From contig NZ_LT629960.1 of the NCBI RefSeq assembly GCF_900104605.1, positions 682,001 through 746,000 on the forward strand: 64,000 nucleotides of DNA. The letters run 5' to 3'. Made by a program: the position numbers and the translations under genes. The notes under the pieces are model-generated. The model saw only the letters and a program-made list of their open reading frames with translations. It ran no database searches and was not told the origin of the DNA. Source of the stretch: Tidjanibacter massiliensis (lineage in GTDB: Bacteria; Bacteroidota; Bacteroidia; Bacteroidales; Rikenellaceae). Shown here one piece after another: positions 1 through 64,000 of the stretch (position 1 is its first letter; every line of letters starts with the position of its first letter).

Positions 1-1089
1 TTCCAACTGCTGAAAAAATCGCTTCGCAACTTCCTGTGGATGTTTGTAGTGAGCATTATCACCTCGACCGTTTATTTCCTTATATCGCCGTATAGCAGCG
101 CTCAGAGCGAACTGCTGGCGCGAACGAGTCCCACGACCTACGACGTGCTTATCGCCTTTTTCGGCGGCGTCGCGGGTATGCTGGCCCAAACGCGCCGCGA
201 CCGTACCGGAACCGTCATATCCGGCGTGGCGATAGCCACCGCACTCATGCCCCCGCTCTGTACCGCGGGATTCGGCATCGCGTCCGGCGAAATCATGTAT
301 GTACTTGGTGCCTTCTACCTGTTCATCATCAATACGGTATTCATCGCCCTGGCCTCCTATCTCATGGTGATTTTTCTGAAATATGAGAAAAAGACGGCAC
401 TCGACCAGGCGGCCAGCAAGCGGATGAGACGTTATGTCATTCTCTTTTCCGTCATCATTCTCGTGCCGAGTATGATACTTACTGTCAATATCCTGCGTAA
501 AACGCAGTTTGAAGCCAACGTAGACAGGTACGTGACGAACGTCTTCCAGTTCAACAAGACGATGCTCGTTGATTACGACGTCCGCTACCGGTACGAAGGC
601 AGGCAGTCGGCCGTGGAGGTACGCCTCGTCGGCGAACCGCTGTCGCACAACGTAATAGAGAATGCCAGCGCCCAGATGGCCTATTACGGCCTGGAAAACA
701 CCGAACTGATAGTCCGGCAGGCGGATGAGAACGAACGCATCGATTTCTCCAAAATACAGCACAGTTATGCGGAAATCATAGACGAGAAGAACCGCACCAT
801 CGCCCGGCTGGAAGAGAGGCTCGCATCCGTGCAGCCGGCGGATACCGTTGCCGCCGGAGATATTTCGCGCGAAATGGCGCACGTCGCCGACCATGTGGGA
901 CGGGTATCGATGTCGAAACACATATTCTACGACGTACAGGGTGTCCCGACCGACACCGCTCTCGTGGTGACCGTCCGGCCGGACAGCCTCTCGCAGGGAG
1001 CAGTGGAGTACGACCGGATAGAGGGATGGCTGCGCACGAGGCTGAAAACCGATAATGTTATCGTTTACATTGAAGAAGGGGAGGAATGA
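1..1089 (+). CDS. DUF389 (TIGR00341-type) membrane protein, 5'-truncated by the window
   Basis: The frame is open from base 1, so the N-terminus lies outside the window. The visible part has about four hydrophobic segments in its first 150 residues, including a stretch with GVAIATALMPPL and a following glycine-rich turn, which is the hallmark of the DUF389/TIGR00341 family of hydrophobic proteins. After the membrane part comes a soluble domain of about 200 residues containing a short heptad-like segment. The function of the family is unknown; transport or sensing has only been proposed. The 3' end overlaps the next gene, so the two are probably co-transcribed. Family call fairly sure, function unknown. 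Confidence 0.8.
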   Translation, partial: FQLLKKSLRNFLWMFVVSIITSTVYFLISPYSSAQSELLARTSPTTYDVLIAFFGGVAGMLAQTRRDRTGTVISGVAIATALMPPLCTAGFGIASGEIMYVLGAFYLFIINTVFIALASYLMVIFLKYEKKTALDQAASKRMRRYVILFSVIILVPSMILTVNILRKTQFEANVDRYVTNVFQFNKTMLVDYDVRYRYEGRQSAVEVRLVGEPLSHNVIENASAQMAYYGLENTELIVRQADENERIDFSKIQHSYAEIIDEKNRTIARLEERLASVQPADTVAAGDISREMAHVADHVGRVSMSKHIFYDVQGVPTDTALVVTVRPDSLSQGAVEYDRIEGWLRTRLKTDNVIVYIEEGEE

Positions 1090-2032
1090 CATAACCGCAG
1101 GCGCAAGTCGGACGCAAAAGGCCGCTTATTACGCCTTGTACTACCTGCTGAAGGCCGTGGGACTGTTGCCGGCATGGTTTCTCTACTATCCGCTGGCAGG
1201 GGTGTGCTACCTGCTCTTGTACTATCTTTTCCGGTACAGACTGCAGGTGACGCGGGACAACTTGCAAAACGCTTTCCCCGAAAAGAGCAGAGAGGAGTTG
1301 CGCCGTATCGAACGGCGGTTCTACAGACATTTGGCTGAAGTATTCATTGATACGATAGACCTGACAAGCATTAGCCGCAGGCAGTTGCGTCGCCGAATGA
1401 TGATAAAGGACGAAGCCGTCCACCGAAAGGAGGTGGAGGGGAAGGACTGGATTGCAGGCATGTCGCACTACGGCTCATGGGAATATTTCATTGCCTATGC
1501 CCTTGGCGACGGAGAGGGCCGGGAAACCATCGGAGTGTACAAAACGCTCCATAACCGGGTGATGGACATGCTTTACCGCAGCATCCGGTCGCGAATGGGC
1601 ATGGAACCCGTCCCCATGTCGGTCATCCTGCGCCATGTAGTCCGCGACCGGCAGCAAGGTATCCGGATGGGGATAGGTCTCATCGCCGACCAGGCGCCTC
1701 CGTGGTTCCATCGGGACTACTGGTACGACTTTCTCGGTCAACCGACTTCGTTTTACGATGGGTTGGAAAACATGGCTTTGCGCTTCGGCATGCCGGTCTA
1801 TTTCGTACACATCGACAAGATACGGCGGGCACACTATACGGCCCGTTTTGAACTCATTTACGACGGGCAGGAGAGGGTAGCGCCGCACGAGATTACGAAG
1901 CGGTATGCCGCGAAACTCGAAGCGATGATACGGCAGCGGCCGGAGTTGTGGCTCTGGTCGCACAGACGCTGGAAACATAAGCCCACTCCAGAAGAACTCG
2001 AAAAACAAAGGGAGGAGGAATGTCCGAGGTAA
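1055..2032 (+). CDS. Lysophospholipid/lipid A acyltransferase, LpxL/HtrB family
   Basis: This 325-residue protein is about the usual length for inner-membrane acyltransferases that add secondary acyl chains to lipid A. A hydrophobic segment lies at about residues 24-58, and the catalytic HX4E motif is visible as HYGSWE (His138, Glu143). The ATG at 1055 lies 35 nt inside the upstream gene. A TTG at 1070 is an alternative, because the only purine-rich stretch (GAAGAAGGGGAGG) lies downstream of this ATG. The 3' end overlaps the following glycosyltransferase by 13 nt. That pairing suggests work on envelope lipid or glycan, but the acceptor cannot be read from the sequence. Confidence 0.85.
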   Translation: MLSFTLKKGRNDITAGASRTQKAAYYALYYLLKAVGLLPAWFLYYPLAGVCYLLLYYLFRYRLQVTRDNLQNAFPEKSREELRRIERRFYRHLAEVFIDTIDLTSISRRQLRRRMMIKDEAVHRKEVEGKDWIAGMSHYGSWEYFIAYALGDGEGRETIGVYKTLHNRVMDMLYRSIRSRMGMEPVPMSVILRHVVRDRQQGIRMGIGLIADQAPPWFHRDYWYDFLGQPTSFYDGLENMALRFGMPVYFVHIDKIRRAHYTARFELIYDGQERVAPHEITKRYAAKLEAMIRQRPELWLWSHRRWKHKPTPEELEKQREEECPR

Positions 2033-3030
2033 AGGTCGTCATACTTAACTGGAACGGCTATGCGCATCTGCGTACCTTCCTGCCGTCGGTACTGCGCGAT
2101 ACGCCGGAAAAGGTGGGGGTTGTCGTGGCCGACAACGGCTCTACGGACGGTTCGGCAGAGATGCTCCGTGCGGAGTTTCCCCGCGTGGAAGTGCTCCTGC
2201 TCGACAGGAACTACGGTTATGCGGGCGGTTACAATCGGGCCCTGGCATGCATCGAGGCCGACTACTACATTCTGCTCAACTCGGATGTAGAGACCTCTCC
2301 GGGTTGGTGCGAACCGCTGATAGCCGCACTGGATGCCGACCCGCGGCTTGCCGCCGTCCAGCCGAAGCTGCGTGCCTATGGCCGGCGGGAGTATTTCGAA
2401 TACGCCGGTGCATGCGGCGGATTCATCGATGCGTTCGGCTATCCGTTCTGCCGGGGCAGGATACTGTTTACCACGGAGCGGGACGAGGGGCAATATGATA
2501 CTTTCCGTTCCTGTTTTTGGGCCTCAGGAGCCTGCATGGCCTGCCGCCGGGAAATGTTTACCCGCGTCGGAGGGTTCGATGAGGAGTTTTTCGCTCATAT
2601 GGAGGAGATAGACTTGTGTTGGCGGGCACAGCTTGTCGGATACCGGATAGCCGTAGAACCGGCGAGCGTCGTTTATCATTTAGGCGGAGGGACGCTGCCG
2701 AATGATTCGCCCCGTAAAATTTACCTGAATTACCGGAATAACCTGTGGATGCTCTACAAAAATCTGCCTGCGGGCAGGTTATGGTTCACCGTTCCGTTGC
2801 GCATGGCGATAGACGGAGCGTCGGCTCTCGTATATCTCGCACAGGGACGGACGGATGCGTTCCGGCAAGTGTGGCGGGCACACATGGATTTTTACAGGAA
2901 CTTGAAAGTGCTGCACACGAAACGCAAAAAGATACAGGGGGAGGCACAAGCCCGTCCCTGCGGTATATACGGTAAATCCATCGTGCTCCGTTACTGCATG
3001 GGGCGCAAGGTATTCGGCGACATGATGTGA
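2020..3030 (+). CDS. GT2-family glycosyltransferase (rhamnosyltransferase-like)
   Basis: The protein has 336 residues. The N-terminal half is a GT-A fold: VVILNWNG at the start, VADNGSTDGS around residue 42, and LLNSDVE (DXD-like) around residue 88. An acidic EEIDLCWR motif near residue 200 is typical of WbbL-like rhamnosyl or related glycosyltransferases. The C-terminal part is basic and amphipathic, consistent with membrane association. It overlaps the LpxL-like gene by 13 nt, suggesting translational coupling and a shared role in cell-surface glycoconjugate synthesis. The sugar donor and acceptor are not determinable here. Confidence 0.85.
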   Translation: MSEVKVVILNWNGYAHLRTFLPSVLRDTPEKVGVVVADNGSTDGSAEMLRAEFPRVEVLLLDRNYGYAGGYNRALACIEADYYILLNSDVETSPGWCEPLIAALDADPRLAAVQPKLRAYGRREYFEYAGACGGFIDAFGYPFCRGRILFTTERDEGQYDTFRSCFWASGACMACRREMFTRVGGFDEEFFAHMEEIDLCWRAQLVGYRIAVEPASVVYHLGGGTLPNDSPRKIYLNYRNNLWMLYKNLPAGRLWFTVPLRMAIDGASALVYLAQGRTDAFRQVWRAHMDFYRNLKVLHTKRKKIQGEAQARPCGIYGKSIVLRYCMGRKVFGDMM

Positions 3031-3067
3031 CCGCTCCCGCGTCGCTTCTCCCGGCTCGGTTCCGACC

Positions 3068-3592
3068 TTATTCTCCTTCCGGCTGCAGGGTCGTCGAAAG
3101 CGCGAACAGATAGGGCCTGATATCGGCCGCATACTCTCCCTGGACGGTTACGGCCGGCCGGCCCTCCGCAGAGGTTGCCGTACTGAGGATGTAGCAGTCC
3201 GTGCCGTCTTCCGTTACATGGTCGAATATGTGTACGTATTTGGGAAATACGATGCAGGTGAACGTACTCTTCTTTCTTTCGGTAGGGAAACTCGCTACGA
3301 ACGGTACCGACAGCAAGGTTTTGTCGGTCGTTCCCAGTATGATGCCTACGTTGTTAATCAGCGGGCTGTGCGTATCCATGATAAAACCGCGGCACGCTTG
3401 CGAAACGACCTCTCCGTCGCGAAAATAGGATATCCTGACCTCTACGATGTCCGACGGATTGCCGTTGTCCTGTTCCGCCTTCTCATGCGTCTCGGCCAGA
3501 AGCGAGTGCAGCCTGCCTTCGGCCGTGTTATCATGGCTGCCGCATCCCCACAGCAAAACGACTGTCGCTGCTATCAAGAAAACTCTTTTCAT
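3068..3592 (-). CDS. Hypothetical lipoprotein
   Basis: A 174-residue protein beginning MKRVFLIAATVVLLWGCGS, that is, a basic n-region, a hydrophobic core and a lipobox-like LLWGC, so it is predicted to be a lipoprotein anchored at Cys17. The mature part is mostly beta-like and has no motif I recognise. It converges on the glycosyltransferase at 3030 with a 37-nt gap. It lies downstream of the GNAT gene on the same strand (61 nt apart) and may share its transcript. No function is assigned. Confidence 0.7.
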   Translation of the reverse strand: MKRVFLIAATVVLLWGCGSHDNTAEGRLHSLLAETHEKAEQDNGNPSDIVEVRISYFRDGEVVSQACRGFIMDTHSPLINNVGIILGTTDKTLLSVPFVASFPTERKKSTFTCIVFPKYVHIFDHVTEDGTDCYILSTATSAEGRPAVTVQGEYAADIRPYLFALSTTLQPEGE

Positions 3593-3653
3593 CCCGTACT
3601 TTTCTGTTTTTCGTTTTCAGGCCCGCCGCCTTTTCTGCCGTAATCTTCATCCG

Positions 3654-4196
3654 TCAGTCGGCATATTCCCAGATGACTTCCCGCATGAACTCCGTAAATC
3701 CGGAGAATTCTTTCTCGGTCGCAAGGCGGCCGTGGCTCATGAGCACCAATTCGTGCGGACAGGCATCGGTACCTTTACGGTAGGAAGGGTGGATGTAATT
3801 GTACGGATTGCGAACGAATCCGAGCCGTTCGTAAAAATGAAGGCGCCGTACGGCCATTTCCTCCTGCGGAGGTTCGATTTCGAGAATGACGAGTTTGCCG
3901 GGATAGAGTTCCAGCAACCGTTCCACGACCCCGGACCCGATGTTTCGTCCGCGCATGGCGGGATTCACCGCCAGGAACTCCACATAGACCATGCCGGCAT
4001 ACAGCCAGTAAAACACGAGAGCCATCACTTCGCCCTCATCGTCCAGCATCACCTTGCTCCGGGCACGACAGTCGGCAAACGCTTGCTCCTGTGCGGTAAG
4101 GCTGCGCCGTTCATGCGCCGGAAAACTCTCTTCGTACAGTCGCCATACCTTTTCGCGCACCGCGCCGGAAGTATCCTTGAAATCCACTATCCGCAT
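3654..4196 (-). CDS. GNAT-family N-acetyltransferase
   Basis: The 180-residue protein carries a GNAT core. The strand YVEFLAVNPAMRGRNIGSG, at about residues 72-90, contains the acetyl-CoA pyrophosphate-binding R/QxxGxG/A loop (RGRNIGSG), followed by the helix VVERLLEL and a C-terminal strand with FYERLGF. This supports an acetyl-CoA-dependent acyltransferase; the substrate (small molecule or protein amine) is unknown. The tRNA-Gln gene lies 94 nt upstream on the same strand, and the lipoprotein gene follows. Confidence 0.8.
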   Translation of the reverse strand: MRIVDFKDTSGAVREKVWRLYEESFPAHERRSLTAQEQAFADCRARSKVMLDDEGEVMALVFYWLYAGMVYVEFLAVNPAMRGRNIGSGVVERLLELYPGKLVILEIEPPQEEMAVRRLHFYERLGFVRNPYNYIHPSYRKGTDACPHELVLMSHGRLATEKEFSGFTEFMREVIWEYAD

Positions 4197-4290
4197 CTCG
4201 TTTCGTCTTTAAGTCTTCCGCAAAGATAGAGAATAATTGCCGTAAAAAAGAGACCCTGCCGGCAGATGTGGCGGCAGGGTCGGGAAGAAG

Positions 4291-4361
4291 TTGAGCCATC
4301 GGGATTCGAACCCAAAATGACAGAACCAAAATCTGCAGTGTTACCATTACACCATGGCTCA
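4291..4361 (-). tRNA. tRNA-Gln (anticodon TTG)
   Basis: Read on the minus strand, the 71-nt sequence folds as a cloverleaf. The 7-bp acceptor stem pairs TGAGCCA with TGGCTCA. The D-arm is GTGT..ACAC, and the anticodon stem GCAGA/TCTGT encloses loop TTTTGGT with anticodon TTG. The T-arm has the canonical GGTTCGAATCC. The discriminator base is A and no CCA is encoded. TTG decodes CAA, and CAG by wobble, so it is a glutamine tRNA. A TACATTTG promoter-like box lies about 20 nt upstream (4379-4386, minus strand). Confidence 0.95.
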
Positions 4362-4580
4362 GTTCCGTTACCGGACGACAAATGTAGCAATAAAAAATTA
4401 AAAATGAAGCATAAAATCACAGAGAGCTGTCCCGTATGCCGATTTGCTCTCCGCACCCGTATCGTTTTTCTGCAAACGGCGTACCTTGCGGAGAAATATG
4501 AAAAGATTTCCGTATTTTTGATTTTCGGATTACGGTAACGGCCGTCCGGAATATTGGCGCAGATTCGATTGCGGATAAAG

Positions 4581-5450
4581 ATGAAGAGAGTGGCTTTAGT
4601 TCTGTCCAGCGGCGGTGCGCGGGGGTTCGCGCATATCGGAGCGATAGAGGAGTTGCAGGAACGGGGATATGAGATTGCATCCGTGGCCGGGACCTCGATG
4701 GGAGCCCTGATAGGCGGCATGTTCGCTGCGGGTAAACTCGAACAGGTGAAGGAGCGTGCGTTCGCCCTGGACCGGAAACGGATGCTCGCGCTGGCCGATA
4801 TCTCCATGGGCCCGGACCATCTTGTGAAAGGGGAGAAAGTGATGGGAATTTTAAGGGAAATCATGCCGGATATTCCCATCGAAACGCTTCCCGTTCCATT
4901 CTGTGCGGTGGCGACAGACTTGGCCGACAACAGCGAAGTCGTGTACGATTCGGGAAGTCTGTACGAAGCCATCCGGGCCTCTATCTCCATTCCCGCATTT
5001 TTCAAGCCGCAAAGGAACGGAGAGATGCTCCTTATCGACGGCGGCGTTCTCAATCCGCTGCCGCTGAACAGGGTGACACGCAGCGACGGCGACCTGCTCG
5101 TGTCCGTCAATGTGAGCGCACACAGCGATATGCGGCTCGAACACCTCCGGGAAACCCGCAAACGGAACCGGACATCGGCCGGCCGGCTGCCTGCGCTGGG
5201 GAGGCTGCCCGATGAGAATTTCTATTCCGTGCTGAGCAAAACTTTCGTCATGATGCTCCAGCGCAATGCGGAACTGACGGCACAGCTCTATCCGCCCGAC
5301 ATACGGGTAGATATCCCCATGAACCGATTCGGAGGATGCGATTACGACAAGGCGGCCCGAATCTCTTCGGAAGGGCGCCGCCGGATGCGGGAGGCACTCG
5401 AACTATACGAAAAAACGCATAATATCCACTCATCTTCCTCACCCGCATGA
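4581..5450 (+). CDS. Patatin-like phospholipase (RssA/YlbK type)
   Basis: Patatin-family serine lipases use a Ser-Asp dyad. Here the oxyanion motif SGGARG is at residues 10-15, the nucleophile elbow GTSMG at 37-41 (Ser39) and the catalytic Asp in the DGG motif at 153-155. The length (289 aa) fits small bacterial patatins of the RssA type. The ATG at 4581 is preferred over an upstream in-frame TTG at 4554, because it places the family-typical MKRVALVLSSGG at the N-terminus. No signal peptide is seen, so it probably acts on the cytoplasmic face. The stop overlaps the next start by 4 nt (ATGA), coupling it to a lipid glycosyltransferase. Confidence 0.88.
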   Translation: MKRVALVLSSGGARGFAHIGAIEELQERGYEIASVAGTSMGALIGGMFAAGKLEQVKERAFALDRKRMLALADISMGPDHLVKGEKVMGILREIMPDIPIETLPVPFCAVATDLADNSEVVYDSGSLYEAIRASISIPAFFKPQRNGEMLLIDGGVLNPLPLNRVTRSDGDLLVSVNVSAHSDMRLEHLRETRKRNRTSAGRLPALGRLPDENFYSVLSKTFVMMLQRNAELTAQLYPPDIRVDIPMNRFGGCDYDKAARISSEGRRRMREALELYEKTHNIHSSSSPA

Positions 5451-6565
5451 AACTGCTGATTCTCTCCTGTTCCACCGGCGAAGGACACAACTCTGCCGGC
5501 AAAGCACTTCTCGAATACCTCGAGGAAAATGGGGTGGCGTGCGAAATGACAGACCCCCTCTCGCTCGTGACCTCTCCCGTGTCGCAGATGGTATCGGACG
5601 TTTATCTCTTTTCCACCCGCAGGAACCTCTTCAAGACGGTGTACAGGATGGGAGAAACGGTCAGTACCGGTCTTTCGCTCCAGTCGCCTGTCTATATGGC
5701 CAACAAGCTCTATGCGAAACGGCTGTACGATTACATCGTCGACAACGGTTTCGACACGGTGGTCTGTACGCATCTTTTCCCGGCCGAAGCCCTGACCGCA
5801 CTGAAACGAGCAGGACGACTGGACCGGAAAACCGTATTCGTCATGACGGACTATACGTGTATCCCCTTTACGCGGGAGACCGATTTGGATTATTATATCG
5901 TCCCTCACGAACACCTGGTCGAGGAGTGTGTCCAAAAGGGACTGCGAAGAGAACGGCTCTTTCCGTTCGGGATTCCGGTACGCCGGGCCTTCCGCGAGCG
6001 CATTGCGAAAAGAGAGGCGAGAGTGGCATGTGCGGCGGCCTTCGACAGCGGAGCCGATATGACCGCGAAATGGTTCCTCGTTGCCTCCGGAAGCATGGGG
6101 TTCGGCAGTTCGGCCGACCTGATTCGTGAGATTCTGTCGCGCTGCGGAAAAGGTGCCGAGGTCTTCATGGTCTGCGGCAACAACGCGAAACTGCAAACCG
6201 TTCTGAAGGCGGAGTTCGGTCGTTTCGACAACATACACCTGTTGGGATTCACTGACCGGATGTCCCTGCTGATGGATGCCTGCGACGTGCTTTTTACGAA
6301 ACCGGGCGGTCTGTCGAGTACAGAAGCGGCGGTCAAAAACATCCCCATCGTGCATACGGCTCCCATTCCCGGATGCGAAACGCGGAATGCGGAATTTTTC
6401 CATTATCACGGCATGTCTTACAGCTCTCTGGAGGTGAAGCAGCAGGTAACCGTTGCGCTTCGGCTTTGCAATGACGATGCGTACCGGCAACGTATGTGCG
6501 ACAGTCAGCGAACGAACGCCAACGGAGATGCGTGTCGCCGGATACTTGAACTGTTACGCCGATAA
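5447..6565 (+). CDS. MGDG-synthase/UgtP-like glycosyltransferase
   Basis: The 372-residue protein begins MKLLILSCSTGEGHNSAGKAL, matching the MGDG-synthase N-terminal motif (GxGHxxAAxAL). Near residue 280 it carries the GT28 donor-binding signature KPGGLSSTEA. Such enzymes transfer glucose or galactose from a UDP-sugar to diacylglycerol at the cytoplasmic membrane face, and the fold resembles MurG. The start overlaps the patatin gene by 4 nt (ATGA), so both are probably made together as a lipid-remodelling pair. The exact lipid acceptor is an inference. A perfect palindrome follows the stop. Confidence 0.85.
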   Translation: MKLLILSCSTGEGHNSAGKALLEYLEENGVACEMTDPLSLVTSPVSQMVSDVYLFSTRRNLFKTVYRMGETVSTGLSLQSPVYMANKLYAKRLYDYIVDNGFDTVVCTHLFPAEALTALKRAGRLDRKTVFVMTDYTCIPFTRETDLDYYIVPHEHLVEECVQKGLRRERLFPFGIPVRRAFRERIAKREARVACAAAFDSGADMTAKWFLVASGSMGFGSSADLIREILSRCGKGAEVFMVCGNNAKLQTVLKAEFGRFDNIHLLGFTDRMSLLMDACDVLFTKPGGLSSTEAAVKNIPIVHTAPIPGCETRNAEFFHYHGMSYSSLEVKQQVTVALRLCNDDAYRQRMCDSQRTNANGDACRRILELLRR

Positions 6566-6584
6566 ACGATATATCCGCCGAATA

Positions 6585-6616
6585 CAAGGAGGGCGCACCG
6601 CGGTGCGCCCTCCTTG
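6585..6616. terminator. Perfect 32-bp palindrome between convergent genes
   Basis: CAAGGAGGGCGCACCG (6585-6600) is followed with no spacer by its exact reverse complement (6601-6616). As RNA, either strand would form a very stable GC-rich hairpin. It sits 20 nt past the glycosyltransferase stop and 7 nt before the TonB receptor stop, where a bidirectional terminator is expected. No clear U-tract follows on either side, so a protein-binding or mRNA-stabilising role is possible. Confidence 0.6.
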
Positions 6617-6622
6617 TCAAAG

Positions 6623-8599
6623 TCAAATGGTCAAAACGACGCCTGCGGTTATCCAGCGTGGCGGCTGAATCAGTCCCACGAAATCGTAATATTTCGTATC
6701 GAGCAGGTTGGTAGCCTCTGCATAGACGGAGAATACGCCCCTGCTCCAACTGAGACGGGCATCCAGCAGCCAATAGGGAGCATAAGCGGTGTCCGGGGTA
6801 TTGTTGCGGCAGTACCACGATGCCGTCACTTCGGCGGCGAACCCCTTGCCGATATCGATTCCGCACTGTACGGCGGCCTTGTGTTTCATGTAGTCGAGAG
6901 CGTATTTGGTGATATGGTCGGCAGCGGCTTTGGATGAAGACATCCAGCCGTAACTCACCGTGATGTGCCGGAGAATCCGCCGGCCACGGTAGGAAGCCTG
7001 CATCTCTATCCCGTAGGTATCCAGCTCGGTAAGCTGGGTTGATTTCCATTTCATCCCCTCGGGAGTCTCCGTCTGCACATAGTCGATGATGTCCCGGCCA
7101 TGGCGGTAATATCCCGAAAGGGCGGCCTGAAAGCGGCCTGCATGGTAGCGCGTTCCCACCCGGTAGGTCATGGCGTGTTCCGGCTTGAGGTCGGGGTTGC
7201 CAATGTGGGTGGCATTGGTATAGTATAGGTCCGTAAAGGTCGGGAGGCGCATGGAACGGGTGGCATTGGCGTCGGCGCTCCAGCCTTCCATGATTTGCTG
7301 GGTAACGGAGAGGCTCCACGAAGGGAAGGTCCCGTAAGGACTTCCGGCCAGATTCGCCGAACCGGCCAGCGATGTGCCGCCGAGCCGTACCCGATGGCTC
7401 AGCCAGCCGTTGAAAATGTTCCGTCCTTTTTCGTGGGTATAAAAAGCGTCCGCTCCCGGCACCCGGATGGGGTGCGTGAGGAGGTCGCCCAGCACGTTGC
7501 TGTAGATGTGGTGGTATCGGTAATCCGCTCCGGCCGACGTCTCTCCCGCCGCCCAGCGGAATGCCGCACTGATGCTCGCACCGGCGTTGTCCGTCGTGTG
7601 GTAGTTGGGAGTCCATCCTTCGGGAGCCCCTTTGCCTCCGCGGTAAAGCTCGTAACGGTCGTTGTTCTTGCGATAACTTGCATTTGCATTGAGGGTAAAC
7701 CTGCCGAAACTGCGGTTCCATTTCACCGACGCGAGCGCAGTCTCCGTATGCTCGAACTGGTCGGGGAAAGAGAGTGAGTAGAACCCGTTGGAACCGAAAT
7801 CCCGTCGCTGATAGCCGGCCTGCATGTCGAACAGTCCGGCTGAAGACGAAGTGTAAGTAATACGCGTGAAAAGATTGGAATTGTTGAAATCGGTATTTTC
7901 AATGTATCCGTCACTCCGTCTGACGGAACCGGCGGCCAATACCGAAAGGCCGTTGCGGGTGATGGCTCCGGAGATGTTGGAGTAGAGATAGCCGTAGGCT
8001 CCTCCGGAGATTTCCGTCCTCATGTAGTTCGGACGGAGCGGAGTAGTCACCATATTGACCGCTCCCGCGTAGGCCCCGATGCCGGTCAGCCCTTCGATGA
8101 TGTCTATCGAACCGATGATGTCGATATCGACGGGCAGGCTGTGGCTCTGGTGCCCTGTGCGTGCATCGGTGAAGTCGATGCCGTTGAGAAGGACCATGGT
8201 CTGGTCGTAAGTTCCTCCCCGCAGGGAGATGTCCGCCTGTACTCCCTTTCCGCCCCGCTCTCGCACGTCTATCGCGGGATTGAGCCTGAGTACGCCTTCG
8301 ATAGTCTGCTGAGGCGCGATGCCCAGCGTGTCGCGGCTATACACCGCCGTGGGTGTCACTACACCCCTTGTGGGATTCAGTCTTTCGGCCGTTACCTGCA
8401 ACGCCTCGATTTCCATTTCGCGTAGCAGCCTCACCGTGTCGGGCTGTGCCGACGCGCTTTTGGCGTTGAGCGTGATGATGGACATCGACAGGGAGAGCAC
8501 GCCTATCTTCACCACTTTGCCGAGTGAAGCGAACGCGCCGTATCCCTTGCGTGACCAGCGAGTGAAACACCTTACCCCACTTTTAGAACGTTTCTTCAT
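6623..8599 (-). CDS. TonB-dependent outer-membrane receptor (BtuB-like)
   Basis: The protein has 658 residues, counting from ATG 8599. It has a long basic n-region followed by a hydrophobic core ending in SASAQ, a likely signal peptide. A TonB-box-like stretch (EIEALQVTAER) follows, then a plug domain with LRLNPAIDVRERGGKG, ISLRGG and VLLNGI, and a 22-strand-type barrel ending in aromatic-rich strands. Such receptors import chelated metals, cobalamin or other ligands using TonB energy. There is no SusD partner and no N-terminal carboxypeptidase-regulatory domain, so a BtuB/FepA-type role is more likely than SusC; the ligand is unknown. The frame extends 69 codons upstream, but the promoter at 8645-8675 lies inside that extension, which supports the 8599 start. 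Confidence 0.88.
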   Translation of the reverse strand: MKKRSKSGVRCFTRWSRKGYGAFASLGKVVKIGVLSLSMSIITLNAKSASAQPDTVRLLREMEIEALQVTAERLNPTRGVVTPTAVYSRDTLGIAPQQTIEGVLRLNPAIDVRERGGKGVQADISLRGGTYDQTMVLLNGIDFTDARTGHQSHSLPVDIDIIGSIDIIEGLTGIGAYAGAVNMVTTPLRPNYMRTEISGGAYGYLYSNISGAITRNGLSVLAAGSVRRSDGYIENTDFNNSNLFTRITYTSSSAGLFDMQAGYQRRDFGSNGFYSLSFPDQFEHTETALASVKWNRSFGRFTLNANASYRKNNDRYELYRGGKGAPEGWTPNYHTTDNAGASISAAFRWAAGETSAGADYRYHHIYSNVLGDLLTHPIRVPGADAFYTHEKGRNIFNGWLSHRVRLGGTSLAGSANLAGSPYGTFPSWSLSVTQQIMEGWSADANATRSMRLPTFTDLYYTNATHIGNPDLKPEHAMTYRVGTRYHAGRFQAALSGYYRHGRDIIDYVQTETPEGMKWKSTQLTELDTYGIEMQASYRGRRILRHITVSYGWMSSSKAAADHITKYALDYMKHKAAVQCGIDIGKGFAAEVTASWYCRNNTPDTAYAPYWLLDARLSWSRGVFSVYAEATNLLDTKYYDFVGLIQPPRWITAGVVLTI

Positions 8600-8625
8600 G
8601 ATTGAAAAGTTTTTAAAAGTGATTG

Positions 8626-8640
8626 GCCGGAATATCCGGC
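8626..8640. repeat. Short perfect dyad in the TonB receptor leader
   Basis: GCCGGA-ATA-TCCGGC lies between the inferred promoter (8645-8675, minus) and the receptor start codon. From the -7 box position, transcription would start near 8638, so the dyad would form a hairpin at the extreme 5' end of the mRNA or act as an operator. It matches no riboswitch consensus I know. Confidence 0.4.
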
Positions 8641-8644
8641 GGGC

Positions 8645-8675
8645 CAAAGGTAAATCAATTCCGAATTTCCCGCAA
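8645..8675 (-). promoter_or_regulatory. Bacteroidetes promoter for the TonB receptor
   Basis: On the minus strand, TTG (8675-8673) is followed after 20 nt by TACCTTTG (8652-8645). This fits the Bacteroidetes -33/-7 consensus TTG..TAnnTTTG. It sits 46 nt upstream of the ATG at 8599. Confidence 0.6.
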
Positions 8676-8806
8676 AAGCCGTAGCGGGCACGAATTACGA
8701 TACCCAAAACCGGACGGAATGGATTCCGTCCCGAAGACTTTTGCGTATATTTGCTTCGAACGAATCGTTTCGCAACCGTACATCGGTCGTTTGAACCGGC
8801 ATGCAC

Positions 8807-8840
8807 TTGCGTATTTCAACGAATATATTTCCTATCTTTG
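8807..8840 (+). promoter_or_regulatory. Promoter for the csgG-like operon
   Basis: The -7 box TATCTTTG (8833-8840) matches TAnnTTTG exactly. A TTG at 8807-8809 lies 23 nt upstream, slightly longer than the usual 19-21. The csgG-like ATG follows 24 nt after the box. A second exact -7 match (TATATTTG, 8746-8753) lies farther upstream without a visible -33 element. Confidence 0.55.
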
Positions 8841-8863
8841 TATCCATAAAATCGTTACATTCT

Positions 8864-9754
8864 ATGAAGATAAGACGAATCACGGCGGTCGTATTGGCAC
8901 TTTTCGCCTTAACCGCGACCTTTACTGCCGAAGGACAGGAAAAAAGCCTGAAACGGAAAGTGGCTATCGGACGTTTCTCCAACGAGACCCAGTATGCCAA
9001 AAGTATTTTTTACGACAAGGACAACGACCCGATGGGGAAACAGGCTTCCGACCTGCTGTCCGCACGCCTGGCTGCATCGGATAAGTTCCTGTTGATTGAG
9101 CGGCAGGATTACGATAAAATCGTCGAAGAGCTCAATACCGGCAACGGACTGTCAAACAGTATCGGTGCCGATTACCTCATCATCGGTTCCATTACCGAAT
9201 TCGGCCGCAAGACGGTCGGCACGCAAAAGTTGTTCTCAAGCAGCAAAGAACAGATTGTGGAAGCGACCGTCAGCATCCGGCTCGTGGATGTGGCGACCGG
9301 CATGATTGTCTTCAGCGGCGAGGCGCAGGGACAGGCATCCACGGAAGACAAACAGGTGTTGGGGCTCGGGAGCACCGCCGACTACGATGCCACGCTGTCC
9401 GACAAGGCCATTTCGGCCGCGATAAGCAAACTGGTGGAAAACATCATCAACAAATGTATGGACAATCCGTGGCGGGCCTACCTGCTCAGCTATGACGACG
9501 GCGTCTATTTCGTGTCGGGCGGTGCGAGTCAGGGAATAGCGGCAGGCGACCGGTTCGCAGTCGTGGAACGGGGCAAACAGGTGAAAAATCCGCAGACTGG
9601 ACTGCTGGTGGAACTGCCCGGGAAAACGGTCGGGGAGATTCGGATTGACCAGACGCTGGGTTCGACCGTAGCGGACGAAATCTCCATGGCGACCCTGACC
9701 GACGGAGAACTCGACAACGAAACGCTGGAAAAATATTATATAACCGAAATGTAA
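8864..9754 (+). CDS. CsgG/HfaB-family outer-membrane lipoprotein-type secretion protein
   Basis: A 296-residue protein with an N-terminal signal peptide (MKIRRITAVVLALFALTATF, cleavage near the following AEGQ). A CsgG-like domain follows: KRKVAIGRFSNE, LSARLAASDKFLLIERQDYDKI and the GADYLIIGSITEFG strand. CsgG proteins form nonameric outer-membrane pores that export curli subunits or serve holdfast attachment (HfaB). There is no lipobox cysteine and no curli subunit nearby. The three genes that follow are lipoproteins, two of them (DUF4810, DUF799) known companions of CsgG-like proteins, as in the Neisseria NMB1162-1164 cluster. The start at 8864 follows the promoter. Confidence 0.85.
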   Translation: MKIRRITAVVLALFALTATFTAEGQEKSLKRKVAIGRFSNETQYAKSIFYDKDNDPMGKQASDLLSARLAASDKFLLIERQDYDKIVEELNTGNGLSNSIGADYLIIGSITEFGRKTVGTQKLFSSSKEQIVEATVSIRLVDVATGMIVFSGEAQGQASTEDKQVLGLGSTADYDATLSDKAISAAISKLVENIINKCMDNPWRAYLLSYDDGVYFVSGGASQGIAAGDRFAVVERGKQVKNPQTGLLVELPGKTVGEIRIDQTLGSTVADEISMATLTDGELDNETLEKYYITEM

Positions 9755-9764
9755 TCGAGCCGAT

Positions 9765-10112
9765 ATGAAAAGCAATTGGATTGTCGTCCTGTGCCTGCTG
9801 GCCTGCCTTATGTTGCCGTCGTGCGGCCCCCACATGTACAAGACCATGTCGTCCGGTACGGACGATGTCGCTTACGTGATAGTGATTAAGGAGAACACCG
9901 ACAGAACGTCGTACGACGACGTGCAGCTTGTCATCGACGGCAGCACTTGCTTCTACGGCAAGGTGTATAAGCAGAAGGCCAAACGCAAGGCACCCGTCGT
10001 CACGGTGAAGCCGGGCAAACATAACCTGCGCGTGGTTATAGACGGAATCGTGCATGCGGATGAAACCGTTTTCCTTGGATTGCAGGAAACCAAAACGGTG
10101 CTGATACGATGA
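9765..10112 (+). CDS. Small lipoprotein in the CsgG/DUF4810/DUF799 operon
   Basis: The 115-residue protein starts MKSNWIVVLCLLACLMLPSCG, with lipobox LPSC (Cys20). The mature domain of about 95 residues looks like a small beta-sandwich; it includes LVIDGSTCFYGKVY and ends in a basic strand pattern (KPGKHNLRVVIDG) like PEGA-type surface repeats. No named family is recognised with confidence. It lies 10 nt after the csgG-like gene and overlaps the DUF4810 gene by 4 nt (ATGA), so it is clearly part of the same operon and probably the same envelope complex. Confidence 0.75.
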   Translation: MKSNWIVVLCLLACLMLPSCGPHMYKTMSSGTDDVAYVIVIKENTDRTSYDDVQLVIDGSTCFYGKVYKQKAKRKAPVVTVKPGKHNLRVVIDGIVHADETVFLGLQETKTVLIR

Positions 10113-10459
10113 AACGTTGCCGCTTACCGTTCGCCGTCGGTGCCGTGGCGGTCGTATGCGCATCCTGCTCGTCCAACTCCCAGCTATACAACTGGAAAGG
10201 ATACGAACAGGCGGTATATGCCTATACGCAGACGCCGGACGAACAAAACCTCGAAAAATTGTTGACGGTGTACGACCGGTTGCTCCATGCGCCTGGTGGT
10301 GTCCGGATGGTTCCACCGCCGGGAGTGTGTGCGGATTACGGATATCTGTTGCTGATGAACGGAAAAACGGACGAGGGGAAAGCCCTGCTCGAACAGGAAA
10401 CGGTTTTGTATCCTGAATCCAAAAAGTTTATCGACAGGATTCTAAAGCGTTTTGAATGA
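10109..10459 (+). CDS. DUF4810 domain lipoprotein
   Basis: A 116-residue protein with a signal peptide ending in ASCSS (lipobox cysteine near residue 19), then YNWKGYEQAVYAY near the mature N-terminus. It also has VPPPGVCADYGYLLLMNGK and ETVLYPESKKFIDRIL; these three motifs characterise DUF4810. The alpha-helical TPR-like pattern suggests a scaffold role at the outer membrane. It overlaps both neighbours by 4 nt, and in other bacteria DUF4810 occurs between CsgG-like and DUF799 genes, as here. The biochemical function is unknown. Confidence 0.85.
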   Translation: MKRCRLPFAVGAVAVVCASCSSNSQLYNWKGYEQAVYAYTQTPDEQNLEKLLTVYDRLLHAPGGVRMVPPPGVCADYGYLLLMNGKTDEGKALLEQETVLYPESKKFIDRILKRFE

Positions 10460-11124
10460 TGAAAAAGTTCCTGTGGGCCCTTGTTGCAGGGGGATTGTTG
10501 TCTTCCTGCTCTACGGTCAGCGTTACGAAATCGCAGCGTTACCCTCAGGTATATGCCGAACGGCCCGTTTCGATTCTGGTGATGCCGCCCATCAACCGCA
10601 GTACGAAAGTAGATGCCAAGGCGCTGTTTTACAGCTCGCTGATTGTGCCGTTGAGCCAACGGGGTTATTATGTGTTTCCGCCGCTGCTGACCATGGAAAT
10701 CCTCAAGGAGGAAAGTGCCTATGATGCGGAGATGTTCGAGGAGAGCTCCATGCAGCCGGTCGGTCGTCTGTTCGGAGTGGATGCAGTTCTCTTTACCACC
10801 ATCCATGAATGGACGAAAACGACGATTGCCGCACAAGTACAAGTAACGGTAGAATATACGCTGCGCTCTGCAAAAACGGACGCAATCCTGTTTCACCGGA
10901 AAGGAACGGTGATTTATAACCCCAATACGAGCAGCGGCAGCGTACTCTTAAACATGTTGGGCGATATGTTGTCTGCTGCTTTGACAAAGGAGATAGAGCT
11001 CGGCCGCCAATGCAACGAAGAGGCCATCGGCGATATGCCTGCCGGGGGATACAGCCCCGTGTTCGGTCAGGACGGTAACGAAAATGCGGGAAGCGAGGAG
11101 TTCAGCGCCTCCTTCTTTCGATGA
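10456..11124 (+). CDS. DUF799 (GNA1162-type) lipoprotein
   Basis: The 222-residue protein has the lipobox LLSSC (Cys16 counted from ATG 10459, or Cys17 from 10456). Family motifs follow: ILVMPPINRSTKVDAK and VPLSQRGYYVFPPLL, then FGVDAVLFTTIHEW. It matches DUF799/GNA1162, a TolB-like fold lipoprotein from a conserved CsgG/DUF4810/DUF799 cluster. The first ATG overlaps the DUF4810 stop (ATGATG), so translation is coupled. The C-terminus is a low-complexity Gly/Asn/Glu tail. A strong terminator follows within 10 nt, closing the operon. Confidence 0.85.
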   Translation: MMKKFLWALVAGGLLSSCSTVSVTKSQRYPQVYAERPVSILVMPPINRSTKVDAKALFYSSLIVPLSQRGYYVFPPLLTMEILKEESAYDAEMFEESSMQPVGRLFGVDAVLFTTIHEWTKTTIAAQVQVTVEYTLRSAKTDAILFHRKGTVIYNPNTSSGSVLLNMLGDMLSAALTKEIELGRQCNEEAIGDMPAGGYSPVFGQDGNENAGSEEFSASFFR

Positions 11125-11130
11125 AAAACA

Positions 11131-11169
11131 GTTCGGGGAACTTTCTTCAAGGTTCCCCGAACCGTTTTT
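11131..11169 (+). terminator. Rho-independent terminator of the csgG operon
   Basis: An 11-bp perfect stem (GTTCGGGGAAC, 11131-11141, with GTTCCCCGAAC, 11152-11162) is followed by CGTTTTTA. It starts 7 nt after the DUF799 stop. Confidence 0.8.
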
Positions 11170-11220
11170 ACGGTATCGTCCTGTAGGTGAACAGAAATGT
11201 CATCACAGACAATGAAAAGA

Positions 11221-11250
11221 ATACGGGAATGATGAACATTCCCGTATTTC
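11221..11250. terminator. Second hairpin in the gap between DUF799 and the alcohol dehydrogenase
   Basis: ATACGGGAATG (11221-11231) pairs perfectly with CATTCCCGTAT (11237-11247) across a 5-nt loop. T-rich sequence flanks it in both directions, so it could terminate either the plus-strand operon or the minus-strand dehydrogenase. The rest of the gap (11251-11443) shows no convincing gene or signal. Confidence 0.6.
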
Positions 11251-11443
11251 GTTAATTTCATGAAACATGACATATCTCATATTATGCTCTGCTTCATGCG
11301 TGTTACAGCCCGCCGCTTTCGAGCAGCAAGCCCGCCGCGAATTTGCGGCGTTCCGAAACCGGACAGGTTACAGGACTACTGCATGTTCTTGCCGTTCCTG
11401 AACCGATGACGACGAAGAGGCGGCAGCGTCGGTCATGCTTCCC

Positions 11444-12625
11444 TTACTTGTACGACGCTTCGTAAATGGCGACGCAGTCGTCTATACTGAGCTCCGAACG
11501 GTCGTTGGCGAACAGTCCGCCCATCGTATCGTAAGCATTGAAGGCCATCTTCCGAAACTCTTCCGGTTTGATACCGTAATCCGACATCCGCAGGCCATCT
11601 ACTCCACATGCATGCTGCAGGTTCATAAGCGCCGTAATGAAATCCTCCGGAGCCGATGTTCCGGTCATGCCCATGGCTTGCGCCAACCGTACGAAACGGT
11701 CGTCGCAGACGTGCTTTCCGATGAAATGGGAAAAGTATGCCCGGCTTATCATTATCAGTCCCGCCCCGTGCGGCAAATCCTGATGGAAGGCCGACATGGC
11801 ATGTTCGAGAGAGTGCTGGCTCGTTGTTCCGCTGACGTGCATCACGATACCCGAAAGGGTATTGCCGAAGGCCACGCGGGTACGTGCCTCCAGGTCGTCG
11901 CCGTGCTCTACGGCACTGGGAAGAGCTGCCGTCACGTGTTCCACAGCCGTGAGGGCGAGCATGTCGGACATGAGGTTCGCTTGTCCGGACAGATAGCTCT
12001 CCACACTGTGAAACAGTGCATCGAACCCCTGGTATGCAGTGAACCGGGGTGGAACGGTAACCATCAGTTCGGGGTCCACAATGGCCAGAACGGGAAACGA
12101 GTCGTCGGTTCCGAACCCGATTTTTTCATGCGTCTCCTCGTTGGTAATGACTCCCCAGGGGTCTGCCTCTGACCCCGTACCCGCCGTAGTCGTAATAGCG
12201 ACGACAGGAAGCGGTTTATGCTTCAACGGCAAGCCCTTTCCCGTGCCGGCCGGAACATAGTCCCAATAGTCTCCGTCGTTCGTCGCCATGAACGATATGG
12301 CTTTCGACGCGTCCATAACACTGCCGCCGCCGAGCGCCACGATAAAGTCGCAGCCATTTTCCCGGGCGAACGACGCGCCGGCCATTACGGTCGATTTCAG
12401 CGGATTCGCTTCGATACGGTCGAAAATCACCGTGGCCACACCGGCATTCTGCAGTTGGTTGACCGTTCTCGACAGGTAGCCGGAGGCTTTCGTGGAACGT
12501 CCGTTTGAAATCACGACCAAAGCCTTTCTACCCGGCAACGCCTGTTTGTGAAGGTCGTTCAGCCGACCTGCCCCGAAGAGTATCCGCGTAGGACAGAAAA
12601 ATCCAAAATCCATTTTTGCTTCCAT
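11444..12625 (-). CDS. Iron-containing alcohol dehydrogenase
   Basis: From ATG 12625 the protein has 393 residues, the normal size for group III Fe-dependent ADHs (butanol/lactaldehyde dehydrogenase type). Visible features are the NAD(P)-binding GGGSVMDASK at about residue 98, the TTTAGTGSE motif, and the metal-ligand region AYQGFDALFHSVESY and HDLPHGAGL-like segment (FHQDLPHGAG), which supply the conserved His residues. An ATG at 12613 (MDFGFFCPTRI) is an equally plausible start and has GGAAG just upstream. It lies divergent from an AraC regulator, which probably controls it. The substrate aldehyde or alcohol is unknown. Confidence 0.88.
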   Translation of the reverse strand: MEAKMDFGFFCPTRILFGAGRLNDLHKQALPGRKALVVISNGRSTKASGYLSRTVNQLQNAGVATVIFDRIEANPLKSTVMAGASFARENGCDFIVALGGGSVMDASKAISFMATNDGDYWDYVPAGTGKGLPLKHKPLPVVAITTTAGTGSEADPWGVITNEETHEKIGFGTDDSFPVLAIVDPELMVTVPPRFTAYQGFDALFHSVESYLSGQANLMSDMLALTAVEHVTAALPSAVEHGDDLEARTRVAFGNTLSGIVMHVSGTTSQHSLEHAMSAFHQDLPHGAGLIMISRAYFSHFIGKHVCDDRFVRLAQAMGMTGTSAPEDFITALMNLQHACGVDGLRMSDYGIKPEEFRKMAFNAYDTMGGLFANDRSELSIDDCVAIYEASYK

Positions 12626-12750
12626 GATATATCGCAGTTTAAAAGTCGGTACTTTTTCCGTACGGTGCAAAATTACCGGCACAGACTTCCCCCGGCATTA
12701 TATGGATTACGGATTGTATTACCACTATTCCGGATATACATTCCCGCATA

Positions 12751-12780
12751 TTGCCGAACGGAAGAAAAGGGATACCTTTG
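12751..12780 (+). promoter_or_regulatory. Promoter for the AraC-family gene
   Basis: TTG (12751-12753), 19 nt, then TACCTTTG (12773-12780): a full Bacteroidetes -33/-7 match. It lies 30 nt before the ATG at 12810, which rules out the long upstream reading of this frame as part of the protein. Confidence 0.7.
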
Positions 12781-12809
12781 CATGGTACGATACCAATAAC
12801 AAAACCGTT

Positions 12810-13709
12810 ATGGAAGAGATAATGCAACTCGACAACGTTTTCCAGTACAACGAACTGCTACACTGCGAAACGCTTCATCCGCTCGTCAATGTCATAGATT
12901 TCTCGACATGCACCCCGGCAGAGCATATCCGTTTTTGTCTCGGCTTCTATGCTGTATTCCTCAAGGACGTGAAATGCGGCGACATACAGTACGGACGGAG
13001 CACGTACGATTACCAGGAAGGAACGCTCGTATTCATCGCTCCGGGACAGTGCGTCGGCATCACCCGGCGCGGGGAGATGTTTCAGCCCAAAGGATGGGCC
13101 TTGCTGTTCCACCCCGACTTCATCCGGGGAACGCAGCTCGGTCGCAACATTCGGAATTACACCTTCTTTTCATACGCTGTCAATGAAGCCCTCCATCTTT
13201 CTCAACAGGAGCGCGGTACGATTGTCGACTGTCTGCACAACATCCGGGCCGAGCTGCAGCACCCGATAGACCGGCACAGCCGCACGCTGATAATAAACAA
13301 CATCGAAATGTTTCTGAACTACTGCATCCGTTTTTACGACCGACAGTTCGTCACGCGCAGCGAAATTGCCAACAAGGACATCCTGTCGCGTTTCGAGGAG
13401 ATTCTGAACGGCTACTTCCGTTCGGACAGGCCACAGACCATAGGGCTGCCGACGGTACAGTACTGCGCCCGAGAACTGCATCTGTCTCCCAACTATTTTG
13501 GCGACCTGATTAAAAAGGAGACGGGCAAGACGGCGCAGGAACACATCCAGCTCTACGTGATAGATACCGCCAAAGAACGGATAGCCGACCGGGGACTTTC
13601 GATAAGCGAGATAGCCTACGACCTGGGATTCAAATATCCGGCCCATTTCACCCGGCTTTTCAAAAACGTGGTGGGATGTACCCCGAACGAATACAGGGCG
13701 ACGTGCTAA
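12810..13709 (+). CDS. AraC-family transcriptional regulator
   Basis: The 299-residue protein has an N-terminal cupin-like sensor (about residues 1-165, with FIAPGQCVGI) and a C-terminal AraC/XylS DNA-binding domain with two helix-turn-helix motifs. The first HTH has ARELHLSPNYFGDLIKKETG and the second ISEIAYDLGFKYPAHFTRLFK, ending with the CTPNEYR signature. The start at 12810 is chosen because a complete promoter ends at 12780. It is divergent from the iron alcohol dehydrogenase with about 180 nt between start codons, so regulation of that gene is a natural guess. Confidence 0.9.
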   Translation: MEEIMQLDNVFQYNELLHCETLHPLVNVIDFSTCTPAEHIRFCLGFYAVFLKDVKCGDIQYGRSTYDYQEGTLVFIAPGQCVGITRRGEMFQPKGWALLFHPDFIRGTQLGRNIRNYTFFSYAVNEALHLSQQERGTIVDCLHNIRAELQHPIDRHSRTLIINNIEMFLNYCIRFYDRQFVTRSEIANKDILSRFEEILNGYFRSDRPQTIGLPTVQYCARELHLSPNYFGDLIKKETGKTAQEHIQLYVIDTAKERIADRGLSISEIAYDLGFKYPAHFTRLFKNVVGCTPNEYRATC

Positions 13710-13720
13710 GGGGAAAAAGG

Positions 13721-13752
13721 GAACGGAAGTCGATGACTTCCGTTCTCGTTTT
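13721..13752. terminator. Bidirectional terminator between araC-type gene and yebC
   Basis: GAACGGAAGTC (13721-13731) pairs perfectly with GACTTCCGTTC (13735-13745) across a 3-nt loop. TCGTTTTC follows on the plus strand and CCTTTTTCC on the minus strand. It sits between convergent genes. Confidence 0.8.
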
Positions 13753-13766
13753 CGATTGTATCATGC

Positions 13767-14498
13767 CTATTCAGCCTCCTCTTCCTCCTTCATGTTGTGG
13801 AAGACATTCACTACGTCGTCGTCTTCTTCCAACTTCTCGATGAGTTTGTGGACCGATTGCCGCTGCTCCTCCGGAAGTTCCTTGGTGTCGGTCGGAATAC
13901 GGATGAATTCGCCGCTCGTTATCTCCATGCCGTGCCCCTCGAGGTAGGCCTGTATCTGACCGTAGGATTCGAACGGGCCGTAAATATTGATTTGATTCTC
14001 GTCGTCCACGAACACTTCGTCCACTTCGAAATCGATAAGGTCGAGTTCAAGCTGGTCGAGGTCGATATCCTCCTTGTAAGGGGTCTTGAAGATGGCCTTG
14101 TGGACAAACATGAAACTTACGCTTCCGCTCGTTCCAAGCGCACCTCCCATCTTGTTGAAATAACTCCGGACATTGGCTACCGTCCGGGTGGGATTGTCGG
14201 TCGCGGTTTCGACGAGGATGGCGATGCCATGAGGACCGTATCCTTCGTAGACCATCTCCTTGTAGTCGGACGTATCTTTCGAAATAGCCCTTTTGATGGC
14301 CCTCTCGATATTGTCTTTCGGCATGTTCTCCGCCTTGGCATTCTGGATGAGCAACCTCAGACGGGTATTGCTCGCGGGGTCGGGGCCGGCCTGTTGTACC
14401 GATACCTCTATGGCTTTTCCTATCTTGGTAAATGTCCGCGCCATGTGGCCCCAGCGTTTCAGCTTCGTGGCCTTACGATATTCGAATGCCCTTCCCAT
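13767..14498 (-). CDS. YebC/PmpR-family transcriptional regulator or translation factor
   Basis: The 243-residue protein begins MGRAFEYRKATKLKRWGHMAR, the form usual in Bacteroidetes YebC proteins. It continues with FTKIGKAI, the NTRLRLLIQNAKAENMPKDNIERAI core and YEGYGPHG, all diagnostic for YebC. YebC-type proteins bind DNA or act on ribosomes stalled at proline motifs. The C-terminus is strongly acidic (EEEEAE). The start at 14498 is preferred over a longer frame because the promoter at 14540-14570 overlaps the extension. Confidence 0.92.
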   Translation of the reverse strand: MGRAFEYRKATKLKRWGHMARTFTKIGKAIEVSVQQAGPDPASNTRLRLLIQNAKAENMPKDNIERAIKRAISKDTSDYKEMVYEGYGPHGIAILVETATDNPTRTVANVRSYFNKMGGALGTSGSVSFMFVHKAIFKTPYKEDIDLDQLELDLIDFEVDEVFVDDENQINIYGPFESYGQIQAYLEGHGMEITSGEFIRIPTDTKELPEEQRQSVHKLIEKLEEDDDVVNVFHNMKEEEEAE

Positions 14499-14539
14499 GT
14501 GTATTGCAAGTCTGTTATTGAGTTGTTTTTTCAGGAACA

Positions 14540-14570
14540 CAAAAGTATAACCTTTTCGATAAAAAGACAA
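14540..14570 (-). promoter_or_regulatory. Promoter for yebC
   Basis: On the minus strand, TTG (14570-14568), 20 nt, then TACTTTTG (14547-14540). A divergent TACTTTTG (14581-14588) on the plus strand probably serves tsaC, so the two genes share a compact promoter region. Confidence 0.6.
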
Positions 14571-14608
14571 AAAAACGGCTTACTTTTGCAAATGCAAAAT
14601 CCGAAGGC

Positions 14609-15172
14609 ATGAAGGAGGAAATAGAGAGGGCCGTGGAGGTGCTGCGCAGGGGAGGTATCATTCTTTACCCGACCGATACGGTATGGGGAATAGGCTGCGA
14701 TGCAACCGACGAGACTGCGGTGGAGAGGGTCTATCAACTGAAACGTTCCTGCAACAAGAAGGGCATGATTGTGCTGACAGAGAGCATCGACCGCGTGGGA
14801 TGCTACTTCAGAAACGTCCCGGCCGTAGCTTGGGATCTGCTCGAATGTGCAGACAAGCCGCTGACACTCATCCTACCAGGAGCCTGCGGCGTGGCGAAAA
14901 ATCTGGTGCCGGAGGAGGGAACGCTTGCAGTCCGCGTCCCCAACCACGCATTCTGCCGGAACCTGCTGCACCGATTCGGCCGGCCGCTGGTATCGACCTC
15001 GGCGAACATCTCCGGCGAGGCTACCCCGAAAGGGTTCGGCGATATTGCCGAAGAGATACGTGCGGGTGTCGATTACACGGTCGATATCCGCTGCGAAGGC
15101 GCTCCCACCCGCAAGGCATCCTCCATCATCATGCTCGGAGAGGATGGAGAAGTGAAAATCATCAGAGAATAA
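14609..15172 (+). CDS. tsaC: L-threonylcarbamoyladenylate synthase (TsaC/YrdC/Sua5)
   Basis: TsaC makes threonylcarbamoyl-AMP from Thr, bicarbonate and ATP for the t6A37 modification of ANN-decoding tRNAs. The 187-residue protein carries the YrdC signature: GGIILYPTDTVWGIGCDA near residue 14, YQLKRSCNKKGMIVL, and LVSTSANISGEATP near residue 129. It ends shortly after the YrdC domain, so it is the short TsaC form without the Sua5 C-terminal domain. A divergent -7 box (TACTTTTG, 14581-14588) is 20 nt upstream. The thioesterase gene starts 4 nt after the stop. Confidence 0.93.
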   Translation: MKEEIERAVEVLRRGGIILYPTDTVWGIGCDATDETAVERVYQLKRSCNKKGMIVLTESIDRVGCYFRNVPAVAWDLLECADKPLTLILPGACGVAKNLVPEEGTLAVRVPNHAFCRNLLHRFGRPLVSTSANISGEATPKGFGDIAEEIRAGVDYTVDIRCEGAPTRKASSIIMLGEDGEVKIIRE

Positions 15173-15176
15173 GCCT

Positions 15177-15590
15177 ATGGGCAAATACATCGAAAGCGAT
15201 ATACAGATACGGTTCGCCGACGCGGACAGCCTCGGCCATATCAACAACGTGAATCTGCAGCACTATTTCGACGTCGGAAAGATGGAATTCTACGAAAAAG
15301 TGCTCGGCAAGACCATCGACCCCGACGCGGAGAGCCTGATACTCGTATCTATACACACCAACTACCACCGCCAGAGCAGGCTCCATTCGCAACTCGTCGT
15401 ACGGACGTGGGTGGAGAAGATAGGCAATTCGAGCGTGACCATCTTCCAGCACCTTATCGACCGCGCCGACGGCGGCATCAATGCCGATTGCCGTTCGGTC
15501 GCCGTCGGCTACGACTTTCTCCGACAGGAGTCCTTTCCGCTGAAAAAGGAGTGGCGTGCGAAAATGGAAGAGTATCTGCGGCAGGAGTAA
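15177..15590 (+). CDS. Hot-dog-fold acyl-CoA thioesterase (4HBT/YbgC type)
   Basis: A 137-residue single-domain hot-dog protein. The motif FADADSLGHINNVNLQHYFD (about residues 13-32) contains the Asp and the GHxNN turn typical of 4-hydroxybenzoyl-CoA thioesterase-like enzymes. The rest follows the YbgC/FadM pattern. It probably hydrolyses an acyl-CoA or acyl-ACP; the chain is not predictable. It lies 4 nt downstream of tsaC and is presumably co-transcribed. The gene after it is the AT-rich restriction-modification cassette. Confidence 0.82.
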   Translation: MGKYIESDIQIRFADADSLGHINNVNLQHYFDVGKMEFYEKVLGKTIDPDAESLILVSIHTNYHRQSRLHSQLVVRTWVEKIGNSSVTIFQHLIDRADGGINADCRSVAVGYDFLRQESFPLKKEWRAKMEEYLRQE

Positions 15591-15661
15591 TGTTTCGACA
15601 CATTGTCGGGATTGTTATTGGTTCACCTGTATGCAAATTTCAGGCCTTCGGCCGGCAGAGT

Positions 15662-15717
15662 TTCATATTGAGTATGAACTTCATCCAAGCAAGTTGTATC
15701 GACCATGATACCGACTT
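15662..15717. promoter_or_regulatory. Two inverted repeats upstream of the methylase (candidate operator)
   Basis: TTCATA-TTGAG-TATGAA (15662-15678) is one dyad. AAGT-t-GTATC-gaccat-GATAC-cg-ACTT (15691-15717) is a second, longer imperfect dyad ending 21 nt before the methylase ATG. Restriction-modification operons are often controlled through symmetric operators bound by a controller protein or by the methylase itself; that role here is inference. No canonical TAnnTTTG box is seen in this leader. Confidence 0.45.
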
Positions 15718-15738
15718 AGAACTTTGACAGCAAAAACG

Positions 15739-16641
15739 ATGAAACAATATCCCGCCAAACCGTTTGTAAAATGGGCCGGAGGCAAAGGCCAGCTGTTGAC
15801 AACATTGGGCCAGGCATTACCCGAGACGTTCTGCAACATAGAAGATGCTGTCTATATCGAACCTTTTGTCGGGGGAGGGGCTATGCTCTTCTTTATGTTG
15901 CAAAACTTCGGCAATATCAAAAAAGCCGTTATCAGTGACGTAAACACCAATTTAATCAAAGCATACGAAGTAATCAAGGACACTCCCGAACGTCTTGTCG
16001 GCATCCTATCGAAAATTCAGGATACATATTGGAAAATCCCGGAAACAGATAAACGGAAAGAGTTCTATCTCGACATACGCCAAAAGTTCAATCAGGGCGG
16101 GCTGTCCGATATCGATAATACGGCATATTTTATTTTTTTAAACAGAACCTGTTTCAACGGTTTGTACCGCGTAAACTCCAAAGGTCAGTTCAATGTTCCT
16201 TTCGGCAAGTATACCAACCCTACCATTTGTGATGAACGAACTATTTATGCGGACAGTCTTTTGCTGCAAAAGGTAGAGGTACTGTACGGCGATTTTGAAC
16301 AGACTGAAAAATTCGCAATTGCGGATAATACATTCATATATTGCGACCCGCCGTACCGGCCCCTGACAGCTACGGCCAATTTCAGCGCCTATTCTGTACA
16401 ATCATTTTCCGATGCGGACCAGATACGTCTGAAAAAATACGCCGACAGATTGTCTCTGAAACATTGCTTCCTGATGCTGAGTAATGCCGATTGTCGGGAA
16501 TGGAATCCAGAAGATAACTTCCTGGATGAACTGTATCGCGAATACCACATCAACCGCATCCAGGCCGTTCGTTGTATTAATGCCAACGCAGCGAAACGAG
16601 GTAAATTACCGGAACTACTTATCAGGAATTATCAGGATTGA
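15739..16641 (+). CDS. DpnII-like (D12 class) adenine-N6 DNA methyltransferase
   Basis: The 300-residue protein has the alpha-class adenine methylase motif order: KWAGGKGQLL at residues 11-20 (motif X), EPFVGGGA at 41-48 (motif I, AdoMet), and CDPPY at 202-206 (motif IV, catalytic), followed by an FSAYSVQSFS region. It belongs to the Dam/M.DpnII family, whose usual target is GATC. The first plausible ATG is 15739; an in-frame TTG at 15724 is less likely. The cognate endonuclease follows 20 nt downstream. The gene is visibly richer in A+T than its neighbours, consistent with acquisition. Confidence 0.9.
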   Translation: MKQYPAKPFVKWAGGKGQLLTTLGQALPETFCNIEDAVYIEPFVGGGAMLFFMLQNFGNIKKAVISDVNTNLIKAYEVIKDTPERLVGILSKIQDTYWKIPETDKRKEFYLDIRQKFNQGGLSDIDNTAYFIFLNRTCFNGLYRVNSKGQFNVPFGKYTNPTICDERTIYADSLLLQKVEVLYGDFEQTEKFAIADNTFIYCDPPYRPLTATANFSAYSVQSFSDADQIRLKKYADRLSLKHCFLMLSNADCREWNPEDNFLDELYREYHINRIQAVRCINANAAKRGKLPELLIRNYQD

Positions 16642-16661
16642 TTTTTATTTCCCAAATTGTT

Positions 16662-17492
16662 ATGAAAGAACGTTTTGACAAATTCATGTCGGAACTCGTA
16701 GAGACCAATGCCCCGTTAAGTTTTTTCTCCGATTTCAAGAAAATAGCCGCGAATGTCGATGCGATAGCCGTCAAACTCAATCAATTGAACTATTTAGTCG
16801 GTCAGGAGGATATGGAGCGGGCAATACGCAATCTTTGGAATGAGAATCCTAAAGTATTCAGCGCTTTGGATATTCTGATTGCCGTACGTGCCACAGACAG
16901 GAAAAAAACGATCGACAAATACGGAAAGACCCGTTTGGTTGAAGAGTTTTTCCAAACTCCGGAAGGCGTAATCGAATACATCGAAGGGACGGGACTCAAA
17001 AAGATACTCCAGAATAAACAAATACATAACTTGGTGGATTATGTCTTTGGCATTGAAACAGGTCTCGATACCAATGCCCGCAAAAATAGAAGCGGATATA
17101 TTATGGAACAGCGGATAGCCACATTACTTCGTTCGTATGACATTTCTTTCCGACAAGAGGTATATTCGTCTGCATTTCCGGAAATGCAATGTTTGGGAAG
17201 CGATTTAAAACGATTCGATTTTGTCATCTCTTCCCATATCAAAACTTATTTGATTGAGGTTAATTTTTATAGTGGGGGTGGTTCCAAACTGAATGAGGTT
17301 GCACGTTCCTATTCCGAACTCGCTCCGAAAATCAACCAATTTCCAAACTACGAATTCGTATGGATAACGGATGGAATCGGATGGAAATCGGCGCGTAATA
17401 AATTGGAGGAAGCTTTTGCCGTTATTCCAAAAATTTATAATTTAGCAACGGTAACTGATTTTATTACCGGGATAAAAAACGGAACTTTATAA
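16662..17492 (+). CDS. DpnII-family type II restriction endonuclease
   Basis: The 276-residue protein matches the DpnII/MboI endonuclease family. It has SFFSDFKKIAANVDAIAVKL near residue 20, KYGKTRLVEEFF near 87, and the catalytic region RFDFVIS (Asp186) ... YLIEVNFYSGGGSKLNE (Glu199). This is a PD-(D/E)XK-like core in which the glycine-rich SGGGSK loop is highly characteristic. Expected activity is cleavage at GATC without adenine methylation. The start is ATG 16662; the TTG extension at 16638 would overlap the methylase. No frameshift or stop is seen, so it appears intact. A+T-rich like the methylase. Confidence 0.88.
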   Translation: MKERFDKFMSELVETNAPLSFFSDFKKIAANVDAIAVKLNQLNYLVGQEDMERAIRNLWNENPKVFSALDILIAVRATDRKKTIDKYGKTRLVEEFFQTPEGVIEYIEGTGLKKILQNKQIHNLVDYVFGIETGLDTNARKNRSGYIMEQRIATLLRSYDISFRQEVYSSAFPEMQCLGSDLKRFDFVISSHIKTYLIEVNFYSGGGSKLNEVARSYSELAPKINQFPNYEFVWITDGIGWKSARNKLEEAFAVIPKIYNLATVTDFITGIKNGTL

Positions 17493-17505
17493 TACGACAA
17501 ACCTT

Positions 17506-17769
17506 ATGCTATGCAATAAAGACCATTCTAGCATTCAGAAGATTATGCAGGAACTTCCTGATGACCAAGGTGGTATCGGACGACATAAATGCGCTGCCTG
17601 TGCATATGAACAAGGTTATCAAGATGGCCGCAACCGTATCATGACTATTGATATTGCTCAAGTTGTCGGTAGTTTGAGCGAAAGCCAGGCACAAAATCAA
17701 AGACATAAAAGTCCTCACGTCGCCTATATGCGAGGTTACTATGACGGCATTCTGAAGAGCTTCAGCTAG
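17506..17769 (+). CDS. Small protein linked to the restriction system, two internal repeats
   Basis: An 87-residue protein 13 nt after the endonuclease. Two copies of one motif are visible exactly 40 residues apart: RHKCAACAYEQGYQDG (26-41) and RHKSPHVAYMRGYYDG (66-81), consensus RHKx4AYx2GYxDG. The first copy has CxxC (Cys29, Cys32) preceded by His27; the second lacks the cysteines. I do not recognise a named family. Position and matching A+T content suggest it belongs to the restriction cassette, perhaps as a controller or accessory subunit, but it has no obvious helix-turn-helix. It converges on thiL. Confidence 0.7.
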   Translation: MLCNKDHSSIQKIMQELPDDQGGIGRHKCAACAYEQGYQDGRNRIMTIDIAQVVGSLSESQAQNQRHKSPHVAYMRGYYDGILKSFS

Positions 17770-17779
17770 ATACCCATAA

Positions 17780-18808
17780 TCATTGTTCCCTGAATCCCGG
17801 CGCGGTCAGCGAAAGTTCGCTGCCGTCGGGGGTAACGAGCCTCGTACCGGTCGAGGCAGGTGTGATGTGACCGATGATGTCGATACCTCCTATACCCGCT
17901 ATTTTGGCCTGCTGGGTCACGGGAACGGTAAAGAGCAGTTCGTTGTCATCGCCTCCGTTGAGGGCAGCCACTACCGGATCGGCATGCAGCTCTTCGGCCA
18001 TCTTATGAGTTTCCCGGGCTATCGGTATCCTTTCGAGATAGAGTCTGACACCGCATCCGGAATTTTTGCATATCTGCAGCATGTCCGACGCCAGCCCGTC
18101 GGAGAGGTCTATCATGGAAGTGGGTACGATACCGGCCGACCGGAGCGAAGCAACAGTATCGGAGGCCGCGGTCGGTTTCAATTGCCTGCGCAGCAGGTAT
18201 TCATACCCCTCGAACTGGGGCTGGGGAGAATCATTGCCCGCAAAGGCACGCTTCTCCCGTTCGAGCAGGTGAAGTCCCATATAAGCCGCACCCAAGTCGC
18301 CCGTAATGCACACGATGTCATTGACACGAGCTCCGCTGCGGTACGCTATTTTGTCCTTATCCACACTCCCTGCCACCGATACGCTGATGGCCAATCCATT
18401 CACGGACGCCGTCGTATCGCCTCCCACGAGGTCTATCCGATAGTCTTCGCATGCACTCCGTATTCCCGAATACAGCTCTTCCAGGTCCTCTACCGAAAAT
18501 TTGGCCGATACGCCGATGCAGACAGTCAGTTGTTCAGGCGTTCCATTCATGGCGTATATGTCGTTGATTCCCACGACGACTGCCTTATAGCCTAAATGTT
18601 TCAAAGGGAAATAGACCAGGTCGAAATTGACGCCCTCCAGCAACATGTCCGAGGAGAGCAACAGATAACGTTCTCCGGCATCTATTACAGCGGCATCGTC
18701 CCCGGCGCCCAGCACCGTGGATGCGTTACGTATGGGAAACTGGCAGGTAAGCCGCTCTATCAGTCCGAACTCTCCGAGCTCGGCTATCTCCGTTCTTTTC
18801 GCAGGCAT
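17780..18808 (-). CDS. thiL: Thiamine-monophosphate kinase
   Basis: ThiL phosphorylates thiamine monophosphate to thiamine diphosphate, the last step of cofactor synthesis. The 342-residue protein has the AIR-synthase-like fold. Its N-terminal GEFGLIERL is followed by LGAGDDAAVIDAG (Mg/ATP-binding Asp pair), LLEGVNFDL, AVVVGINDIYAMNG, VGGDTTAS and SDGLASD. The start at 18808 (MPAKRTEIAELGEFG) is chosen over a 56-codon extension that would reach into the adk promoter. It is divergent from adk. Confidence 0.92.
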   Translation of the reverse strand: MPAKRTEIAELGEFGLIERLTCQFPIRNASTVLGAGDDAAVIDAGERYLLLSSDMLLEGVNFDLVYFPLKHLGYKAVVVGINDIYAMNGTPEQLTVCIGVSAKFSVEDLEELYSGIRSACEDYRIDLVGGDTTASVNGLAISVSVAGSVDKDKIAYRSGARVNDIVCITGDLGAAYMGLHLLEREKRAFAGNDSPQPQFEGYEYLLRRQLKPTAASDTVASLRSAGIVPTSMIDLSDGLASDMLQICKNSGCGVRLYLERIPIARETHKMAEELHADPVVAALNGGDDNELLFTVPVTQQAKIAGIGGIDIIGHITPASTGTRLVTPDGSELSLTAPGFREQ

Positions 18809-18920
18809 ATTTTTTTGTTTATCGTTTGTTCCGCGGCTGTCCGACCAATTTGTCGGAGCGGCAGCAGGGTGGTATTTGTACTTATTTTCCGGCAGTGCTT
18901 TCCACAAAGTTACATTATTT

Positions 18921-18950
18921 TTGGTTTGGTGGAAAATCTGGTTAATTTTG
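18921..18950 (+). promoter_or_regulatory. Promoter for adk
   Basis: TTG (18921-18923), 19 nt, TAATTTTG (18943-18950): a full Bacteroidetes consensus. The adk ATG lies 37 nt further on. The opposite strand has TAACTTTG (18912-18905), a possible thiL -7 box. Confidence 0.7.
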
Positions 18951-18987
18951 TCGGCTGTTAATCTGATAACAACCAAAAGTCAACCTT

Positions 18988-19578
18988 ATGATAAACATAG
19001 TCTTGTTCGGCCCTCCCGGAGCAGGGAAGGGAACCCAGGCGAAGATGCTGAGTGAGAAGTACGGCTTTAACCACATCTCTACCGGCGAGGTCATCCGAAA
19101 CGAAATTCAGCGCGGGACGGAACTCGGACTGCAGGTGAAAGAGGTCATCGAGAGCGGCAGGCTCGCGTCGGACGAACTCGTGATAGGTATTATCGAAGAG
19201 TACCTTGCGTCGCACGGCGACAGCAAGGGCAATATTTTCGATGGTTTTCCGCGTACCACGCATCAGGCGGAAACGTTTGATGTAATAATGGAAAAACGTT
19301 CCGACAAGGTGGATGTGATGATATCGCTCGACGTTCCGGACGAAGAGTTGATTTCCCGGCTTCTCCTGAGGGCGGAGGTCAGCGGCAGGGCGGACGATGC
19401 CGACGAAGGAGTCATCCGTAACCGGATAGACGTCTACAAGGCACAGACAGCCGTCGTCGCCGACCATTATGCGCGGCAGGGCAAATATATCCCCATCAAC
19501 GGGCTCGGCACTATCGAAGAGGTATTCGCCCGCCTTTGCGAGGTTATCGACAGGGTAGTCGCGAAAGAAGTCAGGTAA
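18988..19578 (+). CDS. adk: Adenylate kinase
   Basis: The 196-residue enzyme interconverts ATP + AMP and 2 ADP. It starts with the P-loop VLFGPPGAGKGTQAKML, has the AMP-binding ISTGEVIRNEI region, IFDGFPRTTHQAE and a short LID (LLLRAEVSGRADDADE) without zinc cysteines, so it is the short-LID form. Length is close to normal. It is monocistronic as far as can be seen, with its own promoter and a weak hairpin (19607-19612 with 19624-19629) after the stop. Confidence 0.95.
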   Translation: MINIVLFGPPGAGKGTQAKMLSEKYGFNHISTGEVIRNEIQRGTELGLQVKEVIESGRLASDELVIGIIEEYLASHGDSKGNIFDGFPRTTHQAETFDVIMEKRSDKVDVMISLDVPDEELISRLLLRAEVSGRADDADEGVIRNRIDVYKAQTAVVADHYARQGKYIPINGLGTIEEVFARLCEVIDRVVAKEVR

Positions 19579-19661
19579 AAGCCATGGCGTACACGACGCA
19601 GGGGGCGCTCCGGAATTTATTTTCGGAGCACCTTTTCGTATTATCACCGCAATAATAGTTA

Positions 19662-19692
19662 TTGCAACTCCGGACCGGAAGTGTTATATTTG
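19662..19692 (+). promoter_or_regulatory. Promoter in front of the broken outer-membrane gene
   Basis: TTG (19662-19664), 20 nt, TATATTTG (19685-19692). It lies 59 nt before the ATG of the pseudogene at 19752, and through it could still transcribe the intact paralogue at 20273. Confidence 0.6.
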
Positions 19693-19751
19693 TCTACAAT
19701 GATACGCGCCTGCTGGCGTGAGTACAACTCAACTGACCTAAACCTGCTGTT

Positions 19752-20276
19752 ATGAAACGACTTCTTTTAGTCCTCCTTTTCTCCGGAATCTTCTCCTATG
19801 CGGTCGCCCAGTCCGAAGTCTGCCAGCCGCAACTCAAAGCTCTTCCCGACACCGACCAACTGTTGAAAAGGGGAGAATGGAACCATCGGCTTCAGCAACA
19901 TCGGTATTCCGGTGTACAATGGACTGCCCCATCTGAACGGTGCCTACACCTATCGCGTTGCTTCCTGGCTCGCTCTGGGCGAAGGCGCAGGTCTTCGGGT
20001 GGTGATGACAGACATTGCCGTCCAACTGTTCGCAAGAATCCAAACCGAAGTGCCGCAATGGAAAGTATAGCCTTTTCTTATTTTGGACGCAGGGGGTGCA
20101 GGCGGCACGTCGGCCGTCGATTTTATAGGTGGGTGCGCGATTCAAACTTCGTAATGGGGATACCATAACATGTCGGTGGCGGAACTTACACGACCGGATA
20201 CGCTATTGTAACCAACGAATTTTTTCCTTTGCCTCTCTGGCATTTCGGCTATACATTTAACCAACCTGACCAATGA
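19752..20276 (+). pseudogene. Decayed outer-membrane-type protein, paralogue of the next gene
   Basis: It starts with a good signal peptide (MKRLLLVLLFSGIFSYAVAQ). Near 19879 the coding sense shifts by one base: the shifted frame reads NGLPHLNGAYTYRVASW, then FARIQTEVPQWKV and an in-frame TAG (20068-20070). This parallels the intact neighbour (VDGIYNYAVADW, VRLRFEVPKWRV). After the stop, PFLILDAGG parallels PVLLEDFSL. The last part, back in the first frame, reads PLPLWHFGYTF, matching the neighbour's C-terminal PSVHFGYTF. At least two frameshifts and one nonsense codon make it non-functional. Its stop overlaps the start of the paralogue. Confidence 0.75.
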
Positions 20277-20797
20277 AAAGAAAACTTCTCCTTTTATGCG
20301 TTGCAACGCTTCTCGCTCTGGCAGCGACGGGACAGACTCCCGTTCGGCAGAAACCGCCGAGGGGACGCTGGGGTGCGGAAGTGAATACCTACGTAGCTCC
20401 ATTCATCGACGGCGCAATCTCTGTGGACGGAATCTACAATTATGCGGTCGCCGACTGGTTTATCGTCGGGGCCGGAGCCGGAGTGCTCCACTCCGCCACG
20501 AGTTATAGTAACTATACTGCCCTGATGTACGGACGGGCATTTGTACGGCTGCGGTTCGAAGTACCGAAATGGAGAGTTTCCCCCGTTCTTCTCGAGGATT
20601 TCAGCCTGGGAGTACTTCTTTCCCGACAAAATTACGATACTTTCTGGCCTGAAAGCAATTTCATCCTCGGAGCCCGGTTTAGGCTGCGCAACGACGACCG
20701 GATAACCTTCGGCATCGGCATCCGGAACATATGGGTTTTTCATGGATGTATGCCTTTCGCCACAGGACCGTCCGTTCATTTCGGATATACGTTTTAG
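20273..20797 (+). CDS. Outer-membrane beta-barrel-like protein, function unknown
   Basis: The 174-residue protein has a signal peptide (MKRKLLLLCVATLLALAATGQ, cleaved near Gln21). Alternating hydrophobic/aromatic strands follow and it ends in HFGYTF, a C-terminal phenylalanine typical of outer-membrane barrels recognised by BamA. Its size suggests an eight-stranded barrel. It overlaps the end of the decayed paralogue and has no promoter of its own that I can see, so it may depend on the promoter at 19662-19692. No specific family is recognised. Confidence 0.7.
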   Translation: MKRKLLLLCVATLLALAATGQTPVRQKPPRGRWGAEVNTYVAPFIDGAISVDGIYNYAVADWFIVGAGAGVLHSATSYSNYTALMYGRAFVRLRFEVPKWRVSPVLLEDFSLGVLLSRQNYDTFWPESNFILGARFRLRNDDRITFGIGIRNIWVFHGCMPFATGPSVHFGYTF

Positions 20798-21141
20798 GGG
20801 GAGTACGGGATTCTTCGTACGGTCGGGAATGCCCGTATTTGCATCGTCCGACAGCAGCGATTGTGGTTCCGTGCGAGGATGGGAGAGAAACAGCTCCGCC
20901 CGTACGGAACGCAGTATTTCGGAGGTCAGGTATAAAACAGACGATTGCAAGTGGGAAGCACAGGACACGTCAGGCCATACCACTCTTCTTTGTTCCCCTG
21001 CCTTTCGCCGAATCGCTGACGTTTTTTAGTCGCCAAAACTTATATCCCGGTCCCTTCCGCAGTATTTTTATTATTATCGTTGTTTCTTTCTCTCTTTTTA
21101 CCTACTTTTAATCCCGTTAAATCTCAAAACATATTCGGTAT
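20798..21141. other. Intergenic stretch without convincing gene
   Basis: About 340 bases between the barrel gene and the DUF5362 gene. Short frames exist but none has a start signal, a credible composition or recognisable motifs. The right end (21050-21110) is T-rich and includes TACTTTTA, a poor promoter match. I see no strong terminator or repeat. Confidence 0.5.
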
Positions 21142-21600
21142 ATGGAAGAAAATCTACCTAAATTTGAAAACAGGGAGGAATTGGTCGTAAACAGTGACAT
21201 GGCAATCGATTTGAGAAAAGCGATGTCGTGGGCGAAATTTCTCTCCATCATGATGTTTATCGGAACAGGCATGATGTTCCTTCTGTCAATTGTTTGTTTC
21301 GCCGTTGACCCGAGCACTTGGTTCGACAACGACATGGAGCCAGGTGCGGGCGGTATCTTGGGTGGCGGCTATCTGGCAGTGACCGTCATCTACTTTTTCC
21401 TTTCCTACTTCATGTATATGTTCTCGGTCAAGATTAAACGAGCCATTGCCGACGGGGATAAAGCGGCGTTCGGCAGCGGTATCCGGAACATGAAATACTA
21501 TTTCCAACTCGGCGGTATTCTGACCATCGTAGCGCTCGGTCTCGTCGTGCTCCTGATAATTCTGGGTCTGATAGGCATGGCCGCATTCCTGTCGATGTAA
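21142..21600 (+). CDS. DUF5362-type membrane protein
   Basis: The 152-residue protein has an acidic soluble N-terminus of about 30 residues, then three or four transmembrane segments: about residues 33-56, 73-96 (GGILGGGYLAVTVIYFF) and 120-150. The short loop IKRAIADGDKAAFGSGIRNMKYYF sits between the second and third groups and is typical of DUF5362. The function is unknown. It stands alone, converging on the DUF1015 gene with a shared terminator. Confidence 0.7.
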   Translation: MEENLPKFENREELVVNSDMAIDLRKAMSWAKFLSIMMFIGTGMMFLLSIVCFAVDPSTWFDNDMEPGAGGILGGGYLAVTVIYFFLSYFMYMFSVKIKRAIADGDKAAFGSGIRNMKYYFQLGGILTIVALGLVVLLIILGLIGMAAFLSM

Positions 21601-21618
21601 CATCTCCGAATTAAAAAA

Positions 21619-21655
21619 CGAGCGGGGCCCCTACAAGAGGTCCCGCTTGCTTTTT
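21619..21655. terminator. Bidirectional terminator between DUF5362 and DUF1015 genes
   Basis: AGCGGGGCC (21621-21629) pairs with GGTCCCGCT (21639-21647, one G-T pair). CTTTTT follows on the plus strand and CGTTTTTTAA on the minus strand. Confidence 0.7.
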
Positions 21656-21668
21656 GGTCGTCCGCCAT

Positions 21669-22907
21669 TTAGAATTCGTGTATCACAATGCCGGAACGGA
21701 GTTTCGGTTCGAACCACGTCGTCTTCGGAGGCATGATGTTCCCGCTGTCGGCAATGTCGATGAGCTGCTGCATGGAAACGGGGTAGAGGGCGAAAGCCAC
21801 CTTCATCTCACCGCTGTCCACACGACGCTGGAGCTCGCCGAGCCCGCGGATACCACCTACGAAATCTATCCTCTTGTCGGTACGCAGGTCCTTAATGCCG
21901 AGGATATTATCGAGAACGAGATTGGAGAGTACCGTCACGTCGAGTACGCCGATAGGATCTGCATCGTTGTACGTTCCCGCCTTGGCCGTCAGGCTGTACC
22001 ATTTGCCGTCGAGATACATGCCGAAATTGTGGAGCTTGTTGGGCTTGTAAATCTCCTTGCCCATCTCCTTCACGTCGAAATCCTTCTTCAACGCATCGAG
22101 GAACTGTGCCGGAGTAAGGCCGTTCAGGTCTTTTACCACGCGGTTGTAATCGATGATGTTGAGCTGGTTGGCCGGGAAGAGCACGGCGAGGAAATAGTTG
22201 TACTCCTCTTCGCCCGTATGGTGCGGATTGGCTTTCATCCGCTCTTGGCCCACACGCGCAGCGGCAGCGGTACGGTGATGACCGTCAGCTACATAAAGTG
22301 CCGGAACGCCTTCGAATATCTTGGTGATACGGTCGATAACGGCTTTGTCGCTGATTATCCACATCTGGTGACGCACGTCGTCGGCCGAAGTAAAGTCGTA
22401 TTCGGCAGGCTGATTCTTGACCGTAGCGGCTACGATGTCGTCTATCTCCTTGATATCGGGGTAGGCGAAGAACACCGGCTCCATGTTGGCGCTCTGGATG
22501 TTCACATGTATCATACGGTCTTCCTCCTTCTCCGTGCGGGTCAGCTCGTGTTTCTTAATCTTGCCGTCGATGTAATCCATGAAATTGGAAGCCACAGCAA
22601 GACCGTACTGCGTTTTGCCGTTCATCGTCTGGGCATAGATGTAGTAGTGCTCCTCGTTGTCCTTCACGAGCCAGCCTTTCTCTTTCCAGAGTTTGAAGTT
22701 CTCAACCGCCTTGTCATACACCTTCTTGTCGTGCTCGTCGGCAATCGGGTCGAAATCTATCTCGGGCTTGATGATGTGAAGCAGCGAACGTTCCGTCGCT
22801 TCTGCCTTGGCCTCTTTCGAGTTGAGTACGTCGTAGGGACGCGAAGCCACCTCCGCCGCATACTGCTTGGGCGGACGAGTGCCTTTAAAAGGTTTTATCT
22901 TTACCAT
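21669..22907 (-). CDS. DUF1015 family protein in the serine biosynthesis cluster
   Basis: The 412-residue protein starts MVKIKPFKGTRPPKQYAAEV and contains RPYDV and the conserved LYVADGHHRTAAAARVG segment (about residue 205), all DUF1015 hallmarks. Family members frequently sit beside serA and serC, as here, and are suspected to act on a serine- or phosphoserine-related compound, but no reaction is established to my knowledge. It is the last gene of serC-serA-DUF1015, with an 89-nt gap after serA. Confidence 0.87.
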   Translation of the reverse strand: MVKIKPFKGTRPPKQYAAEVASRPYDVLNSKEAKAEATERSLLHIIKPEIDFDPIADEHDKKVYDKAVENFKLWKEKGWLVKDNEEHYYIYAQTMNGKTQYGLAVASNFMDYIDGKIKKHELTRTEKEEDRMIHVNIQSANMEPVFFAYPDIKEIDDIVAATVKNQPAEYDFTSADDVRHQMWIISDKAVIDRITKIFEGVPALYVADGHHRTAAAARVGQERMKANPHHTGEEEYNYFLAVLFPANQLNIIDYNRVVKDLNGLTPAQFLDALKKDFDVKEMGKEIYKPNKLHNFGMYLDGKWYSLTAKAGTYNDADPIGVLDVTVLSNLVLDNILGIKDLRTDKRIDFVGGIRGLGELQRRVDSGEMKVAFALYPVSMQQLIDIADSGNIMPPKTTWFEPKLRSGIVIHEF

Positions 22908-22996
22908 TGTGTCTAATTTTAAATGATTCCGTATCGGATACAGTAAAGACCGGCACCACTGTTTCCACAATGTATGCCGGTCCCTTATTCAATCGT

Positions 22997-23923
22997 TTAC
23001 CACTTGTTGACCTGGAACCGGTTCTCGCCCTTGGTGAAGAAAGCGACAATCTGGTTCGCGGCTGCCAGAGCGGCATTGACATTGGCTTCCTGAGTTTCGG
23101 CGCCCATCTTCTTCGGTGTAGCGAATACGCGGTTGCCGAACTTCTCGTTGAGAACTACCTGCATGTCTGCGGCGATGTCGGTCACATACTTGAGGTCGGT
23201 CCTCTCTGCGAGCACTTTTGCCAGGCCCTCTTCGTCGATAACCTCCTTGCGGGCGGTATTGACTATCGTGGCACCTTTCGGCATCTTGCTAAGCAGGTCG
23301 TAATTGATGGACTTCTTTGTTTGTTCGGTAGCGGGAATGTGTACCGAAACATAGTCGCACTTCGAGTAGAGCTCCTCTACGGAACCTACCGGAATGACGC
23401 CGTCCTTCTCATACACTGCCTTGTCGGTGATGAATGGGTCATAGGCATATACCTCCATACCGAAGCCCTTGCCGTAGCGGGCAACGAGTTTACCCACATT
23501 GCCGTAGGCGTGGATACCGAGGCGTTTGCCGTGGATTTCGGTTCCCGTACCCGGAGTGAACTTGTTGCGGGCCATGAATATCATCAGACCGATGGCGAGT
23601 TCTGCAACGGCGTTGGAGTTCTGCCCGGGCGTATTCATTACGACAATCTTGCGGGCCGTAGCGGCTGCAAGGTCCACGTTATCGTATCCAGCACCTGCAC
23701 GAACGACGATTTTGAGGTTCTTGGCTGCTTCGATTACCTCTGCGGTAATCTTGTCGCTGCGGATGATGATGGCATCCACGTCAGCAACCGCCTTGAGGAG
23801 TTCGCTCTTGTCGGTATACTTTTCAAGTACGACCAGCTCGTAACCGGCTTTTTCCACTATCTCCCTGATGCCGTCCGACGCAACTTTGGCGAACGGCTTC
23901 TCGGTAGCAAGTAATACTTTCAT
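22997..23923 (-). CDS. serA: D-3-phosphoglycerate dehydrogenase, short form
   Basis: The 308-residue D-2-hydroxyacid dehydrogenase starts MKVLLATEKPFAKV and carries the substrate-binding VRAGAGYDNVD and NTPGQNSNAVAELAIGLM. Instead of the typical GxGxxG dinucleotide motif, it reads LGIHAYGNVG, so the first glycine is alanine. The catalytic His/Glu region (NTARKEVIDEEGL ... KKMGAETQEANVNA) is present in altered form. No C-terminal ACT domain is seen, so serine feedback through ACT is unlikely. Position 78 nt after serC supports a role in serine synthesis from 3-phosphoglycerate. Confidence 0.88.
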   Translation of the reverse strand: MKVLLATEKPFAKVASDGIREIVEKAGYELVVLEKYTDKSELLKAVADVDAIIIRSDKITAEVIEAAKNLKIVVRAGAGYDNVDLAAATARKIVVMNTPGQNSNAVAELAIGLMIFMARNKFTPGTGTEIHGKRLGIHAYGNVGKLVARYGKGFGMEVYAYDPFITDKAVYEKDGVIPVGSVEELYSKCDYVSVHIPATEQTKKSINYDLLSKMPKGATIVNTARKEVIDEEGLAKVLAERTDLKYVTDIAADMQVVLNEKFGNRVFATPKKMGAETQEANVNAALAAANQIVAFFTKGENRFQVNKW

Positions 23924-24001
23924 TTCGAAATCGTTTAACGAATAGAAATCAATACTGTTTTCCTGTTTCTTAGGCTTGTATGTCACGAAATAGCCCACGG
24001 C

Positions 24002-25084
24002 CTACTTGTGCATTTTCTCGAACTCCTGCATGCATGCTACCAGCGCCCCTACGCTTTCAAGCGGGCATGCGTTGTAGATGGAAGCCCTGAAGCCGCCCAC
24101 CGAACGGTGTCCCTTGATACCTACCATGCCCTTCTCCTTGGCAAATGCCATGAATTCGCCTTCGAGCGCCTCGTGGCCCGGAGCCATTACGAAGCATACG
24201 TTCATGAGCGAACGGTCTTCCTTCACGGCGGTACCTACGAAGAGGGAGTTGCGGTCGATTTCGTTGTAAAGAAGCTCTGCTTTTTTCTTGTTGCGCTTGT
24301 ACATCTCCTCTACGCCACCGAGTTCCTTCACCCACTTGAGGGTCTCGTGCATTACGAAAATCGGGAATACGGGCGGGGTGTTGAACATCGAGTTGTTCCT
24401 CGGTTCGTCGCCTATATGGGTGCGGTAATCGACCATCGTCTGGAGGTTGCGGCCGGTCTGACCGAGCAGGTCCTTGCGGACGATAACGAAAGTCACGCCG
24501 GCAGGACCCACGTTCTTTTGCGCACCGCCGTAGATGAGACCGTATTTCTTAACATCTACCGGACGGCTCATGATATCCGACGACATGTCTGCAACGAGCG
24601 TTACGGGCGAGTCGATATCCTCGTGTATCTCGGTACCGTAAATGGTGTTGTTGGTGGTGATGTGGAAATAATCCGCATCCGTCGGTATCTTGTATCCCTT
24701 CGGAATGTAGGTATAGTTCTTGTCCTCGGAAGAGGCCACTATCTCCACTTCGCCGTAGAACTTCGCCTCTTTGGCCGCTTTCTTAGCCCATACACCGGTC
24801 TGGAGGTAAGCGGCTTTCTTCTTCATGAGGTTGGCCGGCACTTCGAAGAACTGGGTGGATGCACCGCCGCCGAGGAAGAGGACTGCATAGTCGTCCGGAA
24901 TATTGAGGAGGTCCCTCCAAAGCTGTTCGGTCTCAGCCATTACACGTTCCCAACCCGGGGTACGGTGCGAGATTTCCAGAATACCGATGCCCGTGTTGTC
25001 GAAATCACGGATAGCCTCGATTGCGGATTCTATCGCCTGTTTCGGCAATACGCAAGGTCCCGCGTTAAAATTGTGCTTCTTCAT
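24002..25084 (-). CDS. serC: Phosphoserine aminotransferase
   Basis: The 360-residue PLP enzyme converts 3-phosphohydroxypyruvate and glutamate to phosphoserine. It begins [14 protein letters not shown] and contains [20 protein letters not shown] and the PLP-lysine region [16 protein letters not shown], with [10 protein letters not shown] and [14 protein letters not shown] at the C-terminal end. Length and motifs are normal for SerC. It is the first gene of serC-serA-DUF1015 and has a well-matched promoter (25151-25180, minus). Confidence 0.95.
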
Positions 25085-25150
25085 GATGCTAAATCTTTTA
25101 ATTTGTTAGTTGTATTGAGGATTTTGATTCCGAATTATCGCTTTGTTTTG

Positions 25151-25180
25151 CAAAGATATGAATAGTTTCTGATTCCGCAA
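25151..25180 (-). promoter_or_regulatory. Promoter for serC-serA-DUF1015
   Basis: On the minus strand, TTG (25180-25178), 19 nt, TATCTTTG (25158-25151). It lies 66 nt upstream of the serC ATG. Confidence 0.7.
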
Positions 25181-25217
25181 CCGATTCCCGGCAATAATTT
25201 ACCGACGGGCGGAAGTG

Positions 25218-25249
25218 TTGTACAATCTCTCCATTTTACCTTATCTTTG
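25218..25249 (+). promoter_or_regulatory. Promoter for the yicC-gmk-nadD-ddl operon
   Basis: TTG (25218-25220), 21 nt, TATCTTTG (25242-25249). The yicC ATG is 19 nt downstream of the box, so a short leader is expected. Confidence 0.7.
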
Positions 25250-25268
25250 TATCTCAAAACGCTTTTCT

Positions 25269-26147
25269 ATGATAAAATCGATGACCGGCTACGGCAAGGC
25301 GGAAGCCGTGGAAGGAAAGAGGAAAATCACGGTGGAGATACGCTCGCTCAACAGCAAGCAGCTCGATATGTCCGTCAGGATACCGCAGGCTTACAGACCG
25401 CTGGAGTATGAGGTGAGGAACCGCATCGGGAAAGCCGTGCAGCGCGGCAAGGTCGATGTATATATCAATGTAGAAACCGATACCGCAGCCATTCCCGTCA
25501 ACGTGAACAGGGAACTGTTCATGGCCTATTATTCCGTACTGAAAGAGCTCGGTTCCGGAATGGAGGAGAAGGGCAGGGGAATGGACCCTGTCCTGATGAC
25601 CGCCATCCTGAAGATGCCGGAGGTCGTAACCAGCGAAACGGAAGAAATATCCGACGGGGAGCGTACCGCATTGTTCGATGCCGTGGACGAAGCGTTGGCG
25701 GCTTTCGATGCGTTCCGCACGCAGGAGGGGCAGACGCTCATTGCCGACCTGCTGGCCCGTATCGGCAAAATAGAGGCGTACAGGAAGAGCATCGAACCTT
25801 TCGAAGCCCGCCGCATCGGTGTCATCAAGGAACGGATACGCGAAAACATCGCCTCCCTGGGCGTTCCTGTCGATGCGAACCGGCTTGAACAGGAGATGAT
25901 ATTCTATGTCGAGAAACTGGACATCACCGAGGAGAAGGTACGCCTGGACAACCACTGCCGTTATTTCCGTGAAGTCGCCTCGGAGGAGGAGAACGTGGGC
26001 CGGAAACTCGGATTCATCGCCCAGGAGATGGGACGGGAGATAAACACGCTCGGCTCGAAAGCAAACGACAGCGACATGCAGAAAACGGTCGTCATGATGA
26101 AAGACGAGCTGGAAAAGATAAAGGAACAGGTATTGAATATCCTCTGA
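25269..26147 (+). CDS. YicC-family endoribonuclease-type protein
   Basis: The 292-residue protein begins MIKSMTGYGKAEAV and has EIRSLNSKQLDMSVRIP and the conserved C-terminal block GFIAQEMGREINTLGSKANDSD, diagnostic for YicC (YicC_N plus DUF1732). Some family members have been reported to have endoribonuclease activity. It lies upstream of gmk, an arrangement conserved in many bacteria. The start at 25269 is fixed by the promoter ending at 25249. Confidence 0.9.
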   Translation: MIKSMTGYGKAEAVEGKRKITVEIRSLNSKQLDMSVRIPQAYRPLEYEVRNRIGKAVQRGKVDVYINVETDTAAIPVNVNRELFMAYYSVLKELGSGMEEKGRGMDPVLMTAILKMPEVVTSETEEISDGERTALFDAVDEALAAFDAFRTQEGQTLIADLLARIGKIEAYRKSIEPFEARRIGVIKERIRENIASLGVPVDANRLEQEMIFYVEKLDITEEKVRLDNHCRYFREVASEEENVGRKLGFIAQEMGREINTLGSKANDSDMQKTVVMMKDELEKIKEQVLNIL

Positions 26148-26198
26148 CGTCCGTCGGGAAATACGGCATCAGGGGAACGAACGATTCGACAAGATAAT

Positions 26199-26777
26199 AT
26201 GGCTGACGGAAAGAGCGGCAAGCTCATCATATTCTCAGCCCCGTCCGGGGCCGGCAAGACAACGATAGTCCATGCGCTGACGGAACGTTTTCCCCGCCTG
26301 GAGTTCTCTATTTCAGCTACTTCGCGGCAACCTCGGCACAACGAGCAGCACGGCCGCGACTACTATTTCCTCTCGGCCGAGGAATTTCGGAAAGCCTGTG
26401 AAGAGGAACGGTTCGTAGAGTGGGAGGAGGTCTATGCCGGGACACGGTACGGAACGCTCAAGTCCGAGATGGAACGCATCTGGCGGAAAGGCAATATCAT
26501 TCTGTTCGACGTGGATGTCATGGGCGGGATAAGGCTCAAGTCGATTTTCGGCGCGAACGCCCTCTCCATCTTCGTCATGCCGCCCTCTGTCGCCGCACTG
26601 CGCGAACGGCTGACGGGACGGGGTACCGATTCACCGGAAACCATCGAGAAACGGATAGCCAAAGCAGAACAGGAAATTTCATATGCCGACCGTTTCGATT
26701 ACGTCGTCATCAACGACGACCTGCAACAGGCGATAGTAGAGGTGGAAACCCTCGTCGCGAAGTTCATAAAGGAGTAG
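26199..26777 (+). CDS. gmk: Guanylate kinase
   Basis: The 192-residue enzyme phosphorylates GMP to GDP. The P-loop IFSAPSGAGKTTIVHAL is near residue 8, followed by ISATSRQPRHNEQHGRDYYF (GMP-binding) and the VDVMGGIRLK strand. Length is normal. It lies 51 nt after yicC and 4 nt before nadD. Confidence 0.95.
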   Translation: MADGKSGKLIIFSAPSGAGKTTIVHALTERFPRLEFSISATSRQPRHNEQHGRDYYFLSAEEFRKACEEERFVEWEEVYAGTRYGTLKSEMERIWRKGNIILFDVDVMGGIRLKSIFGANALSIFVMPPSVAALRERLTGRGTDSPETIEKRIAKAEQEISYADRFDYVVINDDLQQAIVEVETLVAKFIKE

Positions 26778-26781
26778 CCGC

Positions 26782-27372
26782 ATGCATTCCGTCATTCTCT
26801 ATTTCGGTTCGTTCAATCCCGTTCACAAGGGACACATGGCCGTTGCGGAATGGATACTGGAACAGGGGCTGTGCAATGAGGTGTGGTTTGTCGTTTCGCC
26901 GCAGAATCCGCTGAAACGAGACGGTTCGCTTATCGGCGAAGAGGAGCGGCTGGCCATGGTACGGCTTGCGGCGGCAGCATCGCGTTATTCGCGGAGAATG
27001 AGGGCGTGCGACGTGGAATTCTCGCTCCCGCGTCCCTCTTATACCGTCGATACGCTGTCGGTACTGACCGAACGTTATCCGGACACGACATTCTCCCTGC
27101 TGGTGGGAAGCGACATTCCCGGCCAGATAACGCAATGGAAGGAGTGGAGGAAACTGCTGGACAATTATAAAATATATGTATATCCGCGGAGGGGATATCC
27201 GGCTCCTGCGGCGGATTGCGGATTCACCGTACTCGAAGGCGCCCCTTTCGAAGATTACTCCTCGACAGAGGTAAGGACTGCGCTGACGGAGGGCGGCGGA
27301 GACGATATGGTTCCGGATGTAGTCAAAGAGTATATCAAAACACAGGGATTATGGAACACAGGCAAGAGATAG
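26782..27372 (+). CDS. nadD: Nicotinate-nucleotide adenylyltransferase
   Basis: The 196-residue nucleotidyltransferase forms deamido-NAD from NaMN and ATP. The HxGH motif is visible in YFGSFNPVHKGHMAVAEW (residues 7-24). The KMSKS-like ISSTxIR position appears in modified form as YSSTEVRTAL near residue 157. Length and motifs fit NadD. The 3' end overlaps the following TPR gene by 22 nt. Confidence 0.93.
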   Translation: MHSVILYFGSFNPVHKGHMAVAEWILEQGLCNEVWFVVSPQNPLKRDGSLIGEEERLAMVRLAAAASRYSRRMRACDVEFSLPRPSYTVDTLSVLTERYPDTTFSLLVGSDIPGQITQWKEWRKLLDNYKIYVYPRRGYPAPAADCGFTVLEGAPFEDYSSTEVRTALTEGGGDDMVPDVVKEYIKTQGLWNTGKR

Positions 27373-27587
27373 AGCGGCTGACGGCTGCAATAGAGGCTTC
27401 GCCCGAGGATATGACGCTGTATGCCGAACGCGGCAAGATACACTTCCGTGCCCACGATTTCGGAAGCGCACTGAACGATTTCAACCGGGTACTGCTCGCC
27501 GAAGAGCACAACGAAGAAATAAGACAGTATGTCAAAATGATAAACGAGATACTGGAGTTTCGTTACAATGATATTTACAACCCCTGA
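27351..27587 (+). CDS. Small TPR-repeat protein overlapping nadD
   Basis: A 78-residue protein whose ATG (27351) lies 22 nt before the nadD stop. It contains one clear tetratricopeptide repeat (about residues 22-55, with LYAERGKIHFRAHDFGSAL followed by NDFNRVL), with flanking helices completing a minimal TPR unit. It probably mediates a protein contact; the partner is unknown. The overlap and reading direction put it firmly in the operon. Confidence 0.75.
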   Translation: MEHRQEIERLTAAIEASPEDMTLYAERGKIHFRAHDFGSALNDFNRVLLAEEHNEEIRQYVKMINEILEFRYNDIYNP

Positions 27588-27635
27588 TTCAGCAGGGAAA
27601 GACAGCGACAGGCCGTCGTTTCAGAGACTCTTCCG

Positions 27636-28628
27636 ATGAAAAAATTAAATATAGCCCTGCTTGCGGGTGGGAACTCCTCCGAAAGGGAGGTAGCGCTGGC
27701 AAGCGCCGCAATGATACTCGATGCTTTCGACCGCAGTCGATATAATGTCATTCCAGTCGATGTCCACGGTTTACACTGGACCTGTAAGGGGGCCGGGGAC
27801 CGGAAGGTCGAAGTGGACAAGACGGACTTCTCCGTTCCGGTCGGCGACGGCAAGATACGGTTCGACTATGCTTTCATCATGATACACGGTACGCCCGGCG
27901 AAGACGGCAAGTTGCAGGGATATCTGGAGATGATGGGTATTCCGTACTCCACATCGGGTTTCGTCTCCTCGGTGGAGACGTTCGACAAGACACTCTGCAA
28001 ACGCATCGTGTCAGAAATCGACGGTTTGTGTCTTGCCCGCGAAGTCCTGCTGCGCCGGGGCGACCGGGTGGATGCCGATGCGATAGCCGCCCGGCTCGGA
28101 CTGCCCGTCTTCGTAAAGCCGAATGCCAGCGGAAGCAGTTGTGGAGTAACCAAAGTAAAGAGCGTTGCCGACATGGTCCCCGCAATCGAACGCGCCTTCA
28201 CCGAAAGCGACGCTGTGCTCATCGAGGAGTTCATCGAGGGGAGGGAGTTCGGCTGCGGCGTCTGGATAACTGCCGACGGAATCCGGGCGCTTCCCGTAAC
28301 GGAAATCAAGTCGCACAAAGAGTTTTTCGATTACGAGGCGAAATATACCGCGGGGATGTCGGACGAAATCACGCCGGCGGAGATTCCCGCCGCAGCAACG
28401 GTCCGGATACAGCGGCTCGCCGAAGCGGCGGCCAAGGCATGCAACTGCCGCGGAATCGTACGCGTGGACTTCATCATGACTCCCACCGGGGATATATATA
28501 TGGTGGAAATCAACTCCGTCCCCGGCATGAGCGGCGGAAGCATCGTACCCAAACAGATAGCCGCGGCAGGCCTGAACATGACGGAGGTGATAAACGCCGT
28601 TATCGAAGATACCCTATGCAGGCGCTGA
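27636..28628 (+). CDS. ddl: D-alanine--D-alanine ligase
   Basis: The 330-residue ATP-grasp enzyme joins two D-alanines for peptidoglycan precursors. It shows NIALLAGGNSSEREVALASA, the IHGTPGEDGKLQGYLEMMGIPYSTSG substrate loop, PVFVKPNASGSSCGVTKVKS (ATP), EEFIEGREFGCGV and the Mg-binding VDFIMTPTGDIYMVEINSVPGMS. Tyr at the specificity position of the GIPYSTSG loop suggests D-Ala-D-Ala rather than D-Ala-D-Lac. It overlaps the DUF3109 gene by 13 nt. Confidence 0.94.
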   Translation: MKKLNIALLAGGNSSEREVALASAAMILDAFDRSRYNVIPVDVHGLHWTCKGAGDRKVEVDKTDFSVPVGDGKIRFDYAFIMIHGTPGEDGKLQGYLEMMGIPYSTSGFVSSVETFDKTLCKRIVSEIDGLCLAREVLLRRGDRVDADAIAARLGLPVFVKPNASGSSCGVTKVKSVADMVPAIERAFTESDAVLIEEFIEGREFGCGVWITADGIRALPVTEIKSHKEFFDYEAKYTAGMSDEITPAEIPAAATVRIQRLAEAAAKACNCRGIVRVDFIMTPTGDIYMVEINSVPGMSGGSIVPKQIAAAGLNMTEVINAVIEDTLCRR

Positions 28629-29209
28629 TAGAGATAGAGGAACGGATAGTCGTCACCGACATCCTGACCGAACGGTTCTGCTGCGACCTTGCAGCCTGCC
28701 GGGGCATGTGCTGCGTGGAGGGCAATGCCGGCGCTCCGCTCGAAAAGGAGGAACTCGCCGTTCTGGAGAGAGAATACGAGCGGTTCAGTCCCTACATGAC
28801 CGAAGAGGGCAGACAGGCGGTCGCGCAACAGGGGTTTTTCGTGATAGATGGGGACGGGGACTATACCACGCCCCTGATAGGGGATGCCGACTGCGCCTAT
28901 GCCTGCCGGGAAAACGGCACGACTCTCTGCGCCATCGAAAAGGCATGGCACGAAGGCCGTACCGCTTTTCGCAAACCGGTCTCATGCCATCTCTATCCGA
29001 TACGCGTCACGAAGTTCAGCGACGGCAGCGAAGGACTGCACTACCACCGTTGGGATATCTGTGCACCGGCTCGTCGATACGGCAGGAAAACGGGAATACG
29101 CGTCTATGAGTCGCTCCGGGAACCCATCATCCGGAAATTCGGCGCCGAATTCTACAAAGAGCTGGATGCAGCGGCCAAATACATGGAGAAAGAATATCGA
29201 ACAGAATGA
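28616..29209 (+). CDS. DUF3109 cysteine-rich protein
   Basis: The 197-residue protein has an early cysteine cluster FCCDLAACRGMCCVEGNAG (about residues 21-39), then GDADCAYAC, TTLCAIEKAW and SCHLYPIRVTKFSDG, ending with YHRWDICAPA. The arrangement resembles UPF0153/YkgJ-type putative metal- or Fe-S-binding proteins and matches DUF3109. The reaction is unknown. It overlaps ddl by 13 nt and the peptidase gene by 4 nt (ATGA). Confidence 0.82.
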   Translation: MQALIEIEERIVVTDILTERFCCDLAACRGMCCVEGNAGAPLEKEELAVLEREYERFSPYMTEEGRQAVAQQGFFVIDGDGDYTTPLIGDADCAYACRENGTTLCAIEKAWHEGRTAFRKPVSCHLYPIRVTKFSDGSEGLHYHRWDICAPARRYGRKTGIRVYESLREPIIRKFGAEFYKELDAAAKYMEKEYRTE

Positions 29210-30261
29210 AACGCAACACTTCCGCCGCCAAAGCGATAGTCTGTACCGTCGTATTGTGGACCATCCCCCTTTTGCTCGCCGCACAGCGCAGTGTCCCGAA
29301 ACTCGAAGACTTGCCTCGCCGGGCGATAGATACGCTCGATACGGACGACAGCAATATCAAAATAGTGATATTCACGAACAATACCTGGTGTTACTACTAT
29401 CCCGACCTGAACGAAAGAATGGACAGGGAGGTCTATCGGGAACATTGGGTGAACGACCGGGTTTTCGCCTATACGGACATCCAGCTCAAAGAGCTGCCGC
29501 CGGTTATCGACCTGCAGCTCATTGACCGGTACGGGGATTTCCACGCCCCGGCTATAGGCAAAGTCTTCTCGAAATACGGTACCCGCGGCCGGCGGCGGCA
29601 TCAGGGAGTGGATATCCCCCTCTCCGTCGGCGAACCGATATACGCCGCTTTCAACGGCAAAGTGCGCTATGCCCGGTACAATACCGGCGGTTACGGCAAT
29701 CTGGTCATCATCCGCCACGAAAACGGGCTGGAAACCTGGTATGCCCACCTGACACGTTGCAACGTGGCGCAGGACGATTATGTGACGGCCGGTACGGTTA
29801 TCGGCTTCTGCGGCAATACGGGCCGCAGCCGCGGGGCGCACCTCCATTTCGAGATGCGGTATTGCGACCAGGCGTTCGACCCGGAACATCTCATCGACTT
29901 CTCCACGGGCGACCTCCGTTATCAGACTTTCGCCCTCGACCGTTCGTTCTTCAGCATCTATTCACGGGCCTCTGAAACACTGGAAGAGGAGGACGATTAC
30001 GATGAATCCCTGCTCGCCGTACACTCTCCGGACGGGGAACTCACCTCCGAAGACATTCTGGAGAACATCGAATCCACCACACAGGCCGCCATCAAACAGG
30101 AGCAGGCAAAAACCGACCCTCTGTACCATACCATCCGGCGCGGCGATTATCTCGGCAAAATAGCCAGACAGTACGGTACGACCGTCAAGAGGCTTTGCCA
30201 GCTGAACAACATTTCGGAAGATGCCATCATCCGGGAAGGACGCAAACTACGCGTGCGATAA
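29206..30261 (+). CDS. M23-family peptidase with C-terminal LysM domain
   Basis: The 351-residue exported protein (signal peptide near residues 1-26, ending LLLAAQ) has an M23 LytM domain. The Zn ligands are in RRHQGVDIPLS (HxxxD) and HLHFEMRY (HxH), separated by the usual GNLVIIRHENGLETWYAHL. A charged linker is followed by a LysM repeat (TIRRGDYLGKIARQYGTTV) at the C-terminus. It should bind peptidoglycan and cut peptide cross-links or act as an amidase activator. It is the last gene of the yicC operon and couples to DUF3109 by ATGA. Confidence 0.92.
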   Translation: MKRNTSAAKAIVCTVVLWTIPLLLAAQRSVPKLEDLPRRAIDTLDTDDSNIKIVIFTNNTWCYYYPDLNERMDREVYREHWVNDRVFAYTDIQLKELPPVIDLQLIDRYGDFHAPAIGKVFSKYGTRGRRRHQGVDIPLSVGEPIYAAFNGKVRYARYNTGGYGNLVIIRHENGLETWYAHLTRCNVAQDDYVTAGTVIGFCGNTGRSRGAHLHFEMRYCDQAFDPEHLIDFSTGDLRYQTFALDRSFFSIYSRASETLEEEDDYDESLLAVHSPDGELTSEDILENIESTTQAAIKQEQAKTDPLYHTIRRGDYLGKIARQYGTTVKRLCQLNNISEDAIIREGRKLRVR

Positions 30262-30284
30262 AGTACGGAACAGGAATTCACAAA

Positions 30285-30330
30285 AAAGGGAGCGCGGTTA
30301 CGGACCTACCACGCTCCCTTTATTTTATTC
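30285..30330. terminator. Bidirectional terminator
   Basis: AAAGGGAGCG (30285-30294) pairs with CGCTCCCTTT (30312-30321), with further partial pairing inside. ATTTTATT follows on the plus strand and a T-run on the minus strand. It separates the convergent peptidase and DHOD-like genes. Confidence 0.8.
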
Positions 30331-30339
30331 CAGAATGAT

Positions 30340-31320
30340 TCAAATCTCCGCCGGGAAAGTCTTCATATACTGTACGCGTTCGAGCAGCGGGTCGCCGGGG
30401 CGCTCTTTCCGGTTCATCAGTCCGCGGAAGTCGTCCACGGTTCCGAAGCCGTTGCGCTCCATCCATCCGGTCAGGAAAGCGTCGATATCACCGATAACCT
30501 GCATACCGTTTATAAGCAGGGTACTGCAAAGCTGTACGGTACGGGCACCGGCAAGTATCGCCTTGACGGTATCCGCTCCGCTGTGCACGCCAGTGGAGAC
30601 CGATATGTCCATACCGGGAATTTCGGCCGTTGCGATGGCTACGTCGCGCAGGGATTTATGCAACTCGGCCGGAGTGCTGAGCCCGCTGGCCGGAACATAC
30701 TCCATGCTATCGATATCGATATCGGGTTCGAAAAACCGGTTGTAGAGGACAGCTCCCCGGACACCGCGGTTGAACGAAGCCTGCATCATGTGGAAAATAT
30801 TCGTGAAACGCATGCTGAACTTGACCGACACGGGAATATCCACCGACCGCGTAACGGCCTCTATGATACCGAGGTAACGCGACTCTATCTCCGCCGATGC
30901 CTGCGTCTCGTTATCGGGCATGAAGAAAATGTTCAGCTCCAGTCCGTCTGCACCGGCACACGCTATCTTTCCGGCATACTCCACCCATTTGCCTTTGCTC
31001 ATGCAGTTGATGCTGGCAATGACGGGAAGGTCGGTCTTTCGCTTGACCTCCGATATCAGGTCGATAAACCCTTTCATATAATCGGCCCCGAGATAAGCAT
31101 GGAGGTAATCGGCCGCCTCCGGAGAGTCGTTGCCATAACGCGCCATCATGGCCGCTTCGCCGGATATCTGCTCCTCGAAAATGGATTTCAGCACCACCGC
31201 ACCGATGCCGTTGCGGGCAAGCTCCTCGATGTGAGCGGCCGTTGCCGTCAGCGGAGAACTGCTTGCTATCAAGGGGTTCTTCAGCCTGAGCCCCATGTAT
31301 TTTACCGAAAGGTCTGTCAT
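30340..31320 (-). CDS. Dihydroorotate dehydrogenase-like protein
   Basis: The 326-residue protein has a TIM-barrel flavin fold: DLSVKYMGLRLKNPLIASSS at the start, PVIASINC and LELNIFF in the middle, then VKFSMRFTN and ISVSTGVHSGADTVKAILAGA. It resembles DHOD and dihydropyrimidine dehydrogenase C-terminal domains, but the usual catalytic base region is diverged, so annotation as class 1 PyrD would be unsafe. No pyrimidine genes are nearby. YggS lies 16 nt upstream on the same strand. Confidence 0.8.
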   Translation of the reverse strand: MTDLSVKYMGLRLKNPLIASSSPLTATAAHIEELARNGIGAVVLKSIFEEQISGEAAMMARYGNDSPEAADYLHAYLGADYMKGFIDLISEVKRKTDLPVIASINCMSKGKWVEYAGKIACAGADGLELNIFFMPDNETQASAEIESRYLGIIEAVTRSVDIPVSVKFSMRFTNIFHMMQASFNRGVRGAVLYNRFFEPDIDIDSMEYVPASGLSTPAELHKSLRDVAIATAEIPGMDISVSTGVHSGADTVKAILAGARTVQLCSTLLINGMQVIGDIDAFLTGWMERNGFGTVDDFRGLMNRKERPGDPLLERVQYMKTFPAEI

Positions 31321-31336
31321 AATCGCTATCGTTTAT

Positions 31337-32005
31337 TTATTTCCTATAATCCCGCTCTCCGAATATCCTGCTGCCTATGCGTACCATGGTGGCACCGCAC
31401 TCCACGGCAATGGGATAGTCGTGCGTCATTCCCATGGACAGCGTATCGAACCCGGCTCCGAAGTAGGCTTCCCGAAATTCACGGAACAACCCGTGTACTG
31501 CAGTAAATTCGGCCCGTATCCGTGCATCGTCATCCGTTTGCGACGCCACGGCCATCAAGCCCCGGATGCGTACGTTTCCATATGTCCGCCATGCCCCTCC
31601 GGCCAGGTAGCTGCGCAGCTCCTCCGGTGCCCATCCGCTCTTGGTCTCCTCCATGGCAACGTGCACCTCAAAGAGGACATCGATGGTCCGGTCGTTCCTG
31701 GCGGCTTCGCGGTCTATCACGGCCAGCAACCTGTCCGAATCGACCGAATGGATGAGCTCCACGAAGGGAGCGATGTACTTCACCTTATTGGTCTGCAAAT
31801 GTCCTATCATGTGCCACCGTATGTCGGGCGGTAAAAGGGGATACTTCTCCCTGAGTTCCTGCGGACGGTTCTCGCCGAATATCCGCTGGCCGGCATCGTA
31901 CGCCTCGCGTATCATCTCTGCCGGATGGGTTTTGGAGACGGCCACCAGCGTGACGTCCTCCGGAATGGAGGTCTTAACCTCCTGTAATCTTTCTGTCAGT
32001 GACAT
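31337..32005 (-). CDS. YggS/PLPBP family PLP-binding protein
   Basis: The 222-residue single-domain fold-type III PLP protein starts MSLTERLQEV. The PLP lysine is Lys25 in VAVSKTHP, followed by FGENRPQELREKY, WHMIGHLQTNKVK and SMGMTHDYPIAVECGATMVRIGS. These proteins balance vitamin B6 pools rather than catalyse a known reaction. The start at 32005 is preferred over a longer frame, because a TATTTTTG box lies at 32032-32025 on the minus strand inside the extension. Confidence 0.92.
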   Translation of the reverse strand: MSLTERLQEVKTSIPEDVTLVAVSKTHPAEMIREAYDAGQRIFGENRPQELREKYPLLPPDIRWHMIGHLQTNKVKYIAPFVELIHSVDSDRLLAVIDREAARNDRTIDVLFEVHVAMEETKSGWAPEELRSYLAGGAWRTYGNVRIRGLMAVASQTDDDARIRAEFTAVHGLFREFREAYFGAGFDTLSMGMTHDYPIAVECGATMVRIGSRIFGERDYRK

Positions 32006-32094
32006 CGCTATTTTTATGTTAAGACAAAAATACGCATAATTTTCATATATTTGCTTTCCGTGTCGATACGGACAATCAATTAATACGCTATAAA

Positions 32095-33765
32095 ATGAGA
32101 AAATTCTTTTTGGCAGCCGGACTACTTGCGACCATAGGGGTGGGAACCGCTGCCGCATGTACCAATTTCATCATCACGAAAGGAGCATCCACGGACGGTT
32201 CGGCCATGGTAAGTTATGCCGCCGATTCGCACCAGCTCTACGGGGCGCTGTACAAATACGATGCCCCGCGCAAGGGCTACAGGCCGGGAACCATGATGCC
32301 CGTCTATGAATGGGATACGGGCCGCTACCTCGGAGACATTCCGCAAGCCGCGCACACCTACTCCACGGTAGGCAACATGAACGACCGTCAGTTGATTATC
32401 GCTGAGACTACCTATGGCGGCCGTCCGGAACTGGCAGACCCCGATGGCGGCATCGACTACGGTTCGCTCATCTACATCACGCTCCAGCGGGCTGCTACGG
32501 CGCGGGAGGCCATCGCCACCATCGTGGAGCTGGCCAATACGTACGGTTACGCCTCCAGCGGCGAATCGTTCTCGATAGTGGACAAGGAAGAGGCGTGGAT
32601 TTTCGAGATGATAGGCAAGGGGAGCAAAATCGTGGAGGGTCGGAACGTCAACAAAGGCATCGTCTGGGTAGCCCGCCGTATCCCCGACGGTTACATCTGT
32701 GCGCATGCCAACCAGGCCCGCATCACGCAGTTCCCGCTTGACGACCCAGAGAATTGTCTTTATGCCCCGGATGTCATTTCGTTCGCCCGCGAGATGGGAT
32801 ATTACGACGGCAGCGACGAGGATTTCAGCTTCAGCGACGTGTACGCGCCGCTCGAATTCGGAACGATGCGCGGCTGCGAAGCCCGCGTATGGTCGTTCTT
32901 CCGTACGTTCGCCCCGGGCATGGACGCTTACCTGGATTATGCGATGGGATACAATCCCGAAAATCGCATGCCCCTGTGGGTGAAACCCTCGAAGAAGATT
33001 TCGCCCAAGGAGGTGTTCGACGCCATGCGCGACCATTTCGAGGGTACTCCGATGGACATGACCGCCGACATCGGTGCAGGCGGCAGCGCATGTCCCTACC
33101 GCTGGCGGCCCATGGAGTGGGAGTGGGAAGGAGAGACCTATGTGAACGAACGTGCGACCGCAACGCAGCAGACCGGTTTCTGGTTCGTGGCGCAGGCCCG
33201 CAGCTATCTGCCCGATGCGATAGGGGGCGTACTCTGGTTCGGTGTGGACGATGCTGCCACTTCGGCGCTGACACCGATATACTGCGGGACGACCGAAGTC
33301 CCTCCCTGTTTCAGCGAAGAGAACGGCAGTCTGCTGGAGTACTCCGACACGGCGGCGTTCTGGATTTTCAACCGTGTGGCACAGTTCGCCTACCTGCGGT
33401 ACAATGTAATCGGCAAGGCTGTCCGCGAGAACGTGGACGCATGGGAGAATGAAATGCTGCTCAAGGTACAGGAGTTCGACGAAAAGGTGATGCACAGCAA
33501 TATGTCGCATAACCGAATGATACGCGAAGCCACGAGATTTTCCGTCGAGAACGCACAACGGCTGTTCGACCGATGGAAGACACTGGACAGATACCTGATG
33601 GTTAAATATATCGACGGTAACGTGAAGGTGGAGAACGCCGACGGTTTCGTAACCAACGGTTACAGCGACAAGATACCCGAAACACCCGAATGGCCCGGTT
33701 ATACGGACGAATGGAAGGAAGCGGTCGTCCGGGACCACGGCGACGTGCTGCGCGTAGTGGAATAA
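32095..33765 (+). CDS. C69-family (U34) dipeptidase, secreted
   Basis: The 556-residue protein has a signal peptide (MRKFFLAAGLLATIGVGTAA). The mature N-terminus is expected just before Cys22 in ACTNFI; Ntn-hydrolases of family C69 use this N-terminal Cys as nucleophile. Downstream motifs TYGGRPEL, IDYGSLIYITLQRA and GSKIVEGRNVNKGIVWVA support PepD-like dipeptidase function. It would act in the periplasm or outside the cell on short peptides. TATATTTG (32046-32053) is a likely -7 box. Confidence 0.9.
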   Translation: MRKFFLAAGLLATIGVGTAAACTNFIITKGASTDGSAMVSYAADSHQLYGALYKYDAPRKGYRPGTMMPVYEWDTGRYLGDIPQAAHTYSTVGNMNDRQLIIAETTYGGRPELADPDGGIDYGSLIYITLQRAATAREAIATIVELANTYGYASSGESFSIVDKEEAWIFEMIGKGSKIVEGRNVNKGIVWVARRIPDGYICAHANQARITQFPLDDPENCLYAPDVISFAREMGYYDGSDEDFSFSDVYAPLEFGTMRGCEARVWSFFRTFAPGMDAYLDYAMGYNPENRMPLWVKPSKKISPKEVFDAMRDHFEGTPMDMTADIGAGGSACPYRWRPMEWEWEGETYVNERATATQQTGFWFVAQARSYLPDAIGGVLWFGVDDAATSALTPIYCGTTEVPPCFSEENGSLLEYSDTAAFWIFNRVAQFAYLRYNVIGKAVRENVDAWENEMLLKVQEFDEKVMHSNMSHNRMIREATRFSVENAQRLFDRWKTLDRYLMVKYIDGNVKVENADGFVTNGYSDKIPETPEWPGYTDEWKEAVVRDHGDVLRVVE

Positions 33766-33887
33766 AAGCAGCCGGCCGCGGAAGGAATCCGGGGCTTATT
33801 TGTTAAATTTGCGGCCTGGCCGGAGCCCGCTCCGTTCGGGCCGCAGGTTTGAAAGAAAATGGATAATCACATTAAAACAAACAAGAA

Positions 33888-35282
33888 ATGAAATACGATG
33901 TTGTCGTAATAGGCAGCGGCCCCGGAGGATATGTGGCCGCGATAAAGGCCGCGCAGAACGGCCTGAAAACCGCCGTAGTGGAAAAAGCCGAATTGGGCGG
34001 CGTCTGCCTGAACTGGGGTTGCATTCCCACCAAAGCCCTTCTGAAAAGCGCTCAGGTGTACAATTATGCCAAACACGCGGCCGGTTACGGTATCGAGATA
34101 AACGGAGAGATAACCGCCCCGCTCGACAAAATCGTCGAACGCAGCAGGGGAGTGGCCGATACGATGAGCAAGGGCGTATCGTTCCTGATGAAGAAGAACG
34201 GAATCGAGGTCATCAACGGCCGCGGACGGCTCGGCGGGAAAGGTACGGTCGAGGTGGAAGGAACCGACGGTACGAAACAGACCGTAGAGGCTTCCCACAT
34301 CATACTGGCGACCGGTTCCCGTCCGCGCGAGATGAAGTTCATGCCTATCGACGGCCGGAAAATCATCTCCTCCAAAGAGGCTCTCGTCCTCAGGGAACTT
34401 CCCGAAAGCATGGCCGTAGTCGGTTCGGGTGCCATCGGCTGCGAGTTCGCCTATTTCTATGCCTCGCTCGGAGTGAAGGTAACGGTTATCGAATACCTGC
34501 CGCAACTGCTTCCGGCCGCCGATACCGACGTCAGCAAAGCGCTCGAACGCGCCTTCCGGAAGATGAAGATAGGCGTCATGACCGGTACTACGGTGAAAGA
34601 CGTGACGGTAAACGGCGACGGAAAATGCGAACTCCGCATCGAAGGGAAAAAAGGCGAAGAGATACTTACGGCCGACATCGTCCTTTCGGCAGTCGGCATC
34701 AAGTCGAACCTCGAAGGACTCGGTCTCGAAGAGGCGGGCATCACGCTCCAGGGTGACAAAATAACAGTAGACGACTTCTACCGTACGAATGTCGAAGGCG
34801 TATATGCCATCGGCGACATCGTTCACGGCCCCGCACTGGCGCATGTGGCCTCTGCCGAAGCCATCTGCTGCGTGGAAAAGATATGCGGTCACGCTCCCGC
34901 CCCGATAGATTATACCACCATTCCGTCATGTGTCTACACTACGCCGGAAATCGCCATGGTCGGGCTGACGGAGAAACAGGCCATCGAAGGCGGTTACGAA
35001 ATCAAAGTCGGACAGTTCCCCTATACGGCTTCCGGAAAGGCAACGGCCGCAGGCGACCGAGACGGGTTTGTCAAGTTGATTTTCGATGCGAAAACCGACC
35101 GACTGCTGGGCGCCCACATGATGGGGGCCAATGTAACGGAGATGCTCGCCGAACCCACGTTGGCGAAAGCGCTGGGAGCGACGGCGCACCAGATAGCCGC
35201 GACGGTACATCCGCACCCCACAATGAGCGAAGCCGTTATGGAAGCTGCGGAAGCCGCCCTCGGCCATGCGGTACACCTGTAA
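33888..35282 (+). CDS. lpdA: Dihydrolipoyl dehydrogenase
   Basis: The 464-residue flavoprotein (E3) reoxidises dihydrolipoamide with NAD. FAD motif GSGPGGYVAAI is at residues 9-19, the redox disulphide GGVCLNWGCIPTKALL at Cys40 and Cys45, and the NAD motif VVGSGAIGCEFAYF near 180. The C-terminal dimer interface HPHPTMSEAVMEAA holds the catalytic His-Glu. No 2-oxo acid dehydrogenase or glycine-cleavage genes adjoin it, so its partner complex lies elsewhere. TAAATTTG (33804-33811) is a possible -7 box. Confidence 0.93.
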   Translation: MKYDVVVIGSGPGGYVAAIKAAQNGLKTAVVEKAELGGVCLNWGCIPTKALLKSAQVYNYAKHAAGYGIEINGEITAPLDKIVERSRGVADTMSKGVSFLMKKNGIEVINGRGRLGGKGTVEVEGTDGTKQTVEASHIILATGSRPREMKFMPIDGRKIISSKEALVLRELPESMAVVGSGAIGCEFAYFYASLGVKVTVIEYLPQLLPAADTDVSKALERAFRKMKIGVMTGTTVKDVTVNGDGKCELRIEGKKGEEILTADIVLSAVGIKSNLEGLGLEEAGITLQGDKITVDDFYRTNVEGVYAIGDIVHGPALAHVASAEAICCVEKICGHAPAPIDYTTIPSCVYTTPEIAMVGLTEKQAIEGGYEIKVGQFPYTASGKATAAGDRDGFVKLIFDAKTDRLLGAHMMGANVTEMLAEPTLAKALGATAHQIAATVHPHPTMSEAVMEAAEAALGHAVHL

Positions 35283-35324
35283 CAGGGCGTCCACCGGCAA
35301 ACCGCCACGGCAGTAAAGCGTCGA

Positions 35325-35364
35325 TAGTGAAAAAGGCAGGCCCTGGGGCCTGCCTTTTTCACTA
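35325..35364. terminator. Bidirectional terminator with 19-bp stem
   Basis: The arm 35325-35343 (TAGTGAAAAAGGCAGGCCC) is the exact complement of 35346-35364, with a 2-nt loop. The A-run/T-run inside the stem gives a terminator-like hairpin on both strands, between convergent lpdA and the NYN gene. Confidence 0.8.
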
Positions 35365-35374
35365 CGATAACAAA

Positions 35375-35992
35375 TTACTTCAATTCGAAATCACAACTCT
35401 GGATGAGTTCATCTTTCACTTTAAGGCCCATGTGGTTGAGATATACCTGTATTCCCTCTCTTTTTGCAAATTCAATCGGGTCTATGAAATCGGAATCCCC
35501 GCCTATGATAGCGATTTTATCTACAACCTTATGGGTCGCTATCCAAACCATATCCATTCCGACCTTGATATCCACACCCTTTTGCTTGAAAGATGGACGA
35601 TACCCGGTCAAAATGCCGTTATCATCAATCTTAGGCTGCCATCCGGCAAAAGACAACATTCCCAACCGCAGACAGAATTTATCGGTTCGGGCAAGTTCGT
35701 TTAACAAATCGGTCTTCGCGACATACGACTTCGATAGCGTAAAATCGTACTCTTCCCCTTGCGGGTTTGTCTTTTTACCGCTGAACGGCCGGGCGTCATA
35801 GAAATAGACGCGAAACAATACGTCCTTAATATTTTCCGAATCGGTAAGGGTTTTCGCCCGAATCAATCGCATCGTATTCTCCACTTCCTGCTTCACATGG
35901 TCTGCCGTCGGAAGCATACCGTTGACTCTGTTCTTATTAACGGCATCGAAAAAACCACCGTCCACCAGAATCGCTATCTTCATTATCTCCAT
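35375..35992 (-). CDS. NYN-domain (LabA/DUF88-like) protein
   Basis: The 205-residue protein has a PIN-like NYN fold: KIAILVDGGFF at the N-terminus (first acidic residue), VDIKVGMDMVWIATH and KIAIIGGDSDFIDPIEFAKREG with the conserved GDSDF acidic cluster. NYN proteins are putative metal-dependent RNases; the target is unknown. ATG 35992 is taken, but ATG 35983 (MKIAILVDGG) is as likely. The gene is somewhat richer in A+T than its neighbours and stands alone. Confidence 0.82.
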   Translation of the reverse strand: MEIMKIAILVDGGFFDAVNKNRVNGMLPTADHVKQEVENTMRLIRAKTLTDSENIKDVLFRVYFYDARPFSGKKTNPQGEEYDFTLSKSYVAKTDLLNELARTDKFCLRLGMLSFAGWQPKIDDNGILTGYRPSFKQKGVDIKVGMDMVWIATHKVVDKIAIIGGDSDFIDPIEFAKREGIQVYLNHMGLKVKDELIQSCDFELK

Positions 35993-36088
35993 ATAGATTA
36001 CCGAATAAGTCCGGCAAATTACCGGAAAAGAAACTGATTTATTAATTTATTGAATTAATTATACCTTTTCCGTTATCCCGAGCATGCA

Positions 36089-36736
36089 TTATTTCACCCG
36101 AATCAGGTTCAGACCGTCACGCAGGGGGAGTACTACATTTTCCACCCGGTCGTCTTCCCTGACCATCCGATTGAATTCCCGTATCGCCATGGTATGGGGG
36201 TCGCGGTACTGCTCCGGTTCGGCCACCTTCCCGTACCACAGGATGTTGTCGGCGATGAGGTAACTGCCGGAACGGACCAGCGGCACCGTCCGCCCTTCGT
36301 CCATCAGCATACGGTAATAGGCCGGATATTCGCGCTTGTCGCCATCGATAAAGACCAAATCGTAAGTTTCGTTCAGAGAGGGCATCACCGCGAAAGCACT
36401 GCCGATATGCAGGCGGATTCGGTCACCGTATCCGCTGCGCTCCACGAACGAACGTATCAGCTCCTCCTGTTCGTCGTCCGCTTCTATCGTATCGAGTATC
36501 GCTCCGGCCTCCATGCCAGTGGCCATGGAGAGCGCCGAATATCCCGTAAACGTACCTATTTCGAGTACCCGGTGCGGACGCAGCATTCTGACAAGCATAC
36601 CGAGGAATCGCCCCTGTATTTGTCCCGAGAGCATCTGGGGATGAACAGCCCGCTGATTTGTGGTCCGTGTCAGTTCCTCCATCAATGCGTCCTCGGGCGA
36701 CGACATTTCGTGTATATAACGTTCCAAACGTTCCAT
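36089..36736 (-). CDS. Class I SAM-dependent O-methyltransferase (COMT-like)
   Basis: The 215-residue protein matches the methyltransf_3 family: VLEIGTFTGYSALSMA (AdoMet motif I, about residue 57), TIEADDEQEEL, YDLVFIDGDKREY (motif with metal-binding Asp) and LIADNILWYGKV, ending in LRDGLNLIRVK. It probably methylates a catechol-like or other small hydroxylated substrate with Mg; the substrate is unknown. It is the last gene of the dapB-lepB-yigZ-uvrA-M16 run, 3 nt after the peptidase. Confidence 0.88.
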   Translation of the reverse strand: MERLERYIHEMSSPEDALMEELTRTTNQRAVHPQMLSGQIQGRFLGMLVRMLRPHRVLEIGTFTGYSALSMATGMEAGAILDTIEADDEQEELIRSFVERSGYGDRIRLHIGSAFAVMPSLNETYDLVFIDGDKREYPAYYRMLMDEGRTVPLVRSGSYLIADNILWYGKVAEPEQYRDPHTMAIREFNRMVREDDRVENVVLPLRDGLNLIRVK

Positions 36737-36739
36737 CCG

Positions 36740-37954
36740 CTACTTGTAAATCAGGGCCGACATGCCCGTAAATATCTCTTCCGCTACCGTCCGGAGCGTC
36801 TCCCCGTCGAGCGCCTCTATCTTCTCCTTCGCCTCCCCGAAACCGTCCACATCTCCGAATACGAGATAGCTTTTGGCCGCCCCCAGCATATACGATTCGT
36901 TGTTTTCGGCAGAAATGGCGAGCTGTCCGAGGAATTGTCTTTTGGCGACCGAAAGACGGCGCGGAGAGAGGACATGCTCTGCCAACTCACCCAATTGCCT
37001 GTCCATCAACTCTATGCACCGGGAGGCATTCTCCTTCTCACAGCTGAAGTAGATGGAGGCGACACCCGAGTCGGTAAAGGGCGTATAGGTGGCTTCCACC
37101 GAATAGGAAAGCGCGTTTTTTTCCCGAAGCAGCACATTCAGCAGCGAATTGGCAGACGGGCCGCCGAGGGTATTCATCAGCAACATCAGCGGCAGGCGTC
37201 TGTCGTCCTTCAGGTCGTAGGCACGCTTGCCCTTCATACAGTGTACCTGATGGGTGCCGCGGCCGACAGAGTGACAGAACGGTTCCGGGGCAGGATGTAC
37301 CGTCCGGCCGAATGCCCGCTGGCTCGCCGGTATGCCTCCGAACCAGCGGTCGGCCACTGTCCGAAAAGCCTTTTCGGAGAGGTTGCCGATAAGCGAAAAG
37401 ACCATCTGGTCGGTCGTATAGGTTCGGGCGACGAACCGCCGGATATCTTCACTGTGCATCCGGCGCAGCGTAGCCTTACTGCCGAGAATGTTGTGTCCGA
37501 GCGACGAACCGTCGAAAATCCGGTCCTCAAATTCGTCGTATATACGGTCGGTCGGAGAATCCTTGTAGAGATTTATCTCATCGAAAATCACGTTCTTCTC
37601 CTTCTCTACCTCATGTTCCGGAAAAGTAGAGCGGAAAACGATGTCGGCTATCAGTTCCACCGCCTTGGCGTAGTCGCCTCGCAGGGTAGTGGCATGCACC
37701 ACGGTCTCTTCCTTGGTCGTATAGGCGTTGAGTTCTCCACCCATGTTCTCCAGCCGACAATTCACTTGCCAGGCTTTCCGCCGCTGCGTCCCCTTGAACA
37801 GCGTGTGTTCTACAAGATGGGCCATGCCGTATTCGCCGGGCAGCTCGTCGCGGCTGCCGGTATTTACGGTCAGGGCACAATGTACCACCGCCGATTTGAC
37901 CTGTTTGAGGATGCATCTGATGCCGTTGGGCAAGGTATATGTGATGAATTCCAT
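36740..37954 (-). CDS. M16-family zinc peptidase (processing-peptidase-like)
   Basis: The 404-residue protein has the inverted zinc motif HLVEH (residues 46-50) in GMAHLVEHTLFKGTQRR, the NAYTTKEETVVHA stretch and the downstream EKNVIFDEI that supplies the third ligand. The C-terminal half carries the inactive partner domain with NTLGGPSANSLLNVLLREK. No signal peptide is seen, so a cytoplasmic role is inferred. Its ATG overlaps the uvrA stop by one base, and the long upstream extension lies within uvrA, supporting this start. Confidence 0.9.
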   Translation of the reverse strand: MEFITYTLPNGIRCILKQVKSAVVHCALTVNTGSRDELPGEYGMAHLVEHTLFKGTQRRKAWQVNCRLENMGGELNAYTTKEETVVHATTLRGDYAKAVELIADIVFRSTFPEHEVEKEKNVIFDEINLYKDSPTDRIYDEFEDRIFDGSSLGHNILGSKATLRRMHSEDIRRFVARTYTTDQMVFSLIGNLSEKAFRTVADRWFGGIPASQRAFGRTVHPAPEPFCHSVGRGTHQVHCMKGKRAYDLKDDRRLPLMLLMNTLGGPSANSLLNVLLREKNALSYSVEATYTPFTDSGVASIYFSCEKENASRCIELMDRQLGELAEHVLSPRRLSVAKRQFLGQLAISAENNESYMLGAAKSYLVFGDVDGFGEAKEKIEALDGETLRTVAEEIFTGMSALIYK

Positions 37955-40773
37955 CAGTCGTTTCGGTTTTGGGCCCGTAAAGAGAGATATTGTCCGGTAT
38001 GGCTCTCCGGACACTCCGCAAGGTCGGCCGGAGTTCCTGCAAACACCAGGCGTCCACCCCCTTCGCCCGCTTCCGGGCCGAGGTCTATCACCCAGTCGGC
38101 ACACCGGATGACATCCATGTTGTGCTCCACAACCACAATGGTATGTCCCTTTTCGATGAGAGCATTGAAGGCCGCGAGGAGCTTGTTGATGTCGTGAAAA
38201 TGGAGTCCGGTCGTCGGTTCGTCGAACACGAACAGGGTACTCTCCGAAGCATTGTCCTTCATCAGAAAAGTAGCCAGTTTCACCCGCTGTATCTCTCCTC
38301 CGGAGAGGGTGGAGGTGGATTGGCCGAGCTTGATATACCCCAGCCCCACATCCTGCAGCGTTTTCAGTATCTCCAGCACTTTCCTGTTCGCGGCATTGCC
38401 GCCGTCCAGCGCAAAAAACTCCATCGCCTCGTCCACCGTCATCTCCAGCACATCGTATATCGACCGGCCATGATACTTGACCTCCAATACGTTGTCATTG
38501 AAGCGTTTGCCTCCGCAGTACTCACATTTGAGCTCGATGTCGGCCATAAACTGCATACCTACCACCACGAAACCGTCACCCTGACACTCTTCGCACCGGC
38601 CGCCGGGCCGGTTGAACGAAAAATAGGAGGGCGTCATGCCGTTGTTCACGGCATAGGGCTGGTCGGCGAATATCTTGCGAATGTAGTCGTAGGCCTTGGT
38701 ATAGGTGACGGGATTGGAACGCTGCGACTTTCCAATCGGATTTTGGTCTATCATCTCGATGGATTTCAACATGCCGACGTCGCCGGCCAGCCCTTCAAAA
38801 CTACCCGGTTTCACACCCGTTTCAAACAGTTTGCGCCGGACAGCCGGATAGAGTATCCCCTTGACGAGAGACGATTTGCCGCTGCCGCTCACCCCGGTAA
38901 CACAGGTCATCACACCGAGCGGTATCTTCACGTCTATCCCTTTGAGATTGTTCTCTCTCGCACCCTTTATTTCAATGCAGTTGCTCCAGCCGCGCGGAGA
39001 GGTCGGAGGATGTATGGCGCGTTTGCCTGTCAGGTAATCCGCCGTCAGGCTGCCTTCCGCCTTTTCAAGCTGTTCGAACGAACCGTTGAATACCACCTGT
39101 CCGCCGTTGTAACCCGCTTCCGGGCCGATGTCGATGATGCGGTCGGCAGCACGGATTATCTCCTCCTCGTGTTCGACGACGATTACCGTATTGCCCAAAT
39201 CGCGGAGTTGCCTAAGAACCTTAATGAGCCGCGCCGTATCGCGCGGATGGAGACCGATACTCGGTTCGTCGAGAATATAGAGCGAGCCGGTCAGGTTGCT
39301 ACCGAGCGACGTGGCGAGATTGATGCGCTGGCTCTCGCCTCCGGAAAGGGTGGAGGAGAGACGGTCGAGCGTCAGATATCCCAACCCCACATCGGAGAGG
39401 TAAGCCAGCCGGTTGCGTATTTCGACCAAGACGCGCGAAGCCGTCTGTGCGTCGTGTTCGTCCAGGACGAGACTGCCGAAAAATTCCATGAGGCTGTCCA
39501 CGCTCATGGCCACAAGCTCTGCGATGTTCTTGCCGCCTACTTTGACGTAAAGTGCCTCCTTACGGAGCCTGCTCCCGCCGCATTCATGGCAAAGCGTCTT
39601 GCCCGTATATCTGGAGAGCAATACCCGATACTGTATCTTGTAGCGTTCGCTTTCGAGGTATGCGAAGAAATCGTTCAGCCCTTTGAAATAGCGGTTTCCC
39701 GTCCACAGCAACTGTTTCTGCTCTCTGGTGAGTTCGTAGTAGGGCCTGTGTATCGGAAAATCAAACTTGTGGGCAGAAGCCACCAACTGCTCTTTCCACC
39801 ACTTCATGGTATCGCCGCGCCAGGCGGCTATCGCGTCGTCGTAGATGCTTCTGGTCTTGTCGGGCACGACGAGCTCTTCGTCGATTCCGATAACCTTGCC
39901 ATACCCTTCGCAAACCGGGCAGGCCCCTATCGGATTGTTGAACGAAAACATATGCTCGGTCGGAACTTCGAAAGTCATCCCGTCGGCCTCAAAACGGGTA
40001 GAGAAGATCTCCGCCCGGTCGCCGTCCTCCTCCTGCACGACTATCTTGCAGCTCCCGCCGCCGTAACTCAGCGCCTGTGCGACCGAATCGCCCAGCCTGC
40101 TCTTCGTCTCCTCGTCATCGCGGACCTTGACACGGTCCACCACGATGTCGAACTCCCCGGTCTGTTCAATTCCCGGCCGGGAGATATACTCTTCGACAGG
40201 GATGGCAGCACCGTCGGCATAAATGCGCTGGATACCCTCCTTGACGAGCAGGGTAAGCCGTTCTACGGCACCCTGACCTGCTGCGGGCCGGACGGTGGCA
40301 CAGATGAGTACACGTCGGCCGGTCTGTCCGACGATGTAGGAGACGATATCCTGTACCTGATAACACCTCACCTCCCGACCTGTGACGGGAGAGTAGGTCC
40401 GCCCTATACGGGCGAAAAGCAGTTTCAGGTAGTCGTATATCTCGGTAGACGTACCGACCGTCGAACGGGGATTGCGCGTATTAACTTTCTGCTCTATCGC
40501 AATCGCGGGAGCGATGCCGCTTATCGAATCTACATCGGGTTTGTCGATACGGCCGAGAAACTGGCGGGCATAGGCGGAAAGGCTCTCGACATACCTGCGC
40601 TGCCCTTCGGCGAACAGGGTATCGAAAGCCAGCGTGGATTTACCGGAACCTGAAAGCCCTGTGACGACCACCAGCCGGTTATGGGGAATTTCGAGGCTGA
40701 TATTCTTCAAATTATGTACCCTAGCCCCCTTTATGTAAATGGAATCGTGTTTTTCCGCGTCGTTCTTCTGCAT
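37954..40773 (-). CDS. uvrA: Excinuclease ABC subunit A
   Basis: The 939-residue DNA-damage sensor of nucleotide excision repair has two ABC ATPase modules, with Walker A sequences GLSGSGKST near residue 39 and GVSGSGKSS near 640. Zinc modules contain [10 protein letters not shown] and [15 protein letters not shown]; signature motifs are LSGGESQRI and LSGGEIQRV. Length is standard. It begins 7 nt after yigZ and its stop shares a base with the M16 start. One of the window's five GATC sites lies here (40006-40009). Confidence 0.97.
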
Positions 40774-40780
40774 CTGTTCC

Positions 40781-41392
40781 TTATCCCTTCCTTTTCACAT
40801 CGGCCCCTTCCACATTCCCCAGTTTCGCCTCCAATGCAGCGGCACGACTCCGGCGTATGGCCAGCGTCATGGTACACAGGTTATCGAAATGCTGGGAAAC
40901 GATACGGGGCTGTTCCTCCTTGACGGTCTTCATCACATCGTTCATACATACATACGGGAAAGCGACCGTGAATATTGTATCCACCGTTTTCTCCACGATT
41001 TTCGCTGCGGCAAGCGCCCCGGCAGCCGATTCCCGATAGGCGTTGATAAGCCCCGGCACGCCTAGTTTCGTCCCGCCGAAGTAACGCACCACGACAATCA
41101 GGCAGTCGGTCACCCCCGCGGACAGCATCTGTCCCAATATCGGCCGGCCGGCCGTTCCGGAGGGTTCGCCGTCATCGTTCGCCCGGTACACGCCCCCGTC
41201 CGCACCGAGACGATAGGCATAGCAGTGATGGGTGGCATCGTAATACCGCTTGCGCAGCCCCTCGACAAGCTCCATGGCCTCCTCGGGCGAAGAAACGGGA
41301 TAGGCATAAGCGAAAAACTTGCTGCTGCGCTCCTTGAATTGCGCCTCGGCAGGAGCATCTATCGTCCGGTAAAGGTCTTCACCATCCGCCAT
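40781..41392 (-). CDS. YigZ/IMPACT family protein
   Basis: The 203-residue protein contains FKERSSKFFAYAYPV, YDATHHCYAYRLG, NDDGEPSGTAGRPILGQM and VVVRYFGGTKLGVPGLINAY, the diagnostic UPF0029/IMPACT core, followed by a short C-terminal domain (DUF1949-like). IMPACT proteins are linked to translational control in eukaryotes; the bacterial role is unclear. It lies 15 nt after lepB and 7 nt before uvrA. Confidence 0.9.
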   Translation of the reverse strand: MADGEDLYRTIDAPAEAQFKERSSKFFAYAYPVSSPEEAMELVEGLRKRYYDATHHCYAYRLGADGGVYRANDDGEPSGTAGRPILGQMLSAGVTDCLIVVVRYFGGTKLGVPGLINAYRESAAGALAAAKIVEKTVDTIFTVAFPYVCMNDVMKTVKEEQPRIVSQHFDNLCTMTLAIRRSRAAALEAKLGNVEGADVKRKG

Positions 41393-41407
41393 AACTGCTG
41401 TAAAACT

Positions 41408-42793
41408 TTATTTCGGATGGCTGAATATTCTGTTCCAGCGTATTTTGCCTGGGAAACTCTTGTCTTTATCGGCAGACCATCCGATAAACACCGGTTTGCC
41501 CACCACATGGTCTTCGGGAACGAATCCCCAAAAACGGGAGTCGGCGGAATTATGCCGGTTGTCGCCCATCATGAAGTAGTAATCCATGGCGAATGTATAG
41601 GAGTCGGCCGGAGCACCGTTGATATAAATCTCCCCGTCACGCACTTCGAGGTCGTTGCCCTCGTAATTCCTGATTATCCTCCGGTAAAGGGGCAGGTTCT
41701 CCGTCGTAAGGGCAACGGTAGCCCCTTGCTTCGGAATCCACAGCGGGCCGAAATTGTCCTCATTCCAGTCGAAACGGTCGTCGTTAGGGAATATCCAGTA
41801 GCCCGTGCCGCTCGATTCGTACCGCTCTATCGAAACGATATTGGACATGCCGCGAAGCTGCTCCACATTGGCATCGGTCAGGGGAAGCAGATAGGTATGT
41901 ACGCTCTGGTCATACAGAATGTCGTCTTTCGCTATGCCGAGTTCGTCGAAAGTCCGCCGGCTGATGGGATTGCCTGCGGTACGCACGTAATAGTTGTATT
42001 GACGCCCTGGAGCATCCCGGTGTCGTACGCCGTTGACATAAAGGTCTCCGTGTACGACCGCTACGGTATCGCCCGGCAGACCGACGCAGCGCTTCACGTA
42101 GTGTTCGCGCTTGTCGGCGGGGTGGGAGATGACCGTATACTGCCGCTCGAGCAGTTCCCGCCCGCGCCGCTCGCCGTAAGTGAGCTGGAATTCGCGCAGC
42201 ACATCGTAATAGGTGACATTGGGATTCTCCATGAGTACAGTATCGCCAGCGGGAAAATTAAACACCACGATGTCGTCGCGCTGCACGCTGCCGCATCCAG
42301 CCAAGCGCTTATAGGGCCGCTTCACTGCTTCCGAATAGGACTTTTTCGTCTGCGAAAATGGCATTCTGTTATGCACCAACGGAAACGACAGGGGAGTCAT
42401 GGGCATCCGCGGCCCGTAAGCCACTTTGCTGACACAGAGATAATCGCCCACCAGCAGCGTCTTTTCCATCGAGGAGGTGGGTATCCGGTACATCTGGAAG
42501 ATATAGGTATGGATGAGCGATGCCGCGATAACAGCGAACACAATGGCCTCTATCCAGCTCCAAGTTTCACGGTAGGCCTTGTTGGTCGCCTTGCGCTCCT
42601 GATGTTTTTTGCCGAAAAGGAACCTCGACAGATATTTCGTAATGTAGATGTCGAATATGACGGGCAGTCCGAGAAGCATCCAAGGATTGCGCGACCATAT
42701 CACGAGCCACAAAATATAAATTACCGATACGATGGTAAATTTGGTCCATCGATTCCGGAAAAACGTACGCACCTTACTCCAAAATTCCTTCAT
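41408..42793 (-). CDS. lepB: Signal peptidase I
   Basis: The 461-residue S26 peptidase removes signal peptides outside the cytoplasmic membrane. Two or three N-terminal hydrophobic segments (residues 20-50 and 78-100) precede RIPTSSMEKTLLVGDYL with nucleophile Ser108. The general-base Lys is in EHYVKRCVGLPGD, and the C-terminal box GDNRHNSADSRFWGFVPEDHVVGK is intact. The protein is longer than E. coli LepB because of insertions between the catalytic residues, which is common in Bacteroidetes. It sits 45 nt after dapB. Confidence 0.93.
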   Translation of the reverse strand: MKEFWSKVRTFFRNRWTKFTIVSVIYILWLVIWSRNPWMLLGLPVIFDIYITKYLSRFLFGKKHQERKATNKAYRETWSWIEAIVFAVIAASLIHTYIFQMYRIPTSSMEKTLLVGDYLCVSKVAYGPRMPMTPLSFPLVHNRMPFSQTKKSYSEAVKRPYKRLAGCGSVQRDDIVVFNFPAGDTVLMENPNVTYYDVLREFQLTYGERRGRELLERQYTVISHPADKREHYVKRCVGLPGDTVAVVHGDLYVNGVRHRDAPGRQYNYYVRTAGNPISRRTFDELGIAKDDILYDQSVHTYLLPLTDANVEQLRGMSNIVSIERYESSGTGYWIFPNDDRFDWNEDNFGPLWIPKQGATVALTTENLPLYRRIIRNYEGNDLEVRDGEIYINGAPADSYTFAMDYYFMMGDNRHNSADSRFWGFVPEDHVVGKPVFIGWSADKDKSFPGKIRWNRIFSHPK

Positions 42794-42838
42794 TGTTCTG
42801 TCGTTCTGTCTATTCTATACAGTTATCTCGATTATCTC

Positions 42839-43564
42839 TTAATGAATAATGCTACCGAGCATGTCGTCCATGGTCAGCACCCCCTTGTGTCCGGCAGCGA
42901 ACTCCGCCGCCATCACCGCACCCACGGCGAATCCGCGGCGCCCCTTGGCCTCATGGCACAGCGTGATGGTATCCGCCACTGAATCGTATATCACCTCGTG
43001 GATACCGGCGACATCGCCTTCACGCACGGAAACGATACCCAGCGCGGAGGGGCAGTCCGTTTCATGGTTCACCCACGCTTCGGTCCAGCCGATGTTACGC
43101 AGAATACCCTCGGCCAGCGTGACAGCCGTTCCGCTCGGCGCATCCTTTTTTCTTGTGTGATGCACCTCGCGCATCGACACCGCGTACTCCGGGAACCGGT
43201 CCATGATGCGGGCTAGATACTCGCTGACGCGGAAAAGGATATTTACACCGATACTGAAATTGGACGACCAAAAGAACGTACCGTCCAGCTCTTCGCACAG
43301 CTTTTCCGCCTCCTCCCGGCGTTCGTTCCATCCTGTCGTACCGCACACTACAGGCACTCCCGCCCGGAGACAGGTCTCGACATTGCCGAATGCCGTAGCG
43401 GGAGTGGTGAACTCGATGGCGACATCGGCCTGCGCCAAACGCTCCGTTGCAAGTTTCGCCTCTTCCCCCGCATCCACCGTAAAAAGTACCGTATGGCCCC
43501 GGTCGATAAGCACACGTTCTATCTCGTGCCCCATCGTGCCGTATCCTATGATGACTGTTTTCAT
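42839..43564 (-). CDS. dapB: 4-Hydroxy-tetrahydrodipicolinate reductase
   Basis: The 241-residue lysine/diaminopimelate biosynthesis enzyme starts with the NAD(P) motif VIIGYGTMGHEIERVL, has EFTTPATAFGNVETCL and VCGTTGW, then the catalytic EVHHTRKKDAPSGTAVTLAE (His pair and Lys). The C-terminal HEAKGRRGFAVGAVMAAEF helix is also present. Length is slightly short but normal for Bacteroidetes DapB. It is the first gene of the run ending at 36089; a TACCTTTG box lies upstream (43609-43602, minus). Confidence 0.94.
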   Translation of the reverse strand: MKTVIIGYGTMGHEIERVLIDRGHTVLFTVDAGEEAKLATERLAQADVAIEFTTPATAFGNVETCLRAGVPVVCGTTGWNERREEAEKLCEELDGTFFWSSNFSIGVNILFRVSEYLARIMDRFPEYAVSMREVHHTRKKDAPSGTAVTLAEGILRNIGWTEAWVNHETDCPSALGIVSVREGDVAGIHEVIYDSVADTITLCHEAKGRRGFAVGAVMAAEFAAGHKGVLTMDDMLGSIIH

Positions 43565-43683
43565 GCCTTCTTATCGAGTTCCGGAAAAGACCGGTATTGT
43601 GCAAAGGTACTCAAAACGTCCCGATGCACAGCATATCCAAACGGTATTTTTCCTACCGTCCGGCAACATCACGGTTCTCTCCG

Positions 43684-44880
43684 CTATTCGGCTACGGAAA
43701 GAACGTCGGGCGTATAGGTACGCAAAGCGAGTTTTTTCACCCATACGACGAAAATACCCGTGAGAATCAGGTTCAGTACAAGCGTCAGCACTGAAATGAC
43801 CAGCGCCGGTCCGCCGAGATTGTAACCGATGGCGATAAAAATGACGCCGGCCCCCACCTCTCCGCGAGTGAACATGCCGATGGAGAGTGCCAGGCGTTCG
43901 CTCCATTTCCGGTCGCGGTAGAAAAACATGGGCACCAGCTTGCCGATATTGGACAAAAAAGATACGGCGACGACATGGAGGGCGATGACACCCCAGGACA
44001 TCATGGGCTGCGAACCAGTTACGGAAGCGGCACCCGCAGCCGACGATGTATCGAGCCCGATGAACAGCGGCATGCTGAGTCCGACGAGAAACATGAACAT
44101 GAACGAGATACCGGACGAGGCAGCGCGTTCGCGGGGGGAATCCATATGGCGGGTCTTCATGACCATACCGAGTACGAAGGCCGGCAGCAGCACCTCGATA
44201 TGGATACTCCCTTGTTCGCCGTAAAAATGTTTGGAGACCAAATAAATCACCTGGGTTATTCCGAAAACTGCAACCGAATAGAGGAGGATGGCCCACCACT
44301 CCTGCCGCAGGTTATAGGCATTCAGCTTTTTCCATCCGAGCCACAGGAGCAGGAACACGATAAGCATGACCGCAAACAACTGCCATCGAAGGCCTATCAT
44401 CATGATTTGCAGTGGAATCATCAGCAGAATGGTATCCAAATCATCGAAAATGGCCAACACCTGAATCTTCCTGTACATCCAGCTCTGCTTGAGATTCAGC
44501 GCCGCCAGCATGGTGAACAGGATACCAGCGGAAGTGGGAGCGGCAAAACGGCTGAGCAACAGGTTCTCCTTCCATGCGCCGGCATCGCCCCAATACCCCG
44601 GAGGCAGCAGAACGAAGACATAGTAGAGTGCGATGAGCAGCCACGGAACGGCAGCCGTCGCCATGGCGATAAAATAATCCGCCGCATAGGAGCGCCAGCG
44701 GGTTTTATCTATCTCAAATTCCCGCCCCACATTTATCATGATGAACGACAGGCAGACATAGAGGAGGGTAGTGGAGATGTTCCGGAAAGCGGCATACCCT
44801 TCGCCGAGCAAACCGGGCAACATTTGAGAGGCCGCAAGGCCGAGAATCAGGAGCAGGGAAAAAGTAAGGACTTTTTTCAT
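43684..44880 (-). CDS. Cation:proton antiporter (CPA2-like)
   Basis: From ATG 44880 the protein has 398 residues with about 11-12 hydrophobic segments. Motifs include CLSFIMINVGREFEID, the APTSAGILFTMLAAL core, IFDDLDTILLMIPLQ with paired acidic residues expected in ion translocation, and MFTRGEVGAGVIFIAIGYNLGG. The pattern fits the Kef/NapA-like CPA2 antiporters; ion specificity is unknown. An ATG at 44931 adds 17 residues and cannot be excluded, since the -7 box TACTTTTG is at 44968-44961. Confidence 0.82.
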   Translation of the reverse strand: MKKVLTFSLLLILGLAASQMLPGLLGEGYAAFRNISTTLLYVCLSFIMINVGREFEIDKTRWRSYAADYFIAMATAAVPWLLIALYYVFVLLPPGYWGDAGAWKENLLLSRFAAPTSAGILFTMLAALNLKQSWMYRKIQVLAIFDDLDTILLMIPLQIMMIGLRWQLFAVMLIVFLLLWLGWKKLNAYNLRQEWWAILLYSVAVFGITQVIYLVSKHFYGEQGSIHIEVLLPAFVLGMVMKTRHMDSPRERAASSGISFMFMFLVGLSMPLFIGLDTSSAAGAASVTGSQPMMSWGVIALHVVAVSFLSNIGKLVPMFFYRDRKWSERLALSIGMFTRGEVGAGVIFIAIGYNLGGPALVISVLTLVLNLILTGIFVVWVKKLALRTYTPDVLSVAE

Positions 44881-45187
44881 CGGCAGTATCGGAATAATCA
44901 GCAGTCGGCACCGTCGGTTAATGTCGGCCATATCAAAGGGTACCGCCCGAAATTTTTTTGCAAAAGTAACATATAATCCCTGAATACTCCGCCTCTCAGG
45001 TTACAAAAAAGCGACCGGCCGCTGCGAAATCCTCCCGTCCCGCCACAGGCACGGGGACACCCGGCAAAACCGGAGCGGACACTTCATCCGCACACTACTG
45101 TATCCTACCGGCGGTTCCGGCAATTTTATGGCTGCCTCCGCACGCGATATGCGTACCGGTGCCTATCTTTGTGCTAAAACAAGACGC

Positions 45188-45958
45188 ATGCGCTACTTCA
45201 TGAACCTATCCTATAAGGGGACGAATTATCACGGCTGGCAGATACAGCGGAATGCTCCCTCCGTCCAGGCGGAACTCGAACGCGCCCTGTCCACCGTCCT
45301 GCGTCTCCCCACGCCGGTGACGGGTGCGGGACGGACGGACACGGGCGTACATGCCCGCGACTATACGGCCCATTTCGACGCCGCTCCCGTCGCGGAGGCG
45401 GAAGCGCTCCGCTACCAATTGAATGCGATGCTGCCGGACGACATCGCCGTCCACCGCATCCGCCGCGTCCGGGACGATGCGCATGCCCGTTTCGATGCCG
45501 CCGAACGGGAATATACCTATTACATGCGCAGCGAGAAAGACCCCTTCAGCCGCGAAACATCGTGGCAGTATCGCGGCGCTCTGGACACCGCCGCCATGAA
45601 CGAAGCCGCCGCGCATCTGCTCGCATTCGACGACTTCACGACCTTCGCCAAACTCAACTCCGCCAACAAGACCAACATCTGCAAAGTCACATATGCCCGA
45701 TGGAGGCAGGAGGGAACGGAACTCATCTTCACCATCCGCGCCAACCGCTTCCTGCGCAATATGGTCAGGGCCATTACGGGCACACTGGTGGGAGTAGGCC
45801 GGGGCAAAATGACGCCGGACGAATTCCGCAGCATCATCGCCGCCCGTGACCTTTCGCGGGCGGGCTCCTCCGCCCCGGCACAGGGACTTTTCCTGACCGC
45901 CGTCCGTTATCCGGAGGAGATTTTTCTCGACAGCGACACACCATCCCATCTTCCGTAA
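45188..45958 (+). CDS. truA: tRNA pseudouridine(38-40) synthase
   Basis: The 256-residue enzyme isomerises uridines in the tRNA anticodon stem. The catalytic Asp51 is in GAGRTDTGVHA (46-56). Other motifs are LSYKGTNYHGWQIQ, the FDAAEREYTYYM strand and RNMVRAITGTLVGVGRGKM. The start at 45188 follows the -7 box TATCTTTG (45164-45171); an upstream ATG at 45128 precedes that box and is rejected. A 13-bp terminator follows the stop. Confidence 0.94.
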   Translation: MRYFMNLSYKGTNYHGWQIQRNAPSVQAELERALSTVLRLPTPVTGAGRTDTGVHARDYTAHFDAAPVAEAEALRYQLNAMLPDDIAVHRIRRVRDDAHARFDAAEREYTYYMRSEKDPFSRETSWQYRGALDTAAMNEAAAHLLAFDDFTTFAKLNSANKTNICKVTYARWRQEGTELIFTIRANRFLRNMVRAITGTLVGVGRGKMTPDEFRSIIAARDLSRAGSSAPAQGLFLTAVRYPEEIFLDSDTPSHLP

Positions 45959-45999
45959 AGCAAACCCCTTATACCGGAAAGTATGCTTCCGAAAATGCC

Positions 46000-46034
46000 G
46001 GCAGGGGAAAAGAAACTCCTCCTTTTCCCCTGCC
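46000..46034. terminator. Terminator between convergent truA and phosphohexomutase genes
   Basis: GGCAGGGGAAAAG (46000-46012) pairs perfectly with CTTTTCCCCTGCC (46022-46034) across a 9-nt loop, 42 nt after the truA stop and 25 nt from the mutase stop. Confidence 0.7.
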
Positions 46035-46058
46035 GCATCCATCAAACCGAACTTTTCC

Positions 46059-47810
46059 CTATTCCAACCGAAGGTCTTTCTTTATCCTTTCGAGCTTCGC
46101 ATCGAGTTCGCTGCCGACGGCATCATACCGGTCGATGGCATCGAGCGGTTCCCGAACGCTGAAATAATACTTTATCTTGGGTTCCGTCCCGGAAGGACGC
46201 ACGGAGACCATGCTTCGGTCGGCCGTAATAAATTGCAGGACGTCGCTCTTTTCCATATCAATCGGGGTTACCTTGCCTGTCGTCAGGTCGCGACTCTCTC
46301 CTGTCAGATAATCTCTGATGACTGCGACGGAAGAACCGGCGATGACCTTAGGCGGCGCAGTACGCCAATCGACCATCATACGATGTATCTCCTCCTGGCC
46401 CTCCTGGCCCTTGCGCACTATCGACACCAACCCTTCTTTATAGAAGCCGTATTTTACATAAAGCTCCTTAATTAACTGATAAAGCGTCGTTCCGATACTC
46501 TTGGCCCAGGCCGCAGCCTCCGCAGCCAGCGCACACGAGCTGACGCCGTCCTTGTCCCGCACGAAATCCTCAGGCAGGTACCCGAAGCTCTCCTCGCCGC
46601 CGCCGATATACTTCTCTCCGAGCGGCTCCTGCCGACGGATGATGCCTGCAATATACTTGAACCCGGTCAGGCAGTCGAATACCTTCACCCCGAAACTTCG
46701 AGCCACTTCGGCAACCATCTCGGAGGTCACAATGGTCTTCACGACGAACTGGTGTCCGTCGAGTCTTCCCGTCTCGCTCCAGCGGCGGCAAATATAATAG
46801 GTAAGCAGGACGCAGGTCTGATTGCCGTTCAGCAATACGTAATTTCCTTCCTCGTCCGGTACCGCGATACCGATGCGGTCGGCATCGGGGTCGGTGGCGA
46901 GAACGATATCGGCCCTCTCCCGCATCCCTTGTTCGATGGCCATACGCATCGTCGTACGCTCCTCCGGGTTGGGAGATTCCACCGTCGGGAAGTTGCCGTC
47001 AATCACCATCTGCTCCGCGACGGTACTCACGTCGGTAAAGCCGAACTCACGCAGTGCTTGAGGCACCAGCCTGTAACCACATCCGTGAATGGGTGTATAG
47101 ACTATCTTCATATCCCGGTTGGCGGCCACCGCCTCCGGCGACAGAGAGAGCGATTTGATGCGCTGGAGATACACCCGGTCGAAAGCCTCGTCCAGTATGG
47201 TAATGTTCTCCGGATGCAGGCCGGATTTTATCCGGTCGATGTCGGTAATCGCCGCGACCTCGGCGATAATATTCCGGTCGTGAGGCGCGACCACCTGCGA
47301 ACCGTCCGTCCAGTAAGCCTTATAACCGTTGTATTCGCGGGGATTGTGCGACGCGGTCACCATCACGCCGCTTTTGCAGCCGAGCTCCCGGATAGCGAAG
47401 CTGAGCTCCGGAGTAGGACGGAGCGAGTCGAACAGGAATACCCTGAAACCATTCGATGCGAAGATGTCGGCCACGCGTTCGGCGAACTCGCGGCTGTGGT
47501 TGCGACAGTCGTGACTGACAGCCACCTTTATCTCCTCTCCGGCAAATGTCTTGGCGAGGTAATTGGCAAGCCCCTGCGTGGCCATGCCTACCGTGTAGAC
47601 ATTCATCCGGTTCGTTCCCACACCCATGATGCCGCGCAGACCTCCTGTACCAAATTCCAAATCTCTGTAAAAACTTTCGGTAAGCTCCTTTTGATTATTG
47701 TCAATCAGATGCTTGACTTGCCTTTTAGTCGCTTCGTCAAAATCCCCTGCAAGCCATTTTTCGGCCCGCAGCAGCACTTGTTCGTCTGCTTTCATACCCA
47801 TAATCGTCAT
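46059..47810 (-). CDS. Phospho-sugar mutase (phosphoglucomutase/phosphomannomutase family)
   Basis: The 583-residue alpha-D-phosphohexomutase has the phosphoserine loop VTASHNPREYNGYK near residue 145, the Mg loop ATDPDADRIG near 305, the sugar-binding GGEESFGY near 395 and the C-terminal phosphate-binding VRPSGTEPKIKYYF. Size and GTGGLRGIMGVGTNRMN at the N-terminus fit the PgcA/PGM2-like subgroup that interconverts hexose-1- and -6-phosphates. ATG 47810 is taken; 47801 and 47795 are also possible. Confidence 0.93.
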   Translation of the reverse strand: MTIMGMKADEQVLLRAEKWLAGDFDEATKRQVKHLIDNNQKELTESFYRDLEFGTGGLRGIMGVGTNRMNVYTVGMATQGLANYLAKTFAGEEIKVAVSHDCRNHSREFAERVADIFASNGFRVFLFDSLRPTPELSFAIRELGCKSGVMVTASHNPREYNGYKAYWTDGSQVVAPHDRNIIAEVAAITDIDRIKSGLHPENITILDEAFDRVYLQRIKSLSLSPEAVAANRDMKIVYTPIHGCGYRLVPQALREFGFTDVSTVAEQMVIDGNFPTVESPNPEERTTMRMAIEQGMRERADIVLATDPDADRIGIAVPDEEGNYVLLNGNQTCVLLTYYICRRWSETGRLDGHQFVVKTIVTSEMVAEVARSFGVKVFDCLTGFKYIAGIIRRQEPLGEKYIGGGEESFGYLPEDFVRDKDGVSSCALAAEAAAWAKSIGTTLYQLIKELYVKYGFYKEGLVSIVRKGQEGQEEIHRMMVDWRTAPPKVIAGSSVAVIRDYLTGESRDLTTGKVTPIDMEKSDVLQFITADRSMVSVRPSGTEPKIKYYFSVREPLDAIDRYDAVGSELDAKLERIKKDLRLE

Positions 47811-48026
47811 TGATTTTATTTATGATTCGTATGCCGCTCAATGATATTTTCTATATACAAAATTAGGCGTTTTTTTAGAATTTCTCGCTATCAAACCTTT
47901 AAATCCGCCCCCTCCGAGAACCCCCATTTTTCTATAAAAATTAAATCTGAAAACGCAACATGGGGTACGGTTTTTTTAAACATTTTTATAACACACTTTT
48001 GTACTCGGAAAAACCACCCCGCACTT

Positions 48027-49451
48027 ATGGTTATCAACAATCCGACATACAGCGATATGTGGCAGAACTGCTTGTCCCGTATCCGGGAGAAGACCTCCCA
48101 GGAGGAGTTCATCAAGTGGTTCAAGCCCATCGTGCCGGTCAACTTCGACGGCACCACGCTGCAGTTGCGGGTACCCAACGAAGCGTACGTCTATCACATA
48201 GAGAAACACTACATCCCGTTCCTCCGCCCGATAATCTACCAGACTTTCGGACAGAAGACCAAACTCCGCTATTCGATACCCAACCACGAACATCACACAC
48301 AGCAACCGGCCGCCTATCCGCAGGAAGCAAATACTACGCCGATTTCAAAATATGTGGAACAGACCGATACGGCAAATATAAAAAATCCGTTCGTCATACC
48401 GGGTATAAAGAGGATAGTCATCGACTCGCAGCTCAACCCCAACTACACGTTCGATACATTCATCGAAGGCGACTGCAACCGGCTGGCCCGTTCGGCGGGA
48501 ATGTCCATAGCGGTCAATCCGGGCAGTACGGCCTACAATCCGCTGTACGTATTCGGCGACTCCGGGTTAGGTAAAACGCATGTAGCCCAAGCGATAGGAA
48601 TGGAGATAAAACAGCGCCACCCGAATCTGCAGGTGCTCTACGTCTCCATGAACAAATTCCAGGCACAATACACATCGGCCGTTCTGAACAAGGAGGTGAA
48701 CGATTTCATCCACTTCTACCAGATGATAGACGTGCTGATAATCGACGACATACAGGAGCTCTCCGGCAACAAGGAGAGTACGCAGAACGCCTTTTTCAAC
48801 ATTTTCAACCACCTGCAGCTATCCGGCAAGCAGCTTATCCTTACATCGGATAAACGGCCGGTCGAGTTGAAAGACATCAACGACCGGCTACTCACCCGCT
48901 TCCGCTGGGGGCTGGCTGCAGAGTTGCTGCCGCCCGATTTCGACACCAAGGTCAAAATCATCAAACACAAGGCGGCCCGGCTCAATGCGGATATTCCGGA
49001 TGAAGTCATCCATTTTTTCGCCGAGAATATCAATGCCAATATCCGGGAGATAGAGGGTGCCCTCTCTTCACTGGTCGCCAACGCGACATTCCTCGGCAGG
49101 AAGATAACCATCACGCTGGCCAAAGAAATTTTGAAAGTGTATGTCAAATTCAACCAAAAGGAGATAACGATAGAACACATCCGTAATATCGTGTGCGACC
49201 ACCTGAAGATAGACCAGGCGGTTTTCGATTCGACCAAACGCACGCGTGAAGTAGCACAGGCCCGCCAGATAGCCATGTACCTCTGCAAACAGCACACGAA
49301 GGCCCCCTTGACAACCATCGGTGCGGCGATAGGCGGCAAGAACCACGCAACGGTGTTGCATGCGTGCAAAACCGTCTCCAACCTCATAGAGACCGACAAA
49401 GCCTTCAATCAAATGATAGAGGAGATAGAACGCAAGGTGCTGGCCAAATAA
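48027..49451 (+). CDS. dnaA: Chromosomal replication initiator DnaA
   Basis: The 474-residue initiator has the domain I helices MWQNCLSRIREKTSQEEFIKWF, a variable linker to about residue 120, then the AAA+ domain with FGDSGLGKTHVAQAIG (Walker A) and VLIIDDIQELSGN (Walker B). Domain IV carries the DNA-binding signature IGAAIGGKNHATVLHACKT. The start at 48027 (MVINNPTYSDMW) is typical; the upstream in-frame extension is AT-rich and not protein-like. I see no cluster of DnaA boxes beside it, so the origin is probably not here. Confidence 0.96.
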   Translation: MVINNPTYSDMWQNCLSRIREKTSQEEFIKWFKPIVPVNFDGTTLQLRVPNEAYVYHIEKHYIPFLRPIIYQTFGQKTKLRYSIPNHEHHTQQPAAYPQEANTTPISKYVEQTDTANIKNPFVIPGIKRIVIDSQLNPNYTFDTFIEGDCNRLARSAGMSIAVNPGSTAYNPLYVFGDSGLGKTHVAQAIGMEIKQRHPNLQVLYVSMNKFQAQYTSAVLNKEVNDFIHFYQMIDVLIIDDIQELSGNKESTQNAFFNIFNHLQLSGKQLILTSDKRPVELKDINDRLLTRFRWGLAAELLPPDFDTKVKIIKHKAARLNADIPDEVIHFFAENINANIREIEGALSSLVANATFLGRKITITLAKEILKVYVKFNQKEITIEHIRNIVCDHLKIDQAVFDSTKRTREVAQARQIAMYLCKQHTKAPLTTIGAAIGGKNHATVLHACKTVSNLIETDKAFNQMIEEIERKVLAK

Positions 49452-49474
49452 TACGGCACCTTGTCTTTTAACGC

Positions 49475-49503
49475 GGCCGGAACAGCGATGTTTCCGGCCT
49501 TAT
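49475..49503 (+). terminator. Probable dnaA terminator
   Basis: GGCCGGAA (49475-49482) pairs with TTCCGGCC (49492-49499) across a 9-nt loop, followed by TTATCG. The T-tract is weak, so confidence is moderate. Confidence 0.5.
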
Positions 49504-49616
49504 CGCTTCATTATTGATATATTTTTCGTACTTTTACCTTTATTAACAACCATTCCGAACCGACAGGGTGGAAAACTTGAAATAAAACGAGTTAATATTT
49601 TGATAAGAAAACAAAT

Positions 49617-50642
49617 ATGGCAGAAAAAAAAGAAGTGAGCGCAGACAAGCTGAAAGTACTCAATGCAGTGCTCGACAAAATAGAGAAGGATTTCGGCAAA
49701 GGAGCCGTTATGAGAATGAGCAGCGACAAGGTCGAGGAGGTGGCCGTTATCCCCTCCGGTTCGATTACGCTGGATATGGCCCTCGGAGTGGGAGGCTATC
49801 CCAAAGGCCGAGTCGTGGAGATATTCGGCCCCGAATCGTCGGGTAAGACGACCCTGGCGCTGCACGCCATAGCAGAAGCCCAGAAAGCGGGCGGACTGGC
49901 TGCCTTCATCGATGCCGAACACGCTTTCGACAGAAGCTATGCCCAGGCGCTCGGAGTAGACGTGGACAATCTGTTGATTTCCCAGCCGGACAACGGCGAA
50001 CAGGCATTGGAGATAGCCGACAGCCTTATCCGTTCCAGCGCGATAGATATCATCGTAATAGACTCAGTAGCGGCCCTGACACCCAAAGCGGAGATAGAGG
50101 GCGACATGGGAGAATCCAAAATGGGACTCCAGGCCCGGTTGATGTCGCAGGCACTCCGAAAACTGACCGCGAGCATCAGCAAGACCAAAACGGTCTGCAT
50201 CTTCATCAACCAGCTCCGCGACAAGATAGGCGTGGTATATGGCAATCCGGAAACGACCACCGGCGGCAATGCACTGAAATTCTATGCCAGTGTCCGCATC
50301 GATATCCGCAAAGCCTCCAGCATCAAGGACGGTGAAGAGCAGCTCGGTGCAAGAGCCAAAGTCAAAGTCGTCAAGAACAAGGTGGCTCCGCCTTTCCGCC
50401 GCGCCGAATTCGACATCATGTACGGCGAAGGTATCTCCAAAGTAGGGGAGATAGTAGACCTCGGCGTTGATTTCGACGTAATCAAAAAAAGCGGTTCGTG
50501 GTATTCTTACGGCGACAGGCGACTCGCACAGGGCCGTGACGCCGTCAAGGATTTGCTGACGGCCGACGAACCGTTGATGGAAGAAATCGAGGGCAAAGTG
50601 CGCGAAGCCATGAAAGAAGCACGCAACGCCCCGAAGAAATAG
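49617..50642 (+). CDS. recA: Recombinase RecA
   Basis: The 341-residue recombinase shows the N-terminal helix [21 protein letters not shown], Walker [15 protein letters not shown] near residue 65, Walker [13 protein letters not shown] near 140, the L1/L2 loops around [22 protein letters not shown] and [22 protein letters not shown], and a basic C-terminal end. All key residues appear intact. It is followed after 67 nt by the (p)ppGpp enzyme gene. Confidence 0.97.
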
Positions 50643-50709
50643 GTTGCCGCCTCCGGCAAACGCCCCATGCGTTCCGCTGGCTTCCGAACCAATCAAACCG
50701 TATCTGCCT

Positions 50710-52917
50710 ATGGCAACAGCTGGCTACTCCGAAGAACACGAAATAATCATTACGGACCGTTTCAACGACCTTCTCTCATCCTGCTCGAAAATAGTCAAGA
50801 AGGAGGAGGACTGGGAGTTGATACGCAAGGCTTTCTTCCTCGCAAAGGAGGCCCATAAGGGGGTATTGCGCCGCAGCGGGGAACCCTATATACTGCACCC
50901 CCTCGCCGTCGCCAAAATCGTAGTGGAGGAGATAGGGCTGGGCGTAAAATCCGTGGCGGCCGCTCTTCTGCACGACGTAGTGGAGGATACGGCCTACACG
51001 GTGGAGGAAATCGATACCATTTTCGGGGAGAAGATTGCCTACATGGTGGACGGCCTGACCAAAATGGCCGGGGTAGTGAACACGGACACCTCCAAACAGG
51101 CCGCCTATTTCCGCAAAGTGCTGCTGACGCTGTCAGACGATGTGAGGGTCATCCTCATCAAGATAGCCGACCGGCTGCATAACATGCGGACAATGGCCTC
51201 CATGCCGCGCGACAAGCAGGTGAAGATATCGAGCGAAACCCTCTATCTGTTCGCTCCGCTGGCCTACCGACTTGGTCTGTATGCCATCAAAACCGAGTTG
51301 GAAGACTTGAGCCTGCGCTACCGGTATCCGGAACAATACTTCGAGATTGTCCGGAAACTGGACGAGACGGAGCCAGACAGAAACGAATTCATAAACCGTT
51401 TCATCGCCCCCATCAGGCAGCGCCTCACCGAGAGCGGCATCGACTTTACGATAGCAGGACGCGTCAAAAGCATCTTCTCCATCTGGTCGAAGATGCAGCG
51501 GAAAGGAATCTCCTTCGAAGACGTTTACGACCTCTTCGCCATCCGCATCGTATTCAAGCCCACGGAACTCATTCCCGAAAAATCGCAGTGCTGGCACATC
51601 TACTCCCTCATCACGGACATCTACGCTCCGAAGCCGGACCGCATCCGCGACTGGGTAAACTTTCCGAAAGCCAACGGCTACGAAGCGCTACATGCCACAG
51701 TCATGGGGCCGGACGGTATCTGGGCCGAAGTGCAAATACGCTCCGAACGCATGGAAGAGATAGCCGAACGGGGATTCGCCGCCCATTGGAAATACAAACA
51801 GGCTCACAGCAGCGAAGACGAATTCGACAAATGGCTTAAAGAGGTGAGGAATGCACTGAAGGGACCTACCGAAGATGCGGTAGAGTTTCTCGACAATGTA
51901 CGCCTCACCTTATATACCAATGAAATCGTCGTTTTCACCCCCAAAGGAGAACCCCGAAAGATGCCGCAGGGTGCGACGGTACTGGATTTCGCCTACAATA
52001 TCCATACGAATGTGGGGAACAAGGCAATCGGCGCCAAAGTGAACCACAAGATAGAGTCCATCTTCGAGACGCTGAAAAACGGCGACCAGATAGAGATTAT
52101 CACCTCCGACAATTCGCGGCCCAATCTCGAATGGCTCGACCATGTGACTACGGCGAAAGCCAAACAATCCATCACCACCTACCTGAAACGTTCACGGGAA
52201 AACAACATCGAACGGGGTATCGAACTGTTCGACCGACGCATGGAGGAGTTCGGCATCACTCCCAGCGCACGCGTTTTCCGGAAAATATTGCCTGCCTACG
52301 AATGCAGCAACAAGGATGAATTTTATAGCAAGCTGGGGTCCGGCATCATCAATCTCGACGGTGTAGATAAAGTTCTGCGTCAAAATTCGATGAGCAAGGT
52401 GCTGAAGTTTTGGGACATCCAGCTCACCAAACCCTTCAAGTCCGACAAACAGGATACATTGCTTGTCGGAAATTCGGATACGAAAGACGGCAATACGCCG
52501 AAATTTGTCATCGCAGAAGGGTGCAATCCCATTCCGGGCGACGATATCGTAGGATACAGAACCCCCGGCACGAATACCATCGTAGTTCATAAAGCCGGCT
52601 GCGAAGACATTACCCGCCTGGCCGCCCAGCATGGGGAGAATATCATCACCAGCATCAAATGGTCGAGCTACAAAGCCGAATCCTACCTGGCGGAAATAGA
52701 GGTCCGGGGCATAGACAGAGTAGGGATATTGGTAGACCTTTCACAGGTCATCACCCTGGAACTCGGCATCAACATCCGTGAACTCGCCATACAGAGTCAT
52801 GACGGTATTTTTGAGGGCAAAATAAGCGTTTACGTAAAAGATACCGAAAATTTGAATGCCTTGCTGGATAGGGTAGGCAGTATCAAAGGCATCGAAAAAG
52901 TGAAGCGAACGCTATAA
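50710..52917 (+). CDS. Bifunctional (p)ppGpp synthetase/hydrolase (RelA/SpoT family)
   Basis: The 735-residue stringent-response enzyme has an HD hydrolase domain (LLHDVVEDT, His88-Asp89), a synthetase domain (about residues 220-370, with YDLFAIRIVFKP and KANGYEALHATVMGPDG), a TGS domain (VVFTPKGEPRKMPQGATVLDFAYNIH) and a C-terminal ACT domain (AEIEVRGIDRVGILVDL). The intact HD suggests it both makes and degrades (p)ppGpp. The start at 50710 (MATAGYSEEH) is preferred over an upstream TTG frame that is proline-rich and unlike the family. Confidence 0.94.
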   Translation: MATAGYSEEHEIIITDRFNDLLSSCSKIVKKEEDWELIRKAFFLAKEAHKGVLRRSGEPYILHPLAVAKIVVEEIGLGVKSVAAALLHDVVEDTAYTVEEIDTIFGEKIAYMVDGLTKMAGVVNTDTSKQAAYFRKVLLTLSDDVRVILIKIADRLHNMRTMASMPRDKQVKISSETLYLFAPLAYRLGLYAIKTELEDLSLRYRYPEQYFEIVRKLDETEPDRNEFINRFIAPIRQRLTESGIDFTIAGRVKSIFSIWSKMQRKGISFEDVYDLFAIRIVFKPTELIPEKSQCWHIYSLITDIYAPKPDRIRDWVNFPKANGYEALHATVMGPDGIWAEVQIRSERMEEIAERGFAAHWKYKQAHSSEDEFDKWLKEVRNALKGPTEDAVEFLDNVRLTLYTNEIVVFTPKGEPRKMPQGATVLDFAYNIHTNVGNKAIGAKVNHKIESIFETLKNGDQIEIITSDNSRPNLEWLDHVTTAKAKQSITTYLKRSRENNIERGIELFDRRMEEFGITPSARVFRKILPAYECSNKDEFYSKLGSGIINLDGVDKVLRQNSMSKVLKFWDIQLTKPFKSDKQDTLLVGNSDTKDGNTPKFVIAEGCNPIPGDDIVGYRTPGTNTIVVHKAGCEDITRLAAQHGENIITSIKWSSYKAESYLAEIEVRGIDRVGILVDLSQVITLELGINIRELAIQSHDGIFEGKISVYVKDTENLNALLDRVGSIKGIEKVKRTL

Positions 52918-52951
52918 TTACATTTGTAACAACATATATTTTACCACACTT

Positions 52952-53317
52952 ATGGAAGATTTTGTTTACGTGGTAGTATTGCTGCTAATATCTGCAATTC
53001 CGGCGATACAGAAAGGAATACAAAAGAAAAGTAAGCTGAAAAAAAAGAGGATGTCCGCATCCGGTAACATTACAAATATAATTACATCGGATTCTGCTAT
53101 CAGTCGCACTTTCTCTCCGGAACAGACAAAGACAACAACGGCAGTCGACGGACGGCCTATTTATCAACATCCCCGCCGTCAAAACGAATCGACGCTCTGT
53201 CAGCTTTCCGAAATACCGCTTGAACCGGAACAAACGGAGCAAACCGACGCAGTATGGGAGGATTTCGATTTACGGAAAGCCGTTGTCTATTCGGAGATAT
53301 TGCGTCCCAAATTCTGA
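52952..53317 (+). CDS. Small single-span membrane protein with conserved C-terminal tail
   Basis: The 121-residue protein has one N-terminal transmembrane segment (MEDFVYVVVLLLISAIPAI), then a basic stretch (KKSKLKKKR), a Ser/Thr-rich middle and a C-terminal motif FDLRKAVVYSEILRPKF. By recall, similar tails end small Bacteroidetes proteins. It is probably inside-facing at the membrane with a tail that binds a partner. TACATTTG (52919-52926) may be its -7 box. It lies 34 nt after the (p)ppGpp enzyme gene. No function is known. Confidence 0.7.
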   Translation: MEDFVYVVVLLLISAIPAIQKGIQKKSKLKKKRMSASGNITNIITSDSAISRTFSPEQTKTTTAVDGRPIYQHPRRQNESTLCQLSEIPLEPEQTEQTDAVWEDFDLRKAVVYSEILRPKF

Positions 53318-53339
53318 TACTTCAATTTATTTCTGCAAT

Positions 53340-53723
53340 ATGGCTACTATTTTTACAAAAATCATTAACGGAGAGATTCCCAGCTATAAGATAGCCGAGG
53401 ATGATAAACATTACGCATTTCTGGACATCAATCCTGTTGTCGAAGGTCATACGCTGGTAGTGCCTAAAAAAGAGAATGATTACCTTTTTAATTTGGAAGA
53501 TGACGAGTTGGCAGACCTGATGGTATTTGCCAAGAAAGTCGCTCGTAAGCTGGAAACAAAAATCGAATGCAAAAGGATTGCCGTTACGGTCATCGGACTG
53601 GAAGTCCCCCATGCCCACATCCATCTTCTCCCTATCTCTAAGGAGAGCGATATCGATTTTAAACACAAACAGCATCCTTCCCAAGAAGAATTGAAAGCCG
53701 TAGCCGATAAAATCAACGCATAA
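53340..53723 (+). CDS. HIT-family nucleotide hydrolase/transferase
   Basis: The 127-residue protein has the histidine-triad motif in VPHAHIHLLPI (HxHxH, near residues 96-104), CKRIAVTVIGLEV before it, and the N-terminal IFTKIINGEIPSYKIAEDD typical of HINT-type HIT proteins, which hydrolyse adenosine phosphoramidates. The first ATG consistent with the family is 53340; the longer frame overlaps the preceding gene. It is followed by a clear terminator. Confidence 0.92.
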   Translation: MATIFTKIINGEIPSYKIAEDDKHYAFLDINPVVEGHTLVVPKKENDYLFNLEDDELADLMVFAKKVARKLETKIECKRIAVTVIGLEVPHAHIHLLPISKESDIDFKHKQHPSQEELKAVADKINA

Positions 53724-53764
53724 AAAGGCACCCGAAAACTTCTATTTATATTATAGAGCGAATG

Positions 53765-53803
53765 AAAAGGGGAGGACAAGTACCCTGTCCTCCCCTTTTT
53801 ATC
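53765..53803 (+). terminator. Rho-independent terminator after the HIT gene
   Basis: A 14-bp stem (53765-53778 with 53786-53799, core GGGGAGGACA/TGTCCTCCCC) ends in a TTTTT run at 53796-53800. Confidence 0.85.
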
Positions 53804-54210
53804 TCTTTTACATCTCTCTGTGACTCTTTTATATCACCATTAATTACAATTGTAATTGCCATTTCTATAAAATAAATTACAAATATTCATATCCTTGCAA
53901 CATCCAAACTTTCGCAGTTACCTGCCACAACATCCATTGAATTATAACACATAAAATACTAACAATCAAGACATAATCAACTAACACATCAATTAATAAT
54001 TAATATTGATTCTGGACATATGCGTCCCGAATAACCATAAAATACATGCCTTCACATATATGCAATATATAACAATATCATTATCAGTAAATTATTACGC
54101 GCAAATTAAATATGAATTTCATACAAATAGGAAAGGAAATATGGCAGAGAATACCCATTGTCTCCGGGTATATTCAGACAGAATCAGCAAGGGAAAACCA
54201 CGAAAACGCT
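53804..54210. other. AT-rich intergenic region
   Basis: About 400 bases, much richer in A+T than the surroundings, with runs such as TTAATTAATAATTAA. No convincing start-motif-stop combination is seen. A frame beginning at 54141, preceded by AGGAAAGGAAAT, runs in frame into the HTH gene, but the HTH promoter lies inside it, so it is rejected. The region may be a remnant of an insertion or a regulatory stretch. Confidence 0.5.
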
Positions 54211-54240
54211 TTGATATTACTCCTGTAATTTATATTTTTG
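54211..54240 (+). promoter_or_regulatory. Promoter for the HTH regulator
   Basis: TTG within TTTG (54211-54213), 19 nt, TATTTTTG (54233-54240): a complete Bacteroidetes consensus. The ATG at 54255 follows 14 nt later, so the leader is only a few bases. Confidence 0.75.
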
Positions 54241-54254
54241 TAAAAACAGATACT

Positions 54255-54737
54255 ATGAAAGAGCGCATAGAGAGGATTTTAAAAGAGAAGTCGTTATCGT
54301 CGAATAAACTGGCCGAGATGCTTGAAGTTCAGCCTTCCGGCATCTCCCATATCCTTTCCGGGCGCAACAAACCGAGCATGGATTTTATAACCAAATTGCT
54401 GACCGTATTTCCCGACATCTCTCCGGATTGGTTCATCCTTGGTAAAGGCGACATGTACCGCACTGCAACAAACCCGACGCAACCTGCCGTCTCGGTTACT
54501 GCTGCACCGCCTGTTAGTATTTCCGATGCCTCTCAGCCCTCAGCCATCCGGCCGACACCCCAGATAGCGGAACAGGATTTATTTTCTGCAGCTCCGGCAA
54601 CGCAATCCCGGCAATCTTCCGACCGTAACTTTTCCGACAGTACCTCCGGCCAATCTGCCAAAAAAGCGATTCGAAAAGTGATGATATTCTTTTCCGACCA
54701 CACGGTTGAATCGTTTGACTACTGCAACAACGAATAA
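54255..54737 (+). CDS. XRE-type helix-turn-helix regulator with conserved C-terminal tail
   Basis: The 160-residue protein has an N-terminal HTH (about residues 1-65): MKERIERILKEKSLSSNKLA, the recognition-helix segment VQPSGISHILSGRNKPSMDF, and PDISPDWFILGKGDM. A Pro/Ser/Ala-rich linker (about 70-130) leads to a C-terminal segment KKAIRKVMIFFSDHTVESF. It probably binds DNA as a dimer; targets are unknown. It lies beside a decayed gene and an AT-rich stretch, so it may be a leftover of a mobile or accessory locus. Confidence 0.85.
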   Translation: MKERIERILKEKSLSSNKLAEMLEVQPSGISHILSGRNKPSMDFITKLLTVFPDISPDWFILGKGDMYRTATNPTQPAVSVTAAPPVSISDASQPSAIRPTPQIAEQDLFSAAPATQSRQSSDRNFSDSTSGQSAKKAIRKVMIFFSDHTVESFDYCNNE

Positions 54738-54849
54738 TCCTCATAATATTTAGATAGAATCTATGAAATATAATTTATATTATGTTAAGTAATATAGGGG
54801 ATTGCCCGGAATAAACTAAAATACCAACCCCCTTCCGATAACATTTTGC

Positions 54850-55375
54850 CTGCTAACGGTACCGAAGCGGGTCGAGGCACAACATATCGCGACGTCCCAG
54901 ATTACGCCAAAATCACCAACGACAAGATAAAGCGGGACATGAAGAATTCGCAGGCAAGGAATCGGCAGCAACTTCCGGATGGTGGCGTAAACAGGAAACC
55001 GATGCTTCTTGCAAGATTCTACAGTAACGAATGACAACGGATGCCAAATACAGACGGGTTCATGAAGAACCGAATTACGGCAAGTTTTATTGGAAAATTC
55101 CGCTGGGTATTGGAAGATAAATTCGTCAATCCGGAGGATTTGTACAAAACGCTTACGATATTGCCCGGAGAAGAAAACACAATAGTATTTGATGGTATAC
55201 TTTCGCAGACCCTTTCGAATGGTTGAATGCAAGCAAATATTTGCTGGTCAAGAACGAAGATGATAGTTTGCTAGATATGGAAACCTATACGCTCACGTCG
55301 GCGAGCGATACCGGCCGCCATTACGAATATATCTTTACCGAAGACTTTTTCAACAACGGCAAGCCGATAGAATAA
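54850..55375 (+). pseudogene. Decayed coding remnant, identity unknown
   Basis: Protein-like sequence appears in alternating frames. Near 54890 it reads TYRDVPDYAKITNDKIKRDMK, then in another frame EEFAGKESAATSGWWRKQET up to an in-frame TAA (55025-55027). The same frame resumes with DAKYRRVHEEPNYGKFYWKI, shifts near 55105 to VLEDKFVNPEDLYKTLTILP, and shifts back near 55202 to ADPFEWLNASKYLLVKNEDD, ending at TAA 55373-55375. So at least one nonsense codon and about three frameshifts break it. I do not recognise the family. Confidence 0.55.
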
Positions 55376-55467
55376 CAGCACACACCCTATCAAACGCATA
55401 CATACGAAATGATGCGGCTCGGTCTGAAAAAGCAGCGGCAGATTCCGTATTTTACATGAACTTTTGC

Positions 55468-55630
55468 TATATTTGTTTCAACCGAATCGCACCTGCGACC
55501 ACGCACCGGACTGCCGGCCGAAGACCGCATTCGGTTGTTAGCGAATATATTGTGTATATTTGAGTCAGCCGAATCATGGTGCGACCACAGGTTCCGTTGT
55601 CCGAGGCACGAATTCGGTCGTTATCGAATA
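55468..55630 (+). repeat. Tandem imperfect repeat (87-bp period) with inverted-repeat arms
   Basis: Unit 1 (55468-55547) and unit 2 (55555-55630) share, in order, TATATTTG, a CCGAATC block, TGCGACCAC, and ATTCGGTYGTTAKCGAATA. In unit 1, CAACCGAAT and ATTCGGTTG are perfect complements. In unit 2, CCGAAT/ATTCGG is kept and the next pair becomes G-T. Each unit begins with a -7-like box, so each could be a promoter plus structured leader, or an operator pair. It ends 36 nt before the znuA-like start codon. Confidence 0.6.
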
Positions 55631-55666
55631 AAGTTTTCTTCATTGGAATTGTATCGGGAAATAAAC

Positions 55667-56548
55667 GTGACACTGAAAAAACACATATCGATTACAGGAT
55701 TGATAACGGCAATAATCTTGTTGTCAAGCTGTAACAGTCAAAAAAACGCATCGGAGACGGTGTTCACCGCTTCCATATCGCCCATAAAGTATCTGGTAGA
55801 GTACATCACCTGCGGAGACTTTCGGGTAGAAGTACTCGTTCCGGACGGTGCGAGCCCCGAATCCTACTCCCCTTCTGCGTCGCAAATAGTTCACGTGGAA
55901 GACTCCAGACTCATATTCACCAGCGGGCTGCTCGACTTCGAGCAGGAGCTCATTGCCCGCCTTCCGATAAACAAAGAGGCAATCGTCGATTTAAGCCGAC
56001 ATATCGACATCAAGAAAGGGTCATGCAGCCACTCACACGACGCGACAGGCCACGGTGTCGACCCCCATATATGGACTTCGCCCGAACAACTGAAAATCAT
56101 GGCGGCCGATACGTACGAAGCCGTCCACCGTCTGTTTCCCGACTCGACACGATACAGCCAGGCTTATGAGACTTTAAAAGAGAAACTGGATGCGGCCTCA
56201 CGGGAAATCCGGGAAAAGGTGGCCGCCTCCCCTACCCGTTCATTCATCATCTACCATCCCGCACTGACCTATTACGCCGACGATTACGGCTTAACTCAAA
56301 TACCGCTTGAAAACGAGGGGAAGGAGCCTTCGGCCGTACAGATGGAGAGCATTATCCGCAAAGCCCATGAACAGGGCATCAAAGTCGTTCTTTATCAGAA
56401 ACAGTTCCCGCTGACCGTAGTCTCCACAGCGGCGACCGACATAGGTGCCGTCCCGATTGAGATTGACCCGCTGAAGGAGGACATTGTCAGCGAGATACTG
56501 CGCATAACCGATATTATCACCGCTCATGAAACTGGTGTCGCTCCATAA
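55667..56548 (+). CDS. Zinc/metal ABC transporter substrate-binding lipoprotein
   Basis: The 293-residue protein is read from GTG 55667, giving VTLKKHISITGLITAIILLSSC with lipobox LLSSC (Cys22). No nearby in-frame ATG gives a sensible signal peptide. The ZnuA/TroA fold shows FTASISPIKYLVEYI, a His-rich SHSHDATGHGVDPHIW segment (metal ligands), PALTYYADDYGL and the C-terminal VPIEIDPLKED. It should capture Zn or Mn in the periplasm and deliver it to the transporter. The 3' end overlaps the ATPase gene by 23 nt. Confidence 0.9.
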   Translation: MTLKKHISITGLITAIILLSSCNSQKNASETVFTASISPIKYLVEYITCGDFRVEVLVPDGASPESYSPSASQIVHVEDSRLIFTSGLLDFEQELIARLPINKEAIVDLSRHIDIKKGSCSHSHDATGHGVDPHIWTSPEQLKIMAADTYEAVHRLFPDSTRYSQAYETLKEKLDAASREIREKVAASPTRSFIIYHPALTYYADDYGLTQIPLENEGKEPSAVQMESIIRKAHEQGIKVVLYQKQFPLTVVSTAATDIGAVPIEIDPLKEDIVSEILRITDIITAHETGVAP

Positions 56549-57266
56549 TGTATCGGTGTCGTACGAAGGCATTCCGGCGCTTCGTGACGTGACGCTCGAC
56601 CTTTTCTCCGATGACTTCACCGGTATCATCGGGCCCAACGGCGGCGGAAAAACGACTCTGGTAAAGGCTATACTGGGCATGGTACCCTATTCGGGACGCA
56701 TCGAATTCGCGGACGGAATAAGCATACACGACGGCACTATCGGCTACCTACCCCAACAAAATAATTTCGACAGACAATTTCCCATATCAGTCGCGGAGGT
56801 GGTATACAGCGGTTTGCAGTCGCGCAAACGGCTTGTTTTCCGTATTTCCTCCGACGAACGGAAAAAAGCCGACGAACTGATGGCCATGGCAGGCATTGCA
56901 CCGCTCTCCGGAAAACCCATCGGAGCGATATCCGGCGGCGAAATGCAAAGAGCCCTACTCTGTCGGGCACTGATTTCCGACCCGAAACTGCTCATTCTGG
57001 ACGAACCGACCAATTTTGTCGATAACAAATTTGAAAAGGAACTGTACGAAATACTGGCCTCTCTCAATGACCGCATGGCTATCGTCATGGTGTCGCATGA
57101 CCTGGGGACGATAACAAGTTACGTCAAGAGCATCGTTTGCGTCAACCGCACGGTACACCGACACAACACGAATAATATTACCCCCGAACAGTTGGCCAAT
57201 TACAACTGTCCTATCCAACTGATAACGCACGGCGATGTTCCCCATACCGTACTGAAAAGACACTAA
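56526..57266 (+). CDS. Metal ABC transporter ATP-binding protein (ZnuC-like)
   Basis: The 246-residue ATPase has Walker A IGPNGGGKTTLVKAI near residue 36, signature ISGGEMQRALLCRAL near 138, Walker B LLILDEPTNFVD near 158 and the switch VMVSHDLG near 190. It energises metal uptake with the lipoprotein encoded just upstream (23-nt overlap). The integral-membrane permease expected next in such operons is absent; the following 490 nt hold no membrane protein. The permease must be elsewhere or lost. Confidence 0.9.
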   Translation: MKLVSLHNVSVSYEGIPALRDVTLDLFSDDFTGIIGPNGGGKTTLVKAILGMVPYSGRIEFADGISIHDGTIGYLPQQNNFDRQFPISVAEVVYSGLQSRKRLVFRISSDERKKADELMAMAGIAPLSGKPIGAISGGEMQRALLCRALISDPKLLILDEPTNFVDNKFEKELYEILASLNDRMAIVMVSHDLGTITSYVKSIVCVNRTVHRHNTNNITPEQLANYNCPIQLITHGDVPHTVLKRH

Positions 57267-57724
57267 AACACCGAAAAGACTGTTTGCCTCCAGTACGACA
57301 AAGTCCTCTATAATATTCCCAGAAAGCAGATTACAAGAACCCACATACCCTGCTTATTAGGTTATTCTGCGGCAAAGATTTTGTACTTGAAAAAGGATTC
57401 TGACAGGTTCATTACCTATCTGTTTATTCCTGCGTATCAGAAACTCCTACGGTCTGCTTGCGGCTGTTCTGCCTACCCTATCACTGTCCCCCCTCTTCAG
57501 CGCCTCATAAGTACACGGCCCCCTTCCAATTCAATCCACTTTGATTTGTGTTCCGGAAACAGACATAGCTCCTAAAAAGACAAAAAGTAAAACACCAACT
57601 CAGAAAAGCCCTATACGATTTCTTCTCGGAGTTGGTGCTGAAAACAAATTCTCCACCGATACACTTTCTGAGAAATACCCGTCAAGCCCCCTCGACTGTA
57701 TTTCCCATGGTCGGCAAGAAAGAA
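57267..57724. other. Gene-poor stretch with one long hairpin
   Basis: No convincing gene; short frames here lack start signals and recognisable motifs, and I see no permease remnant. A hairpin is visible: CACCAACTC (57593-57601) pairs with GAGTTGGTG (57629-57637), with additional AGAAA/TTTCT pairing inside, but it has no T-run. It could be a small structured RNA or an attenuator of unknown role. Confidence 0.45.
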
Positions 57725-57751
57725 CCTTTTCCGGAAAATTTCCGGAAAAGG
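57725..57751. terminator. Palindrome at the end of the small helical protein gene
   Basis: CCTTTTCCGGAAA (57725-57737) and TTTCCGGAAAAGG (57739-57751) are perfect complements around one base. It lies 9 nt past the stop of the minus-strand gene at 57760. The A/T-rich outer arms and following TTCTTT on the minus strand suggest a terminator. Confidence 0.6.
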
Positions 57752-57759
57752 CTTCCTTG

Positions 57760-58047
57760 TTATTTCTCATTGACCACTTTGCTCAGTTTATCGAACAAGC
57801 CGTCGATACGTTCCATCAGTTCGTTGCGAAGGAAAGCATAATGTTTTTTCACCAGGGATTTGTTGTGTTTCTCGGCCGGATGGTTCGCCATCTCGTAAAA
57901 TTCGTTACGGGCATCCACCGCCTCTTCCATCACCGCCACGATAGCATCACGGCGTTCCGAATGGAAATACAGGGCCAGATAACAGTCGTACACCACCTCG
58001 CTTACAAGGTAATCTATATCTTTTTTTACTCTTCTCAAACTTGCCAT
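57760..58047 (-). CDS. Small helical protein, function unknown
   Basis: The 95-residue, highly charged protein starts MASLRRVKKDIDYLVSEVVYD and reads as four amphipathic helices, with VMEEAVDARNEFYEMANHP in the middle. No cysteine-based motif or enzyme signature is seen. By recall, proteins of this length and style are widespread in Bacteroidetes as uncharacterised helical-bundle proteins. It stands alone between the znu pair and the dehydratase gene. Confidence 0.7.
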   Translation of the reverse strand: MASLRRVKKDIDYLVSEVVYDCYLALYFHSERRDAIVAVMEEAVDARNEFYEMANHPAEKHNKSLVKKHYAFLRNELMERIDGLFDKLSKVVNEK

Positions 58048-58188
58048 TGCGGATAAATCAATTTAACGGTTATACAATAAGCTATTATTGAAAATATAGG
58101 AACATATTCAATGAAAACCGAAAGCGACTGTCGGACGACAAGCCCGTCCCACGGCCTAACGTGATTCATTTGAGACAAATATAAGAAT

Positions 58189-59109
58189 TTATTCCGTCTC
58201 TTTCAATGCCTCGGCCAGAAAATCTATCAGGTCGGCACTGTTCATACCCTCCATGCCGTAATACTCCGCAGCCTTATCTCCGGCCACCCCGTGCAGGAAT
58301 ACACCCAATACCGCCGCCACATCCGGCTCATACCCGCGGGCAAGTAATCCGGTGAGAAATCCGGTCAGCACATCACCGCTTCCACCCTTGGCCATCCCGC
58401 CGTTTCCGGTAGAGTTGAATACTACGCACTTTCCTCGGTTGAAAACGGCTGAATTGGGTCCTTTCACGACGACAACGCTGTCGAGCCGGGCGGCCAGCCC
58501 ATTCGCCCTCTCCAGCATCTCCTCCTCGTCCCGCCATGTTCCCACCAATCTGCGCAGTTCCCCCAAATGGGGCGTCAATATCGTTCCTGCAGGAACCAAC
58601 CGCTGCAATCCGGTATGCCGGGAAAGCATATTCAACGCATCGGCATCTATCACCATCCGAACCTTACGGGTACGACACCACTCCAACAGACACTCCAGCG
58701 CTTCCACCGTCCGGGAATCCTGTCCCAATCCGCATCCGATACCCACTGCCGTATAACGTGTCATGTCGGCAGGCAGTTCCGTAAAACAGTCGGCCGTATC
58801 CAGACTGACCATGGCCGACGGAAAATTCGCTTCGACCGGAAAACGTTCGCTTTCCGGCAGATGCACCGTCACCAATCCGCAACCAGAACGCAGAGCGGCT
58901 CCTGCGGAAAGCACGGCCGCCCCCGGCATTCCCCTCGAACCGCAGACCAACAAGGCATGCCCATACATGCCTTTATGGGCATCTTCCGCCCGCGGCTTCA
59001 CCAACGCCCTGACTTCATCCCATGTAACATACTCGAATCCCCATCCGGAGCGCTCGGCAAACGCTTCACTGACTCCCGGCGGAAGGAACATGATTTCACC
59101 CTTTACCAT
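58189..59109 (-). CDS. ADP-dependent NAD(P)H-hydrate dehydratase (NnrD), lone domain
   Basis: The 306-residue protein repairs hydrated NAD(P)H using ADP. It shows KGMYGHALLVCGSRGMPGAA, SGCGLVTVHLPESE, VGIGCGLGQ, LTPHLGELRRLVG and the catalytic NGGMAKGGSGDVLTG. About 45 residues precede the domain and resemble the linker of bifunctional Nnr proteins, yet the usual N-terminal epimerase (NnrE) is absent here. ATG 59109 is used; ATG 59088, preceded by AAGGGTGA, may be the real start. No epimerase gene is seen in the window. Confidence 0.87.
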   Translation of the reverse strand: MVKGEIMFLPPGVSEAFAERSGWGFEYVTWDEVRALVKPRAEDAHKGMYGHALLVCGSRGMPGAAVLSAGAALRSGCGLVTVHLPESERFPVEANFPSAMVSLDTADCFTELPADMTRYTAVGIGCGLGQDSRTVEALECLLEWCRTRKVRMVIDADALNMLSRHTGLQRLVPAGTILTPHLGELRRLVGTWRDEEEMLERANGLAARLDSVVVVKGPNSAVFNRGKCVVFNSTGNGGMAKGGSGDVLTGFLTGLLARGYEPDVAAVLGVFLHGVAGDKAAEYYGMEGMNSADLIDFLAEALKETE

Positions 59110-59151
59110 AATTCTATTATATTGCACAACAGCCAGCGCTCCCTTTTGGCA

Positions 59152-59199
59152 TTTGGATAAAAGCGGCGGGGCTTGGAAGCTCCGCCGCTTTTATCCAAA
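59152..59199 (-). terminator. Terminator of the nqr operon
   Basis: The arm TTTGGATAAAAGCGGCGG (59152-59169) is the exact complement of 59182-59199, an 18-bp stem with a 12-nt loop. It lies just downstream of the nqrF stop on the minus strand. The stem contains its own A/T tract, as usual for strong bacterial terminators. Confidence 0.75.
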
Positions 59200-59211
59200 A
59201 TACACAGACTG

Positions 59212-60453
59212 CTAACCGAAGTTATCATACATGATATTCTCCTTCGGTACTCCAAGGTTGTCGAGCATCTTCTCTACGGCAGCGGTCATCGGACCGGGAC
59301 CACAGATATAATACTCGATATCCTCCGGCGCATCGTGATACTTCAGGTAGTTATCATAAATGACCTGATGAATGAATCCCGTATAACCGGTCCAGTTATC
59401 CTCCGGTTTGGGTTCCGAAAGCGCCACCTCGTAACGGAAATTCTCGTGTTCACGCGCTATCTCCTCGAACTGTTCTTCGTAGAATATCTCCCGTTTGCTA
59501 CGGGCACCGTACCAGAACGTCACAGGAACGGTCGTCTTCTTGGTCAGGAACAGGTCGAAAATATGCGAACGCATGGGAGCCATACCGGCACCGCCGCCGA
59601 TAAACATCTTTTCGTTCGGCGTATCCTTCACGAAGAACTCACCGTACGGACCGGATATCGTAATCTTGTCACCGGGTTTAAGCGAATAGATGTAAGAAGA
59701 ACATATACCGGGATTTACATTCATGAAAGCACCCGCAGCCCTATCCCACGGCGGCGTTGCGATACGGATGTTCAGCATGATGATATTACCCTCGGCCGGA
59801 TGGTTGGCCATCGAATAGGCCCGGAACGTCGGTTCCGGATTCTTGGCTACCAGCCCCCACATCTTGTTCTTATTCCAATCCTCGTGATACTCTTCGTCGA
59901 TGTCGAAATCCGAGAACTTGATAGCGTCGTATTTCGGAACATCTATCTGAATATAGCCGCCGCTGCGGAAGTTCAGGTTCTCACCGGCCGGAAGCTTCAC
60001 CACGAACTCCTTGATGAACGTGGCCACATTGTGGTTCGAAACCACCTCGCATTCCCACTTCTTCACGCCGAGCACGGCTTCGCTGACATGTATCTTGAGG
60101 TTGTCCTTCACCTTCACCTGACAGCCGAGCCTCCAATGTTCCTTTTGCTGGCGACGGGAGAAGAAGCCCGTTTCGGTAGGCAGTATTTCACCTCCGCCCT
60201 CCAATACCTGGCACTTGCACATTCCGCAGGTACCCTGTCCGCCGCAGGCGGACGGCAGATAAATATTCTGGGCAGCAAGCGTCGCAAGAAGCGATTCGCC
60301 GGTCGAAGCCGTGAGCACCCTCTCGCCGTCGTTGATATCTATGGTGACCTCGCCCGAGGTCGTCAGTTTGGCTTTGGCGAACAACAGCAGTACGACGAGC
60401 AACAGTACGATTATCAATGCCGCCACTACCGCGATTATAATAGAGTTCATCAT
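59212..60453 (-). CDS. nqrF: Na+-translocating NADH:quinone reductase subunit F
   Basis: The 413-residue subunit is the NADH entry point of Na+-NQR. An N-terminal anchor (about residues 5-27) is followed by a 2Fe-2S ferredoxin domain with LPSACGGQGTCGMCKC and a fourth Cys in RLGCQVKV. An FAD-binding domain (RAYSMANHP) and an NADH-binding domain (MFIGGGAGMAPMRSHI, YYICGPGPM) come next. Subunit F passes electrons to the membrane flavins. It is the last gene of nqrABCDEF, 15 nt after nqrE; start 60453 or 60450. Confidence 0.96.
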   Translation of the reverse strand: MMNSIIIAVVAALIIVLLLVVLLLFAKAKLTTSGEVTIDINDGERVLTASTGESLLATLAAQNIYLPSACGGQGTCGMCKCQVLEGGGEILPTETGFFSRRQQKEHWRLGCQVKVKDNLKIHVSEAVLGVKKWECEVVSNHNVATFIKEFVVKLPAGENLNFRSGGYIQIDVPKYDAIKFSDFDIDEEYHEDWNKNKMWGLVAKNPEPTFRAYSMANHPAEGNIIMLNIRIATPPWDRAAGAFMNVNPGICSSYIYSLKPGDKITISGPYGEFFVKDTPNEKMFIGGGAGMAPMRSHIFDLFLTKKTTVPVTFWYGARSKREIFYEEQFEEIAREHENFRYEVALSEPKPEDNWTGYTGFIHQVIYDNYLKYHDAPEDIEYYICGPGPMTAAVEKMLDNLGVPKENIMYDNFG

Positions 60454-60468
60454 AATCCACTAACCTAT

Positions 60469-61089
60469 TTAATTGATTTGAATACCGAGGAACGACATGA
60501 ATGCGATACCCATGAGCCCCGTAATGATGAAAGCGATACCCGGCCCTCTGAGCGGTGCGGGTATATTGGAATAGCTTATCTTTTCACGGATAGCAGCCAT
60601 CATCAGTATGGCGAGCCACCAGCCGATACCGGAACCGAGTCCGTACGAAGCGGCTTCGCCCACGTTCAGGAACTCCCGCTGCTGCATGAAGAGCGAACCA
60701 CCCATGATGGCACAGTTCACGGCTATCAACGGCAGGAAGATACCGAGCGAGTTATAGAGCGAAGGGCTGAACCTCTCCACAACCATCTCGACGAGCTGCA
60801 CGAATGAAGCGATAACAGCGATGAAGACAATGAACGAAAGGAAACTCAAATCCACATCGGCCAGTTTCGGACTAATCCATGCCAAAGCGCCCGGCTGCAG
60901 CAGGAACTCGTCTATCAGGTAGTTCAGGGGTACGGTGATGAACATGACGAACGTCACGGCAGCACCCAGTCCCAAAGCCGTTTTCACATTCTTGCTTACG
61001 GCGATGTAGGAACACATGCCGAAGAAGTAGGCGAAAACCATGTTGTCGATAAATATCGACCTTATAAATATATTAAATATACTCTCCAT
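60469..61089 (-). CDS. nqrE: Na+-NQR subunit E
   Basis: The 206-residue integral membrane subunit has six hydrophobic segments and carries FFGMCSYIAVSKNVKTALGLGAAV and LIAVNCAIMGGSLFM, the two half-repeats with conserved Cys found in NqrD/NqrE (RnfA/E-like) proteins. These cysteines bind the intramembrane Fe centre with NqrD. It starts 4 nt after the nqrD stop. Confidence 0.95.
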   Translation of the reverse strand: MESIFNIFIRSIFIDNMVFAYFFGMCSYIAVSKNVKTALGLGAAVTFVMFITVPLNYLIDEFLLQPGALAWISPKLADVDLSFLSFIVFIAVIASFVQLVEMVVERFSPSLYNSLGIFLPLIAVNCAIMGGSLFMQQREFLNVGEAASYGLGSGIGWWLAILMMAAIREKISYSNIPAPLRGPGIAFIITGLMGIAFMSFLGIQIN

Positions 61090-61093
61090 ACCC

Positions 61094-61738
61094 CTACTTT
61101 TCTATCAAATCCCTGTTTTTACTGCGGTGTATCCAGATAATGACGCCCACGAGGATAAGGGCCATGGGCGGCAGCAGCATGAGGCTGTTGTTCATGTAGC
61201 CATGCAGATAGGCGCTCTCGGGAATTATCCTGTATCCCCAAAGCGTGCCTGCTCCGAACAGTTCCCTGACGAACGCGATGACAATCAGAATGAGTCCGTA
61301 CCCTAAACCGTTGCCGATACCGTCGAGGAACGACGGCCAGGGCTTGTTGCTCAGCGCGAACGCCTCCACGCGGCCCATGATGATACAGTTGGTGATTATC
61401 AGTCCGACGAATACGGAGAGCTGTTTGCTGACGTCATAGACGTAGGCTTTGAGCACCTGGTCTACGAGAATTACCAGCGTGGCAATCACAACGAGCTGCA
61501 CGATGATTCGGATACGGTTGGGCAGCCCCTTGCGCAGAAGCGACATGACAAGGTTGGAAAAGGCGGTCACGACCGTAACGGACACCGCCATTACGAATGC
61601 GGGTTTCAGTTTCGCCGTCACGGCCAGCGAAGAGCAGATACCGAGTATCTGTACGATGACCGGGTTGTTCAGGTTCAACGGCCCCCACAGTAATTTGAAG
61701 TTCTTCGAAGAGAACATGGACGCTTTATCTTTACTCAT
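61094..61738 (-). CDS. nqrD: Na+-NQR subunit D
   Basis: The 214-residue membrane subunit has LGICSSLAVTAKLKPAFVM and GLIITNCIIMGRVEAFAL, the inverted-repeat halves with paired Cys that mirror NqrE. It has six hydrophobic segments. The start is set at ATG 61738, overlapping the nqrC stop by 8 nt; a TTG three codons upstream is unlikely. It forms part of the Na+ channel region of the complex. Confidence 0.94.
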   Translation of the reverse strand: MSKDKASMFSSKNFKLLWGPLNLNNPVIVQILGICSSLAVTAKLKPAFVMAVSVTVVTAFSNLVMSLLRKGLPNRIRIIVQLVVIATLVILVDQVLKAYVYDVSKQLSVFVGLIITNCIIMGRVEAFALSNKPWPSFLDGIGNGLGYGLILIVIAFVRELFGAGTLWGYRIIPESAYLHGYMNNSLMLLPPMALILVGVIIWIHRSKNRDLIEK

Positions 61739-62525
61739 GGTTTTCAACTGTTATATCGGTTAAGCTGACCTGTTTCAACTCCGGCTGCGCCGCGGCGGCC
61801 TGCTGCTTGCGTATCAGCGGGAGGTAGGCCTCCAGGCAGTTCCGGAGCATACTTTCGACACCGCGGCTGGTGATGGTTCCGCCCGATATCGCATCCACGG
61901 CATGGTCGTTCCCGGCCGAAGCACCGGCCCCTTTGAGCACCGCTATTCCGGTAAACTCCTCGCCGTCGAATATGGTCTTGCCGATGAACTGTCCTGAAAA
62001 TGCGGGAGTGGTGATTTCCGCACCGAGTCCGGGAGTCTCGCCCTGATGGTCGAAAACCGCACCGCGGATGGTATCCCAATCGCTTCCGAGGGCGATATAT
62101 CCCCATATCGGTCCCCAAAGCCCCGCGCCGTACACGGCGAGTACATTCAGTACGGTACCGTCGTCCAGCCTGGCAACAAAGACGGGCAGTTGCCTTTCTG
62201 CCTGCGGTTTGGCATATTCGTCCTTCAGCTTGTCAAGCAGGCCGAACGCCGCCGCACCTTCCACACGGTCGCCTTCGCCGTTCACCACATAGCTGTCCGT
62301 AATGTATTTCTCGTACTCCTGTTCGATGTATTTGGTCTTGTCTTTCACTTTGTCGGCATCACCGCCCAAACCGATGGTAGAGAGGATGGCCCCCTGTTTC
62401 TCAACGGCAATGTTGGCCTGCTGCCGGCTTTTCAGTGCCATGGAGGCCACCGAAAGAAGCACCGCCACGATGATTATCATCACCGAAGCATATATGATAA
62501 TATAAACGTTGCTGTTCTTATTCAT
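61731..62525 (-). CDS. nqrC: Na+-NQR subunit C
   Basis: The 264-residue subunit has one N-terminal transmembrane segment (about residues 6-28) and a periplasmic FMN-binding domain. The covalent FMN attachment region appears as AISGGTITSRGVE, a variant of the usual SGATxTS, with Thr expected to carry FMN via phosphoester. It lies 7 nt after nqrB and overlaps nqrD by 8 nt. Length is typical. Confidence 0.93.
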   Translation of the reverse strand: MNKNSNVYIIIYASVMIIIVAVLLSVASMALKSRQQANIAVEKQGAILSTIGLGGDADKVKDKTKYIEQEYEKYITDSYVVNGEGDRVEGAAAFGLLDKLKDEYAKPQAERQLPVFVARLDDGTVLNVLAVYGAGLWGPIWGYIALGSDWDTIRGAVFDHQGETPGLGAEITTPAFSGQFIGKTIFDGEEFTGIAVLKGAGASAGNDHAVDAISGGTITSRGVESMLRNCLEAYLPLIRKQQAAAAQPELKQVSLTDITVENHE

Positions 62526-62532
62526 GGCCGCA

Positions 62533-63729
62533 CTACTGTTTAACTGTTTTCAAACGTTTTTTCCTGTTACGGACATTGGCCTGTACCACATAGTAATCCA
62601 CGAGCGGCGCCAGGGCGTTCACGAAGAGTATCGAAAGCATCATGCCCTCCGGATAACCGGGGTTCACCACCCTGATGAGCACGGTCAGCATACCGATGAT
62701 AAGTCCCGTGATTATCTTGCCCGCATTGGTCTGGCTGGAGGTCACCGGGTCGGTAGCCATAAAGACCGCACCGAAAGCGAAACCGCCCAGCAGCAGATGG
62801 TAGTAGGCGGGCATCTCCATGTAGGCATTGCCGCCCACGAGATTGAATATCCACCCCATAATGAGGCCGCCTGCAAAAACGCTCAGCATCGTTCTCCAGC
62901 TCGCCACTCCCGTGTAAAGGAGTATAGCAGCGCCTATGAGGATACAGAAAGTGGAAACCTCGCCGATACTGCCGGGAATGAAGCCCCAGAACCAGTCGCA
63001 CGGCGTCGTACCGCCGAAGTCTAGCGTAGAGGCACCGGCCGAAACGCTGTCATTGATGTACCCGAGCGGCGTAGCGCCGGAGAATCCGTCGGCATACGCC
63101 CCCCCCTTGGAGAAACCGCGAATCCACACCTGTTCGCCGGAAATCTTCGGCGTATAGGCAAAGAAGACGAATGCACGCGCCAGCAGGGCCGGGTTGAAGA
63201 CGTTCATGCCCGTTCCGCCGAACACTTCTTTGCCGAACACCACCGAGAATGCGACGGCAAGCGCCAGTATCCACAGCGGGATGTCGATAGGCATTATCAT
63301 CGGGATGAGCAGACCGGTGACGAGAAATCCTTCGTTCACCTCCTCGCCCTTATGCTGTGCGACTGCGAACTCGATACCGAGCCCGACGATATACGAAACG
63401 AGTATCATCGGCAGCATACGCACGAATCCGTACCACCAGCATTTGAACCACATCGCCTGCGATACGGGGTCGGCTATGGCAGCGAAGTGCTGGTAACCGA
63501 CATTATACATGCCGAACAACAGGGCGGGCAACAGGGCGATAATGACGATTATCATCGTACGCTTCAAGTCGTTCGCATCACGTATATGACTTCCCCTGCG
63601 GGTCACCGTATTCGGAACGAACAGGAACGTTTCAAACGCATCGAACGTAGAGTGCAGGAAACCGAACTTTCCGCCCTTGGAGAACGCCGGTTTGTATTTG
63701 TCTACGATTTTTCTCAGTTGTTTCTCCAT
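62533..63729 (-). CDS. nqrB: Na+-NQR subunit B
   Basis: The 398-residue membrane subunit has about ten hydrophobic segments and the covalent FMN site FSGATPLGYIND (Thr in SGAT) near residue 210. GKEVFGGTGMNVFNPALLARAF and ATDPVTSSQTNAGK are further NqrB signatures. It carries riboflavin/FMN cofactors and the ubiquinone-reducing core. It starts 4 nt after the nqrA stop. Confidence 0.95.
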   Translation of the reverse strand: MEKQLRKIVDKYKPAFSKGGKFGFLHSTFDAFETFLFVPNTVTRRGSHIRDANDLKRTMIIVIIALLPALLFGMYNVGYQHFAAIADPVSQAMWFKCWWYGFVRMLPMILVSYIVGLGIEFAVAQHKGEEVNEGFLVTGLLIPMIMPIDIPLWILALAVAFSVVFGKEVFGGTGMNVFNPALLARAFVFFAYTPKISGEQVWIRGFSKGGAYADGFSGATPLGYINDSVSAGASTLDFGGTTPCDWFWGFIPGSIGEVSTFCILIGAAILLYTGVASWRTMLSVFAGGLIMGWIFNLVGGNAYMEMPAYYHLLLGGFAFGAVFMATDPVTSSQTNAGKIITGLIIGMLTVLIRVVNPGYPEGMMLSILFVNALAPLVDYYVVQANVRNRKKRLKTVKQ

Positions 63730-63733
63730 ATCC

Positions 63734-64000
63734 TTAGCTCAGCTCTTTAATCATCAAATTGATACCGTCCGCAATGACCGCCTGCATCTCCGTCTTGGAG
63801 GGGTCTACGAATTCGCAGAGCGCGAAATCTTCCGGAAGCACCTCGTAGATACCGAGATTCTCCATCTTGTCGATATCTCCGGCCATGCAGGCCTTAAGCA
63901 GATAAATCGGATAGATGTTCATCGGCAGATAGCGGTCGTAGAGCCCGGTCACCACCAATGCACGCCTGCCTCCATTCAGGTTGGTATCGAGGTCATACCT
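63734..64000 (-). CDS. nqrA: Na+-NQR subunit A, C-terminal part (truncated by the window)
   Basis: The frame is open to base 64000, so only the last 88 residues are visible, beginning RYDLDTNLNGGRRALVVTG. The segment PMNIYPIYLLKACMAGDIDKME and EFVDPSKTEMQAVIADGINLM match the NqrA C-terminus. The position directly ahead of nqrB (4-nt gap) confirms the assignment. The promoter of the operon lies outside the window. Confidence 0.93.
   Translation of the reverse strand, partial: RYDLDTNLNGGRRALVVTGLYDRYLPMNIYPIYLLKACMAGDIDKMENLGIYEVLPEDFALCEFVDPSKTEMQAVIADGINLMIKELS

Follow-up and report, generated by a model that had tools for sequence, protein, structure and literature searches.

In Streptococcus pneumoniae, the DpnII locus has the layout dpnM-dpnA-dpnB, and IceA1/NlaIII-type systems are specific for CATG. 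The effect of such systems on the sequence of their hosts was described by Rusinov et al. (2015; PMC4687349), who, as far as the accessible part of the paper goes, reported that host genomes under-represent the palindromic sites of independent methylase-plus-nuclease Type II systems (with a cut-off of 0.78), that depletion outlives the system in relatives and that GATC is a frequent case. The near-absence of GATC described here is the same phenomenon as in the cases that could be seen there, in that a Type II site is avoided by the host and traces outlive the system. The site-avoidance principle is already known, and this genome is a new and extreme example of it. The striking part is its depth and family-wide pattern: the observed/expected (o/e) ratio in the core of the genome is far beyond the cut-off of that study, but by a Markov model that differs from the one used there, and the distribution of the effect within a single bacterial family, Rikenellaceae, is bimodal; no treatment of this family was seen in the accessible part of that paper.

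The window, namely the whole stretch of 64,000 nt that was analysed, contains a cassette that shares with the pneumococcal system a DpnM-type methylase gene side by side with a PF04556 endonuclease gene; unlike that system, it contains no second, single-strand methylase gene, having an 87-aa third gene instead. The best match of the methylase among solved structures is DpnM (2dpm, E 6e-60), in an alignment that includes the DPPY motif, and the enzyme would be expected to protect GATC. The endonuclease is the only PF04556 match in the genome and is covered at full length (residues 13-275, profile positions 2-275 of 278); its start as called is TTG, and its frame overlaps that of the methylase by 4 bases. 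With this endonuclease and an adjoining Dam-class methylase that has the catalytic motif, the intact-looking cassette is predicted from its genes to be a DpnII-type Type II restriction-modification system, in agreement with the initial annotation of this DNA. The third protein had no match in Pfam, NCBIfam or PADLOC profiles. A tblastn search detected matches to it in 12 loci; 11 are among 80 named DpnII loci, where they lie mostly directly downstream of DpnII (best match 51-63% identity), and the remaining one is a DUF6997 locus (L146, 48% identity). The profile search yielded no match to IceA (PF05315) in the genome.

Table 1. Features of the window, with positions counted from its first base
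Feature	Position	Strand	Evidence or remark
Window, sample of a GATC-purged chromosome	1..64000		G000 contig C8, 682001-746000
DpnM/Dam-like adenine-N6 DNA methyltransferase, 305 aa	15724..16641	+	TIGR00571 dam 273 bits; PF02086 195 bits
DpnII-family restriction endonuclease, 284 aa	16638..17492	+	PF04556 332.7 bits; PADLOC REase_II 285 bits
Third cassette gene, 87 aa	17506..17769	+	Conserved near DpnII in some other loci
Residual GATC, Sua5/YrdC gene	14834..14837	+	Read GAT CTG (Asp-Leu)
Residual GATC, within the DpnII gene itself	16910..16913	+	Read ACG ATC (Thr-Ile)
Residual GATC, gene 17780-18976 (AIR synthase-related, PF00586; ThiL-like by our own reading)	17977..17980	-	Read GAT CCG (Asp-Pro)
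Residual GATC, DUF1015 gene	21956..21959	-	Read GAT CCT (Asp-Pro)
Residual GATC, uvrA	40006..40009	-	Read GAG ATC (Glu-Ile)
dnaA	47841-49451		0 GATC
recA	49617-50642		0 GATC
spoT/relA	50644-52917		0 GATC

An exact recount found five GATC sites in the window (Table 1), identical in number and position to those listed in the initial annotation, whereas 247.5 are expected from base composition alone, 278.6 from a maximal-order Markov model (trimers; o/e 0.018) and 366.8±16.8 from dinucleotide-preserving shuffles (n = 100). The count is thus far from the Markov expectation, closeness to which had been named beforehand as speaking against depletion. The depletion, approximately 50- to 73-fold, exceeds the 40-fold first proposed, and the GC content, given as near 55%, is 53.1%. 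GATA, GATG and GATT do occur in the hundreds (436, 357 and 260 times). Because no GATC is present in the window after 40009, dnaA, recA and the (p)ppGpp enzyme gene are free of it, as had been claimed. Of the 16 palindromic tetramers, CTAG is the sole other very low one in the window (7 versus 54.6 expected); since its o/e of 0.07 in the GATC-normal relative G053 is as low as in this genome, its scarcity is no part of the GATC effect.

The loss of GATC is genome-wide. Twenty places of the genome were sampled, 5 of which are entirely masked as N; all together contain 101 GATC versus 1,145 expected, and the 11 core stretches contain 10 versus 870 (o/e 0.011 by the Markov model) when four island-like places are set aside, a split made after the GATC counts were known. 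Apart from the general CTAG shortage, no four-letter palindrome other than GATC (o/e 0.01-0.02) is purged from the core; the next lowest is ACGT (0.67), and CATG is normal in the genome (ratio 0.87). Some six-letter palindromes are likewise scarce in the core, such as CTATAG (1 versus 18 expected), CTCGAG (15 versus 76) and GTCGAC (20 versus 80); G053 shares the scarcity of CTATAG and GTCGAC. Within island-like blocks, chosen post hoc by their GATC count, the word reappears abruptly: none of the 18 sites of L021 lies 5' of position 7046, where a helicase/methylase block starts, and 1 of the 16 sites of L022 lies 5' of the integrase at 10784. Newly acquired, island-like DNA is less depleted than the core in this post hoc test.

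A survey of 150 Rikenellaceae genomes linked the loss of GATC to carriage of DpnII. Genomes were regarded as GATC-poor at a GATC/GTAC hit ratio of <0.25; the normaliser, GTAC, may also be scarce in certain genomes. Six thresholds were tried, chosen after the distribution had been seen, and the genomes are kin to each other, so that the P values carry no tree correction. Depletion is bimodal across the family, and ratios span 0.03 to 2.13 within a single genus (g1). GATC-poor genomes make up 8 of the 11 DpnII carriers versus 24 of the 139 others (P 2e-4, uncorrected for kinship), and DpnII carriage shows no association with low CATG (P 0.72). In parallel on another word, all seven carriers of IceA (PF05315) are CATG-poor, versus 28 of the 143 other genomes (P 2e-5, likewise uncorrected). 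Both associations persist at the six thresholds. However, IceA carriers also lean GATC-poor (4/7 at 0.25, P 0.04; 6/7 at 0.35, P 0.002); the losses of GATC and CATG therefore do not occur independently of each other, and the two words are cleanly separated one way only. The comparison of palindromic tetramers and relatives suggested in the initial annotation supports its interpretation in two respects: besides CTAG, GATC alone is purged here, and DpnII goes with the loss of GATC, not of CATG. Around the 80 named DpnII loci, the median o/e of GATC is 0.33 in the 75 with enough flank (5 were dropped as too short), with 60 below 0.5 and 2 at or above 0.78. One carrier, G084, in which a contig end truncates DpnII, shows no depletion (ratio 1.24), and its DpnII may be a recent arrival. 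CATG, GGCC, ACGT, GCGC and CGWCG are also purged in various members of the family.

In our view, with a probability of roughly 85%, GATC has become nearly absent through long exposure to Type II restriction enzymes that cut it, most likely enzymes of this genome and its ancestors. A DpnII-like nuclease would cut every GATC that escapes methylation, and each site would be a small liability per replication, as well as upon loss or imbalance of the system. Since each site would be a liability, mutations destroying GATC would be favoured, across thousands of sites, until almost none were left. Cleavage, rather than methylation itself, would be the selective agent. By our estimate from general theory, the core o/e of 0.011 at mutation-selection balance would correspond to 2Nes of ~4.5 per site, which is weak but sufficient.

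The present cassette probably did not accomplish this loss by itself. The GC content of the cassette region is 43-44% versus 53% for the window, and its site has no convincing match in the sampled flanks of nine other Rikenellaceae DpnII loci, which extend 1.5 kb past the DpnII match and so ~0.6 kb past the methylase (G084 being without a downstream flank); a short match of L011 to 14706-14801 (32 residues, 31%) was taken as chance. The AT-rich cassette thus occupies a site of its own and is not alone the whole story of GATC loss. These two features fit the earlier claim that exposure predates the cassette, and because of them we prefer, of the alternatives then offered, that such systems have long been present in the lineage; the cassette would merely continue the work of earlier ones, and GATC systems would have been repeatedly gained and lost in Rikenellaceae. 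A stronger version, to which we give only slightly less than even odds, is that older GATC systems caused most of the depletion, to which the cassette, as a recent re-arrival, contributed little; GATC-poor genomes would then be safe landing sites, with cause and effect partly reversed. The composition and site of the cassette, the range of ratios inside genus g1, the many GATC-poor genomes in which no system was detected and the traces of lost systems reported in the part of Rusinov et al. (PMC4687349) referred to above all agree with it. However, without continuing selection, a core o/e of 0.011 would, by our estimate, rise within ~1% neutral divergence. A GATC system of some kind must therefore have been active until the very recent past.

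Eighteen of the 32 GATC-poor genomes, 12 of them at least 90% complete, have no GATC system by the searches made. The depletion in G115 (0 GATC versus 212 expected), G071 (3 versus 176) and G007 (8 versus 242) is as deep as in the present genome, and no PF04556, PF06044, PF02976, PF22518 or DpnM-like methylase was found in the single drafts of these three, which may have carried a GATC system in the past. The restriction reading is supported by the DpnII-type cassette, by the restriction of the loss to GATC among tetramer palindromes (CTAG aside) and by the family association, but the equal depletion of these genomes, which the initial annotation had named as contrary evidence for relatives that never carried a GATC-specific system, speaks against it. 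In the equally depleted G136, a DpnM-like methylase lies beside two unassigned ORFs of 178 and 233 aa (L117). The DpnII, DpnI, MutH and IceA tests spanned all 150 genomes and are free of ascertainment bias: DpnI (PF06044) was above the cut-off only in G095 and G106 (below it in G056), and MutH/Sau3AI (PF02976) was found only in G031. DUF6996/DUF6997 endonucleases are present in 7 of the 150 genomes, six of them adjoining a D12 methylase; G033 differs in having another type of methylase next to the endonuclease, with a DpnM-like gene running up to the edge of a separate contig. Four of these seven carriers are GATC-poor by hits per Mb and three (G013, G024 and G039) by the GTAC-normalised threshold of 0.25, whereas G010, G112 and G114 are not GATC-poor at all. 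Of the 41 genomes that lack DpnII and have <150 hits per Mb, the DpnM-like methylase search covered 39 (all but G014 and G109); it also covered G015 and G016, and it included all 18 genomes without a system. Because it took no GATC-rich genomes, tallies of any GATC system, which count G065 and G136 through this methylase and DUF6997 by hypothesis, are ascertainment-biased. The D12 profile search took in 11 of the 18; the D12 methylase of G071, G076, G089 and G115 is the IceA partner, and matches in G144 and G124 are other or fragmentary ones. Weak, distant D12 matches in G137 (28% identity) and G146 (26%) were not counted as GATC methylases. No GATC candidate emerged from C5 methylases in 22 genomes (neighbours viewed for G115 and the loci of the present genome) or from beta-class methylases in 26 genomes (neighbours viewed for 10 of 23 loci). 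A beta-class methylase with a ~260-aa ORF common to G071 and G136 fits CGWCG, purged in both, rather than GATC, and a TdeIII-like nuclease of G007 was discarded, GGNCC being absent from the words below 0.45 listed for that genome.

It is rather unlikely, although G115, G071 and G007 would fit it, that an unrecognised agent targets GATC in some members of the family and possibly in the present lineage, such as an unfamiliar endonuclease, a phosphorothioate-dependent G*ATC system (G*ATC phosphorothioation has been reported in gut metagenomes, according to the accessible part of PMC11931770) or a system missing from draft bins. However, the full DpnII cassette would suffice for the present genome, and depleted genomes outnumber carriers for CATG too, 28 of the 35 CATG-poor genomes being without IceA. 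The latter points to systems that come and go as a general explanation, rather than to a force on GATC only.

The depletion of GATC extends to every codon frame and to the non-coding DNA of this genome. Asp before C is coded by GAT in 7 of 692 cases (40-58% before other bases) and Ile after G by ATC in 3 of 1,056 (52-69% otherwise), and non-coding or unassigned DNA contains 4 GATC versus 164 expected; the corresponding values in the congener G053 (GATC o/e 1.05 and GC content 58.8% in the stretches sampled) are 51%, 71% and 337 versus 312. None of the 189 GATC of G053 that could be aligned to the core is kept, whereas 35-56% of its GTAC, CATG, TCGA and TGCA sites are conserved. Such uniform coding and non-coding loss would also be expected from mutational removal by methylated-cytosine deamination or biased repair, which has no specific support and is very improbable as an alternative to selection. 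Single changes at the former sites (n = 135) hit all four bases, and methylcytosine decay was rejected because no more than 13 of them are C to T or G to A. The modification expected here is m6A, which is not known as strongly mutagenic. In addition, the replacement codon varies by lineage: Ile after G is ATA over ATT here (779:274), and six of seven other sampled GATC-poor genomes favour ATT (G037 favours ATA, 85:60). The ATA preference is therefore lineage-specific, and the idea that the cutter leaves a characteristic bias towards GATA was rejected on the same ground. An artefact of composition or codon usage, for which the likewise rare CTAG, without a restriction explanation found, might be cited, is refuted by the Markov (279) and shuffle (367) expectations, by normal GATC in G053 and by ATC and GAT being common everywhere except in contexts forming GATC.

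Avoidance of restriction sites commonly lowers their counts only modestly; here it is almost complete. GATC content contrasts strongly between congeneric species, which makes rates of purging and recovery measurable, and GATC density is a sharp marker of island-like DNA in this genome. By our inference, such genomes would be almost invisible to methods that depend on cutting by DpnII, MboI or Sau3AI, such as metagenome Hi-C or 3C and partial-digest libraries; a limited literature search found no paper on this effect. We also suggest, tentatively and with the odds against it, that Rikenellaceae harbour at least one GATC-directed nuclease outside the DpnII, DpnI, MutH/Sau3AI and DUF6997 profiles, which would hold GATC in G115, G007 and G071 down to at most a few percent of the expected number; the two ORFs beside the methylase of G136 would be the first candidate. 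If this is true, the Rikenellaceae would be a natural laboratory in which missing words read out the restriction history of a lineage.

The depletion of GATC is certain. The window contains the five GATC sites listed in the initial annotation, at exactly the positions reported there, and no sixth, whereas 248 to 367 would be expected, depending on the model. A count of the palindromic tetramers revealed only one other very low word in the window, CTAG. Because CTAG is equally low in a GATC-normal relative, its shortage represents a separate, general effect; its observed/expected ratio (o/e, Markov model) was 0.00–0.13 in all genomes sampled except G037 (0.26), whatever their GATC state.

The window spans 682001-746000 of contig C8 in the source genome (G000; 2.39 Mb, 99.98% complete), which belongs to the family Rikenellaceae. 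This genome was sampled at 20 places (294 kb), of which 5 small contigs were wholly masked and 15 places were usable. Eleven of these 15 contained 0–2 GATC each versus 67–89 expected, and three 20-kb stretches contained 16 to 34. The whole genome is estimated from pattern counts to contain ~270 GATC, as compared with ~9500 expected if the Markov prediction for the sampled places is extended to its full length. In locus L021, the first GATC (7112) lies just within a block starting at 7046 that carries SNF2-type helicase, DNA methylase and ResIII-type genes, and in L022, 15 of the 16 sites lie beyond a phage-type integrase gene at 10784. Locus L013 encodes a conjugative coupling protein. The small contig C4 (L028, 6856 bases), possibly a plasmid or recent element, has near-normal GATC (23 versus 28.7 expected). 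CTCGAG is also low in the core of this genome (15 versus 76 expected) and is absent from the low-word list of the congener G053; this shortage is possibly a second, milder footprint.

Avoidance is visible in codon choice in G000: of 692 Asp codons that precede a C-starting codon, 685 are GAC; of 1056 Ile codons that follow a G-ending codon, 3 are ATC; and of 167 Gly codons ahead of TCN, 1 is GGA. In DNA that is non-coding or unassigned, 4 GATC occur versus 164 expected. The same tallies detected no codon-choice or non-coding avoidance of GATC in G053. In ~23 kb of G000–G053 alignment (19 segments, 75% identity; the two segments from L021 and L022 were left out of the site tally), none of the 189 GATC sites of G053 is kept in G000, whereas four other palindromic tetramers are kept at 35–56%. 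The changes hit all four positions and C to T is not dominant, a spread that has the look of selection for loss via any cheap route. After G, Ile ATC is replaced more by ATA (779) than by ATT (274) in the window and own core, unlike in 6 of the 7 other GATC-poor relatives sampled, where ATT is preferred.

Genes of the DpnII-type cassette in the window
Feature	Position	Strand	Remarks
Dam/DpnM-class methylase gene	15724-16641		
DpnII-family endonuclease gene	16638-17492		
Third cassette gene, 87 aa	17506-17769	+	Two similar stretches, HKCAACAYEQGYQDG and RHKSPHVAYMRGYYDG

The cassette region has a GC content of 43–44%, versus 53% for the window. The 87-aa product gave no family match; its gene has relatives close to DpnII in 11 of 80 named DpnII loci (the best 80 of 249), and another follows a DUF6997 endonuclease in G112 (L146). 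The cassette flanks found no convincing match in those fetched from nine family DpnII loci (G015, G083, G084, G086, G091, G129, G139, G142 and G148; the flanks cover ~0.6 kb on the methylase side and 1.5 kb on the DpnII side, and are shorter in G084 owing to a contig edge), and the tenth (G016) adjoins a homologue of another window gene. These findings indicate that the cassette moves. The depletion probably predates the arrival of the cassette at its present site.

The titles of these 80 named loci, each with a relative of this DpnII, place them in Bacteroidota; 75 of them had flanks long enough for a GATC count. Outside the cassette, the median GATC o/e was 0.33, with values <0.5 in 60 loci and at least 0.78 in 2. 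Only three reached about 0.02 or below, including L047, which belongs to the family member G016 (its L006 and L116 are 100% identical to L047). DpnII hosts are therefore generally GATC-poor, but seldom to the depth of G000.

A GATC-containing pattern, also normalized to GTAC, was counted in 150 family genomes (22 genera). The distribution was bimodal (<150 hits per Mb in 51 genomes, at least 500 in 76), and the normalized ratio was <0.25 in 32 genomes (0.030 in G000). Such GATC-poor genomes comprised 8 of the 11 DpnII carriers versus 24 of the 139 others (P = 2e-4), or 7 of 10 versus 24 of 139 when G000 was removed (P = 7e-4). DpnII carriers were not CATG-poor (3/11 versus 32/139, P = 0.72), whereas carriers of IceA (PF05315; NlaIII-type, CATG) were (7/7 versus 28/143, P = 2e-5), a contrast that links GATC loss with DpnII and CATG loss with IceA. 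Three findings, however, count against so clean a story: both words are lost in 15 of the 150 genomes (P = 8e-4); IceA carriers lean GATC-poor (4/7, P = 0.04; 6/7, P = 0.002, at a threshold of 0.35); and for either word, no matching enzyme was found in most of the depleted genomes (any GATC system, 18 of the 32 GATC-poor genomes; IceA, 28 of the 35 CATG-poor genomes).

The initial annotation held that equal depletion in relatives that never carried a GATC-specific system would argue against restriction. Some relatives as depleted as G000, among them G115, G007 and G071, yielded no such system in the searches, but they may have carried one in the past. Fetched stretches confirmed deep GATC loss in G071, G136, G115 and G007. 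They also revealed purging of CATG (G071, G115, G089, G141 and G045), CGWCG (G071 and G136, o/e 0.03–0.04), GGCC (G136, G089 and G141), ACGT (G045 and G141) and GCGC (G089), the G141 data being from 8.4 kb only. That part of the family possesses an unrecognized GATC nuclease, which could account for the loss in G115, G007, G071 and similar genomes, is conceivable but less likely than not.

One candidate for such an endonuclease is in G136 (genome GATC o/e 0.02), where two ORFs lie directly behind a DpnM-like methylase gene (L117, 254-952 and 949-1482); neither matched Pfam, NCBIfam or PADLOC. DUF6996/DUF6997 endonucleases, named in Pfam as DUFs only, adjoin D12 methylases in L114, L120, L121, L146, L147 and L150; the three tested (L114, L120 and L151) are REase_II in PADLOC, and some carriers are GATC-poor and others GATC-normal. 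G136 and G071 encode a ~260-aa protein next to a beta-class methylase (L173, 412-1182; L174, 2362-3144), with no match in Pfam or PADLOC or, for the L174 copy, in NCBIfam. Since both genomes are purged of CGWCG, the site of Hpy99I, this protein and the methylase may together form a restriction system directed at that word. CATG is near-absent in the IceA/NlaIII-type carriers G071, G089, G141 and G115. The nuclease gene is followed by a 336-aa D12 methylase gene in G071 (L194/L219), G089 (L186/L220) and G141 (L185, cut by a contig edge), and in these three is preceded by a second methylase-like gene (263–291 aa), which was not seen in G115 (L222).

We consider GATC restriction to be the cause of the depletion, with a probability of roughly 0.85. 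In the best-supported account, earlier GATC systems began the avoidance and the DpnII cassette now present continues it; whether this cassette contributed most of the depletion is close to a coin toss. This account matches the relevant part of the survey by Rusinov et al. (2015, PMC4687349), according to which avoidance is seen for roughly half of the orthodox Type II systems, lost systems leave traces in relatives and GATC is a frequent case. Relative to that part of the survey, the new features are the depth of GATC loss in G000, the near-complete purging of core DNA while islands keep GATC, and the sharp differences in GATC inside one family.
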